This document shows positions 1-64,000 of a DNA stretch of 64,000 nt, in pieces (positions within the stretch are counted from its first letter, which is position 1; each line of letters begins with the position of its first letter). Made by a program: the position numbers and the translations under genes. The stretch spans positions 94,707,716-94,771,715 of the forward strand of contig CM038229.1 of the NCBI GenBank assembly GCA_021442155.1, written 5' to 3'. This DNA comes from Cymbidium sinense. Lineage: Eukaryota; Streptophyta; Magnoliopsida; Asparagales; Orchidaceae. The notes beneath the pieces were generated by a model. That model saw only the letters and a program-made list of their open reading frames with translations, made no database searches and was not told the DNA's origin.

Positions 1-268
1 ATGTGGATCTTGCTTATCTTGACTTCTCAAAGGGATCATGAGTTATTGCGACTAGCCTTTTACTACTTTCTTGAGATATATTAGTCTTATTTTGTGTCTT
101 TTCTCATTTGATTTTAAGTTGTATTTGCTCTTTAATTTTTTTCCATTGTACTTAGATTGGGGTTTAGCTCTTTAGGTTTCTTGTAGCTCTGAGTAGAACT
201 TTGAGCTTTACCCCTTTTAAGGAGATTATATCCTTTATTTTTATGGTAATAAAATTCTAACTTTCCTA
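1..268 (+). mobile_element. LINE 3' terminal fragment (copy 1)
   Basis: This is the 3' end of a non-LTR retrotransposon whose upstream part lies outside the window. It aligns by eye along its whole length with the 3' ends at about 3,690-3,979 (plus) and 57,219-57,500 (minus). Shared blocks include a GGATCTTGCTTATCTTG-like start, a CTCAAAG-GATCATGA block, a GGGTTTAGCTCTTTAG block, and a terminal TTAAGGA-ATTATATCC then TTTATGGTAATAAAATTC. After a short CTAACTTTCCTA the sequence becomes C-rich telomere-like repeat. There is no reading frame, so I read it as 3'UTR. That it is LINE-derived is inferred from the related end of the coding LINE at 38,400. Confidence 0.8.
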
Positions 269-2211
269 AAAAAAACCCTAAATACTAAATGCCAAACCCT
301 AAACCCTTAACCCTACCCTAAACCCCAAAAAAAGCTAAAATCCTAAACCTAAATTAAATAAAACCTAAAAAATAAAATAAATTAAAACCTAAACTAAAAC
401 CTAAACCTAAACCTAAAAAAAATAAAATAAATAAAAAAACTAAAATAAAATAATTAAAATCTAAACTAAACTAAAAAAAAACCTAAATAAACTAAAACTA
501 AACCTAAAATAAAAAAATAAAATAAAATAAAACTAAATAAAAACTTAAACATAAAAAAAATAAACCTAAAAATAAATAAAAGATAAAACCTAAACCCTAA
601 ACTAAAAAAAAACCAAAACCTAAAATAAAATAAAATAAATCTAAACCTAAAAAAAAAAACCTAAAATAAACTAAACCTAAACTTCAACCTAAACTAAATA
701 AAATAAAATAAACTAAAAATAAACCTAAACATAAACTAAAAAATAAAACCTTAAAATAAACCAAAATAAAATCCCAAATCCTAAACCTAAAAATTAAAAT
801 AAAACATGAACCTAAACCTAAAAATAAAATATAAACCTAAGCCTAATAAATAAAATAAAAATAAACCTAAATCTAAACCTAAAAAAATAAACTAAAATAA
901 ATAAACTAAACTAAATAAAAATAAAAATAAACTTAAATAAAATAAAAATAAAATAAACTAAAATAAATAAGAAATAAAGTAAATAAACCTAAACCTACTA
1001 ATTATTTAATTAAAAAATAAAATAAAAAATAAAAATAACCCTAACCCAAACCATAAACTGATCCTAAACCCTAAACACTAAACTAAACCCTAAAAAACCT
1101 AAACCCTAAACCCTAAACCCTAAACCCTAAACCCTAAACCTAAAACCCAAAAAAACCTAAAACCTAAACCAAATAAAACTTAAAAAAATCTAAACTAAAT
1201 GAAATAAAAAAATAAAATAATATGAAAACCAAAACTAAAACCTAAATCTAAATGTTACCCTAAACCTAAACCTAAAAATAAAATAAAATAAAAATTAAAA
1301 CTAAACTAAAATAAAATATATAAAACCTAAACTAAACTAAAAAACAAAATAATCATAAAATAAAAAAACTAAATAAAATAAAACTAAACATAAAATAAAA
1401 AAAACTAAACCTAAAATATAGTAAAATAAAACTAAATAAAACCTAAACCTAAATTATAACCCTAAAATAAATAAAAATAAAACCTAAATCCTAAACTAAA
1501 AAAAAACCTAAACCTAAAATAAATAAATAAAATAAAATTAAACCTAAACTAAAATAAACTAAACTAAAATAAATAAAACCTAAACCTAAACCTAAAATAA
1601 ACTAAACCTAAATCCTAAACTAAATAAAATAAAATAAACTAAAAAATAAACCAAAAAAAAAAAAAATAAAGCCTAAAAATAAACTAGAAATAAAACCTAA
1701 AACCTAAGCCTAAAAATAAAATAAAACCTAAACCTAAACCTAAAAAATAAAAATAAAACCTAAAATTAAAAATAATATAAAATAAAACTAAACTAAAAAT
1801 AAACTAAAATAAAACCTAAACTAAATAAATAAACTTAAATAAATAAATAAACTAAATAAAATAAAAAAATAAACCAAAATAAAATAAATAAATATAAACT
1901 AAATAAACCTAAACCTACTAGTTTAATTTAAAACCTAAACCTAAAATAAACCATAAAAAATCCTAAACCTTAAACCTTAAACCCTAAATCTTAAAACCCT
2001 AAACCCTAAACTCGAAACTCTAAAACCATAAACCATAAACCCTAAGCTACCTACACCCTAAACCCTAAAACCAAAAAACCATAAACTAAACCCAAAACCC
2101 AAAACCTAAAACCCTAAACCCTAAACCTCAAAACCAATGCCTAAAGCCTAAAGCCTAAACCCTAAACCCTAAACCTAAACACTAAACCCAACCCTAAACC
2201 CTAAACCCTTA
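269..2211. repeat. C-rich degenerate telomere-like satellite array
   Basis: Nearly everything here is CCCTAAA and its derivatives (CCTAAA, CTAAA, AATAAAATAAA), with the plus strand almost free of G. The arrangement mirrors the G-rich arm. The reverse complement of the conserved higher-order core appears near 995-1,020 and 1,896-1,935 (AACCTAAACCTACTAGTTTAA-like), and each is followed by a block rich in canonical CCCTAAA (about 1,060-1,150 and 1,960-2,210). Long AATAAAATAAA variant stretches fill the rest. I see no gene. Confidence 0.93.
1098..1142. repeat. Canonical CCCTAAA run
   Basis: About six consecutive near-perfect copies of the plant telomere heptamer CCCTAAA, the cleanest such stretch in the C-rich arm. 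Comparable clean runs in the opposite strand sense lie at about 11,231-11,273, 28,895-28,932, 33,628-33,662, 49,094-49,129 and 50,048-50,086. They fix the parent motif as the seven-base plant type. Confidence 0.95.
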
Positions 2212-3979
2212 ACTTAGTATCACTTTTGGCCTAACCAGGTTATGTTTTGACCTCTAGCTTTTGTGTGGTTGGTGGTTGCTACCTGGTTCTGTCCTTCCAC
2301 CTGGTTGGTTAGTTTTTTTGGCTGGTTGCTATCTTCTCCCCTTGGTACTTCAATTATTGGTGAGATGGTTTCTGCCTAGCTTTATTCTATTTTCTCAGAC
2401 CGGTTGGTTTGTTGGCCCTTGAACTTGAATTTTTTTTGCTAGTTTTCATGGTTGGATGGGTAGCCTTCCTTGTGGGAACTACTATTGTTGCCTTCCTGGT
2501 CTTCTTTGGAGAATTCTTTACTTTTGGGTTTGCCTCCCAGCCCTTGATGTTTATTGATGGATCCTTCTTTTGCCTTAGTTTTGCATTTGGTTATTCTCTA
2601 GGATTAGCCTTTGTTGGGTGAGTTATTTGTAGCACATTTAGTGTTGTTATTATGCTTCCTATCGATTTAGTTTTTGTTGTTGAGGAAGCTTGGTTTTTGA
2701 TAGGTTTTGGCTAGCTAGTGTTGTTGCTTTTCTAAGGTTGTTGTGCTCTTTTGGACCTCTATTATGTGGTTTTGTTGGTTTTCTACATTTCCCACTGGGA
2801 TGCTTCCTTTATTGGTTACTTATGATGGGTTGTTCTCAGTGGTTGCCTTAATGGTTGTTTTACTTTTGGTTTGGTTGGAGGACTTTAGTTGTCCTTGGAA
2901 TCTTGGTTGGTTAATTTTATTCATTGTTGGTCTTTTCCTTCTTCAAAGCTGGAGCCTTTACTATGCTAGCCAAACCTTTGTTGATCCTTTAGATTGGACT
3001 TTTGGTTTTGGTGGTTGGTTGCTACCTTTGGCCCCTTTTTTTGTGAGGTCTATATCTTTTGGTGATTTGCACTCAGTAACTTTTGTTTCCTTGATGGTTT
3101 CATTTTGAGATTTAATCCTTTTGTGGTTGTTCACCCTAGTTTGGCATGGTGACGCTACTTTTGGGACATTGGATTGAGGGATCCCTATCTTGGTTTTTTA
3201 TTTCTATTAATTGCATGGGTCCGGTGCTCAATGGTTGGTTCTAGTTTTCCTAGTTTGTAGCTTGGATGGGTATTTGAATAATGGCGCTTGTTTGTGTTCT
3301 AGCTTTGTTCTAGCCTCTCTTGGTTACGTGATTAATATTATGGTTTTGTTTATGGTTTGGTTTCTAGTCGGTTGCTAGTTTGCTCTTTGTTAAATGGTGC
3401 GTGATCCGAACTCTATATGGCCTTGATGTTTGCTTATATCGTATGCTATGATGGCTTTGATGTTACTCACATCTTCTCTAGTTGGTAGCATTACATATGA
3501 TTGTAACCCTTCTTTATGAAGTTTGATGATTTATGTATTGTTACCCCTTGAGATGATCTTAATTGAGCTCAGCCTTCTCTTTCAGCCTCTCTCCTTTTCT
3601 CTCTTTTATCCTTATTCTTTTAGTTATGACTTTTTCTTTTGTAGTGTGTAGATTTCTTTTATAGTTGGAACTTTACAGTGGAATGGTCATTACTCACCAA
3701 CCCAAGTGTTGTTGTGATCTTGCTTATCTTGCAATCTCAAAGAAATCATGAACTACAGACTCATTCTTTTACTATTTTCGTGAATTTTTTTGTCTTACTC
3801 TATGTCTTTTCTCTTATGCTTTTAGCTATTGTATTTGCTCTTTCATTTTGTTTTGTTTTCTAATGTAAGATGGGAGTTTAGCTCTTTAGTTTTTTGTAGC
3901 TGAGAGTAGTTAAATTTTAGAGGTTTACCCCTTTAAGGACATTGTATCTTTTCCTTTATGGTAATAAAATTCTTTCCCC
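2212..3979 (+). mobile_element. 5'-truncated LINE, 3'UTR segment (copy 2)
   Basis: About 1.77 kb of non-telomeric, G/T-rich sequence sits between C-rich repeats on both sides. Its last 290 bp match copy 1 and the reverse complement of 57,219-57,500, ending in TTTATGGTAATAAAATTC and then TTTCCCC and CCTAAA repeats. Upstream it carries repeated GGTTGGTTGCTA-like phrases that recur in the reverse complement of 38,400-40,430, the 3'UTR of the coding LINE. Open frames at 2,409-2,621, 2,743-3,108 and 3,678-3,863 encode only L/V/F-rich strings from TTG/GTT-rich DNA, so I do not call them genes. The 5' end stops abruptly against CCCTAAA, consistent with the 5' truncation usual for LINEs. Confidence 0.78.
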
Positions 3980-4373
3980 AAACAAAATCCTAAACCCTAA
4001 AAAAACCTAAACCCTAAACCCAAACCAAACCCTAAACCCTAAACTAAACACAAACCCTAAACCCTAATAAACTTAAACCCTAAACTCTAAACCCTAAACT
4101 CTAAACCAACCCACCTAAACTAAACCCTAAAACCCTAAACCCTAAACCCTAAAGCCTAAAAACACTAAACCTAAACCCCAACCCTAACCCTAAACCCTAA
4201 ACCCTAAAGGCATAAACCTAAACCCTAAAACCTCATAAAACCTAAACCTAAACCTAAACCCTAAACCCAACTATAACACTAAACCTAAACCCTAAATAAA
4301 CCTAAACCTAAAGTAAGTAAATAAATTAGAAAATAAACTTAAACCCTAAAATTAAACCCAAACCTAAGCCCTA
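3980..4373. repeat. C-rich telomere-like repeat between two insertions
   Basis: CCCTAAA with many two- and three-base variants separates the LINE segment from the glycine-rich retrocopy. It belongs to the same C-rich arm as 269-2,211. Confidence 0.92.
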
Positions 4374-4830
4374 AGAATGGGCAAAACCTAAATGACAGAA
4401 CATCATCATCAACTAGGATCCCCAGATCCGTGGTCAAGGTGAAGGCAGAGAGGCGGCTTATCAAGTGGAGGTGGGGGGATGGAGGTGGTGGATATAGAGG
4501 TGGTGGTCGAGCAAAGGTTTATGGAGTGGGAGGAGGACGGTTATAGCCATGGTGGCGGAGGAGGAAGAGATTGGGATATGATGGTGGATCACTAAGAGGC
4601 CAAGGTGGTTCTGGGGGAACTGAGAAACTAAGAATGATCGATCCACCTCTTGCTTATGGAATTGTCTTTATAGTAGAGATAGTTCTAGTTATCTAGGGTT
4701 TTTGATTTGTTCTATCTGCTCAATTTTGATCAATGTTGTCTCTTCTCTTAGAAACCTTGTGTTACTTGGTTGATGAAATCAAAAATAAGAAATGTTGAAT
4801 CTAAATTTATTCTCTATGAAAAAAACAAAA
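4374..4830 (+). pseudogene. Processed retrocopy of a glycine-rich (RGG-type) protein mRNA, 3' part
   Basis: A G-rich island within C-rich telomere repeat. Translating the plus strand in shifting frames gives glycine-rich pieces typical of plant glycine-rich RNA-binding proteins: SSGGGG near 4,460, GGGGYRGGGR about 4,480-4,512, HGGGGGRDW about 4,548-4,575, and GYDGGSLRGQGGSGG about 4,573-4,620. The frames are joined only through single-base shifts, and an in-frame stop lies near 4,438, so the gene is dead. A roughly 190-bp AT-rich 3'UTR-like tail follows and ends in an A-rich tract at 4,818-4,830. Absence of visible introns plus the A-tail suggest a reverse-transcribed mRNA. No RNA-recognition domain is present, so the exact parent (RRM-type, cold-shock-type or other RGG protein) is unknown. 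The sense strand runs with the C-rich strand, like the LINE copies. Confidence 0.62.
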
Positions 4831-6283
4831 CCTTAAACCCTAAACTAAAACCTTAACCCTAAACCTAAAACCTAAAACCTAAACCCTAAACCCTAAACCC
4901 TAAACCTTAAAACCTAAAACCCTAAACCCTAAACTAAATTAAACCTTCTAAACCCTAAACCCTAAACCTAAAACCCAAACAAACCCAAAACCCTAAACCC
5001 TAAACTAACCTTAAACCCTAAAGCTAAAACCTAAGCCTAAACTAAATAAAGCCTAAAAAATAAAAAAATAAAAAAATAAAAAACTTAAACCAATATAAAT
5101 TAAAAAATAAAATAAAATAAACCTAAACTAAAACCTAAACCTAAACCTAAAAGAAAATAAAATAAACATAAAACTAAATTAAAATAAAATAAAAAAACCT
5201 AAACTAAAAAAATAAAAAAAACCTAAATAAAATAAAATTGACCTAAATTAAAATTAAAACAAAATGAAAACTAAATAAAACCTAAACCTAAAAAAAATAA
5301 ACCTAAAAAAAAATAAAATATAAAACCTAAGCCCTAAACTAAAAAAACCTAAACCTAAAATAAAAATAAAATAAACCTAAACCTAAACCTAAACTAAAAT
5401 TAACTAAACTAAAATATATAAAACCTAAAGATAAACTAAACCTAAACTAAATAAAATAAAATAAACTAAAAAATAAATAAACCTAAACTAAAAAAATAAA
5501 ATCTTAAAATAAAACTAAAATAAAAACTAAAACCTAAACCTAAAATAATAAAATAAAAAACCTAAACCTAAACCTAAAATTAAAAAAAAAATATATATAT
5601 GAACCTAAAAATATAATAAAAATAAAGCTAAACTAAAAAATAATAAACCTAAACCTAAAAAAGTAAACTAAAATAAAACCTAAACTAAAATAAACAAAGT
5701 TAAAATAAATAAACTAAACTAAATAAAATAAAATAAACCTAAATAAAAAATAAAATAAACTAAATAAACCTAAACCTACTAGTTTAGTTAATTTAAAAAA
5801 TAAAAAAATAATAAAAAATTAAAAATAAAAGAAAAACCAAAACCCTAAAACTAAACCCCTAAACCCCTAAACCTAAAAAACCTAAACCATAAACTCTAAA
5901 CCCTAAACCTAAACCCCAAACCCTAAACCCTAAAACCTATAACCTATAAACCATAAACCCTAAACCCAAACCCCAAACCCTAAATTGTAAACCTTAAACC
6001 ATAAATTAAATAAAAAATCTAAACCTAAACTAAAATAACCTAAAATAAATAAATAAAAAAATTTAAACCTAAATAAATAAACTAAAAGCAATACGTAAAC
6101 TGAAACTAAAACCCAAAACCTAAAATATATAAAAATAAAAAATAAAACTAAACTACATTAAAATAAATAAAAGCCTAAACTAAACTAAAATAAAATAAAC
6201 CTAAAATATAAAAACCTAAATAAAATAAAATTAAATGTAAAAATAAAATAAACCTATAATAAAATAAAATAAAACCAAAAAAG
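4831..6283. repeat. C-rich degenerate telomere-like satellite array
   Basis: This continues the C-rich arm: a CCCTAAA-rich block at 4,831-5,040, an AATAAAATAAA variant block to about 5,760, the reverse-complement core AACCTAAACCTACTAGTTTA near 5,765-5,785, then another CCCTAAA-rich block at 5,830-6,010. It shows one complete higher-order unit in the opposite orientation to everything after 6.7 kb. No gene is seen. Confidence 0.92.
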
Positions 6284-6711
6284 AGCATGAATTTTTCTTT
6301 AGTACTAACCAAGATCCTTTTATGGTTCATAGGAATACCACAATATTTAGCATCATTTCTATCCATCTAGATGAACCGATAAGGGTAATAATAATTAAAA
6401 TGTTGATGACCATTCATAGTATTTTGAAATAGACTTAAAGAAGTTGATATAAAGAAAGTGAACCCTAAAATAGTTGATATTAAATAAATCATCATACCAA
6501 AACCATAATTTAGAAGCAATAACACCATTAAAAAACATGATTTACTTTTGTAATATGAAAGTAATAATAGCACTTTGAAGGTAAATAGAACCCTTTAGTC
6601 AGCATGAGTCCATAAGAATAAAGTTATTCAAAATCCACCATGCTTAAACCTAATAAGAAATGGGAATGATGTTATTCTAAAGTTTAATAAAACATTAGAG
6701 GGTTCTTTTTA
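6284..6711 (-). pseudogene. LINE ORF2 fragment (zf-RVT region) at the strand-switch point
   Basis: This 428-bp stretch aligns by eye, end to end and in the same plus-strand direction, with about 40,890-41,317 inside the full LINE. Scattered substitutions and small indels separate them. On the minus strand it encodes the zinc-binding region that follows plant LINE reverse transcriptases. The segment WFWYDDLFN is kept, and MDRNDAKYCGI near 6,330-6,366 matches MDRNDAKYCGI near 40,950. Of the zf-RVT cysteines only the first survives (KCYYYFH against KCDCCFH in the full copy). Both ends are cut: the LINE's 5' side (right) meets TTTAGGG and its 3' side (left) meets CCTAAA. It therefore sits exactly where the telomeric strand flips. 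Confidence 0.85.
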
Positions 6712-7900
6712 TTTTATGGTTTAGGTTTATTTTTATTTTAGGTTTAGTTTTAATTTTATTTTATTTTATTAGGTTTAGGTTTTAGGTTTTATTTTAGGTT
6801 TATTTTAGGTTTTATTTTTTTAGTTTAGGTTTAAGTTTATTTTATTTTATTTAGTTTAGTTTAGTTTATTTAGGAGGTTTATTTAGTTTATTTATATTTA
6901 TTTAGGGTTTAGGTTTTAGTTTAGGTTTAGGTTTATTTTAAAGTTAGGTTTCTATTTAGTTTTATTTTATTTTCTTTGGTTTATTTTATTTTTATTTTTA
7001 TTTAGTTTTATTTTATTTAGGTTTCATTTTAGATTTATTTTTTATTTAGTTTATTTTTATTAGTTTATTTTAATCATTTAGAGTGGTGGTTTAGGGTTTA
7101 ATATTTTAGGGTTTAGGGTTAGGGTAGGGAGGGTTTAGCTAGTGGTTTTAGGGTTTAAGATTTAGGATTTGGGTTTAGTTAGGGTTTTTTTAAAACTTTT
7201 CAAAATTAAATAAACGGTTTAGGTTTATTTAGTTCATTTAGTTTTTTTAGTTTTTTTATTTTTTTATTTTAGTTTATTTTGAGGTTTCAATTTAGATTTA
7301 GGTTTAATTTTTTATTTTATTTTATTTTTTTATTTTATTTTTAGGTTTAGGTTTCATTTTTATTTTAAGGTTTAAATTTTTTATTTTATTTTTAGGATTA
7401 GGTTTGTGTTTATTTTAGGTTTATTTCTAGGTTTTACTTTTTTAGTTTAGGTTTAAGATTATTTTAGTTTATTTTATTTTATTAAGTTTAGTTTATTTAG
7501 GTTTAGTTTTATTTATTTTAATTTAGTCTAGATTTATTTTATTTTATTTTATGTTAGTTTTATTTTAGTTTAGGGTTTAGGTTTTATTTTATTTATTTTA
7601 GTGTTTTAGTTTATTTCTTAGGTTTTTTTATTTAGTTATTTTAGTTTATTTTATTTATAATTTGGGATTAGTTTTATTTTATTTATGTTTTATTTTAGGT
7701 TTATTATTATTATTTAGATTAGGTTTTATTAATTTTATTTTATTTATTTTTTAGGTTTAGTTTAGTTTAGTTTAGGTTTAGGTGGGGGGATAAGTTAGGG
7801 TTTAGAGTTAGTATGGTTAGTGGAGTGGCTAGGGTTTAGCATATGGTTAATGATTTAGTTTATGATCATTAGTATGGAGCTTTAGTTTTTAGTTTGGTTA
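6712..7900. repeat. G-rich telomere-like array, first higher-order unit
   Basis: TTTAGG, TTTATTTTA and TTTAGTTTA variants, with a TTTAGGG-rich block around 7,090-7,190 followed by the core CAAAATTAAATAAACGG at 7,201-7,217. From about 7,790 a noisier G-rich block with many AGGG, GGTGG and TTAGTGG variants begins and runs into the next unit. No coding signal. Confidence 0.9.
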
Positions 7901-10900
7901 AGATTTAGAGTTTAGATAGGTGGTAGGTAGGATTATGGTGGGAGGTTTAGGGTTTTGGTGAAGCAGGGTAGGGAAGATTTGGTGGGTTTAGATTATTAGG
8001 GTTGGTAATGTGGGTCAGTTTGGTTTGGGTTTTAGGGTTTTGTGGTTTAAGGTTAAGGTTTTTTTTGTTTTTTAAATTAAGCAAACTAGTAGATTTAGGT
8101 TTATTTAGTTTATTTAGTTTATTACTTATTTAGGTTTATTAAATTTTTATTTTATTTAGGTTTATTTTTTTATTATTTATTTTTTTTTAGTTTAGTTTAT
8201 TTATTTTAATTTGGTTTTTTACTTTAGTTTATTTTTTTAGATTTAGATTTAGGTTTATTTTAGTTTAGTTTTATTTTTATTTTATTTTAATTTCTAGGTT
8301 TGCATTTTATTTTTATTTTAAGTTTATGTTTAAGTTTTTTTATTTTATTTTCGGTTAAGGTTTTAGGTTTTATTTTATTTTTTAGGTTTATGTTTTAGGT
8401 TTTATTTTAGGTTTACTTTAGGTTTTATTTTTAGTTTAGGTTTAGGTTTATTTTAGTTTATTTTATTTATTTTAGGTTTAATTTCTTTTAGTTTGGGTTT
8501 AGGTTTTATTTTGATTTAGTTTATTTTGTTTAGGTTTAGGTTTATTTTATTTTTATTTTAGGTTTAAGTTTTCTTAGGTTTATTTCTTAGGTATAGGTTT
8601 TATTTAGTTTTTATTTCATTTTATTTTAGGTTTAGGTTTAGTTTTATTTTATTTAGGTTTTAATTTAGGTTTATTTTAATTTTTAGTTTAGTTTAGTTTT
8701 TATTTATTTTATTTTTAAGTTTAGGTTTATTTTAGGTTTTAGTTTAGGTTTTCATTTTTTATTTTTACTTTATTTTGGTTTAGGTTTATTAATTTATTTT
8801 ATATTTAGATTTTATTTAGTTTAGGATTAATTTTTAGGTTTTATGGTTTGAGTTTAGGGTTTATATTTTTTTGTTTATTTTATTTATTTATTTTTATTTT
8901 TTATATTTGAAGTTTAGATTTTTTCTTAGTTTATTTAGGTTTTCTTATTTATTTTAGGTTTAGGTTTTATTTAGTTTTATTTTATTTTATTTTAGTTTTA
9001 TTTTTTTATTTTATGGTTAGTTTTATTTTAATTAGGTTTTATTTTTAGTTTTATTTTATTTTTTTAATTTATTTTAGGTTTTATTTATTTTATACTAGTT
9101 TAGTTTTAATTTTATTTTATTTTATTTCAGGTTTAGGTTTAAGTTTTTTTTTATTTAAGTTTAGGTTTATTTATTTATTTTATTTTTTAGGTTTTAGGTT
9201 TGGGCTTTAGGTTTGGGGTTTGTTTAGTTTGGTAGTTTAGGATTTAGTGTTTAGGATTATCGATTTTAGGGTTTAGGGTCGTGGTTTAGGGTATGTTAGG
9301 GTTTTTTTTGTTATTTTTTAAAATTAAGTAAACCAAGTAGTTTAAATTTATTTAGTTTATTAGTTTATTTATTTATTTTAGTTTATTTTATTTATTATTT
9401 TTATTTAGGTTTATTTTATTTTTTTTATTTAGTTTTTATTTATTTTATGCTTATTTATTTTAGTTTAGGTTTCTTATTTTAATTTATTTTAATTTTAGGT
9501 TTATTTTTTAGTTTAGTTTTATTTTTATTTTAGTTTTAGGTTTTGGTTTTATTTTTATTCTTAGGTATAGGTTTAGATTTCTATTTTATTTTATTTTTTT
9601 GTTTAGGTTTTAGGTTTATTTTTAGGTTTAATTTTTTAGTTTAGGTTTAGGTTTATTTTAGTTTATTTTATTTTATTTAGTTTATGTTTAGGTTTATGTT
9701 TATTTGAGTTTTAGGTTTATTTATTTTAGTTTAGTTTATTTTATATCGGTTTAGGTTTAATTTATTTTATTTTATGTTTAGGTTTTTATTTTAGTTTAGG
9801 GTTTAAGTTTTATTTTCAATTATTTTAGAGTATTTTAGGTTTATTTTCAAGTTTTGATATTTATTTCATTTTATTTTATTTTATTTAGGTTTTTTATTTG
9901 TAAGTTTATTTTAATTAGGTTTTATTTATAGGTTTATATTATTTTTTTAGTTTATTTTTTTTATTTTATTTTATATTTAGGTAGGTTTTTAGTTTATATT
10001 TATTTTATCTTATTTTATTTTTTAGGTTTATTTATTTATTTATTTTATTTTAGGTTTATTTAGTTTAAGTTAAGGTTTAGGTTTAGGGTTTAGGGTGGTT
10101 TAGGGTTTAGAGTTTAATAGGTTTATTTTAGTTCAGTTTAGGTTTATTTTATTTTATTTATTTTATTTTAATTTTAGGTTTAGGTTTTTTTAAAGTTGGG
10201 TTTTATTTTAATTTATTTTTAGGTTTATTTTTAGGTTTAGGTTTTATAATTTACTTTTATTTTGTTTAGGTTCATTTAATATATTTGACATTTAATTTTT
10301 TATTTAGGTTTTTATTTTAGGTTTATTTTATTTTTAGTTTAGTTTAGTTTTGTTTATTTTATTAGTTTAGTTTTGTTTTATTTTATTTTATTTTATGCTT
10401 TAGTGGTTTTTAGGGTTTAGGATTGGTTTAGGGTGAGGGGTTTAAGTTTAGTAAAAGTTGGGTTTAAGAGAGGTGGCTCAGGGTTATGGTTAGGGTTTAG
10501 TATTAGTTGTGGTTTAGGGTTTAGGTTAGTGGAGGTTTATGGTTTTTAGGTTTAGGTTTAGGGTGGGGTAGGGTTTAGGATTAGGTAGGCTAGTGGAATT
10601 TAGTTTAGATTAAGGATTTAGGTGGGTTTATGAGGTATTTTTTAATTTTAAAATTAAGTAAACCCAGGTTTAGGTTTATTTAGTTTAGTTAGTTTACCTA
10701 GTTTTAGTTTTATTTTTTATTTTAGTTTATTTTGAGGTTTCAATTTAGGTTTAAGTTTAATTTTTAAGTTAGTTTATTTTAATTTTATTTTAGGTTTGGG
10801 TTTCATTTTTTTTTTTTTGAGGTTTAAGTTTATGTTTTATTTTATTAGGTTTAAGTTTTAGGTTTTATTTTAGGTTTATTTTAGGTTTTATTTTTAGTTT

Positions 10901-13900
10901 AGGTTTAGTTAAATTTTAGTTTATTTTATTTTATTTAGTTTAGTTTATTTTAGGTTTAGTTTAGGTTTTATTTATTTTAGTTTAGGGTTTAGGTTTATTT
11001 TATTTTTTTTATTTTAGGTTTATTTTTAGGTTTAGGTTTTATTTTATTTTTATTTTATTTTTTTTTTTATTTATTTTATTTATTTTTATTTTATTTATAT
11101 ATTTTATTTTATTCTTTATTTTATTTTATGTTTAGTTTTTATTTTATTTATTATTTTATTTTTTATCTATTTTATTTTATTTAGGTTTAATATATTTAAT
11201 ATTTATTTATTTAGTTTAGGTTTAAGTTTTTTATTTAGGGTTTAGGGTTTAGGGTTTAGGGTTTAGGGTTTAAGGTTTAGGGTCCAGGATTTAGGATTTA
11301 TTCTTTTGTGGATTTTGGAGTTTGGGTTTTTATTTAGCTTTAGGGTTTGTGTGTTTATATGGTTTAGGTTTAGGGTTTATGGTTTAAGGTTTAGGCTTTT
11401 AGGTTCGTGATTTTAAGTTGGGTTTCATGATTTTGGGTTTAGATTTAGGGTTTAGGGTTTAGCTTAGGGTTTTATTTTTTTATTGTTTTAAATTAAGTAA
11501 ATCACTGATTTAGGTTTATTTTATTTATTTAGTTTATTTTCATTTATTTTATTTTATTTTATTTATTTTAGGTTTTATTCATTTTATTTTAGGATTTTAC
11601 TTTAATTTATTTTTTAGGTTTAGTTTATGTTTAGGTTCATTTTTTAGTTTAGTTTTATTTTTATTTTATTTTTTAGGTTTATGTTTTATTTTTATTTTAG
11701 GTTAGCTTTTGGTTTTATTTTATTTTATTTTGTTTAAGTTTTAGGTTATTATTTTAGGTTTATTTTTAGGGTTTATTTTAGTTTAGGTTTAGGTTTATTT
11801 TAGTTTATTTTATTTTATTTATATTAGTTTAGGTTTTAGGCATAGTTTTATTTAGGTTGTTTATTTTAGGTTTACTTTAATTTTAGTTTAGTTTAGTTTT
11901 AATTTATTTTATTTTATTTTAGTTTTTTTTTTATTTTCATTTAGGTTTAGGTTTATGTTTAGGTTTAGTTTAGTTTAAATTTATCTAATTTTTTTTATTT
12001 TATTTAGGTTTAGGTTTATTCATTTATTTTATATTTAGATTTTATTTAGTTTAGGTTTATGTTTTAAGGTATTTAGGGTGGTTTAGGGTTTAGGGTTAAG
12101 GTTTAGTTTAAGTTTTAGTTTATTTTATTTTTAGTTTAGTTTATTTTATTTTTATTTTAAGTTTTAATTTTTTTAAATTTATTTTTAAGTTTAGGTTTTA
12201 TTTAGTTATTATTTTATTTAATTTAGTTTATTTTATTTTACTATCAATTTTATTTTATTTAGGTTTTTTATTTTTAGGTTTATTTTATTTTTAGCTTAGT
12301 TTAAGTTTTTTATTTATTTTATTTTAGTTTATATATTTATTTTATTTTATTCTAGGATTAGGTTTGGTTTAAGTTTTAGTTTAGGTTTATTATTATTTTA
12401 TTTTATTTAGGTTTTATTGATTTATTTTTTTTAGTATTTAGTACATTTGTTTAGGGTTTATGTTTGTAGTTAGTTAGTTGTGGTTTGGGTGAGTTTAGGG
12501 TCAGGGTAGGTTTTAGGGTTTAGGGTTTATCCAGGGTTTAGGATTAAGGCCAGTGTATAGGGTTAGTTATTTTATTTTTAAAATTACAAACTTATAGGAT
12601 ATGTTTACCATTATTTCATTTTTTATTTATTTTGTTTATTTATTTTATTTTATTTATGTTTATTTTATTTTATTAAGTTTATTTTATTTATTTTAGGTTT
12701 ATTTATTTTGTTTGTGGTTTAGGTCAATTGGGTTAGGGTTTAGTGGTTTAGGGTTTGGGGTATAGGGTTTAGAGTTGTAAGTGCTTGGGGTTTAGGGTTT
12801 AAACTTTTAGGGTCTCCAGGTTTAGGGTTGGGTCTTTAGGCCTTTAGGTTTAGGGTTTAGGATTTTTATTTATTTAGGATTTAAGGTTTAGGGTTTAGTT
12901 TTAGAATTTTTTTAAATTTTTTTAAATTACAAACCAAGTAAGTTTAGGTTAAGTTAATTTAGTTACCTTTAGTTTAGTTTTATTTTATATTTTAGTTTAT
13001 TTTGAGGTACTTAGGGTTAGTTTTAATTAATATTTTAGGGTTTTTTTAGGTGTAGGTTTCATTTTATTTTGAGGTTTAGTTTTACATTTTATTTTATTTT
13101 TTTTTTGGATTTAGGTTTTATTTTAGGTTTATTTATTTTAGTTTATTTTTTTATTTTTTTAGGTTTAGTTATTTTAGTCTATTTGGTTTATTTATTTTGG
13201 TTTGGTTTATTTTAGTTTAGGTTTAGGCTTTTATTATTTAGGTTTAGGTTTTTTTAGTTTAGGGTTTAGGTTTTATTTTTTATTTATTTTAGGTTATTTT
13301 TAAGTTTATTTCTTATGTTTAGGTTTTTATTTTATTTTATTTTAGGTTTATTTTATTTTTATTTTAGTTTTAGTTTTATTTTATTTATGTTTTTTTATTT
13401 TTAGGTTTATTTTATTTTTTTATTTTAGATTAAGTTTTATTTATTTTATTTTTTTAATTTTTATTTTATTTTATTTTATTTTTAGATTTAGGTTTAGGTT
13501 TTAAGTTTAGGTTTTATTTTATCATATTTTATTTTATTTAGTCAGTTTATATATTTAATTTAAATTTAGGTTTGTTTAGTTTAGGTTTTTAAGTTTTATT
13601 TTACTTGGGTTTAGGGTTGTAGTTTATGGTTTAGTGTATAGGATTTAAGGTTCATTTAGGGTTAGGGTTTAAGGTTTAGGTTTAGTTTAGGTTTAGAGAT
13701 AAGGATTTTTTAAGATTTATGGTTTGGGGATTTGAGTTTAGTGGTTTAGTTTAGGTTTAGTTTTAGGGTTTTAGGCTTTAGTTTAGTTTTGGGCTTACTT
13801 TGCTTTGGGTTTAGGTTTAGGATTTAATGTTAGTTTTAAGGGTTTTAGCTTATGATTTAGGTTCAATGTTTAGGTTTTATTTTATTATATTTTTCTTAAA

Positions 13901-16900
13901 TTAAGTAAACTGTAGATTTAGGTTTAGTTTATTTTTCATTTATTTTATTTTATTTATTTTTTATTTTAGGTTTTTAATTTTTATTTTTTTTTTAATTTAT
14001 TTATTTAGTTTAAGGTTTTTTACTTTAGTTTTTTTTTTTTAGGTTTAGGTTTATTTTTAGTTTAGTTTTATTTTTATTTTATCTTTTATGTTTAGGTTTT
14101 ATTTTTATTTAATAGTTTAGCTTTAGCTATTTATTTTATTTTGTGATTAGGTTTTAGGTTTTTTTTTTTGGTTTTAGGTTTTAGGTTTTATTTTAGGTTT
14201 ATTTTTAGGTTTTATTTTTAGTTTAGGTTTAGGTTTATTTTAGTTTATTTTATTTTTAGTTTAGTAGTTTAGTTTATTTTAGTTTTAGGTTTATTACATT
14301 TTGTTTAGTTTTTTTTTTGTTTAGGTTTAGATTTATTTATTTTTTATTTTAGGATTAGGTTTTCTTAGGTTTATTTCTTAGGTTTAGGTTATTTTATTTT
14401 ATTTTATTTTATTTTATTTTAGGTTTAATTTTATTTATTTAGGTTTCTTATTTTAGGTTTATTTTATTTTTTAGTTTAGTTTTAGTTTTATTTATTATAT
14501 TTTAAGTTAGTTTTATTTTTTAATTTATTATTTTTTTAGTTTTAGGTTTAGGGTTAGGTTTTAGTTTAAGTTTTATTTTTTCTTATTTTTTATTTTATTT
14601 AGGTTTAGGTTTATTCATTTATTTTATATTTAGACTTTATTTAGTTTAGGTTTAATTTTTTAGGTTTTAGGGTTTAGGGTTTAGGGTTTATTAAGGTTTA
14701 GGGATTATGGTTTAGGGTTTAGGGATTAGGGTTTATGGTTTATTTTAGGGTTATTTTAGTTTATTTTATTTTAGTGTAAATTTAGGTTTATTTTTTTATT
14801 CATTTTATTTTATTATAAATTTATGTTTTTTTTTTAGGTTTTAGGTTTTATTTTTTTATTTATTTTTCATTTATATTTTACATTTAGGTTTTATTTATTT
14901 ATTATTTTATTATATTTTATTTATTTTATTTTATTTTACATTTAGTTTTTATTTTATTTATGTTTAATATTTTAATTTATTTTTTATTTAGTCTTTTAGG
15001 TTTTATTTATTTTGTATTATTTTAGTTTTTTATTTTTTTTATTTTATTTTATTTCTAAGTTTAAGTTTTATTTAGGTTTTATTTTATTTTATTTTATTTA
15101 ATTTTAGGTTTATTTTGTTTTAGGTTTACATTTTAAGGTAGGGTTTACAAATTAGTTTAGGGTTATTTCAAGGTTTAGGGTGGAGTTTAGAGGTTTAGGG
15201 TTGTAGGTTTTAGGGTTTAGGGTTTGATTTAGGGTTTTCTTTAGGATTTAGGGTTTAGTTAGGCTTTTTTAGGTTTAGGGTTTTAGGGTTTTAGTGTATT
15301 AGAGTATTTTGTTGTTGTTATATTTTTAAAAATAAAGAAAATTTGTAAGTTTAAGTTTATGTAGTTTAATAGTATTTTATTTATATTAGTTTATTTTATT
15401 TTAATTTATTTTATTTAATTTATTTTAGGTTTATTTATTTTTAGTTCTATTTTTATTTTTTTTTTTATTTTAGGTTTATTTTTTTTTAGTTATATTTTTA
15501 TATTATTTTAGGTTTAGGTTTAGGTTTTATTTTTTTTTAGGTTTAGGTTTTAGGTTTTTATTTTAGATTTATTTTAGGTTTACTTTTTTTGTTTTAGGTT
15601 TAGTTTATTTTAGTTTATTTTATTTTAATTAGTTTAGGTTTAGGTTTATGTTTAGTTTATTTTAATTTTAGGTTTAGGTTTTATTTATTTTAGTTTTGTT
15701 TATTTTAGCTTAAGTTTAGGTTTATTTAATTTTATTTTATATTTAAGCCTTTTTTAGTTTTTTTAGGGTTTAGGGTTTAGGGCTTAGGGTTTTCAAGTTT
15801 AGTTTAGGTTTAGGGTTTGGAGTTGAGTTTAGGCTCAGGGTTATAAGTTTCATGGTTTAAAGTTTAGGGTTTAGCTTGTTTTGGGGTTTTGGGTTTAGGA
15901 TTTAGGGTTTAGGGTTTGTGGTGAGGGGTTATAGGTTATAGGGTTTAAGATTTATTGTAGTTTTAGGGTTTTGGGTTTATTTTAGTTTTAGGGTTAAGGA
16001 TTTAGGGTTTAGGTTTACAATTTTTTTAAAATTTTATGAATTGTTTAAAATTAATTAAACCCCAGTTTTTATTTAGGAATTATGGTTTAGGTTTTCTTTT
16101 TTTAGTTTAGGGTTTAGGTTTTTTTTTATTATTTATTTTAGGTTTTTTTTCAAGTTTAGGTTTTAATTAGTTTTATTTTATTTTATTTTAGGTTTATTTT
16201 TTATTATTTTAGGTTTTTTTTTATTTTATCTAAGTTTTTATTTTTTATGTTTATTTTATTTTTTAGTTTAGTTTAGGATTTCATTTATTTTATTTTAATT
16301 TAGTTTTATTATATTTTTAGGTTTAGGTTTACATTTAGATTTAGGCTTAGGTTTTAGGTTAGGTTTATTTTATCTTATTTTTTATTTCATTTAGGCTTAG
16401 GTTTATATATTTATTTTATTTTTAGGTTTTATTTAATTTCATCAGGTTTTAGGTTCTTAGGGTTTAGGGTCCAGAGTTTATGGTTAGTTTAGGGTTAAAG
16501 GTTATTTTAGCTTAGTTTATTTCAATTTATGTTTAGGTTTATTTTATTTTGTTTATTTTATTTTATTTTAGGTTTAGGTTTTTTAATTCAAGGTTTAGGT
16601 TTAATTTTTATTTATTTTAGGTTTATTTTTTAGGTTTATTTTTAGGTTTAGTTTTATATATTATTATTATTTTTTTATTTTTATTTTATTTTATTTTCAA
16701 TTAATTTTATTTTATTTATGTTTTTATTTTAGGTTTTTTTTTTTAGTTTAGGTTTTATTCATTTTATTTTATTTTAGTTTTATTTTTTACACTATTTTAT
16801 TTTTAGGTTTAGGTTTAAGTTTATTTAGTTTAGGTTCTTATTTTATTTTATTTTTAATTTATTTACGTTTAGGTTTTTTTATTAATTTTATTTTTAAGTT

Positions 16901-19900
16901 TTATTTAATTTTGGTTTAGGTGTTTAGGTTTTTAGGTTTTAAGGTTTAGGGATTAGGGTTTAGGTTTTATGGTTTAGGGTTTAGGGTCAGGTTTAAGGTT
17001 TTATGGTTTAAAATTTTAAGGTTGTAGGTTTAGGGTTTAGCGTTTAAAGTTCTAAATGGGTGGTCATTTAAGATTTATTAAGTTTAGGTTTAGGTTTTCA
17101 GTTTTATAGTTTAGAGTTTAGGGTTTAAGGCCTAGGGTTACTCATGGTTTAGGGTTTAGGGTTATTTATTTTAATTTAGTTAATTTTAGTTTTATTTTAT
17201 TTTTATTTTAAGTTTATTTTTATTTTATTTAGACTTTTATTTTAAGTTTATTTTATTTTTTGTTTAGTTTTAGTTTTATTAATTTTATTGTAGCTTTAGC
17301 TTCTTTTTATTTTATTTTATTTCAGGTTTAGTTTAGGTTTAGGTTAGTTTAGGTTTTATTATATTTAGGTTTACATTTATTTATTTATTTTATTTTAGGT
17401 TTAGGTTTAAGTTTTGTATTTTAGTGTCTGATCAGGGTTTAGGTCAGTTTAGGGATAAGGTTGGGGTTACTTACCCATTTAAGATTTAGGGTTTAGGGTT
17501 TAGGGTTTTGTGGAGGTGTAGGTTTAGGGTAGGGCAGCTTAGTGGTATGGCATGTGGTCAGTTTTTAGTGGTTTAGGGTTTAGGTTAGGTCAGTTTAGGT
17601 CCTGTTTAAGGTTGAGGGTTTAGGTTTAGGGATGATTTAGGTTAGGTTTTAGGGTTTAAGATGGCCTAAGGTTTAGGATTTAGGGTTTAGGGCACCAGGG
17701 TTTAGGGTCATAGTTTAGGTTTTAAATTAAGCAAACCAAAGTTTAGGTTTATTTATTTATTTACACCCTCAGTTTTATTTTTTAATTTATTTTATTTTTA
17801 AGTTTATGTTTTAGTTTAGGTTTAAATTTTATTTTATTTTTTATCTTTATTTAAGTTTAGGTTTTATTTATTTTATCTTTAGGTTTATATAGGTTTAGGT
17901 TATGTTTTATGATTTATGGATTAAGGTTTAGTGTTTAGGGTTTAGGCTTTAGGGTTTAGGATTTGGGTTTAGGGTTTAAGGTTGTAGGTTTATGGTTTGG
18001 GGTTTAGGGTTTAGTGTAGGTTAGGGTTTAGGGCTTAGGGTTTAGGGTTTTAGCTTTGGGTTTAGGGTTTTATGTATGTTAGTGCTTTTTTCATTTTTTT
18101 GCTACTATTTTTTTAAAATTAAGTAAACTAGTAGGCTTAGGTTTATTTAGTTTCTTTGTTTATTTTTTATTTATTTTATTTTCATTTAGGTTTATTTTTA
18201 TTTAAATTTATTTTAGGTTTATTTAATTTAGTTTAGGTTTCTTTTAATTTTATTTTTAAGTTTAGGTTTACTTTTTACTTTAGTTTTATTTTTATATTAT
18301 TTTTTAAGTTTAGGTTTTATTATTTTTTAGGTTTAGGTCTTAAGTTTTAATTTAAGTTTTATTTTAAGGTTTAATTTTTAGTTTTGGTTTAGGTTTATTT
18401 TTAGTTTATTTTATTTTATTTAGTTTAGATTTAGGTTTATGTTTAATTATTTTAAGTTTAAGTTTAGGTTTTTATTTATTTATTTTAGTTTAGTTTATTT
18501 TATCTTAGGTTTAGGTTTATTTTATTTTTATTTTATGTTTTTTTTTTTAGTTTAAGATTTCAATTTCATTTTATGGTTTTGGGTTTTGGGTTTAGGGTTT
18601 TAGGGTTTAGGGTTTAGGGTTAGGGTTTTGTTTTAAGGTTTAAGGTTTAGGTTTAATGTTTAGTTCATTTTTAGAGTTTAGGATTTAAAGTTCAGTGGGT
18701 TAGACTTGAGTGGGAGGGTTTAGGGTTTCTGCTTTAGGGTTCCGTGCTTTTAGTGGTTTTCATTTTTTAATAATTTACTTATTTTTTTTAAATTAAGTAA
18801 ACCATTGTGCATGTATAGAGTTTAGGTGGGTAGTCAGTTAGGTTTAGGGGTTAGGGTTTAGGATTAGGGTTTTAGGGTTTAGGATTCTGATTAAGGTTAG
18901 GTTTTTTTTAGTTTTAATTTATTTTATTTAGGTTTATTTTATTTTATTTTAAATATAGTTTTATTTTATTTAGAGTTTTATTCTTAGGTTTATTTTATTT
19001 TCTAAAATTGTTTAGATTTTTTATTTTATTATTTTGGTTTAATTTATTTATCATTTTATTTTATTTTTAGGTTTAGTTTAAGTTTAGGTTGAGGTTTTAA
19101 TTTAGATTTTATTTTATCTTATTTCTTTATTTTATTTAAGTTTAAACTTATTTATTTATTTTAAATTTATATTTTATTTAGTTTAGGTTTAGGTTTTTAG
19201 TTTTAGAGTTTAGGTTTTAAGATTTAGGATTTAGGGTTTAGGGTTAGTTTAGTTTAGGGTTTAGGTTATTTTGTTTAGTTTATTTTAGTTTTGGTTTAGG
19301 TTTATTTTATTTTGGTTCTTTTTTTAGTGGTTTAAGGTTTAGGTTTAAGGTTAAGGGTTAATTTTATTTAGTTTATTTTAGTTTAGGTTTATGTTTATTT
19401 TATTTTGTTTATTTTATTTTTAGGGTTTTAGGGTTTATGGTATAGGGTTAGTTTTAGAGTTTAGGGTTTAGGGTTTTTTGGGTTTAGGATTTAGGATTTA
19501 GTGGTTAGGGTTTAGGGTTTTAGGGTTTAAGGTTTAGTTTTATGGTGTTTTAGGGTTTAGGGTTTACTGGTTTGGTATTTTGTTTTAAAATTAAGTGAAC
19601 ATGTAGTTTAGATTTATTTAATTTATTTTTTATTTATTTTATGTATAACTCTTATTTTATTTAGGTTTATTTTTATTTTACTTTTTTTTTATTTTAGTTT
19701 AGTTTATTTAGTTTAGGTTTATTTATTTTAGTTTAGGTTTCTATTTTACCTTATTTTTTAAGTTTAGGTTTAGGTTTAAGTTTATTTTTTAGTTTAGTTT
19801 TATTTAAAATTTATTTTTGGTTTAGGTTTTATTTTTTATTTTTTTTTTAGGTTTAGGTTTTATTTTGTTTTTTAGGTTTAGGTTTTGTGTTTTATTTTAG

Positions 19901-22900
19901 GTTTATTTTATCGCTTTTTTTTTAGTTTAGGTTTAGGGTTTATTTTAGTTTATTTTATTTTATTTAGTTTAGGTTTAGTTTATTCTAGTTTTATTTATTT
20001 ATTTAAGTTTAATTTATTTTAGTTTAGGTTTACCCTTTTTTTAGCTTAGGGTTTATGATTTATTCTTTATTTATTTTTTAGGTTTTTTTAGGTTTATTTC
20101 TTTGGTTTAGGATTTATTTTGGTTTTATTTTATTTTAATTTATTTTATTTTAGGTTTAGTTTTTATTTTAGTTTGGTTTTTTATTCTTAGGTTTATTTTA
20201 TTTTTTTAGTTTAGTTTAGGTTTTTATTTATTTTATTTTAGTTTTCATTTTTTATTTTATTTTATTTTAGGTTTAAGTTTATGTTTACTTTAAGTTTTAT
20301 TTTATCTTATTTTATTTTTTTATTTAAGTTTAGGTTTATTTATTTATTTTATATTTAGGTTTTATTTAGTTTAGGTTTAGATTTTTAGGTGTTTAGGTTT
20401 AGGGTTTAGGGTTTATGGTTTAGGGTTTAGGTAGGGGTTATTTTAGTTTTAGGTTTATTTTTATTTTTTATTTTTTTTACTTTTATTTTAGGTTTAGGTT
20501 TTTTTTTTAGTTTAGGGTTTAGTTTTTTATTTTTGTTTATTTTAGGTTTATTTTTAAATTTTATTTTTTAGGTTTAAGTTTTATTTCATTTTATTTTATT
20601 CTTTTTGAGGTTTATTTTATTTTAATTTTGATTTAGTTTTATTTAGCTTTTTTATTTCTAGCTTTATTTTATTTTTTAGATTAGTGTATTTTTATTTTAT
20701 ATTAGTTTAGTTTTATTTTGTATTTTATTTTATTTAGGTTTAGGTTTAGGTTTAGGTTTAAGTTTTAGTTTATTTTATTTTATTTTATTTTGTTTATTTA
20801 TTTAGGTTTTAGGCATTTTTGTCCCATTTTTAGGTTTCATTTAGTTTAGTTTAGGTTTTAGGGTTTAGTGATTAGGGTTTACCAGTTTAAAATTGTTTGA
20901 GGGAGTGGCCTGGTTTAGGTGAGGGGTAGGTTTAGGGTTTAGTGGATTAGAGCTTTAGGGTTTAGGTTTAGGTTTAGATTTTGGTTTAGGGTGGTAGGGC
21001 TCAGTTTTAGGGTTTAGGGTTTTAGGTTTAGGTTTAAGGTGGCACATTTTAGCATTTTGGGTTTAAGGTTTATGGTTTAGGGTTTAGAATTTAGGGTTTA
21101 GGGTTTTGGATTTAGGGTTTTGGGTTTAGGGTTATGATTTTTTGATTTTTATTTATTTTTATATTTTAAAATTAACCCGACAGCGATAGGTTTAGTTTAT
21201 TTTGTTTAATTTACTTTAGTTTAGTTTTATTAGTATTTCTTATTTCTAAGTTTAAGTTTAGTTTTAGGTTTTATTTTATTTTGTTTTATATTTTAGTTAA
21301 GTTTAGCTTTTTTATTTATTTTATTTTTATGTTTTATTTAGTTTAGGTTTAGGGTTTTATATTTTTAGGGTTTAGGGTTTAGGGTTGAGGTTTTAGGGTT
21401 TTAGGGTTTTGTCAGGGTTTACTGGTTAGCTTAAGGTTTAGGGTTTGCTGATTTAGGGTTGTAGGTTTCATTGTTTAGAGGGTTTATGCTTTTAGGGTTT
21501 AGACTTTAGGGTTTGGGTAGGGTTTAGGGTTTAGGGTTTAGGGTTTTGTTTAGGTTTAAGGTTAGAGGTTTTTTTTGAAAATATATATATTTTTTTTAAT
21601 TTACAAACTAGTAGGTTGAAGTTTATCCAGATTATTTAGTTCATATTTTCTTTATTTTAATTTAATTTATTTTATTTTTTATGTAGGTTTATTTTTATTT
21701 TTTATTTATTTTAGTTTATTTATTTTAGGCTTATGTATTTTAGTTTTAGGTCTAGGTTTAGGTTTAAGTTTAGGCTTTTTTATTTTTTTAGTTTAGTTTT
21801 ATTTTATTTTATTTTGTAGGTTTATGTTTCTATTTTTTATTGGAATAAGTTTAGGTTTTATTTTGTATTTTCTAGGTTTAGGTTATAAGTTTTTATTTTA
21901 GGTTTACTTTTAGGTTTTTTTTTTAGTTTAGGTTTAGTTTATTTTAGGTTATGGTTTATTTTTATTTATTTTAGTTTAGTTTATTTTAGTATAGGTTTAT
22001 GCTTATTTTATTTTTTAGGTTTAGGTTTTCTTTTTTAGTTCAAGGTTTAAGTTTTCTTTATTATTTAATTTTAGGTTTAGGTTTTATTTAGTTTTTATTT
22101 TATTTTTAAGTTTATTTTACTTTATTTTTTAGTTTTTTATTTTCTATAGGTTTTTTATTTTTTAGGTTTATTTTATATTTTAGTTTAGTTTAGGTTTTTA
22201 TTTATTTTACTTTATTTTATTTTATTTTAGGTTTAGTTTTATTGTATTTAGGTTTTTTTATTTTAAAGTATTTTATATATTTTGTTTAGTTTAGGTTTTT
22301 CTTTATTTTATATTAGTTAAGTTTTTTTTATTTTTTTATTTTATTAGGTTTAGGTTTAGGTTTAAGTTTAAGTTTATGTTTTTATTTTATCATATTTTTA
22401 TTTTATTTAGGTTTTGTTTTATTTATTTATTTTATATTTATGTTTTTTAGCTTAGGTTTAGGTTTTAGGTTTTAGGGTTTAGGAGTTAGGGTTTAAGGTT
22501 TAGGGTTTAGGGTTTAGGGTTATTTTAGTATAGTTCATTTTAGTTTAGGTTTAGATTTATTTAAGTTTATTTATTTTATTTTATTGTAGGTTTAAGTTTT
22601 TTTTTTTTAAATTTGGGGTTTAGGTTTTATTTATTATCTATTTTAGGTTTATTTTTTTAGGTTTAGGTTTTTTATTTAGTTTTATTTTATTTAGATTATC
22701 TACCTTTAGTTTATTTTATTTTTAGTTTAGTTTAAGTTTTATTTATTTTATTTTAATTTAGTTTTTTTATTTTATTATATTTTAGGTTTAGGTTTAGGTT
22801 TGGTTTTGGTTTACATTTTTATTTTATCTTATTTTTTTTATTTTATTTATGTTTAGCTTTATTTATTTATTTTATTTTTTAGGTTTTGTTAATTTAGGTT

Positions 22901-23398
22901 TAGCTTTTTTAGTTTTTTAGGGTTTAGGGTTAGTATAGGCTTTAGGGTTTAGGGTTATTATAATTTAGTTTATTTTAGTTTAGGTTTAGGTTTATTTCAA
23001 TTTTAGGGTTTTAGGGTTTATGGTTTAGTGTTGAAGGTTTAGGATTTAGGGTTTAAGATTTTTAGTGTTTAGGGTTTAAGGTTAGAATTATTTTTTAATT
23101 TTCTTAACTATTTTTTTTAAAATTAAACCGATAGGTTTAAATTAATTTGGTTTATTTTATTTATTTTAGGTTATGTTATTTTTTATTTAGGTTTATTTTT
23201 ATTTTTATTTAGTTTAGTTTATTTACTTTAGTTTAGGTTTTTCTTTTAGTTTATTTTTTAGGTTTAGGGTTATTTTTTAGTTTAGCTTTATTTTTATTAT
23301 AATTTTTAGGTTTATGCTTTATTTTTTTAATTTTAAGTTTTGGTTTAGGTTTTTTATTTTTTAGATTTAGGTTTTAGGTTTTATTTTAGGTTTATTTT
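7901..23398. repeat. Telomere-derived higher-order satellite, large segment copy A
   Basis: About 15.5 kb of G-rich-strand satellite. Units run: TTTAGGG-rich block, T-run, core near AAATTAAGTAAACC-GTAGG, TTTAGTTTATTTA variants, then a TTTATATTTAGATTTTATTTAG-like phrase before the next TTTAGGG block. I find cores near 8,075, 9,325, 10,650, 11,490, 12,585, 12,922, 13,897, 15,330, 16,048, 17,724, 18,115, 18,790, 19,585, 21,167, 21,600 and 23,115. Spacing is mostly 0.7-1.5 kb, with some short intervals of 0.35-0.45 kb. The whole segment matches 23,399-36,540 through rare shared words, listed under findings. There is no gene, and open frames here are low complexity. Confidence 0.85.
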
Positions 23399-26300
23399 TT
23401 AGGGTTTAGGGCTTAGGATTTAGGATTTAAGGTTTAGGGTTTTTATGACTTAGAATTTAAGGTTAGGGTTTAGGGTTAAGGGTTTATGGTAGGGTTTGGG
23501 GTTGGGTTTAGGGTTTAGGGTTTTATGGTTTGGTTTTGTGTTTAGGGTTAAGTTTTTTATTTTTTTTAAATTAAGTAAACCCGGTAGATTTAGTTTTATT
23601 TAGTTTATTTAGTTTATTACTTATTTATTTTGTTTATTAAATTTTATTTTTATTTAGGTTTATTTTTATTATTTATTTATTTTTAGTTTAGTTTATTTAT
23701 TTTATTTTAGGTTTTTTTTTACTTTTAGTTTATTTTTAAGTTTAGATTTAGGTTTAAGTTTATTGATTAGTTTAGTTTTATTTTTATTTTATTTTCTAGG
23801 TTTGCATTTTATTTTTATTTTTAGCTTTATATTTAAGTGTTTATTTTATTTTTGGGTTTAGGTTTTAGGTTTTATTTTATTCTTTTAGGTTTAGGTTTTA
23901 GGTTTTATTTTAGGTCTATTTTAGGTTTTATTTTTTTGTTTAGGTTTAGGTTTATTTTTAGTTTCTTTTATTTTATTTAGTTTAGGTTTAATTTATTTTA
24001 GTTTTGGGTTTAGTTTTATTTTGTTTAGTTTATTTTTTGTTTAGGTTTAGGTTTATTTTATTTTGTTTTTGGTTTAGGTTTTCTTAGGTTTATTTCTTAG
24101 GTATAGGTTTTATTTAGTTTTATTTCATTTTATTTTAGGTTTAGGTTTAGTTTTATTTTATTTAGGCTTTTTATTTTAGGTTTATTTTAATTTTTTAGTT
24201 TAGTTTGGTTTTATTTATTTTATTTTTAGGTTTAGGTTTAGGTTTAGGTGTTTAGGTTAAGGTTTTAGTTTAGGTTTTATATTATCTTATTTTTTTACTT
24301 TATTTTGTTTTAGTTTTATTCATTTATTTTATATTTAGATTTTATTTACTTTAGGATTAATTTTTAGGTTTTTTTCTGTTTAGGGTTTAGTTTTTTAAGG
24401 TTTAGGGTTTAGGAATAATGGTTTAAGGTTTAGGGTTATTTTAGTTTAGGTTTAAGTTTATTTTATTTTGTTTATTTTATTTTTATTTGAAATTTAGGTT
24501 TTCTTCTTAATTTAGGGTTTAGGTTTTTTTTTTTTTTTTTTTAGGTTTTATTTATTTTATTTTATTTTTTATTTTAGGTTTATTTTTATTTTATGTTTAG
24601 TTTTTATTTTATTTTGCTTTTTTTAGGTTTATTTTATTTTTTGAATTCTTTTAGTTTTCTATTTATTTTATACTACTTTAATTTTAATTTTTATTTTAAT
24701 TTATTTCTAGGTTTAGGTTTATGTTTAGGTTTTCATTTTATTTAAGTTTAGGTTTATTTATTTATTTTATTTTTTATGTTTTTTAGGGTTTAGGGTTTAA
24801 GTTTAGTTTAGGGTTTAGGGTTTAGTGTTTAGGGTTTGGAGTTTAGGGTTTAGGGTTTAGGATTATAGATTTTAGGGTTTAGGGTTTAAGGTTTAGAGTA
24901 TAGGGTTAGGGTTTTGTTATTTTTTAAAATTAAGTAAACTTATAGGTTTAGGTTTATTTAGTTTATTAGTTATTTTATTTATTTTAGTTTATTTTATTTA
25001 TTACTTTTATTTAAGTTTATTTTATTTTTATTTAGTTTATTTTTTTATTTTAGGTTTATTTATTTTAGTTTGGGGTTCTTATTTTAGTTTATTTTAAGTT
25101 TAGGTTTATTTTTTAGTTTAGTTTTATTTTTATTTTATTTCTTAAGTTTAGGTTTTATTTTTTATTTTTAGGTTTAGGTTTAGATTTTTATTTTATTTTA
25201 TTTTATTGTTTAGGTTTAGGTTTATTTTAGGTTCAATTTTTTTAGTTTAGGTTTAGGTTTATTTTTAGTTTATTTTATTTTAGTTAGTTTATGTTTAGGT
25301 TTATGTTTAGTTTATTTGAATTTTTGGTTTAAGTTTTATTTATTTTATTTTAGTTTATTTTAGATTAGGTTTAGGTTTATTTTATTTTTATTTTATGTTT
25401 AGGTTTTTTATTCTTAGTTTAGGGTTTAAGTTTTATTTTTATTTATTTTTAGAGTATTTTAGGTTTATTTTCAAGTTTTGATATTTATTTTGTTTTATTT
25501 TATTTTTTTTACATTTTATTTGGTTTATTTTAATTAGTTTTTATTTGTAGTTTATTTTATTTTTTTCATTTTAGTTTAGGTTTTATTTATTTTATTTTAT
25601 TTTAATTTTAGATTTAGGTTTAGGTTTTAGTTTAGGTTTTATTTTATCTTATTTTTTTTTTATTTAATTCTAGTTTATTTATTTTATTTATTTATATCTA
25701 GGCCTTTTCTTAGTTTTATGCGTGTGTTTTAGGTTTTAGTGGTTTGTGGCCTAGAGCCTAAAGCCTAGGCATTCTTAGCCTTCAGGGCTTCAGGTTTATT
25801 TTATGTTTATGTTTATTTTATTTTTATTTTAGGTTTAGGCTTTTTTTTTAAGTTTAGGGTTAAGGTTTTATTTTTTATTTATTTTTAGGTTTATTTTTTA
25901 GGTTTAGGTTTTCATAGTTTTACTTTTATTTTTTAGTTTATTTAATTTATATTTGACTTTCAGTTTTTTTATTTAAGTTTTTTTAGGTTTTTTATTTTAG
26001 TTTAGGTTTAGGTTTTGCTTATTTTATATTAGTTTAGTTTTAATTTCAAATTTTATTTTATTTCTATGTTTAGCTTTAGGTTTAAGTTTTTGGTTTTAGG
26101 GTTTAGGGATTAGGATTTAGGGTTTTAAGGAGTTAGTAGGGTTTAAGTTTAGAGTTTAGGGTTTAGAGTTAGGTTTTAGGTTTAGGTTTAGGGTTTTAGG
26201 TTTAGGTCCAGTATCCAGGGTTTAGGAGGTTTAGGGTTTAGGGTTTAGGATTTTAGGGGTTTAGGTTTAGGGTTTAGTGAGGGTTTAGGTTTAGGATTTA

Positions 26301-29300
26301 GGGTTTGGGGTTTAGGGTTTAGGTTAAGTTTATGGATTAGGGCTTAGGATTTAGGATTTTAGATTAGGATTTAGGGTTTAGGTTTAGGGTTATGGTATTT
26401 TTTTAAATTTTTTTAGATTAAAATGGTAGGTTTAGGTTTCTTTAGTTTAGTTAGTTTACATGTTAGTTTAGTTTTATTTTTTTTATTTTAGTTTATTTTT
26501 TGAGGTTTCAATTTAGGTTTAAGTTTAATTTTAGGTTAGTTTTATTTCAATTTTATTTTTTTAGGTTTAGGTTTATGTTTTTATTTTATTTTTTTAGGTT
26601 TAGGTTTTAGGTTTTATTTTAGGTTTTATTTTTTAGTTTAGGTTTAGGTTAAATTTTAGTTTATTTTATTTTATTTAGTTTAGGTTTAGTTAATTTTATG
26701 TTTAGGTTTAGGTTTTATTTATTTTAGTTTAGGTTTAGGTTTATTTTATTTTATTTTAGGTTTAGGTTTTTTTAGCTTAGGGTTTAGGTTTTATTTTATT
26801 TATTTTTAGTATTTTTTAGGTTTATTTCTTAGGTTTAGGTTTTATTTATTTTTTATTTTATTTTATTTTATTTTATTTTATTTTTTATTATATGTTTAGT
26901 TTTTATTTTATTTAGGTTTTTTTGTTTTAGGTTTATTTTATTAGTTTATATTATGTTTTTATTTATTTTATTTTAGTTTAATTTTTTATTTTTATTTTAT
27001 TTTATTTGTAGGTTTAGGTTTAGGTTTTATTCTATCTTATTTTTTATTTTATTTAGGTTTTGGTTTATATATTTAATTTATATTTATGTTTTATTTAGTT
27101 TAAGTTTAGGTTTTTAGGTTTTAGAGTAGGGTTCAAGGTTAGTTTAGAGTTTAGGGTTTAAGGTTTAGGGTTTAGGGACTAGGGTTTAGGATTTATTCTT
27201 TTAGGATCTAGGGGTTAGGGTTTAGGCTTTAGGGTTTAGTGTTTTATGGATTAGGGTTTAGGGTTTAGGGTTAAGTTTAGGGTTTAGGGTTTAAGGTTTT
27301 GGGCTTAGGATTTAAGATTTAGGTTAAGGGTTTTATGATGTAGGGTTTAGATTTAGGGTTTAGGGTTTTAGAGTTTAGGGTTTAGGGTTAAGGGTTAGGG
27401 TTTTTTATTTTTTTTTTTAAAATTAAGTAAATCACTAGATTTAGGTTTATTTTATTTATTTAGTTTATTTTTCATTTATTTTAGTTTATTTTATTTATTT
27501 GGGGTTAGTTTATTCATTTTAGTTTAGGCTTTTGCTTTAGTTTATTTTTAGGTTTAGGTTTATGTTTAGCTTTATTTTTAGTTTAGTTTTATTTTTATTT
27601 TATTTTTAAGGTTTAGGTTTTATTTTTTGTTTTCATGTTTAGCTTTAGGTTTTTTATTATTATTATTTTGTTTAGGTTTTAGGTTTTATTTTATTTTGTT
27701 AGGTTTTAGGTTTTATTTTAGGTTTATTTTTAGGGTTTATTTTTGGTTTAGGTTTAGGTTTATTATTAGTTTATTTTATTTTTGTTTTATGTTTAGATTT
27801 TTTTTTATATTTATTTCTTAGGTTAAGGTTTTATTTAGTTTTATTTTATTTTATTTTAGGTTTATTATATTTCTATTTTAGGTTTAGTTTTATTTTATCT
27901 AGGTTGTTTATTTTAGGTTTATTTTAATTTTAGTTTAGTTTAGGTTTTATTTATTTTATTTTATTTTAGTTTTATTTTTTTTATTTTTCATTTAGGTTTA
28001 GGTTTATGTTTAGGTTTAGGTTTTAGTTTAAGTTTTAATTTATCTAATTTTTTTATTTTATTTAGGTTTAGGTTTATTCATTTATTTTCTATTTAGATTT
28101 TATTTAGTTTAGGTTTATGTTTTAGGTATTTAGGGTTTAGGGTTTAGGGTTTAAGGTCCGTGGTTGGGTTAAGGGTTTAGGATTTAAGGTTATTTTAGTT
28201 TAGGTTTAGATTTATTTTGTTTTTATTTTAAGTTTTAATTTTTTTTAGATTTATTTTTAGGTTTAGTTTTTTATTTAGTTTTTATTTTATTTTATTTTAG
28301 GCTTAGTTTATTTTTATTTTACTATTAATTTTATTTTTTTTAGGTTTTTTATTTTTCAGTTTATTTTATTTTTAGCTTAGTTTAAGTTTTATTTATTTTA
28401 TATTAGTTTAGTTTTATTTATTTATTTTATTTTATTTTTTAGGTTTAGGTTTAGTTTTTTTTATTTTATTTTATTATTTTATTTTATTTAGGTTTAGGTT
28501 TATTTATTTATTTATTTTAGGTTTTATTTAGTTTAGGTTTATATTTTTTTGTTTTTAGTGTTTATTGTTTAGGGTTTAAGGTTAGTTCATGGTTTGCATG
28601 GAGTTTAGGGTTTAGGTTGTAGGTTTTAGGTTTTAGGGTTTAGGGTTTTTTTTAGGGTTTAAGTTGGTTTAGTGTATAGGGTTGAGTTTTATTTTGTTAT
28701 TTTTTTAAAATTAAGTAAACTTGTAGGTTTATGTTTATTTAGTTTATTAATTTATTTTATTTATTTTATTTCATTTTATTATTTATTTTATTTATGTTTA
28801 TTTTATTTTGTTAAGTTTATTTTATTTATTTTAGGTTTATTTATTTTGTTTAGGTTTTAGGGTTTAGGGATTAGTTTAGGGTTAGTTGGCTTTAAGGTTT
28901 AGGGTTTAGGGTTTAGGGTTTAGGGTTTAGGTTTAGAGTTAGGTAGTTTTAGGGTTTAGGGTTTGGCAGGGTTAGAGGGAGGGTTTAGGGTAGGGTTTAG
29001 CATTTGTTTATGGTAGGGAGTTTAGGGTTTAGGGTTTTGGGTTTAGGATTTATGGTTTTATTGTTTAGGATTTAGGGTTTAGGATTTAGTTTTAGAATTT
29101 TTTTAAAATTTTTTAAAATTTTTAAAATTTTAAATAAAATTAGAGGTGGTTAATTTAGTTAACTTAATTAGTTTAGTTTTATTTTATATTTTAGTTTATT
29201 TTGAGGTTTCACTTAGGGTTATTTAAGTAATAATTTAGGGTTTTAAGTGTAGGTTTCATTTTTTATTTTAAGGTTTAGTTTTACGTTTTATTTTATTTTA

Positions 29301-32300
29301 TTTTTTGGTTTAGGTTTTAGGTTTTATTTTAGGTTTTAGTTTTTTAGTTTAGGTTTAGGTTTATTTTAGTTTATTTTATTTTATTTTATTTTTTTAGGTT
29401 TAGTTTATTTTAGGTCTAAGTTTTAGTTTTATTTATTTTGGTTTGGTTTATTTTAGTTTAGGTTTATTTATTTTATTTTATTTTAGGTTTAGGTTTTTTT
29501 TTAGTTTAGGGTTTAGGTTTTATTTTTATTTATTTTAGGTTATTTTTTTAAGTTTATTTCTTGTGTTTAGGTTTTATTTTATTTTGTTTTAGGTTTATTT
29601 TTTTATTTTAGGTTTAATTTTATTTTATTTATGTCTTTTTTTATTTTTAGGTTTATTTTATTTTTTATTTTAGATTAAGTTTTATTTATTTTATTTTGTT
29701 TAATTTTATTTTTTCTTTATTTTATTTTTTAGATTTTGGTTTAGGTTTTAAGTTTAAGATTTTATTTTATCTTATTTTATTTTATTTAGGTTTATATATA
29801 TAATTTAAATTTAAGTTTTTAGGTTTGGGTTTAGGGTTGTATATGGTTTATTGTTTAAAGATAGTGTAGGGTTTAGGGTTAGTTTAGGGTTTAGGGTTTA
29901 GGGTTTAGGGATAAGGATTTAGGGTTTAGGGTTTGGGTTATTTTTATTTTTTTATATTTATTTTTTTATTTTTTTATTTTTGGGTTTAGGTTTAGGTTTA
30001 GGGTTAGAGTTTAGGTTTAGGGTTTAGGGTTTAGGTTTAGGGTTTTAGAGTTTAGGCTTTAGGGTTTAGGGTTTTATGGTTTAGGGTTTGGGCTTAGGGT
30101 TCTAGGTTTTGGTTTAGGTTTTAGGATTTAATGTTAGTTTTAGGGTTTTTTCTGATTTAAGGTTCAGTTTAGGATTTTAGGGTTTAGGTTTAGGGTTAGG
30201 GTTTATTTTATTTTATTTTATTTTTTTGAAATTAAGTAAACCGGTAGATTTAGGTTTATTTAGTTTATCTTTCATTTATTTTATATTATTTTACTTTTAT
30301 TTTATTTATGCTTATTTTTTAAATTTAGTTTATTTATTTTAGTTGAGGTTTTACTTTAGTTTTTTTAAGGTTTAGGTTTAGGTTTAGGTTTATTTTTTAG
30401 TTTAGTTTTATTTTTATTTTTCTTTTATGTTTAAGTTTTATTTTCTATTTAAGAGTTTAGCTTTAGCTTTTTTTTTTTTTTTTTTTTTTGGTTTTAGGTT
30501 TTAGGTTTTATTTTAGGTTTATTTTAGGTTTTATTTTTAGTTTAGGTTTAGGTTTATTTTAGTTTATTTTATTTTATTTATTTTAGGTTTAGTTTATTTT
30601 ATGTTTAGTTTTATGTTTTATTACATTTTGTTTAATTTATTTTCCGTTTAGGTTTTTTTAGGTTTATTTCTTAGGTTTTAGGTTTTATAGTTTAAGGTTT
30701 AGGGTTACTTTAGGGTTTAGGGTTATTTAGTTTTAAATTTATTTTATTTTAGTTTTATTTTATTTTTTATTTTATGTTTAGTTTTTTTTATTTAGGATTT
30801 TATTTTTAAGTTTATTTTATTTTTATTTAGTTTTGATTTTATTAATTTATTGTAGTTTAGTTTTTTTTAATTTTATTTCTAGGTTTAGGTTTAGGATTAG
30901 GTTTTAGTTTAGGTTTTATTATATTTAGGTTTACATTTATTTATTTATTTTATTTAGGTTTTAGTTTAGGTTTTAGTGCTTTTATGGTTCTGAGGGTTTA
31001 GGGTTTAGGGTTTAGGGATATGGTTTATGGTTTAGGGTTTAGGGTTTAAGTGTTGTAGGTTTTAGGATTTAGGGTTTAGGGTTTAAGATTTTAGGTTTAG
31101 GGCATAGGGTTTAGGGTTTAGGGTTTTAGGGTTTTTTTTGAAACCCCATATAAGGGAATTTTATTGCCACAAAATAAGGGTTACAAGGTCCTTAAAGGGG
31201 ATAAACGAACTACTACTCAAAGAGCTACAATCGCCCTAGGGAGTAAATCAGATCTAAGTATAGCCAAAAGCAAAAGAAAAAATAAAGCAAGCAAAAGATA
31301 CAAATTGCTTCACATAAGAAGCCAATGGAAGATTAGGGCCAATGCTCACTGGATGTGAGAATGCATGACACTATGGAGCAAACGCAAGAGGACAAGAGAG
31401 AAGCACCGCAAAATTGTAGACAGAAGAAGTTAGAGCGAAGGTAATCTGACAAAATGATAACCGAAAATAGCATAATCTGAGAATGATAGTAAAGAAGTGT
31501 GATAGAGAAGGCTCAGCTCACACCAAGTTGGGGCAGATGCAAATATGAGCATACAAACTTCAAAGGGTTACATCACAAGAGCTACTACAAACCAAAAGGG
31601 AGTGAAATCATCACACCATCATAGCCAACAAACTGTATAGCCCATTTGAAGAAGATCTTTTGAGCCTTATTACCTACAAACATAAGCAAAGTGTATCTGA
31701 GTAGAACAAAGAAAGAAAGAGCGAATGGATAAGAGGATCCCATGCAAAATATATGTCATCATATTAGGCCCCATGGCATGATAATCCCAACATAAATGAA
31801 AGAAAGCCATCATTTTAGGTCAACCATATTTTTAACCAGATCTAAGGGTTTAATGAGACCAAGAAGACCCACCACAAGGAAATAGCGTAAAAGGGTCGCA
31901 AAGGTAAGAAGCAATAAAAGATCGATGTATACCGCTAAAATCCACAGCAAATAGAAAAGCATGGTAATAACTCCATCCCAAATGTATATGACAATAATAA
32001 ATATACAGCCTTGGTAAACAAAGAACAACCCGGGGATATTACCCAAAAGGAAGTCCAATGAATGTAAGTAATGCAGATGTTAACAACCTCCTTATTGCGA
32101 AGTTAGAAACCAAGTGTAAAGGAAGACAAAGATACCCCACCCAAATTACCACAGAATTGCGTAAGTCTATTTGAGAAGAGATGGGAATACGTGATTAGAA
32201 GAAAGGTAAAGGGATACTCCCCACTATAAACAATTCCTATAAGAGACAATCGAGATAACAACCCGATAACTTGTTTAGCAGACAAACTCAATAGTCCATA

Positions 32301-35300
32301 TGATCGGTAATAGCGCAAGGCGGCCATAAGTCCATCCATTTAGAGTAAATAGTACATAGGTTAAAATAAAGTAAAGCAAAAGCATAATCACAATGATGAT
32401 GCATAATTCTAAGAACCAAGAGGGATAAAATAGCGAAGAAGAGATTTGTAACGGGATGTTAATACTAAAAACAATCAAAAAATTAAAAGGCAAGAAACGA
32501 CCAACAACCACAAAGACAACATCTTTGGACAAAGGAACCAAAATCCAAAAGCCAATAGTGGAATCAAAATACAATTATTACACCCACCATATAAAACTCC
32601 ATTAAAAGCATTAATGTAAAATAGAAATAAAATGGGTTTAAAAGATAATCAAGAAAAATCCTTCTAGATAAAGATGATCGCTAATAGCTAAACCCACATC
32701 CGAAAGGCAAACCGATAAGCCATTAAGTATGTCTAAACCCGCAATGAAATAATAAAATTGAACAAGAAATTGCGCTTTCTCTCTGGCGTTGGGTATATGA
32801 GGTTAGCCAAAACAATTAGCAAAATAACTCTAAAAGCACCTCGAACATGATAAGCAACCCTAGTAGCGACTTCTTTGGACATAAGACTCAATGAACCGTC
32901 GAACAACAACCAAGAAAAAAATAATAAGTTGGCCATAAAACCACCCATTCAAAATAGACAATGCATAAGTTAATTCCCGGATAGAATGGCCAAGACTAGT
33001 TGAGCGAGGATGGAAAAAATAGTAGTGAAGTCGTGAGTCTGAGATGTTAATAGCAAACAAGAATAACACGAAAGGCAACAAATAGCCAACAACCTCAAAG
33101 ACAACCTTGGATAAAGGACCCAAAATTTCAAAGGCCAACAGTGGAAATAATAATACAATTATTACACCCACCATATAAAACTCCATTAAAATTGAGATGT
33201 AAAATAGAAATAAAAGGGTTCAAAGGAAAAAGGGTTTAGGGTTTATGGCTTAGGGTTTTAGGGTTTAGGCTTTAGGGTTTAGGGTTTTAGGTTTAGGGTT
33301 GAGAGTTTAGGGTTTAGGGTTTAGGGTTGAGGATTTATAGTTAGGGTTTAGGGTTTAGGGTTTAGGGTTTATAGTTTAGGTTTTAAATTAAGTAAATTGA
33401 TAGGTTTAGGTTTATTTAGTTTTTTATTTTAGTTTATTTATTTTATATTATATATTTCTAAGTTTATGTTTAGGTTTAGGTTTTAGTTTAGGTTTACATT
33501 TTATTTTATTTTTATTTTATTTAGGTTTAGGTTTATTTATTTATTTTATTTTTAGGTTTTATATAATTTAGGTTTAGGTTATTATGTTTTAGGGTTTATG
33601 GATTAGGGTTTAGGGTTTGGGGTGGGGTTTAGGGTTTAGGGTTTAGGGTTTAGGGTTTAGGGTGGGTTTAGGGTTATAGGTTTGAGGGTTTAGGAGGTTG
33701 TAGGTTTTAGGAGCTTAGGGTTTAGGCTTTTAGGCTTTAAGGTTTAGAGTTTTGTGTATATGGTTAGGGTTTTTCATTTTTTGTTATTATTTTTTGAAAT
33801 TAAGTAAATAAGTAGGCTTGGGTTTATTTAGTTTATTTGTTTATTTTATTTATTTTATTTTTATTTAGGATTATTTTTATTTAGTTTATTTTAGGTTTAT
33901 TTTTTTTAGTTTAGGTTTCTATTTTAGTTTATTTTTTATGTTTAGGTTTAATTTTACTTTAGTTTTTTTTTTAGGTTTAGGTTTTATTATTATTATTTTA
34001 TATTTAGGTTTTAGGTTTTAATTTAAGTTTTATTTTAAGGTTTAATTTATTTAGTTTAGGTTTACTTATAATTTATTTTATTTTATTTAGTTTAAGTTTA
34101 GGTTTATGTTTAATTTATTTTAATTTTAAGTTTACATTTTATTTATTTTACTTTAGTATATTTTAGCTTAGGTTTAGGTTTATTTTATTTTTATTTTATG
34201 TTTTTTTAGTTTAAATTTTTTATTATTTTAGGGTTTTGGGTTTTGGGTTTAAGGTTTATGGTTTTAGGGTTTAGGGTTTAGGGTTTAGGGTTTAGGGTTT
34301 TAGGTTTAAGGTTTAAGGTTTAGGTTCAATTTAGGGTTTAGGGTTTAGAATTTAGGTTTAGATTTAGGGTTTTAAGGAGATTTAGGGTTTAGGGTTGGGA
34401 TAGGGTTTAGGGTTTAGTTTATTTTAGGGTTTAGGTTAGGGTTTTAAGGTTTAGGGTTTAGGTTTTTTAAATTTTTTTATTTTAAATTAATAATCCTTTT
34501 AGGGTTTAGGGGATTTAGGATCTAGGGTTAGTTTAGGTTTAGGCTTAGGGTTTAGGGATTAGGGTTTTAAGGTTTAGGATTCTGGTTAATGGTTAGGGTT
34601 TTTTTAAGTTTTAATTTAATTTATTTATGTTTATTTTATTTTGGTTTATTTTATTTTTATTTTAAATATAATTTTATTTTAGGTTTATTTTATTTTTTAA
34701 ATTAGTTTATATTTTTTAAATTTTGGTTTAATTTTATTTTTAATTTTATTTTCTTTTTAAGTTTAGGTTTAGGTTTAGGTTTAGGTTTAGGTTTTAATTT
34801 AGGTTTTATTTTATCTTATTTCTTTATTTTATTTAGGTTTAAACTTATTTATTTATTTTAAATTTAAATTTTATTTAGAGGTTTAGGTTTTAGGTTTTAG
34901 AGTTTAGGTTTTAGGGTTTAGGGTTTAGGGTTTAGGGTTAGTTAGGGTTTAGGGTTTAGCATTATTTTAGTTTAGTTTATTTTAGTTTAGGTTTAGTTTA
35001 TTTTATTTTGGTTCTTTTTTTTAGGGTTTTTTAAGGTTTAAGGTTTAAAGTTTAGGATTATTTTAGTTTATTTTATTTTATTTAGTTTAGGTTTAGTTTA
35101 TTTTAGGTTTTGGTTTAGGTTTTATTAATTTTAGTTTAGTTTATTTTAGTTTAGGTTTCTTATTTTTTTTATTTTAGGTTTAGGTTTTTTTTTAGTTCAG
35201 GATTTAAGTTTTGTTTCTTTATTTAATTTTAGGTTTATTTTTTAGGTTTAGGTTTTATTTTGTTTTATTTTATTTTATTTTAAGTTTATTTTATTTTTAT

Positions 35301-36540
35301 TTTAGGTTTAGTTTTTATTTTATATAGATTTTTTTATTTTAGGTTTATTTTATTTTTTTTAAAGTTTAGTTTAGGTTTTATTTATTTTATGTTATTTTAT
35401 TTTTATTTTAGCTTTAGTTTTATTTTATTTAGGTTTTTTATTTTTAAGTTAATTTTATTTTTTTATTTAGCTTAGGTTTTATTTATTTTTGTAATAGTTA
35501 AGTTTTTATTTTTATTTTATTAGGTTTAGATTTAAGTTTTAGTTTAAGTTTAGTTTTATCAGAGTATCTTATTTTTTTATTTTATTTAGGTTTTATTTTA
35601 TTTATTTATTTCATACCTAAGTTTTTTTAGCTTAGGTTTAGGTTTTAAGGTTTTTAGGGTTTAGGAGTTAGGGTTTAAGGTTTAGGGTTATTTTAGTATA
35701 GTTCATTTTAGTTTAGGTTTAGATTTATTTTAGTTTGTTTATTTTATTTTTTTATTTTAGGTTTAGGTTTTTTTTTAAAATTTTGGGTTTAGGTTTTATT
35801 TATTATCTATTTTTTAGGTTTATTTTTAGTTTTAGGTTTTAGTTAATTTTATTTTATCTAGATTATCTACCATTAGGTTTATTTTATTTTTAGTTTAGTT
35901 TAAGTTTTTATTTATTTTCTTTAATTTAGTTTTTTATTTTATTATATTTTTAGGTTTTGGTTTAGATTTTATTTTACCTTATTTTTATATTTTATTTATG
36001 TTTAGCTTTATTTATTTATTTTATTTTTAGATTTTGTTAGTTTATGTTTAGCTTTTTTTAGTTTTTTAGGGTCTAGGGTTAGTTTAAGCTTTAGGGTTTA
36101 GGGTTATTATAGTATAGTTTATTTTAATTTAGGTTTAAGTTTATTTCATTTTAGGGTTTTAGGGTTTAGGGTTTAGGGTTTGGGGTTGAAGGTTTAGGAT
36201 TTAGTGTTTAGGGTTTTAGTGTTTAGGGTTTAGGGTTAGAATTTTTTTAATTTTCTTAACTATTTTTTTTAAATTAAGTAAACCGATCGGTATAGGTTAA
36301 TTTGGTTTATTTTTCTTTATTTTAGGTTATTTTATTTTTTTATTTAGGTTTATTTTATTTTTTATTTAGTTTAGCTTATTTATTTTAGTTTAAGTTTTTC
36401 TTTTAGTTTATTTTTAGGTTTAGGTTTATTTTTTAGTTTAGCTTTATTTTATTATAATTTTAGGTTTAGGTTTTATTTTAAATTTTAAGTTTTGGTTTAG
36501 GTTTTAAAAAAAAATTTAGGTTTAGGTTTTATTTTAGGTT
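23399..36540. repeat. Telomere-derived higher-order satellite, large segment copy B (holds a LINE insertion)
   Basis: Second copy of the segment at 7,901-23,398 in direct orientation. Cores lie near 23,567, 24,925, 26,410, 27,420, 28,706, 29,120, 30,231, 33,385, 33,796, 34,484 and 36,270. Relative to copy A it lacks about 2.8 kb (A's 14.4-17.1 kb) and about 2.5 kb (A's 19.4-21.95 kb). It carries an extra 2.1-kb LINE segment at 31,141-33,228. At the junction near 23,398 the sequence jumps from a TTTAGGTTTATTTTTT variant block straight into TTTAGGG, whereas copy B continues with variant repeat past 36,540, as expected for a tandem duplication breakpoint. Confidence 0.8.
31141..33228 (-). mobile_element. 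5'-truncated LINE, diverged 3'UTR segment (copy 3)
   Basis: A 2.1-kb insertion in G-rich repeat. Read on the minus strand it ends with CCTTAAGGACCTTGTAACC, a T-rich step and GGCAATAAAATTCC, the same terminus as the other LINE 3' ends, then passes via a short GTTTC and A-run into CCCTAAA. The remainder is only loosely similar to the other copies, suggesting an older or different subfamily. It contains a direct duplication with a 584-bp offset: the CACCCACCATATAAAACTCC block at 33,165 recurs at 32,581. The L/V/I-rich minus-strand frames (such as 32,275-32,574 and 32,860-33,186) are the two copies of this repeat, not a recognised protein. Copy A of the surrounding segment lacks the insertion. 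Confidence 0.75.
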
Positions 36541-38399
36541 TAATTTTTCAGTTTAGGTTAAGGTTTATTTTAGTTTATTTTACTTTGTTTAGTTTAGGTT
36601 TAATTTATTTTAGGTTTAGGTTTAGGTTTTATTTATTTAGTTTAGTTTATTTGGTGTGGTTTAGGGTTTAGGTTTTATTTTCAATATATTTTAGGTTTTT
36701 TTTTGTTTATTTCATAGGTTTTTTTGGTTTTATTTAGTTTTATTTTATTTTGTTTTAAGTTTATTTTATTTAGGTATTTTCCTTAGGTTTACTTTATTTT
36801 TTTAGTTTAGTTTTGGTTTTCTTTATTTTATTTTAGTTTAGTTTTATTTTTATTATATTTTATTTTTAGGTTTAGGTTTAGGTTTAGGTTTAGGTTTTTT
36901 ATTTTATCTTATTTTTTTATTTAATTTATATTTAGGTTTATTTATTTTTTTATATTTTGATTTTGTTTTGTTTAGGTTTCAATTTTTAGGCTTTTAGGGT
37001 ATAGGGTTTAGGCTTAGGGTTTAAGGTTTTGGTTTAGATTTTAGTGTTAGCAGGGTTTAGGATTTAGCATTTATTGTTTGATTATTTTAGTGTAGTTTAT
37101 TTTAGTTTAGGTTTAGGTTCATTTTATTTTGTTTTATTTTTATTTTATTTTATGTTTTGGTTGTTCTTTAGTTGGCACTTTAGGTTTTATTTTAATTTAT
37201 TTTAGATATTAATTTTAGGTTTATTTTCAGGTATAGGTTTTCATTTAGTTTTATTTTATTTTATTTTTATTTTACATTTAGTTTTAATTTATTAATTTTT
37301 TTTTTTTTTATTTTAAGTTTTTTTATTTTTTTAGTTTAGTTTAGGTTTTATTTTTTTTAATATTTGTTTAATATTTATTTTTATTTTATTTTATTTCTAG
37401 GTTGAGGTTTAGGTTTAGGTTTAGGTTTAGGTTTAGGTTTAGGTCTTAGTATAGGTTTTATTTTATTTTATTTTATTTTATTTTATTTAGGTTTAGGTTT
37501 TTTTAAGGTTTATTTAGTTTAGGTTTAACTTTTAGGTTTTAGGGTTTTGGGATTAGGGTTTAGGGTTTAGAGTTTAGGGTTTAGGGTTTAAGGTTAGTTT
37601 AGGGTTTAGGATTTTGGGTTCTGATTTAGTATTTTGGATTTAGGATTTAGGATTTAGGGTTTAGGATTTAGGGTTAGGGTTTTTTAATATTTATTTTAAA
37701 TTAAGTAAACCGGTGGGTTTAGGTTTACTTAGTTTATTTTTTATTTATTTCAATTTATTTGAATTTTATTTTATTTATTAATTTTATTTAGTTTAGTTTA
37801 TTTATTTTAGGCTAATTTATTTTAGTTTACCTTTTTTATTTTAGATTATTTTTTAGGTTTAGTTTTAGGTTTAGGTTTAGGTTTATTTTTAGTTTAGTTT
37901 TATTTTTATCATATTTTTTAGGTTTAGGTTTTATTTTTTATTTTTGGTTTAGGTTTAGATTTATTTTATTTATTTATTGAGGTTTAAGTTATAGGTTTTA
38001 TTTTAAGTTTATTTTTTAGGTTTTATATTTAGTTTAGGTTTAGGTATATTTTAGTTTATTTTATTTTATTTAGTTGGGTTTAGTTTACTTTAGGTTTAGG
38101 TTTAGGTTTTAGTTTAGGTTTTCTTTTATTTTATTTTATTATTTTATTTAGGTTTAGGTTTTATTTGTTTATTTTGATTTTAGATTTTATTTAGTTTAGG
38201 TTTAAGTTTTAGGCTTTTAGTGTTTAGGGATTAGGGTTTAGGGTTTAAGGTTTAGAGTTTAGGGTTTAAGGTTTAGGGTTTGTGATTTAGGGTTTAGGGT
38301 TGAGGCTTTTAGGGTTTAGGGTTTAGGGTTTAGGGTTTTATGGTTTATGTTAGTGTTTTTTTGGGGTTTAGGGTTTAGGGTTAGTTTTAGGGTCTTTTA
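36541..38399. repeat. G-rich telomere-like array
   Basis: TTTAGG / TTTATTTTA variants, with TTTAGGG-rich blocks at about 37,540-37,680 and 38,215-38,400 and the core AAATTAAGTAAACCGGTGGG at 37,698-37,717. The pre-block phrase TTTATATTTTGATTTTG-like is near 36,945. The array ends at the 3' terminus of the full LINE. No gene. Confidence 0.9.
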
Positions 38400-40436
38400 A
38401 GGTAAATTAAGGAATTTTATTGCTACAAAGAAAAGTACAATGTCCTTAAGCGGATAAATCTCTAAACTAATGCTCAGCTACAATAAATCTAAAGAGATAA
38501 ACCCCTAACTATTACAATAATATAAGAAAGAAAGTAAAAGATAAACCAAATTGACAATAGCGTAAGATTGGTGTAAGCAATAGTAACCTTCATTTGGTCC
38601 TTGATGGCAAGATCCACTGCAAAACACTCCCAACCTGTAAAAGATTTACAACATGCTAATGAAAGGATGAGTACAATTAAGCAAGCATAAAGAGTAAGAG
38701 CTAAGAAAAGGAGCAAAGTAAAGAAAAGGCTCGATTACAATCATCTCGAGCAACACTATATGTAAGCATCCAAACTTAAGAAGGGTTACAATTACATATA
38801 ATGCTACCAAAGAAGATAGAGAGAGGAAACATCAAGGCCATCATAGCCACCTCGTGTAGCCCATCATCCAAAGTCCATCATACAACAAGGTCAGTAAAAT
38901 TCTCTAAACAATAACGAATAATACCACAAAACCACCAAAAGATCCAAGCTCCATAAGGGATAATCAACCAACCATCAGGACACTACAATATAGTAGGAAC
39001 ACCACCAAAAGGAATAGCAACATCAAAAGGAGCAAGCATCATGACAGGGTAACAACCTAAACCGAAACAACCAAGATGAAAAAGAAAAACACAAGTGCTC
39101 ATAGCCTCCACCTAAGCAAAAAAAAAGCCGGTAAAAAACATAATAGAAAATAAGATGGTAGCAAAGCTACCACCAAAAAAAAATAAAGGGGGGGGGGGGG
39201 GGGGATAGCTGTAGCCAAGTGAGAAAAAACATAGCAAGAGGAAGCTAAAAAACTTACCATAGAAATAACACCGAAGACTCCCAGATCAGTCCAATATAGC
39301 AGAAAACTTGCCAACACAACCACCCATTTAACCAACCAAACCCGACCAATACATCCAACCAACCCGACCAACATAGCCTCTAGCCAACCACCACAGTAAG
39401 ATCAAAATCATTGTAAAGACAAACAATAGCCATCAATCCAAAACCACCCAATAAAGCTAGGAAAAGGGTAGAAGCAAATAGTAGCATCCACCAAACCCAA
39501 CCAAAGTGGCAGAAAATTTGATCAGTAAGGAGAACAACTAGCCAAAATAAAAGGAATTAAGCCAAGTAACAGTACATGCCATTGATCAGAATAAGCAATA
39601 CTACATGGACACCACCAAACACCAAAAGGGAGAAATACCAAAAGGTCAAGCATCACTACCACAAAATAAACACCAAGTCACCACAAGGAAAAATAATAGC
39701 CACAAAATATCCTTAACTAGCCAAACCTAAAACAACAACCAACCTAAAAGTAGGTGCGACCAAGAGAGGAAGGCCAATATAGGAGGAAAACCACAGGAAC
39801 CAAACTAAAACCGACAAAACCAACCACCAAGACCGTCAACAAAATAGAAAATAATAATAAACAAACAACCTCCACCATGCCAAAACCAAGCAAGACATAA
39901 ACCAACACCCTGGATCGACCAATGAAAAGAAAGAAAATAGCCAACACATAATCAATCAACCAAACCATCGCCATCCAACCAACAAAGCCACCCGGTCAAC
40001 CACCACGGCGGATCCAACTCGGGTAAAGAAACAGCCTAGAAATGAGGCAAACCCCATTTAGAAAGAAACTTGACGGAGGCATAGCCATCAATAGGGGTTA
40101 CCAAAAATAACTAAGCAATAATTGTGATAAACACCCAACCAGGTGAAGCGGTAGCCAGACCAAAAAAACCAAACCAACCAATTTGAAAAGACAGTAGCAA
40201 CCAGGCCAACCCAAAAGTAAGAGGTCAAAAAAGAACCCGACTCAAGAAAAGAGTGAAAAAAAGCAAATAACCATAAAAGAGGGTTTAACAAAGGGAAAAA
40301 AGAAAAGAATCATAAAAAACTAATAGAAAAACCAAGCAGAAATTTATAATGAGATATGGCAATCTGTACTATCAGTTAACCAAACCTCTTAATAGTTTTG
40401 GAAAAGTTTGGTTGTCAAATAAAGTGAACTTCATAT
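38400..40436 (-). other. Long LINE 3'UTR
   Basis: About 2 kb between the RNase H end and the 3' terminus. The sense strand is G/T-rich with recurrent GGTTGGTTG and TTTGGTTGG phrases and several loosely repeated blocks. It is the part shared with the shorter truncated copies. It includes a 17-base G run on the plus strand at 39,188-39,204 (C on the sense strand) next to an A-rich tract. The frames at 38,489-38,716, 39,099-39,374, 39,744-39,974 and 40,088-40,291 are compositional (L/V/F-rich) and match no family I know. Confidence 0.7.
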
Positions 40437-40800
40437 GTTGGGACCTAAATTAGCCAAGAAATCGACCAAACATTACCTTCATGAAGATTTTTAGTATGTT
40501 TAAGAAGATAGAATAAATTAGATTTCCCATTTATTGGAATTAAGCATGTCAAAAGAGTGCATCAACTTTAATCCACATGTTGAAGAAACCTTTATTCATA
40601 CAAATTTTAGTAGCTTTATTGACCATAAGCTCGGAAAGATAACATAATAAGCTTTGAGAGGATAGGAAAAAGCACAAATGTACCTTTAGAGTCCCTAGAA
40701 TACCACAACCATACTTATTGAAACAACAGAACCATCATCATTTACTTTAATCAAATTATCTTTAGGTTTGATCCAATGGATAATCCTAGCACCTTTATAA
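40437..40800 (-). other. ORF2 C-terminal RNase H domain
   Basis: A plant-type RNase H, found at the C-terminus of many plant LINEs, removes the RNA strand after copying. On the minus strand, IKVNDDGS (about 40,760-40,737) gives the first catalytic Asp. ELMVNKATK (about 40,633) gives the Glu. WIKVDAL (about 40,575) gives the second Asp. HEGN (about 40,480) and DFLANLGP (40,465-40,442) form the closing motif. These lie in different frames, so at least three indels separate them. Confidence 0.82.
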
Positions 40801-41104
40801 GAGTCAAAATTAGAATGATACCTAATTTTTGCCACAAATTTATAACCTCTAAAATGAATGTTACTAATAAGATTGGCATTAAATAGTGCATGAAATTTTT
40901 TTTAGTTCTATCAGATCTTTTATGGTTTATAAGAATACCACAATATTTAGCATCATTTCTATCCATCCAGATGAACCGGATAAGGGTAATAGCAATTAAA
41001 ACTTTGATATGACCTTTCACAATTTTTTTGAAATAGACTTCAAGAAGTTGATATAAAGAAAGAGATCCATGAAAATAGTTGGTATTAAATAAATCATCAT
41101 ACCA

Positions 41105-41205
41105 AAACCATAATTTAGTAGCAATAACACCATTGATAAAAGCATGATTTACATTTTCAATATGAAAGCAACAATCGCACTTTGAAGGTAAATAAAACCC
41201 TTTAT
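41105..41205 (-). other. ORF2 zf-RVT zinc-binding motif
   Basis: The minus strand reads KCDCCFHIENVNHAF and then INGVIATKLW. This fits the plant zf-RVT pattern Cx2C-x7-H-x4-C-type layout ending in A-x-x-x-W, with the last Cys replaced by Gly. The homologous fragment at 6,284-6,711 shows further decay of the same cysteines. The downstream segment WMDRNDAKYCGI corresponds to the conserved W-x-x-R-N motif. Confidence 0.8.
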
Positions 41206-41969
41206 TCTAGAGCAAAGAGTCCATATGAATAAAGTTATTCAAAATCCTCAAGCAAAAATCAAATAATAATTGGGAATGATATTGATCCAAAGTTTAATGA
41301 AAATATTAGAGGGTTTATTAATCTCTAATAAAATTCTAAACCTCTTTAAGAACAAAATCACCATTATAAAAAGCTAAAAAAGAATTTGATGAGGTTTGTT
41401 AGAGGAAATAGGGATATTTTTAAAGTTATCAAAAGAGAAATAGGGATAAAATTCTCAAGTTTCTCTTCAATTCAATTGTTATTAAGCCAAAAGAGTTAAC
41501 TTTGATAGCGGGTAGAGTGCGGATAAAAGGGAGTCAATAAAGCCATTGCCAATCCAATTGTCTTGCTAAAAGAAAGAAGAATGAATACCCCAAGATATTA
41601 AGGTTTAGCAACCCATTTAATAGAGCAAAGCCTTTTCCAAACTAAGAGTCACCAACTTTATAAGCATAGATAAGAAGGTGTTTACCTTGGCAATGTTTTT
41701 CATCATAAAATTAGCTCAAAGGCTATCATTCTTTCTAAAATTCCTACTAGAGCTTATGAGAGAAGGAAGTAATAGCTTCATAAATAAGTTTGCAACCAAG
41801 ACCACCTTCACCCAAAGGATGACAACATTTAGGCCAAGATGTCCAATGCATTCTTTTGGTAGAATTATTGGATCCCTAAAAAAATTTATTAAGCAAACAC
41901 TCAATTATGATAAGAGTATAATTAGTAGGGAAAATAGTTTGAGTCAAATAAAGAGGCATTGAATTGAGA

Positions 41970-43200
41970 GTGCTTTTAAGAATAGTGAGCACTACCAAAG
42001 GAAAGTAAATGGAATTCCCAAATAGAAATTTTATTTAAAATATTTTGAATTAACTCATCAAAAGATGGGATCATTTGAGCCTTTAAATAAAGGAGCACCC
42101 AAGTACTTAAGAGGTAAGTGTTGTTGTTTTAAATTTGTGATATGCAAGATTTGATTGATTTTATTATTGAAGATACTTGAAGAAGTAAGAAAATAGCTTT
42201 TGTTATCATTGATAGAAAGGCCACTTTCTCTACCAAATTTATTTAAAAAAACTCTTGAGATTCTTGATATGATGGATAGAAGCATTGTAAAAAATAATGA
42301 AATCATCTAAAGCTTAAATAGGAAACAAGAAGACCACCAATAGTTATGTACATATTAGGATTGTTCAAGAATAAATTATTGATGCTCCTAGATAAGTACT
42401 CAACAATAATAATAAATAAAGCATGAGATAAAGGATCCCCTTATCTTAATCCATGGGAAGAGGGAAAGAAGCCTAAGGCTTCCCCATTAAGTAAAATAGA
42501 AAACCGGCATTAATATAATTTTTATTTAGGAAAATAAATGTATTAGAAAAACCAAAATGAATTCAAAATATGGAAAAGGAAATCTTGAGAGATATTATCA
42601 AAGGCTTTGGTAATGTCTAATTTGAAAAGAACGTTGCCACCTCTCTTAGCACATTCATGAATTAATTCACGGGCAAGTAAAATATTATCATAAATAGATC
42701 TACCTCTAACAAAATGAGTTTGGTTGAGATAGATAATCCTATGAAGTAAATGACTAAGATTATTGGCAAGAATTTTGGAAATCATCTTATTGAAGAAGGT
42801 GCAAAGACTAATTGGTCTAAAATTAGTCCAATAGTTTGGGTTTTCTTTCTTATGCCTAAGAATGATAGAAGTGCTAGAAAATATCTAGGAAAAGGATTAC
42901 CATTAAAAGTTAATCATAACCTCAATCAAATCATTTCTAATAATAAATCAATATTTTTGAAAAAATTGAGTAGTGAAACCTCGGACCAACAGAATCTATG
43001 TTCATGCTATTCCAAGCTTTAAAAATTTCATCTTCATTAGGCACAATAATAAGCAAATCACTATCATCATTAGTAATATTAGAAAGAATTAAGTGCAATT
43101 TAGAAATAGCTTCATAAGAGCAACTCATATTTTGCATATTTCTAAAGTAATTAATAATAGAATCATTAATATCATTATTCTCCATAATCAATTCTCCATT
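41970..43200 (-). other. ORF2 reverse transcriptase domain
   Basis: Minus-strand motifs in order: FKAWNSMNIDSVGP (about 43,030-42,985), the usual segment before the fingers; MISKILANNLSHLL with QTHFVRGRSIYDNIL (42,785-42,680), which corresponds to the QxxFvxgRxIxDNil motif; FKLDITKAFD (about 42,630) with the first catalytic Asp; ALDDFIIF at about 42,312-42,290, where the FADD box has lost its Phe-Ala but keeps both Asp; GLSINDNKS (about 42,220); and LPLKYLGAPLFKG (about 42,115-42,078). All pieces are separated by stops or shifts. Confidence 0.88.
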
Positions 43201-43654
43201 ATCATCTTTACTTTTTTTTTTAATATTATTCTAAGCTCTCTTTTTTATTAATTAAAGCATGGAAATACATAGTATTCTGTCACCATCCATAATATGTTTA
43301 CTAGCAAGTTTTTTTGTAATAAGTCTCTTCCATATTTTGAAAATTAACAAGTTTATCTTTTGCCTTAGTCAAGTCCTTAATCTTAGAAGGATTAGACATA
43401 ATTGAGACTTCAAGATCACAAACCACTTTTTCCATATCTTTCATATTAGAAAAAGTTTTTAAAATAATGCTTGTTCCACCAACCTAGATTTTGTTTAAGT
43501 CTTTTAAGCTTAAACCATAATCTATACATCCCCATAATCAAATTATAAGGATGTAAAGGCTTTCCAATTGTTTGCCACAACATTAAAAAAAATTAATATG
43601 CTAAATCCACATGTTACGAAATCTAAAGGAGAGAAGTTTTTAATATATTAGAAT

Positions 43655-44314
43655 TATCTTTAATAGAAACTAGAAGAGAAGCATGATCAACCAAGCTCGC
43701 TTAAATGATTGACAAAAGTAATAGGCAATTGAGTAATCCAATGAGTATTAAAAGAATGCGGTCCGACCTTTGCCAAAGTCTACGTTTTCCAAGTACAATT
43801 AGAACCCTTAGAAGTATCAATCAAATTATAATCAAGGATCATATTGGAAAATTCTTGCATGAAATGAATATTGGGAGAGCAACCACAACTTCATTCAGAA
43901 GAGAATAAAATAGTATTGAAATCCCCACCAATAAACCAAGGTTTATTGACAAAGGTAACAAAATTCCTCAAATTATCCCAAAGAAGATTTCTACCAAATC
44001 TATTACAAGATGCATAAACAAAAGAGCCCAAAGCACAATAGTCACCATATGAGATTTGAGAAATGAAAACTTGTTGAAAATCATCAAGAATAGAAACCTC
44101 TATAAAATTATTCCAAAACACCAAATCTTACTACTAACATTAGAGAAGAATTTATTGAAGCGATCATTCTAACAACATGGTTAATTATATTAGCATGAAT
44201 AAGAGGCTTGAATAATAATTAAAGAAATATTATGAATTCAACAAATATTTCTAATACTGATTATGAATAGAGAGTACCGATCCCTTGAACATTCCAAACA
44301 AGAAAATTAAACAT
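43655..44314 (-). other. ORF2 AP-like endonuclease domain
   Basis: Minus-strand motifs in order: LVWNVQGIG (44,308-44,275) with the metal-site Asn of the WN motif; a LFKPLIHAN segment where an LEP motif is expected, so the catalytic Glu seems to read Lys (GAG to AAG); FWNNFIEVSILDDF; and NKPWFIGGDFNTILFSSE (about 43,945-43,892), which keeps the Asp and Asn of the GDFN motif. LVDHASLL near 43,690 follows, the SDH-type terminal motif with Val in place of Ser but the Asp-His pair kept. In a target-specific LINE this domain would set site preference; nothing in the motifs alone shows telomere specificity. Confidence 0.83.
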
Positions 44315-44372
44315 AAGAAAATAAAAAGGATATAGGAAAGGTTAGTTAAGAGAGGAGAGGTAGGCATGAGAT

Positions 44373-45683
44373 CTAGTATTTTGACAATTTGAGATGGAAA
44401 TTTTTAGCTTTTCTTTTTTTAGCATGATAAGTTTGGAAACCATTTTATTTTCCCATAGAATCATCATCGAGAAGGACTTATTTACATTAGTCGCAGATTT
44501 AGGAGAAGTCTCCAAATGTTTAGAGGGAGTTCACGCTTCCAAATCCATATCAAGTTGAAAAGTAGGCTTATCATGAATATATAGATTAGAAATGAGAGAC
44601 AATGATGATTTAGAACCATTCAAAACACAAGTTGTTAAATCTAGATCAAAAAATTTTCAACATGCTTGAACATCATATAAATTCTCATTAAAAGCTTCAT
44701 TTTCATCAATAAAAGTTGACAAAGATGCAGAATAGAGATGAAGCAGTAAGCCTTCCAAAAGCTTCAAAATTTATTGTTCTTCACATTAGAAACATTCAAA
44801 TTCAAAGAAGAGATTAGGGGTAACTCATCCTTCCCATTTTGAAAATCGGTTGAATCCATACCAACAGGAGGAGTGAATCCAAAGGTCAATCCTAATAGCC
44901 TTCACACCATCCTTAGGATCAGGGCCAATTTTGAACATAAGTAGGAATCGACATGGATAAGGACAACACTCTCTTTAAGTGGATTTTTTTTTAAAGTGGA
45001 GATGAAGAATAAAACATTACGAATTATCATGATCGTGAAATTTATAGTGGGAACAAAATCACGAAGGTTCTCCAATTCAACCTTTTGAATACAGTATTTT
45101 TTAGATCCAATCCAGACCTCCTTAGGGTATTTTTTAGTTATATCTAATTCCACGGATCAGAGCCATAGAAGGATGAGATTGCTCAGCGTGCTTGGTTGAT
45201 TTGTAAAGGCCAACGATAGCAAAAAAGCACATGGTGGGTAACAAAAGTAATGCACATATTAGGAAGAGATAACCACACAAGGAAAATAGGAGATTCCTCC
45301 TTAATGTCAAAAGGGGACCACTTTAGCACCCATTTGGCAATTAAAGATGAAATAAGATCGGTATGAAAAAACATGTGAGTAATCGGATCATTTATAAGTT
45401 GAATCGAGGATATCAATTCAATTAGACCAATTGAGAAAGCACTCATAAGCTTGAGATTATGCAAAAATGAGCATCTATTCCAAATTTGGGGAATGCAAAG
45501 AAAATTTATTGACAAGAGAAAATTCAAAGGGTTTTGCAAACTTTTCAACATCCACATCGAGCACATAATAGCTAGAAATCCACTTAAAGATGTCAAAATG
45601 AGATTAGTTGATTTAGAGAGGAGAAGTCTTACGAGTGCTTCTTTGAAGGATTTAGTAGAAGATGCAGCATTAGGGCCACCCAT
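44373..45683 (-). pseudogene. LINE ORF1 (gag-like, DUF4283-like plus zinc knuckle), broken
   Basis: ORF1 of plant LINEs encodes an RNA-binding protein that packages the element's transcript. The minus-strand frame starts at 45,683 (MGGPNAASS). At about residues 110-150 it contains WVLKWSPFD followed by PIFLVWLSLPNM, the tryptophan-rich layout of the DUF4283 domain. A frame change near 45,150 leads to MELDITKKYPKEVWIG and then KVELENL, the usual link before the zinc knuckle. The knuckle at about 45,015-45,060 is reached only in a shifted frame and reads CSHYKFHDHDNS, stop, C. That is a CX2CX4HX4C box with the second Cys changed to Tyr and a stop before the last Cys. The reading region can be followed to a stop at 44,375. 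Length (about 435 codons) is ordinary for the family. Confidence 0.75.
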
Positions 45684-45912
45684 CCCAAAAGGTCAGATGC
45701 CTTAGCTAGAACATCCATATTTTAAGGTTGAGGCCAAGGAATAGAACTAATCATGACCAAGATCAATGTAAACATCTCCCAAGCGGCCGGATGTCGTGAG
45801 CCTTTAAAATTAGACAAAATTGAAGCAAAATCATCAAAATCCGATGAGGGATTCAAAATCTCAAAAGAGCGAGAGTAGAGGCGGGTCTCAAAGAATGAGA
45901 GAGTAGGGGTTT
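45684..45912 (-). promoter_or_regulatory. LINE 5'UTR / likely internal promoter region
   Basis: Read on the minus strand, about 229 bp from the junction with telomere repeat to the ORF1 start codon at 45,683. It begins with a pyrimidine-rich ACTCTCTCATTCTTTGAG and is clearly richer in GC than the rest of the element (for example GCGGCCG near 45,783). LINE 5'UTRs normally hold an internal promoter; no specific element is recognisable, so that role is inferred from position alone. Confidence 0.45.
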
Positions 45913-48900
45913 TGGTTTTGGGTTTAGGGTTTTGAGTTAGTAGTTTGTTTTATGGTTTAGGGTTTAGTGTTTAGGATTTAGGGTTTAAGATTTTTAGGGT
46001 TTAAGGTTTAAGGTTTAGGGTTGGGGTTTAGGGTTTGGTGTTTCTTTTCTATTCTTTTAAATTAAGTAATATAGGTTTATTTAGTTTATTTTTTTATTTT
46101 AGTTTATTTTATTTTTTTAATTTTATTTAGTTTAATTTTTACTTTTATTTAGTTTAGTTTATTTATTTTAGATTTATTTATATTTGTTTAGGTTTTATTT
46201 TATTTTATTTTTAGGTTTATTATTTTAGGTTTATTTTATTTTTTATTTTATTCTTACTTTATGTTTAGGTTTTTTTTAGTTTAGGGTTTAGGTTTTATTT
46301 TTTAATATTTTAGGTTTTATTTTTCAATTTATATTTTAGGTTTAGGTTTTATTCAATTTTTTATTTTAGGTTTAATTTATTTTAATTTTAAGTTTAAATT
46401 TCATTTTATTTAGGTTTTATATTTAGGTTTATTTTAATTTTTTAGTTTAGCTTAAGTTTTATTTATTTTATTTTAGTTTAGTTTTAATTATTTATTTTAC
46501 TTTATTTCTAGCTTTAGGTTTAGGTTTAAGTTTTAGTTTAGGTTTTATTTTATTTTATTCTATTATTTTATTTAGATGTAGGTTTTTTATTTATTTTATT
46601 TGTAAGTTTTATTTAGTTTAGGTTTTCATTTTATATGTTATTAGGGTTTAGGGATTAAGGTTTAAGGTTTATTATTATTTTAAGGTTTAGGATTTGGGGT
46701 TTAGGGTATAAGGTTTAGGGTTTAGGGTTGTAGGTTTTAGGGTTTGGGTTTTGGGTTTTGAGTTTTGGGTTTAGGGCTTTACAATTTAGGGTTTAGGTTT
46801 TGGGATTTTTTTTTAGGGTTAGTATTAGGGTTTAGGGTTTAGGGTTTGGGGTTTAGGATTTAAGGTTTAGGGTTTTAGGGTTTAGGGTTTAGGGTTAAGG
46901 CTTTCTTTTAGGTTTAGGTTTATTAAGTTTATTTAGTTTATTTTTATTTAATTTACTTTATTCAAATCTTAAATTTTATTTAGGTTTATTTTAATCTTAT
47001 TTAGTTCTGTTTATTTATTTTTGTTTATGTTTTTTAATTTTGTTATTATTTAGATTTAAGTTTGGTTTATGCAAATTTTTTATTTATTTTATTTTATTTT
47101 ATTTTTTTAGGTTTAGGTTTTATTTTTTTTATTTTAGGTTTAATTTAAGTCTTTTTAGGTTTAGGTTAGATTATTATTTTAGGTTTATTTTAGGTTTATA
47201 TTTTAGTTTAGGTTTAGGTTTTTATTTTAGGTTTAGGTTTAATTTTTATTTATTTTTAACTTTATTTTTAAGTTTAAGTTTTATTTAGTTTGATTGATTA
47301 AGCTTTATTTTTTAATGTTTAGTTTTATTTTATTTAGGTTTTATTTTAGTTTATTTTATTTTTTTTGTTTAGGTTTTATTTATTTTATTTTAGTTTAGTT
47401 TTTTATTTTATTTTATTTTATTTTTTAGGTTTAGGTTTAGGTTTAGGTTTAGGTTTAGGTTTAAGTTTAGGTCTAAGTTTAGGTTTATATTTTATCTTTT
47501 TTATTTTATTTTATTTAGGTTTAGGTTTATCTATATATTTTATATTTATGTTTTATTTAGTTTACATTTAGGTTTTAGGTTTCCAATGTTTTGGGTTTAG
47601 GGTTTAGGTTTAGTTTAGGGTTTAAGGTTTAGGGTTATTTTAGCTTAGTTTATTTTAGTTTAGGTTTAGGTTTATTTTATTTTGTTTATTTTATTTTTTT
47701 TTTTTATTTTAGGCTTAGGTTTTAGTTTAGCCATTAGGTTTACTTTTATTTATTTTTTAGGATTTATTTTAAGATTTAGGATTTAGGGTTTAAGGTTAGT
47801 TTTAGGGTTTAGGTTTATGATTTTTTGGGTTTAGGTTTTAAGGTTTGGGGTTTAGGGTTAGGGTTTTATTTAATTTTAGGTTATTTTTTGGGTTTAGGGT
47901 TTAGGGTTTTAGGGTTTAGGGTTTAGAGATTTAGGGTTTAAGGTTTAGGGTTTAGGGTTCTTAGTTTAGGGTTTAAGGTTTAGTGTTTAGGGTTTAGTGT
48001 TTAGGGTTTAGGATTAGGTTTAAGGTTTATGGTTTGGGGTTTAGGGTTTAGGGTTTAGTGTGTACACTTGGGTTTTATTTTAAAATTTTTCTTATTTTCT
48101 TAAATTAAGTAAACCAATAGGTTTAGGTTTATTTAGTTTATTCTTTATTTACTTTAGTTTATTTTAGTTTTATTTTATTTAGGTTTATTTTTTTAGTTTA
48201 GTTATAGTTATTTTAGGTTTATTTATTTTAGTTTAGGTTTTAATTTAGTTTATTTTTTTAGGTTTAGCTTTATTTTTATTTTATTTTTTAGGGTTAGTTT
48301 TATTTTTATTTTTTAGTTTAGGTTTAGGTTTTATTTTACCTTTTTGATTTAGTTTTAGGTCTTTATTTTGGGTTTATTTTTTAGTTTAAGTTTAGCTTAT
48401 TTTAGTTTATTTAATTTTATTTTATTTAGTTTAGGTTTAGGTTTTGGTATAGTTTATTTTTATTTTAGGTTTTTAGGTTTATTTATTTTAGTTTACTTTA
48501 TTTTAGTTTAGGTTTATGTTTATTTTATTTTTATTTTAGGTTTAGGGTTTTTTATAGTTTAGGGCTTAGGTTTTATTTTTTCATTATTATTAGCATTTTT
48601 AGGTCTATTTTTAGGTTTACATTTTATTTAGTTTTTATTTTATTTTATTTTAAGTTTAGTTTTATTTTATTTAAGTTTTTTATTTTAGGTTTTATTTTTT
48701 TAGTTTAGTTTAGGGTTTTATTTATTTTATTTTAGTTTAGTTTTTTTTAAGGTTTAGGCTTAGGTTTTATTTTATCTTATTTTTTATTTTATTTAGGTTT
48801 AGGTTTATTTATTTATTTTATATTTAGGTTTTATTTAGTTTAGGTTTAGGTTTTAGGTTTTGGATTTTGGGTTTAGGGTTTAGGGTTTAGGATTAGTTTG

Positions 48901-50786
48901 GTTTTAGGTTTATGGTTATTTTAGTTTATTTATTTTGTGTAGGTTTAGCTTAATTTTATTTTATTTATTTTATTTTATTTTAGTTTTTTTATTTTAGGAT
49001 TTAGGTTTTATTTTTTATCAATTTTTAGGTTATATTTTTTGGTTTAGGGTTTAGGGTTTAGGGTTTAGGGTTTTAGGTTTAGCTAGTTTTAGAGATTAGG
49101 GTTTAGGGTTTAGGGTTTAGGGTTTAGGGCTTAGGGTTTAGGGATTAGGATTTAGGGTTTAAGGTTTTAGGGATTTGGGTTAAGGGTTTAAGGTTTAAGG
49201 TTTAGGGTTAGGTTTATGGTTTTATTTTATTTTATTTTTTTATTTTTAAATTAAGTAAACCAATAAGTTTAGTTTTATTTAGTTTATTTTTATTTATTTT
49301 ATTTTACTTTTTTAATATTTCTATTTCATTTTTATTTAATTTTATTTATTTATTTATGTTTACTTATATTAGTTTATGTTTTAAAGTTTAATTTTAGCTT
49401 TAGATTTATTTTTTTTTATTTGATTTTATTTTATTTGTTAGGTTTAGGTTTTTTTTTTTTATTTTTAGGTTTAAGTTTAGGTTTTATTTTATTTTATTTA
49501 GGTTTTATTTTAGGTTTATTTATAAGTTTTATTTTTTAGTTTAGATTTAGGTTTATTTTTTGTTTATTTATTTTATTTAGTTTAGGTTTACTTCATTTTA
49601 GGTATAGGTTTATGTTTTATTTATTTTAGTTTAGTTTATTTTAGTTTAGGTTTAGGTTTATTTTATTTTTATTTTAGGTTTACATTTTTTTAGTTTAAGG
49701 TTTAGGTTTTATTTTTTATTTATTCTTAGGTTTTTTTTAGGTTTATTTTTTAGGTTTAAGTTTTATTTAGTTTTATTTTATTTTGTTTGAGGTTTGTTTA
49801 TTTTTTTTTTTAGGTTTACTTTTATTTTATTTTAGTTTTATATTTTAGGTTTATTTTTTTTAGTTTAGTTTAGGTTTTATTTATTTTATTTTTGTTCAAT
49901 TTTAATTTTATTTTATTTTATTTGTAGGTTTAGGTTTAGGTTTTATTTTATTTTATTATATTTTAAGTATTTTATTTATTTTATTTTTTATTTTATTTAG
50001 TTTAGGTTTAGCTTTTTTTGGGTTTTAGGTTTTAAGGGTATAGGGATTAGGGTTTAGGGTTTAGGGTTTAGGGTTTAGGGTTTAGGTTTGTAAGTTTTAG
50101 GGTTTAGTGTTTATGGTTTAGGCTTTTAGGGTTTAGGGTTTAGGGTTTAGGATTCTGATTTTAGGGTTTATGGTTTAGGTTTAGGGTTTTAGGGTTTAGG
50201 GTTTAGGGTTTGGGGTTATGTTTAGGGTTTATTTAGGGTTAGGGTTTAGGGTTTAGGGTTAGAGTTTTTTTTATAATTTTATTTTATTATAAATTAAGCA
50301 GGTTTTGGTTTATTTAGTTTTTTTTAGTTTAGTTTATTTTATTTTATTTTTTATTTTATTTGGGTTTATTTTTATTTTATTTAGTTTAGTTTATTTATTT
50401 TAGTTTTATTTCTTTTTTAGTATATTTTTTAGTTAGGTTTAGGTTTAAGTTTATTTTTTTTAGTTTAATTTTATTTTATTTTATTTTATAGGTTTAGGTT
50501 TTATTTTTTTTTATTTTTAGGTTTAGGTTTTAGTTTTTATTTTATTTTTTTTATGTTTAGGTTTTAGGTTTTATTTTAGGTTTATTTTTAGGTTTTATTT
50601 TTTATTTTAAGTTTAGGTTTATTTTTAGTTCATTTTATTTTATTTAGTTATGATTTAGGTTTAAGTTTAGTTTAGTTGAGGTTTAGGTTTAAGTTTTACT
50701 TATTTTAGTTTAGGTTTTGGTTTATTTTTTTTTATTTTAGGTTTAGGTTTTTTTTAAGTTTAGGGTTTGTTGTTTTATTTTTTAAG
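45913..50786. repeat. G-rich telomere-derived higher-order satellite array
   Basis: TTTAGGG-rich blocks occur at about 45,925-46,040, 46,640-46,900, 47,590-47,640, 47,770-48,060, 48,860-48,920, 49,040-49,210 and 50,030-50,270. Cores lie at about 46,058 (AAATTAAGTAATATAGG), 48,101, 49,248 and 50,291. TTTATTTTA / TTTAGTTTA variants fill the spaces. The pre-block phrase TTTATATTTA-GTTTTATTTAG recurs near 47,535 and 48,815. Long frames such as 47,040-47,571 encode only F/Y/L repeats. No gene. Confidence 0.9.
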
Positions 50787-52503
50787 ATGTGGGATACCAC
50801 AGATCTTAGGGAATTTATTGAAGTGATTTGGTTGGTACAACATTAAGAAATGATTCATTATTTGAAGATAGAAATCATCACCCTATAATGGACTAATCAC
50901 TAGTAAGGACTCTAGGCATGATGGGTCTTGAATGTACGAGATTTTTCCCCACTTTATATAGAAAAGCGGGGTTTATTTTAAGTCGGGTTCATTAAGTTCT
51001 ATAGAGGCAAGCCTCCATAGATAATTACATCTTAAGAGATGAAATCCTTAAGAATACTCTTTGATTAAAGTAGAAATTAAAGTCTCCAAAGATTTCAAGG
51101 CTAGGTATCAAAAAATTGGTTATGTTTGGAAAATCAAATAGGATTGTTCAAAGAGAAGACTTATTTTAGAAGCAAAGGGAATAAGTAGGAAATTCTCATG
51201 ATACTAAGAAGCCCTGAGAATTCCAATCTATCCTATGGTTGGGCTTTATATGTTTGAAATTGAAGAGATTTATTTTATTGAAGTTGACATTTCAATAGAA
51301 AGCCGACTTATAATCCAATCAAAAATAAGGTTGTGGAAATGCTTAAGAAGTGAGGATTTGAGCTTGTAGCCAAGGAAATAGCTACCTCGGATCCTAAATC
51401 TAGAGCTTTAAAAGAGCCAAAGCATGACCTAAATCTAATCAAAAGGTGGACATAATGTTTTACCTCCACAAGAGTATATGGTAGTACACCTCCTGCTTTA
51501 AAATCACGTCATAAAGTCAGATGATTTTGCAAGATAGTTAGGTTTTATTATTTAGAGAGACTAAAGTCTTTAAACCCATTCTAAAAGAGACTAGAGCATG
51601 AGTGGTTTGAGTAATGACTAAGTGTAATGCAAATCTTTTAAATTTATTTATATTTGACACTTCATTTTGACAAAGGCTTTGGGATTTTCATGTCTAAAAT
51701 GCATGATGAAATGGATTATTGGCCAAATCAAGAGAAGAGAGTGAAGCTCGTTAGTAGGAGTAGCTCTCATAGGTCAAGCGGTTCCCATGCGTGCAAGAAT
51801 GAAGGCACTCAATTTTGCAAGAGTGGTAGAAGATGCATGCATGATATTAGATATACAACCACACTAAGGGGTCTAAATCTTTTAATTATCTTAATTTAAT
51901 GCCTAGGCTTTATGTGAGGGTATGACTTATTTAGAAATTTAATTATGAGTTCTAGTTGGATAAAAGATTTATTTTTCCTAAGAGCCTAATAGGATCTAGG
52001 CCATACAACAAAACATCAATCAAGTAAGAAACTAAGAAAAGGCATGCCATTTATAATGAACAAGTTAAACATATCATCAAACAATTTTATAACTAGCACA
52101 AAAGAATAAAAAGGCCGATCGGTCACGAAAAGAAAAATGGGTAGTAGCTCTACCCTTATACAACTAGATACATAGAAGAATAATTTCTAATTTATAAATG
52201 ATAAATGCTATTGGGAGTCTTCAAGTCTTCATGTTTTCATGTATCATCCTTCATCTTTGATATGGTTTGCTCCACTTCAAAGGCATCACATGGCCTCTAG
52301 GACAAAGCCTTCTAGCCAATACTCATCCTTATCCCCCCATAACACTAATCTTAATTCGATACATAATTACATTTAAAATAGGAAACATAAAACTAATTAC
52401 ACTTGCAAAATAGAGGTTAGCTAAACTTACATAGAACCCAAGCGTTATAATTATAATTTGAACTTAGCACCTGCACATGGGTAACCAACCCACATCCTAA
52501 CTT

Positions 52504-52572
52504 GGATTATGCTTAGGGGCTTAAAGCGCAAAAGAAGCGTAATATTTACTTTTGGGCCCTTAAACATAATCC
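52504..52572. repeat. Imperfect inverted repeat / hairpin
   Basis: GGATTATGCTTAGGGGCT at 52,504-52,521 pairs with the reverse complement of the segment ending at 52,572 (AGCCC-type arm, CCTTAAACATAATCC). Fifteen of 18 positions match, and two of the rest are G-U type. The loop is about 32 bases. Function unknown. Confidence 0.55.
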
Positions 52573-53216
52573 CCTACATGATTAAGTAAGTCTACCATCT
52601 AGTCTTTAAAACATACAACCTAACATCAAGTCTAAAATAATACATCACAAAATATAATATACATCACACCATGCACCTTCTAACATAAAGTTAGAAGTGG
52701 CAACTTAATTTAATGTATGTGTATTAAGGCTTGTGTGGTATGTCTAACTAGCATTAAGGTTAAGAATTTCTAAGTGTGAAAGGATTCAATTTAAAGGGTG
52801 GTTTCACTTCAAGAACTTTAATTGATTGGAAAGTTTTAATTTGTGTTTTGTTTGGTTTTGTGTGGCCTACACATAGAAATTAAGTATTATAAAGAGAAGA
52901 AAGAGAATTTCTCTCTTTCATCCCTACCTAAGCCACTTCTAAAGCATGTTAATTTGATTTAGTTCTCTTTAGTAAATGGCTTATTACACATTTTAAATTA
53001 ATCCTACATTTATGTTCATTTAAAATGATTATATTCAACATGAAAGGCATCTTAGGATTAACTTAATTGAATTACTATCATATGACATATATCAAGTTAT
53101 TCCTTTTCATCACATGTATCATGCATATGACTTAATTCTATGTATAACAATACATGCACATATTTTTTAGCACACTTTAAATGAAAGATACATATGTGTA
53201 TTTTGTAGAAAATGGG

Positions 53217-54350
53217 ATTCTCACTCATTAGCTAAATGCACATACAAGTGTATAAAGTTTTAAGCGATACTTCACCATTGTTAAACCCGGTGAGGTAAAG
53301 ACCTCCTTGGGGCTACTTAAAACCTTGCATCCCGAATGTCCAAACAAGATATACTCACTCTTCTTGAATACACATGAATGTACAAATGACTACTAGAATG
53401 GAAAATTATGCAAAAGTCATAGTTCTTTCAATTTAAGAAGATATTTTCATTCATTAGCTAAATGCAAATGCATGTGTATAAAAGTTTTAAGTGGATACTT
53501 AGCCATTGTTAAACCGGAGTGAGGAAAAGACCTCATTGGGGCTACTTAAAGCCTCACATCCCAGAATGTCCGACTAAATATACCCACTATTCTTGAATAC
53601 ACATGAATGTACAAATGACTACAAGAATGGAAAATCATACAAAAGTTGTAGTTCTTTCAATTGAAAGGAGATTTTCATTCATTAGCTAAATGCACATACA
53701 TGTGTATAAAAGTTTTAAGCATATGCTTTGCCATTGTTAAACCTTGGAAGTGAGGTAAAGACCTCATTGGGGCTACTTAAAGCATTGCATCTCAATATCT
53801 AGACTAAATATACCCACTATTCTTGAATACACATGAATGTACAAATGACTACAAAAATGGAAAATCATGCAAAAGTTATATGTCTTTCAATTTAAAGTAG
53901 ATTTTCATTCATTAGCTAAATGCAAATACATGGGTATATTATTTTAAATGAATACTTCACCATTGTTAAACTAGGGAGTGAGGTAAAAATCACTTTGGGG
54001 CTACTTAAGGCCTTGCATCCCACAGAATGTCTAGGTAGATATATCCACTATTCTTGAATACACATGAATGTACAAATGACTACAAGAATGGAAAATCTTG
54101 CAAAAGTTTTAGTTCTTTCAATTGGAAGGAGATTTTCATTCATTAGTTAAATGCACATACAAGTGTATAAAGTTTTAAGAGGATACTTCATTGTTAAACT
54201 AGGGAGTGAGGTAAAGACCCCATTGGGGCTACTTAAAGTCTCACATCCCGAATGTCGACTAGATATACCCACTATTCTTGAATACACATGAACATACAAA
54301 TGACTACAAATGAAAAATCAAGCAAAAGTTATATTTCTTTTTAATTGAAT
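53217..54350. repeat. Five tandem repeats of about 229 bp
   Basis: The phrase ATTAGCTAAATGCA (or a one-base variant) marks unit starts, with GCTAAA at 53,231, 53,457, 53,685 and 53,915 and GTTAAA at 54,146, so spacings are 226, 228, 230 and 231 bp. Each unit also carries CATTGTTAAAC, GAGGTAAAGACC-, TTGGGGCTACTTAA, CCCACTATTCTTGAATACAC and CAAATGACTAC. The unit is not telomere-related. The end units look as similar to each other as the middle ones. Confidence 0.92.
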
Positions 54351-56050
54351 TATTTATACATGTGAGCTAAAATTCTATGAATTCTAACATAGAAATACAT
54401 AGGAATGAATTCAAACAAATGTTTTTTTCTTTTCAAATGGGCTAAACATTTGTTAACATTCAAACCTTATGTAAATTCATATAGACTAAAGAAAGAGAAC
54501 TCCATATCACATGTTCTAAGCCATGAACGTGCAAGCTTATAAATATTTATAATTATAATCACTTCAAATATTATAGTTGATTTATATACTTTGAAAATAA
54601 CTATGATTTAATAGATATAATAGCCACACATATTATAAATTTAATTCAACACATGCAAGCTTAACATAAATAAAATTTCATTTGATTTAATTAATTTTGA
54701 AAAGATGAATGTATGATTTCAAATGACATATAACATTTAGCATGATTGGAAAGGAATAATAAGACATAAAACACATGTTCATTCAATCAAACTAATTTCT
54801 AAGGACAATCATGTCAAATAAAACCACTTAAAAAAATTAAAGCTTTTTTTTATGTATCATTTTGAAGTCATGTTTGATTTGATTTAAAATTGTGAAAAGA
54901 AGTTGCTGATCCTAACCCATTCCCATGTTTGTGATTTAATTTGGTTTAATGAAAAGCTAATTAGGAGAATTTTATAAGTTAATTAAGTCATCTTTATGCT
55001 TTAAGTACATTAATTAACCCTTACCTATATCACCTTAACATAACTAATCAAATAATTATGAGCCAACATTAAATACATAAAACAAAATTGCAATGATCCT
55101 AAGAAATAAAAGGGCCTAATGCAATTTGGCTCATAATTAATGATTAATTAAATTAAGAGATTTAATTAAGTACTCTTATGGTTTTCCACACATGTGAACT
55201 AACCATAACTTTCTTAAATGACTTTAGGCTATTAAACACCTAAAGACCTACCATAATTAATTAGTAATTAGGATCTGATAAATTTTAGATTTTAATTAGA
55301 TTAATGAAATCATTAATCACTTAATTAAATTTAAACTTAAATGCCATATGGTTAACTATCCTCCAAATGATGTTGACTTGGGGAAAAAATTAGGAAAGAG
55401 GTCCCAATTTAATCTCTAAGTCTCCTCATTATTAAATAGTGACAAATGAGCCAAATTTATTAATTAATTTACTATTCATGTGATTAATAAACCCTTAATC
55501 AAGTTAGGAGAATAATTAAGGCCCAATTAGTTAATTATCATAATTAATTAACCAATAAATCCCAAGAAAATTAGGGGAGCCGGATGTCATCCCAAGAAAA
55601 CTCAAAAATTTTAGGGATAACTAATTAATTAGGGAGTAATTAAAGTAATTAATTTATTAATTAAACCTAATTAAGCTCTAATTACTATTTAAAATCAATT
55701 AAGGATATTTTTGATAAATTCCTCTAAAATACCATGAAAATGAATATATGTATGTTTTTTTGTAATTTCTATGATTTTTATGATTTTCCAAAGTTTCAAC
55801 TAATTTAAAGGATATTTCATGATTTTTATAAATTCTTTTAATTTATTTTAACTAAATTAGACAATTTAAGCTTTAGAATGCAATATCTCTCAATCCAAAA
55901 TTCTTTGACTAGAAATTTTTATGGTATGTGTATTTTAACTTTAATTTTAATACTAAAATTTCAAAATTAATTTGATGTGTATTTTTTGGTTTAATAATGA
56001 AATTTGATTTTCTAAACTCAAATTAAGCTCAAAATATTCAATATAATTTT

Positions 56051-57218
56051 TTGGGTTTAAGGTTAGGGTTTTTCTACTTTTTTTTAATTATACCTTTTTT
56101 AAATTAAGTAAATCGATAAGTTTAGGATTATTTAGTTTATTTAGCTTACCTTTTAGTTTAGTTTTTATTTTTATTTTATTTTATTTCTATGTTTAGGTTT
56201 AGGTTTATGTTTTAGTTTAGATTTTTTATTTTTTATTTTTATTTTATTTATTTAGGTTTAGGTTATTTTATTTATTTTTGGTTTTAGTTTAGGTTTTATT
56301 AGACTTTATTTTATTATTTTATTTAGGTTTATGTGTATTTATTTATTTTATTTTAGGTTTTATTTAGTTTAGGTTTAGGTTTTTTTTTTTAGGGTTAGGG
56401 TTTAGGGTTTAGGGTTTAGGATATTTTTTATTTATTTTAGTTTATTTATTTTAGTTTATTTATTTTAGTTTATTTATTCTAGTTTAAGTTTTTTATTTTA
56501 GTTTATTTTTTAGGTTTAAGTTTAGGTTTAGGTTTATTTTTTAATTTAGTTTTATTTTATTTTATTTTTTAGGTTTAGGTTTTATTTTTTATTTTTAGGT
56601 TTAGGTTTAGTTTTTTATTTTAGTTTTTTAGGTTTAGGTTTTAAGTTTATTTTTTAGTTAAGGTTTAACTATATTTTTAGTTTATTTTATTTTATTTTAT
56701 TTAGTTTATTAGGTTTAGGTTTAATTTATTTTAGGTTTAGGTTTAGGTTTTATTTATTTTAGTTACTTTACTTTAGTTTAGGTTTAGGTTTATTTTATTT
56801 TATTTATTTTATTTTTTTTAGGTTTAGGCTTTTTTTAGTTTAAGGTTTAGGTTTTATTTTTTTATTTATTTTAAGTTTTATTTTATGTTTATTTTTTAGG
56901 TTTATATTTTATTTAGTTTTATTTTATTTTATTTTAGGCTATTTTATTTTATTTTAGATTTAGTTTTACTTTATTTAGGTTTTTATTTGTAGGTTTATTT
57001 TATTTTGTAGTATTGTTTAGATTTTATTTATTTTATTTTAGTTTAATTTTTATTTTTATTTTATTTTATCTTTCAATTTATGTTTAGGTTTAAGTTTTAA
57101 TTTAATTTTATTATTTTATTTTATTTAGGTTTAGGTTTATGTATTTATTTTATTTTTTAGGTTTTATTTAGTTTAGGTTTAGGTTTTAAGGTTTAGGGTT
57201 TATGGTTTCTTCTTTAGG
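56051..57218. repeat. G-rich telomere-like array between two insertions
   Basis: It opens with TTTAAGGTTAGGGTTTT and the core AAATTAAGTAAATCGATAAG at 56,101-56,120, followed by TTTATTTTA and TTTAGG variants. It includes a tandem TTTATTTTAGTTTA run near 56,435-56,480 and a TTTAGGG block at about 56,393-56,420. It ends in the 3' terminus of LINE copy 5. No gene. Confidence 0.9.
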
Positions 57219-58803
57219 GAAGTTAGAATTTTATTACCATAAAGGAAAGGATATAATGTCCTTAAAGGGTAAAGCTCAAAGTTGTCTTGCTCGGATCTAC
57301 AAGAAACCTAAAAGCTAAACCCCATCTAAGTATAATGGAAAAAAAAAATAAAGAAAATACAACAGTTGAAAAGCAAATGAAAAGGCACAATGTAAGACAA
57401 ATATAACTCAAGAAAGCATTAAAGGACTAGTCAACACCATCTCATGATCCCTTTGAGAAAGCAAGATAAGCAAGATCCACATCCATAATACTTGAGTTGA
57501 TGAGTAAAGATCATTCCATCTGTAAAGTTCCAACCTACAAAAGAAATGCAAAACATTACAAAGGCAATGGTCATAGCTCAAGAGAAAAGGATAAGGTAAA
57601 CAATTTAGAGGCGAGAAGAGAAGGCTCGGGCACACTTAAGATCATCTTAAGGGGCAATAATACAAATGAGCATCCAAAATTCATAAGAAGGGTTAAAGTC
57701 ATATGCATGCTACCAACCATAGAGAAGATATGAAAACATCAAGGCCATCATAGCCGACATACGATATAAGAAACTATCAAGGTAAATAGTCCATAGTGAT
57801 CTAGGCCTGTACCAAACAAATAGAGAAAAATAGCTAGACCAACCCACTAGCCAAAACCCACAATAGACCAATCACATAAAGCTAGCATCCCAGTTACACG
57901 GGATAGTGTGAGCTAAAAAACCAAGCGTAACTCCACCAAAGCCACCACTAAAGGAAGAGAAACACAAAAAGGTCAACATAAATGGGGAACAACACAACCT
58001 AGCAAAATAGTCCCAAAGGCAAAACAACAACCCACAGTATATCAGAGCACTAGCAATCCAAATCAAGGGCAAAATCTCCACCCAAATAATAAAATAGTAG
58101 AAGATAAGTAGCACTAGATGAAAAGCCATAGCATAGGGAGACCAAGAGGGCATCCAGAATTACCATCAAAACCATCACCAAGGTAGAAAAAAAAGCAAAT
58201 CCAACTTGACCAAAAGAAAATATTGGGAAATAAGGAGCCAAATAAACGAGGGAGTCAATACCAAAACCCAACATAAATCCCAAAACACCAAGCTAGGGCA
58301 CAAGCATCTAAGGAAAGACATTAGCCACCAAAACCCCTTAACAAAAAAACAACAACCAATCCTAAAATAAGACAACAAAATATAAGAGCTCATATTCACC
58401 ACTAATAAATTAGCCAATAAAATCACCCATGACCAATAGGATGAGCAATAGGAGAAATCAGGAGCGTAAAACTAGCACCCAAATCGAGAAAAAAATAAAG
58501 TAAAAGCAACTACACCCAAGAGAGGATAGCCAACCAGCAAACTAGAAACGACTAAAATTACCTAAACCATCCATTAAACTCAATCAACAAAACAAAAAAT
58601 ATCCATAATCAAACAACCACCAGCCAACCCAAATCGAGAATCAGACTTGCCACCAGCAGAGCAAGAAAAAATAGCCAACACATCCTTGACCAACTAACGA
58701 CTAACCGACAACCAACAAAACCAACCAAAAACATCACAAAAGGAAATAAACCAACCAATAACCAAACACCACCTAAAAATGAAAATAAACAAACCAAACA
58801 ACT
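57219..58803 (-). mobile_element. 5'-truncated LINE, 3'UTR segment (copy 5)
   Basis: About 1.6 kb on the minus strand ending in CCTTTCCTTTATGGTAATAAAATTC, then TAACTTCCCTAAAG, then CCATAAACCCTAAA repeat. Its last 290 bp match copies 1 and 2 closely (GGATCTTGCTTATCTTGC, CTCAAAGGGATCATGAG, GGGTTTAGCTTTTAGG, TTTAAGGACATTATATCC). The interior is G/T-rich on the sense strand with repeated TTGGTTGGTT phrases as in the 3'UTR of the full LINE. Truncation at 58,803 abuts TTTAGGG. The hydrophobic frames within are compositional. Confidence 0.82.
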
Positions 58804-61800
58804 ATGTTTATGGTTTAGGGTTTTGGGTTTAGGCTTTAGGCTTTAGGGTTTAGGGTTAGTTTAGGGATTTAGGGTTTAGGGTTTATGGTTTATGGTTTTA
58901 AGGTTTTAGTTTAGGTTTTAGAGGTTAGATTTTTTAGATTTTAGATTTAGTTTAGATTTTTTTAGTTTAGTTTAGTTTATATATTAGTTTAGAGTTTTAG
59001 ATTTAGTTTTTTTAGTTTAGTTCATATTTAGTTTATATTTAATTTTAGAGTTTAGATTTTATATTTAGTTTTTTAGCTTAGATGTAGTTTAGTTTATTTT
59101 AGTTTACTTTAGATTTGTCTAATTTAGAGATTAGATTTAGATTTTTAGTCTAGTTTAGAGTTTATTTAATTTAGATTTTAAATTTAGTTTAGGTTTTAGT
59201 TTAGATTTTTTAGTTTATATTTTAGTTTATTTAGTTTAAATTTAGTTTATTTAGATTTAGTTTTGTTTAGATTTAGTTTAGATTTAGTTTTATTTAGATT
59301 TCATTTATATTTAGTTTTTTAGATTCAATTTTATATTTTTTTGAGATTTACATTTTTTTATTTATTTTAGAGTTTAGATTTAGTTTGGATTTTATTTTTT
59401 ATATGGTTTAGTTTAGTTTAGTTTAGATTTTAGATTTCATTTTAGAGTTTAGAGTTTAGTTTAGTTTAGATTTAGAGTTTTAGAGTTTATATTTTAACTT
59501 TCATTTAGATTTTTAGATTTAGTTTAGATTTTGAATTAGTTTAGAGTTGATTTACTCATAATTTAGATTTTAGTGTTTAGATTTTAGTTTTGCTTAGATT
59601 ATTAGAATTTTAAATTTAGTTTAGAGTTTAGTTTTAGATTAGTTTAAAGTTTAGAGTTTAGATTTTTAGATTTTAGTTTAGATTTTTTAGTTTGGTTTAC
59701 ATTTTTTTAGTTTAGTTTAGATTTTAGGTTTTAGTTTATAGTTTAGGTTTTAGATTTAGTTTAGTTTAGTTTAGATTTCCTTTAGATTTTTAGAGTTTAT
59801 ATTTAGATTTAGTTTAGATTTTAGTTTAGTTTAGATTTTAGATTTTAATTTACAGTTTATGGTTAATTTAGGCGGTTTAGGTTTGAGGTTTATTGTTTAG
59901 GGTTTAGGGTTTAGGGGTTAGGGTTTTAGGGTTTAGGTTTTAGAGTTTATGGTTTTTTTAGGGTTGTTAGGTATAGGTTTTAATTTATTTAGGGTTTAGT
60001 TTGAGTTTAGGGTTTAGGGTTTAGGTTTTATTTTTTATTTATTTTTAGGTTTTATTTATAGGTTTATTTTCTAGTTTTAGGTTTCTATTTAGTTTTTATA
60101 TTATTTTATTTTAAGCATATTTTATTTTATTTTAGATTAAGTTTTATTTTATTTAGGTTTTTTTATTTTTAGGTTTACTTTATTTTTAATTTCATTTCAA
60201 TTTTATATATTTTATTTAAGTTTAGTTTTTTATTTTATTTTATTTTATTTTTAGGTCTAGGTTTAGGTATTTATTTTATTATTTTTATTTTATCTAAGTT
60301 TTGGTTTTATTTATTTTATTTTTTAGGTTTTATTTAGTTTAGGTTTAAGTATTTTGGGTTTAGGGTTTAGGGTTTGGGTTTATGGATAGTTAAGGTTTTG
60401 GGTTTTGGGTTTTGGGTTTAGAGTTTAGGTTTGTTTAGGGTTTAGAGTTTAGGGTTTAGGGTTTAGGGTTTAATGTTTATGATTTTTTAGGTTTTAAGTT
60501 TAGATTTCTAGATTTTAGATTTAGTCTAGATTTTTTTTTATTTAGGTTTAGTTAGAGTTTTAGATTTAGTTTACTTTAGATTTAGTTTAGATTTAGTTTT
60601 AAGTTTAAATTTTGGTCTAGATTTTATTTAATTTTGCTTTTAGATTTAGTTAGGTTTAGTTTAATTCAATTTAGATTTAGTTTAGTTTAGAGTTTAGATT
60701 TAGATTTTTTGTTTAGTTTATAGTTTATTTAGTTTAGATTTTTTAGTTTAGATTTTAATTGATTTAGTTTTATTTCATTTATAGGAATAATTTTTTAGGT
60801 TTAAGTTTTTTATTTAGTTTTTTTATTTTATTTGAGGTCTATTTTATTTCATTTTAGATTTAGTTTTTATTTATTTAGGTTTTATTTTTAGGTTTATTTT
60901 ATATTTTAGTTTATTTAGGTTTTATTTATTTTATTTTAGATTAGTTTATTTTTTATTTATTATATTTTTAAATTTAGGTTTATGTTTTTTTTATTTTATT
61001 ATTTTTTTTTATTTTGGTTTAGGATTATTTATTTATTTTATTTTGAGGTTTTATTTAGTTTAGGTTTAGGTTTTAGGGTTTAGGGTTTAGGGTTAAGGGT
61101 TAGAGTTTAGAGGGCTTATGGTTAGCTTAGGGTTTAGGGTTTATGGTTTTAGGGTTTAAGTTTGGGTTGTATAGTTTAGATTTTTAGATTTTAGATTTAG
61201 TTTAGATTTTTTTAGTTTAGTTTATTTCGAATTTAGTTTAGAGTTTTTAGATTTTGTTTTAGGGTTTAGATTTAGATTTTGAATTTATTTTAATTTAGTT
61301 TAGTTCAGTTTAGATTTAGTTTTTGGTTTAGAGTTTAGATTTAGATTTTTAGTTTGGTTTAGAGTTTATTTAGTTTAAATTTTAGATTTAGTTTAGGTTT
61401 GTAGTCTAGATTTTAGTTCATTTAGTTTAGGTTTTAGATTTAATTTAGAGTTTAGATTTACTTTAGTTTAGATTTAGTTTAGATTTAATTTTAAGTTTTT
61501 TAGCTTTAGATTTTTAGTTATTTTAGAGTTTAGATTTAGTTTAGATTTTATTTTTATTTAGTTTAGTTTAGTTTAGTTGATTTTAGATTTAGTTTTAGAG
61601 TAATAGTTTAGTTTAGTTTAAATTTTAAGTTTAGATATAGTTTAGAATTAGATTTAGTTTCAATTTAATTTAGATTTTTAGATTTAGTTTAGAGTTTAGA
61701 TTTAAATTAGATTTTAGTTTAGTTTAGATTTTTTGGAATTTGAATTGAGTTTAGAGTTTAATTTTAGTTTAGTTTAGTTTAATTTAGTTTAAAGTTTAGG

Positions 61801-63545
61801 TTTTTTAGGCTCTAAGGTTTAAGGTTTAGGGGTTTATAGTTTAGAGCTTTAGGATGTATGGATAGTTTAGGGTTTAAATTAACAGGGTTTAAGTTTAGGA
61901 TTTAGGGTTTAGGGTTTAGAGTTAGGGTTAGTTTGGGGGGTTTATAGTTTAGGGTTTAGAGTTTAAGATTTAGGATTTAGGGTTTAGGGTTTAGTATAAA
62001 GTTTTAGGGTTTAGGGTTTATAGTTTTTTAGGGTTTAGGTTTATGTTTTAGAGTTTAGATTTTTAGATTTTAGATTTAGTTTAGATTTAGTTTGGATATT
62101 TTAGTTTCATTTAGTTTATATTTTAGTTTAGAGTTTTTTGATTTAGATTTAGTTTAGTTTAGATTTGGTTTAGATTTAGTTTTAAGCTTTAGATTTTGGT
62201 TTAGATTTTATTTAGTTTGGATTTTAGATTTAGTTTTAGTTTAGATTTAGCTTAGGTTATTTTAGTTTAGTTTAGATTTAGTCTATTTAGATTTAGATTT
62301 AGATTTTTTAGTTTAGTTAAAATTTATTTAGTTTAGGTTTTAGTTTATATTTTTAGTTTAGATTTTAGTTTATTTAGTTTAAATTTTAGATTTAGTTTAG
62401 AGTTTAGATTTAATTTAGTTTAGATTTTGTTTAGATTTTTTAGTTTACAATTTGTTTAGAATTAGTTTAAATTTAATTTTAGATTTAGTTTTATATTTTT
62501 TAGGTTTAAATTTTTTTATTTTTTGAGTTTAGATTTAGTTTAGATTTTATTTTTTATTTAGTTTAGTTTAGTTGGTTTAAATTTTAGATTTAGTTTTAGA
62601 GTTTAGAGTTTAGTTAGTTTAGATTTAGAGTTTTAGGTTTAGAATTTAGTTTAGATTTAGATTTCTAGATTTATTTTAGATTTAGTCTAGATTTTAAGAT
62701 TTAGTTTAGAGTTTAGATTTAGTTTTGATTTGAGATGTTAGAGTTTAGATTTTAGTTTAGTTTAGATTTTTAGATTTTTTTAGATTTAGTTTTGAGTTTA
62801 ATTTTAGTTTTGTTTAGAGTTTAGAGTTTAGAGTTTAGAGTTTAGATTTTAGATTTTAGTTTAGTTTAGATTTTTTTAGTTTAGTTTAGATTTAGTTTAG
62901 GTTTTAGTTTAGTTTAGATTTTAGTTTTTAGTTTATATTTTAGTTTAAAGTTTAGATTTTTTAGATATTAGTTTAGTTTAGATTTTTAGAGTTTAGATTT
63001 AGATTTAGTTTAGATTTTAGTTTAGTTTAGATTTTCATTTTAGTTTAGATTTTAGATTTAAGGTTCAGTTTAGGGTTTATTTTTCTCGGGGTTTAGGTTT
63101 AGGGTTTTTTTAATTTAGGTTTAGTTTTTTTTTTTATTTATTTAGTCTAGATTTTAAGATTTAGTTTAGAGTTTAGATTTAGTTTAGATTTGAGATATTA
63201 GAGTTTAGATTTTAGTTTAGTTTAGATTTTTTAGATATTTTAGATTTAGTTTTGAGTTTAATTTTTTGTTTAGTTTAGATTTAGATTAGTTTAGTTTAGA
63301 GTTTAGATTTTAGATTTTTTAGATTTTAGTTTAGTTAAGATTTTTTAGTTTAGTTTAGATTTAGTTTATATTTTTTAGTTTAGTTGAGATTTTTTTAGTT
63401 TAGTTTTTTAGTTAAGTTTAGATTTTAGTTTTAGTTTAGGTTTTAGTTTAGAGTTTAGTTTTTAGATTTAGTTTAGTTTAGTTTAGATTTAGTTTAGATT
63501 TTTTAGTTTAGATTTAGTTTAGGCTTTAGTTTAGTTTAGAGTTTA
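58804..63545. repeat. TTTAGA/TTTAGT variant telomere-like satellite domain
   Basis: The dominant word changes here from TTTATTTTA / TTTAGG to TTTAGATTTAG, TTTAGTTTAG and TTTAGAGTTTAG. Similar units start near 58,925, 60,500, 61,185 and 62,055 with TTAGATTTTAGATTTAG, each following a TTTAGGG-rich block (about 58,820-58,900, 60,355-60,480, 61,070-61,160 and 61,800-62,040). Ordinary TTTATTTTA-type repeat with the pre-block phrase is inserted at 59,990-60,350 and 60,780-61,070. A sub-block is duplicated at 62,686 and 63,146. No gene. Confidence 0.88.
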
Positions 63546-64000
63546 AGGTTTAAGGTTAAGGGTTTAGGGTTTTTTTATTTATTTGTTGGGGTTTAGGGTT
63601 TAGTTTATGATTTAGGGTTTTGGGTTTTGGGTTTGGGTTTAGGTTTGTTTTTATTTATTTTAAGTTTTTTGTTTTAGGTTTAGGTTTTATTTAGTCTTTA
63701 TTTTATTTTATTTTAGTTCTATTTTATTTTTATTTTAGATTTAGTTTATATTTTAATTTAAGTTTTTTTATATTTAGATTTATTTTATTTTTTTGTTTTG
63801 TTTAGGTTTTCTTTAATTTATTTTGTTTATTTTATTTTTTATTTTATTTTATTTTAGCTTAGGTTTAGGTTTAGGTTTTATTTTTTTTGTTATTTATTCT
63901 TTTACATTTAGGTTTTATTTATTTATTTTATTTTTTAAGTTTTATTTAATTTTATGGATTAGGGTTTAGGGTTAGTTTAGTGTTTGGGGTTTAGAATTTA
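63546..64000. repeat. G-rich telomere-like array at the window end
   Basis: A TTTAGGG-rich block at about 63,546-63,645, then TTTATTTTA / TTTAGG variants, the TTATTTATTTTATTTTTTAAG pre-block phrase near 63,917-63,940, and the start of another TTTAGGG block at the edge. The array continues beyond the window. Confidence 0.9.

Follow-up and report, generated by a model that had tools for sequence, protein, structure and literature searches.

Long interspersed elements (LINEs) and a processed retrocopy lie in a telomere-like array of the Cymbidium sinense genome, all in one direction, and the question that this locus raises is whether a land-plant LINE is directed to telomeric repeats or whether the repeat itself imposes the direction. 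The window, the whole stretch of 64,000 nucleotides that we analysed (C16:94,707,716-94,771,715 in a 3.526-Gb assembly of 2174 contigs), is a telomere-like array carrying insertions. On the plus strand the array reads as CCCTAAA-type repeat to about position 6283 and as TTTAGGG-type repeat from about 6712; canonical TTTAGGG blocks alternate with blocks of an AT-rich TTTATTTTAGG derivative, and about 44.6 kb of array DNA is left after removal of the insertions. The features are as follows.

280..6283, plus strand: left array arm, in which plus is the C-rich strand, insertions inside
6712..64000, minus strand: right array arm, in which minus is the C-rich strand, insertions inside
1..275, plus strand: LINE copy c1, 3' end only, its 5' part beyond the window (83.6% identical to c5 over 275 nt)
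2212..3984, plus strand: LINE copy c2, 5'-truncated (shared LINE 3' end, alignment to the other copies)
4374..4821, plus strand: 5'-truncated processed retrocopy of a glycine-rich protein mRNA, from an amplified family (recurrent copies with flanks)
6284..6711, minus strand: internal LINE piece lacking a 3' end, located where the array switches strand (85.6% identical to c4)
31140..33235, minus strand: LINE copy c3, with an internal duplication (shared LINE 3' end, alignment)
38391..45905, minus strand: LINE copy c4, the longest, with decayed frames and a reverse-transcriptase piece (RVT_1 match)
57215..58803, minus strand: LINE copy c5, flanked by AAACCATAAAC, an 11-nt candidate for a target-site duplication (flank reading)

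The switch from C-rich to G-rich repeat on the plus strand at 6284-6711, with the internal LINE piece at the joint, is a breakpoint of the inversion type rather than two telomeres fused end to end. In an ungapped scan of the window, a conserved ACTAAATAAACCTAAACCTACTAGTTTACTTAATTTAAA-like motif (C-rich strand) was located between canonical and AT-rich blocks at 8103, 18145, 24956, 28737, 33414, 37727, 48131 and other positions; its recurrence hints at a higher-order repeat.

The five LINE copies share a 3' end made up of AATAAAATTC, about 10-18 nt and an A-tail, with ends near 268-275 and 3984 on the plus strand and near 31140, 38391 and 57215 on the minus strand, and they are 71-84% alike over their aligned parts. 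A-tails of 4-18 nt were seen in 104 of the 106 flanks examined, although the tail picked for c5 sits past its true junction. The 3' A-tail and the variable 5' truncation (c2, c3, c4 and c5 all start at different places) are both as expected for an L1-like LINE. In c4, one 113-aa piece matches RVT_1 (E=8.6e-15), and the best solved-structure match is L1 ORF2p (E=3e-10), with R2 reaching only 0.003. The match to Exo_endo_phos is weak (E=0.032; 14.4 bits, below the 24.5 cut-off), and a protein search returned two unnamed fragments and no lineage. Judged by these similarities, the element looks like an L1-like LINE with a LINE-type reverse transcriptase. An 11-nt target-site duplication could be placed as a candidate at c5 only; the array repeats blur the remaining copies.

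The initial annotation had reported that, in both arms, the retrocopy and five LINE copies follow the C-rich CCCTAAA strand, and reading of the 3' ends and flanks confirmed this one-way orientation. The sense strand of c1 to c5 is plus in the left arm and minus in the right arm, the C-rich repeat follows directly after each of the five 3' ends on the LINE sense strand (c1, for instance, ends in A8 and then CCCTAAA), and the retrocopy at 4374-4821 (plus) has the same orientation. The internal piece at 6284-6711 had also been said to agree: with its sense on the minus strand it fits the right arm, and the right arm only. Its intact 5' junction falls in AT-rich array, and it was left out of the orientation count because it lacks a 3' end and sits at the strand switch.

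The one-way orientation extends across the genome. An 18-base word from the LINE 3' end, searched on both strands, was found in 1311 forward and 1231 reverse copies (2542 in total; a control word gave 0 and 0). The opposite-orientation repeat GTTTAGGG was absent at 10-40 nt after the word in all 2542 copies (0 forward, 0 reverse), so that no copy ran with the TTTAGGG strand in this check. Meanwhile, CCCTAAAC was present at 10-40 nt past the word in 837 of the 1311 forward copies (1247 reverse rows), and CYTAAA at 12-42 nt in at least 1174 of 1311 (at least 89.5%; 2302 reverse rows); reverse rows give several matches per copy, and forward counts alone are used as copies. Counts with an N{0,30}CCCTAAA pattern (873 and 1072) were set aside because the LINE's own end can yield CCCTAAA. 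Upstream of the LINE, array was found in 12 of 33 distinct loci, every time of the C type and never of the G type.

What such agreement means depends on the target. L1-type endonucleases nick TTTT/AA-like sites. When nick-site words were counted on the window array after taking the insertions out, the G/T-rich strand carried 2543 TTTT/A sites and the opposite strand 28 (98.9% on the former); the corresponding counts were 5791 and 140 for TTT/A, and 252 and 25 for TTTT/AA. Since these sites lie on one strand of the array, any A-tailed LINE would insert one way, and the probability of six-of-six agreement, computed from the array sites, is about 0.94 for any TTTT/A-nicking LINE. The earlier estimate that such agreement would arise by chance 1 time in 32 therefore fails, the more so as two of the six insertions belong to amplified units. 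It is well supported that the one-way direction follows from the lopsided letters of the repeat; the same orientation is expected from target-primed reverse transcription in any strand-asymmetric satellite and is by itself no evidence of targeting. Thus, of the suggested parallel to TRAS and SART, directional insertion into a telomere-type repeat stands, while the argument from orientation alone and from independent insertions does not.

This asymmetry of nick sites also favors a rival explanation, in which an ordinary TTTT/A-nicking L1-type LINE inserted genome-wide, went one way wherever it met the array, and came to be dominated by array copies through amplification. We regard this explanation as less likely, in view of where in the array the insertions lie. 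All six insertion points (c1 to c5 and the retrocopy) fall in canonical-rich array, with p between 5e-6 (the simulation floor) and 6.5e-5 over three window sizes and two measures. With canonical blocks defined by GC of at least 0.26, a cut-off chosen after the data were seen, these blocks make up 22.9% of the window array and hold 186 of the 2543 TTTT/A sites (7%), 986 of the 5791 TTT/A sites (17%) and 370 of the 665 GGTTT/AGG sites. The insertions favor blocks whose share of TTTT/A and TTT/A sites is smaller than their share of the array. If c1 and the retrocopy are dropped, four of four insertions in blocks at this share still correspond to about 0.003 by simple arithmetic. By the same window test, the 5.3-kb insertion at 50770-56071, which contains five copies of a ~230-bp tandem repeat, was not enriched for canonical-rich array.

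The flank sample consisted of the first-listed 100 of the 2542 copies, all of which lie at 0.25-46.2 Mb of C1, at one end of one chromosome. There, 73 of 81 flanks were canonical-rich, compared with 24% of the window array; at 200-300 nt from the LINE 57 of 81 still were, and C1 arrays may therefore be more canonical than the window. All 100 copies adjoin array in C orientation or an array-borne retrocopy, one of them with a rearranged flank (L083, which has the tail and first repeat of its neighbor L082 and then leaves the array). A C-type word lies within 75 nt of the 3' end in 99 copies, the remaining one (L021) entering the retrocopy, and no G-type word occurs within 310 nt of the 3' end in any of the 100. 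In one word test, C-type words dominate 84 of the 100 flanks, and 21 reach the retrocopy family; some flanks fall in both sets. The lack of any clearly non-array flank among these 100 copies, which sort into 38-52 groups of flanks when the strictest calibrated cut-off is applied, further argues against genome-wide insertion by an ordinary LINE.

The sample may not represent the whole genome in every respect. On plus-strand copies, CCCTAAAC was found in 34 of 52 on C1, close to the 837 of 1311 genome-wide, while CYTAAA was found in 51 of 52 on C1 vs 1174 of 1311 genome-wide. CYTAAA is accordingly absent at 12-42 nt in 137 of 1311 plus-strand copies (up to 10.5%) vs 1 of 52 in the sample, and up to about one tenth of the copies elsewhere may therefore lie in more degenerate array or outside it. 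These 137 copies are consistent with an ordinary LINE, and they qualify the enrichment in telomere-type repeat that the initial annotation expected: the 100 sampled C1 copies agree with it, while some copies elsewhere may lie outside arrays. The word CCCTAAACCCTAAACC occurs 751,032 times genome-wide and 85 times in the ~44.6 kb of window array; by a very rough extrapolation, telomere-like array may total ~394 Mb, or ~11% of the assembly. Among arbitrary loci, 3 of 40 had array (10 of 160 windows of 250 bp), and two of these were among the three C1 loci. C1 may be array-rich, and 11% would therefore understate the chance expectation there. Location is thus a better signal than orientation, and the case for targeting is built on it; the initial annotation had not drawn on this evidence.

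Location has to be read against amplification, since units were amplified with their flanks and copy counts are therefore not insertion events. The retrocopy and c1 had been candidates for events private to the window; this was rejected, as both belong to such units. The retrocopy 3' end was found in about 30 distinct places among the fetched loci. Its shared repeat flank passed a permissive test in 29 of 50 raw fuzzy matches (window included), and 19 of the remaining 21 were chance by eye. A c1-type flank occurs at 11 of the 100 sampled C1 copies, in addition to c1 itself. In seven loci (L001, L046, L047, L048, L053, L057 and L058) a LINE starts shortly past the retrocopy 3' end, which points to an amplified composite. 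The insertions represented by the retrocopy, the c1-type flanks and this composite were thus amplified with the array. The glycine-rich retrocopy is also an amplified array component at L006, L007, L008, L048, L056, L057 and other loci; it seems to be 5'-truncated at the end of what we take to be its RNA-binding domain. L001, L046, L047, L048 and L053 are LINE-ended copies of ~1.0-1.1 kb with a common 5' start, RACAATTTK, downstream of the retrocopy 3' end; either a composite was amplified, or these are copies of a short non-autonomous element.

Carried to its limit, amplification would mean that almost every copy goes back to a few insertions in a single founding array, so that their orientation was inherited and is uninformative on targeting. 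The flanks common to the retrocopy places and to the c1-type copies fit this, as do the common 5' starts of L001/L053/L048/L046/L047, of L004 and L056, and of L034 and L035. We consider it improbable, because c2 to c5 have different 5' starts and diverge by 18-29% where aligned, and the sampled LINE bodies are 76% alike at the median (727 aligned pairs). Flanks were grouped by edit distance, with a threshold calibrated on random window array, and 80 C1 flanks formed the 38-52 groups given above (11-43 at looser cut-offs). BLAST single-linkage clustering of flanks was dropped because array flanks resemble one another, and 74 of 100 had fallen into one cluster. Counted strictly, there are about six independent insertions (c2, c3, c4, c5, the composite and the L034/L035 type) plus the retrocopy. 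On this count, a few uniform insertions followed by array amplification may account for the copies; by arithmetic, if about 50 of the 2542 copies were uniform and outside arrays, a sample of 100 would hardly reveal them, which, like the amplification of insertions along with their flanks, favors an ordinary LINE.

Weighing these points, we think it moderately probable that an L1-like LINE family inserted into telomere-type repeat, preferring canonical blocks, and that array amplification followed. The preference for telomere-type repeat over the remaining genome, and for canonical TTTAGGG over its AT-rich derivatives, is supported and not proven. An old L1-like LINE family would have entered the repeat by target-primed reverse transcription: on the T/G-rich strand, a putative endonuclease would nick GGTTT^AGGG or a site close by, position and activity both being presumed, and the LINE RNA would anneal by its short A-tail to the exposed T-run. 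T-runs are confined to one strand, and the sense strand would therefore always run with the C-rich strand. The A-tails pass mostly into CC or TCC of the repeat, where tail A and target AAA are indistinguishable. Later segmental amplification of the array would have carried the insertions along, giving more copies in the same orientation. A stronger version, to which we give slightly less than even weight, is that this land-plant L1-like lineage is specific for the canonical telomeric repeat, nicks GGTTT^AGGG, has interstitial arrays of hundreds of megabases as its home, and also carried a cellular mRNA into them.

Comparable elements are known from other hosts. According to passages of PMC2868851, TRAS1 of Bombyx mori goes in at the T-A step of (TTAGG)n, where its endonuclease cleaves the G-rich strand. 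Passages of PMC10088271 place TRAS1 in the R1 clade and list TRAS and SART, GilM and GilT, Zepp1, MoTeR1 and Tx1-1_ACar as telomeric-repeat elements. TRAS1 thus resembles the orchid LINE in inserting into telomeric repeat, and its T-A cut is the very step proposed here; unlike TRAS1 of the R1 clade, the LINE here is L1-like by structure similarity, lies in interstitial array and has a poly(A) tail, and its enzyme specificity is putative. Zepp1 (Chlorella, an alga) and Tx1-1_ACar (anole, a reptile) belong to hosts other than land plants and are set beside this LINE by description only. As for the array, the seed plant Cycas (PMC9827991) has TTTAGGG-type blocks that are heterogeneous, very abundant and not confined to chromosome ends, much as here; its variants are TTCAGGG, TTTAAGG and TTCAAGG, compared with the AT-rich TTTATTTTAGG of the orchid. 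The words "retrotranspos" and "transposable" are absent from the text of that paper. Among titles and abstract openings of the open-licence literature, we found no land-plant LINE with a telomeric-repeat target.

If the preference is real, telomeric-repeat targeting would extend to an L1-like lineage of a land plant, where it would be unusual. With its thousands of copies, this genome would then permit a statistical separation of target choice, array amplification and orientation.
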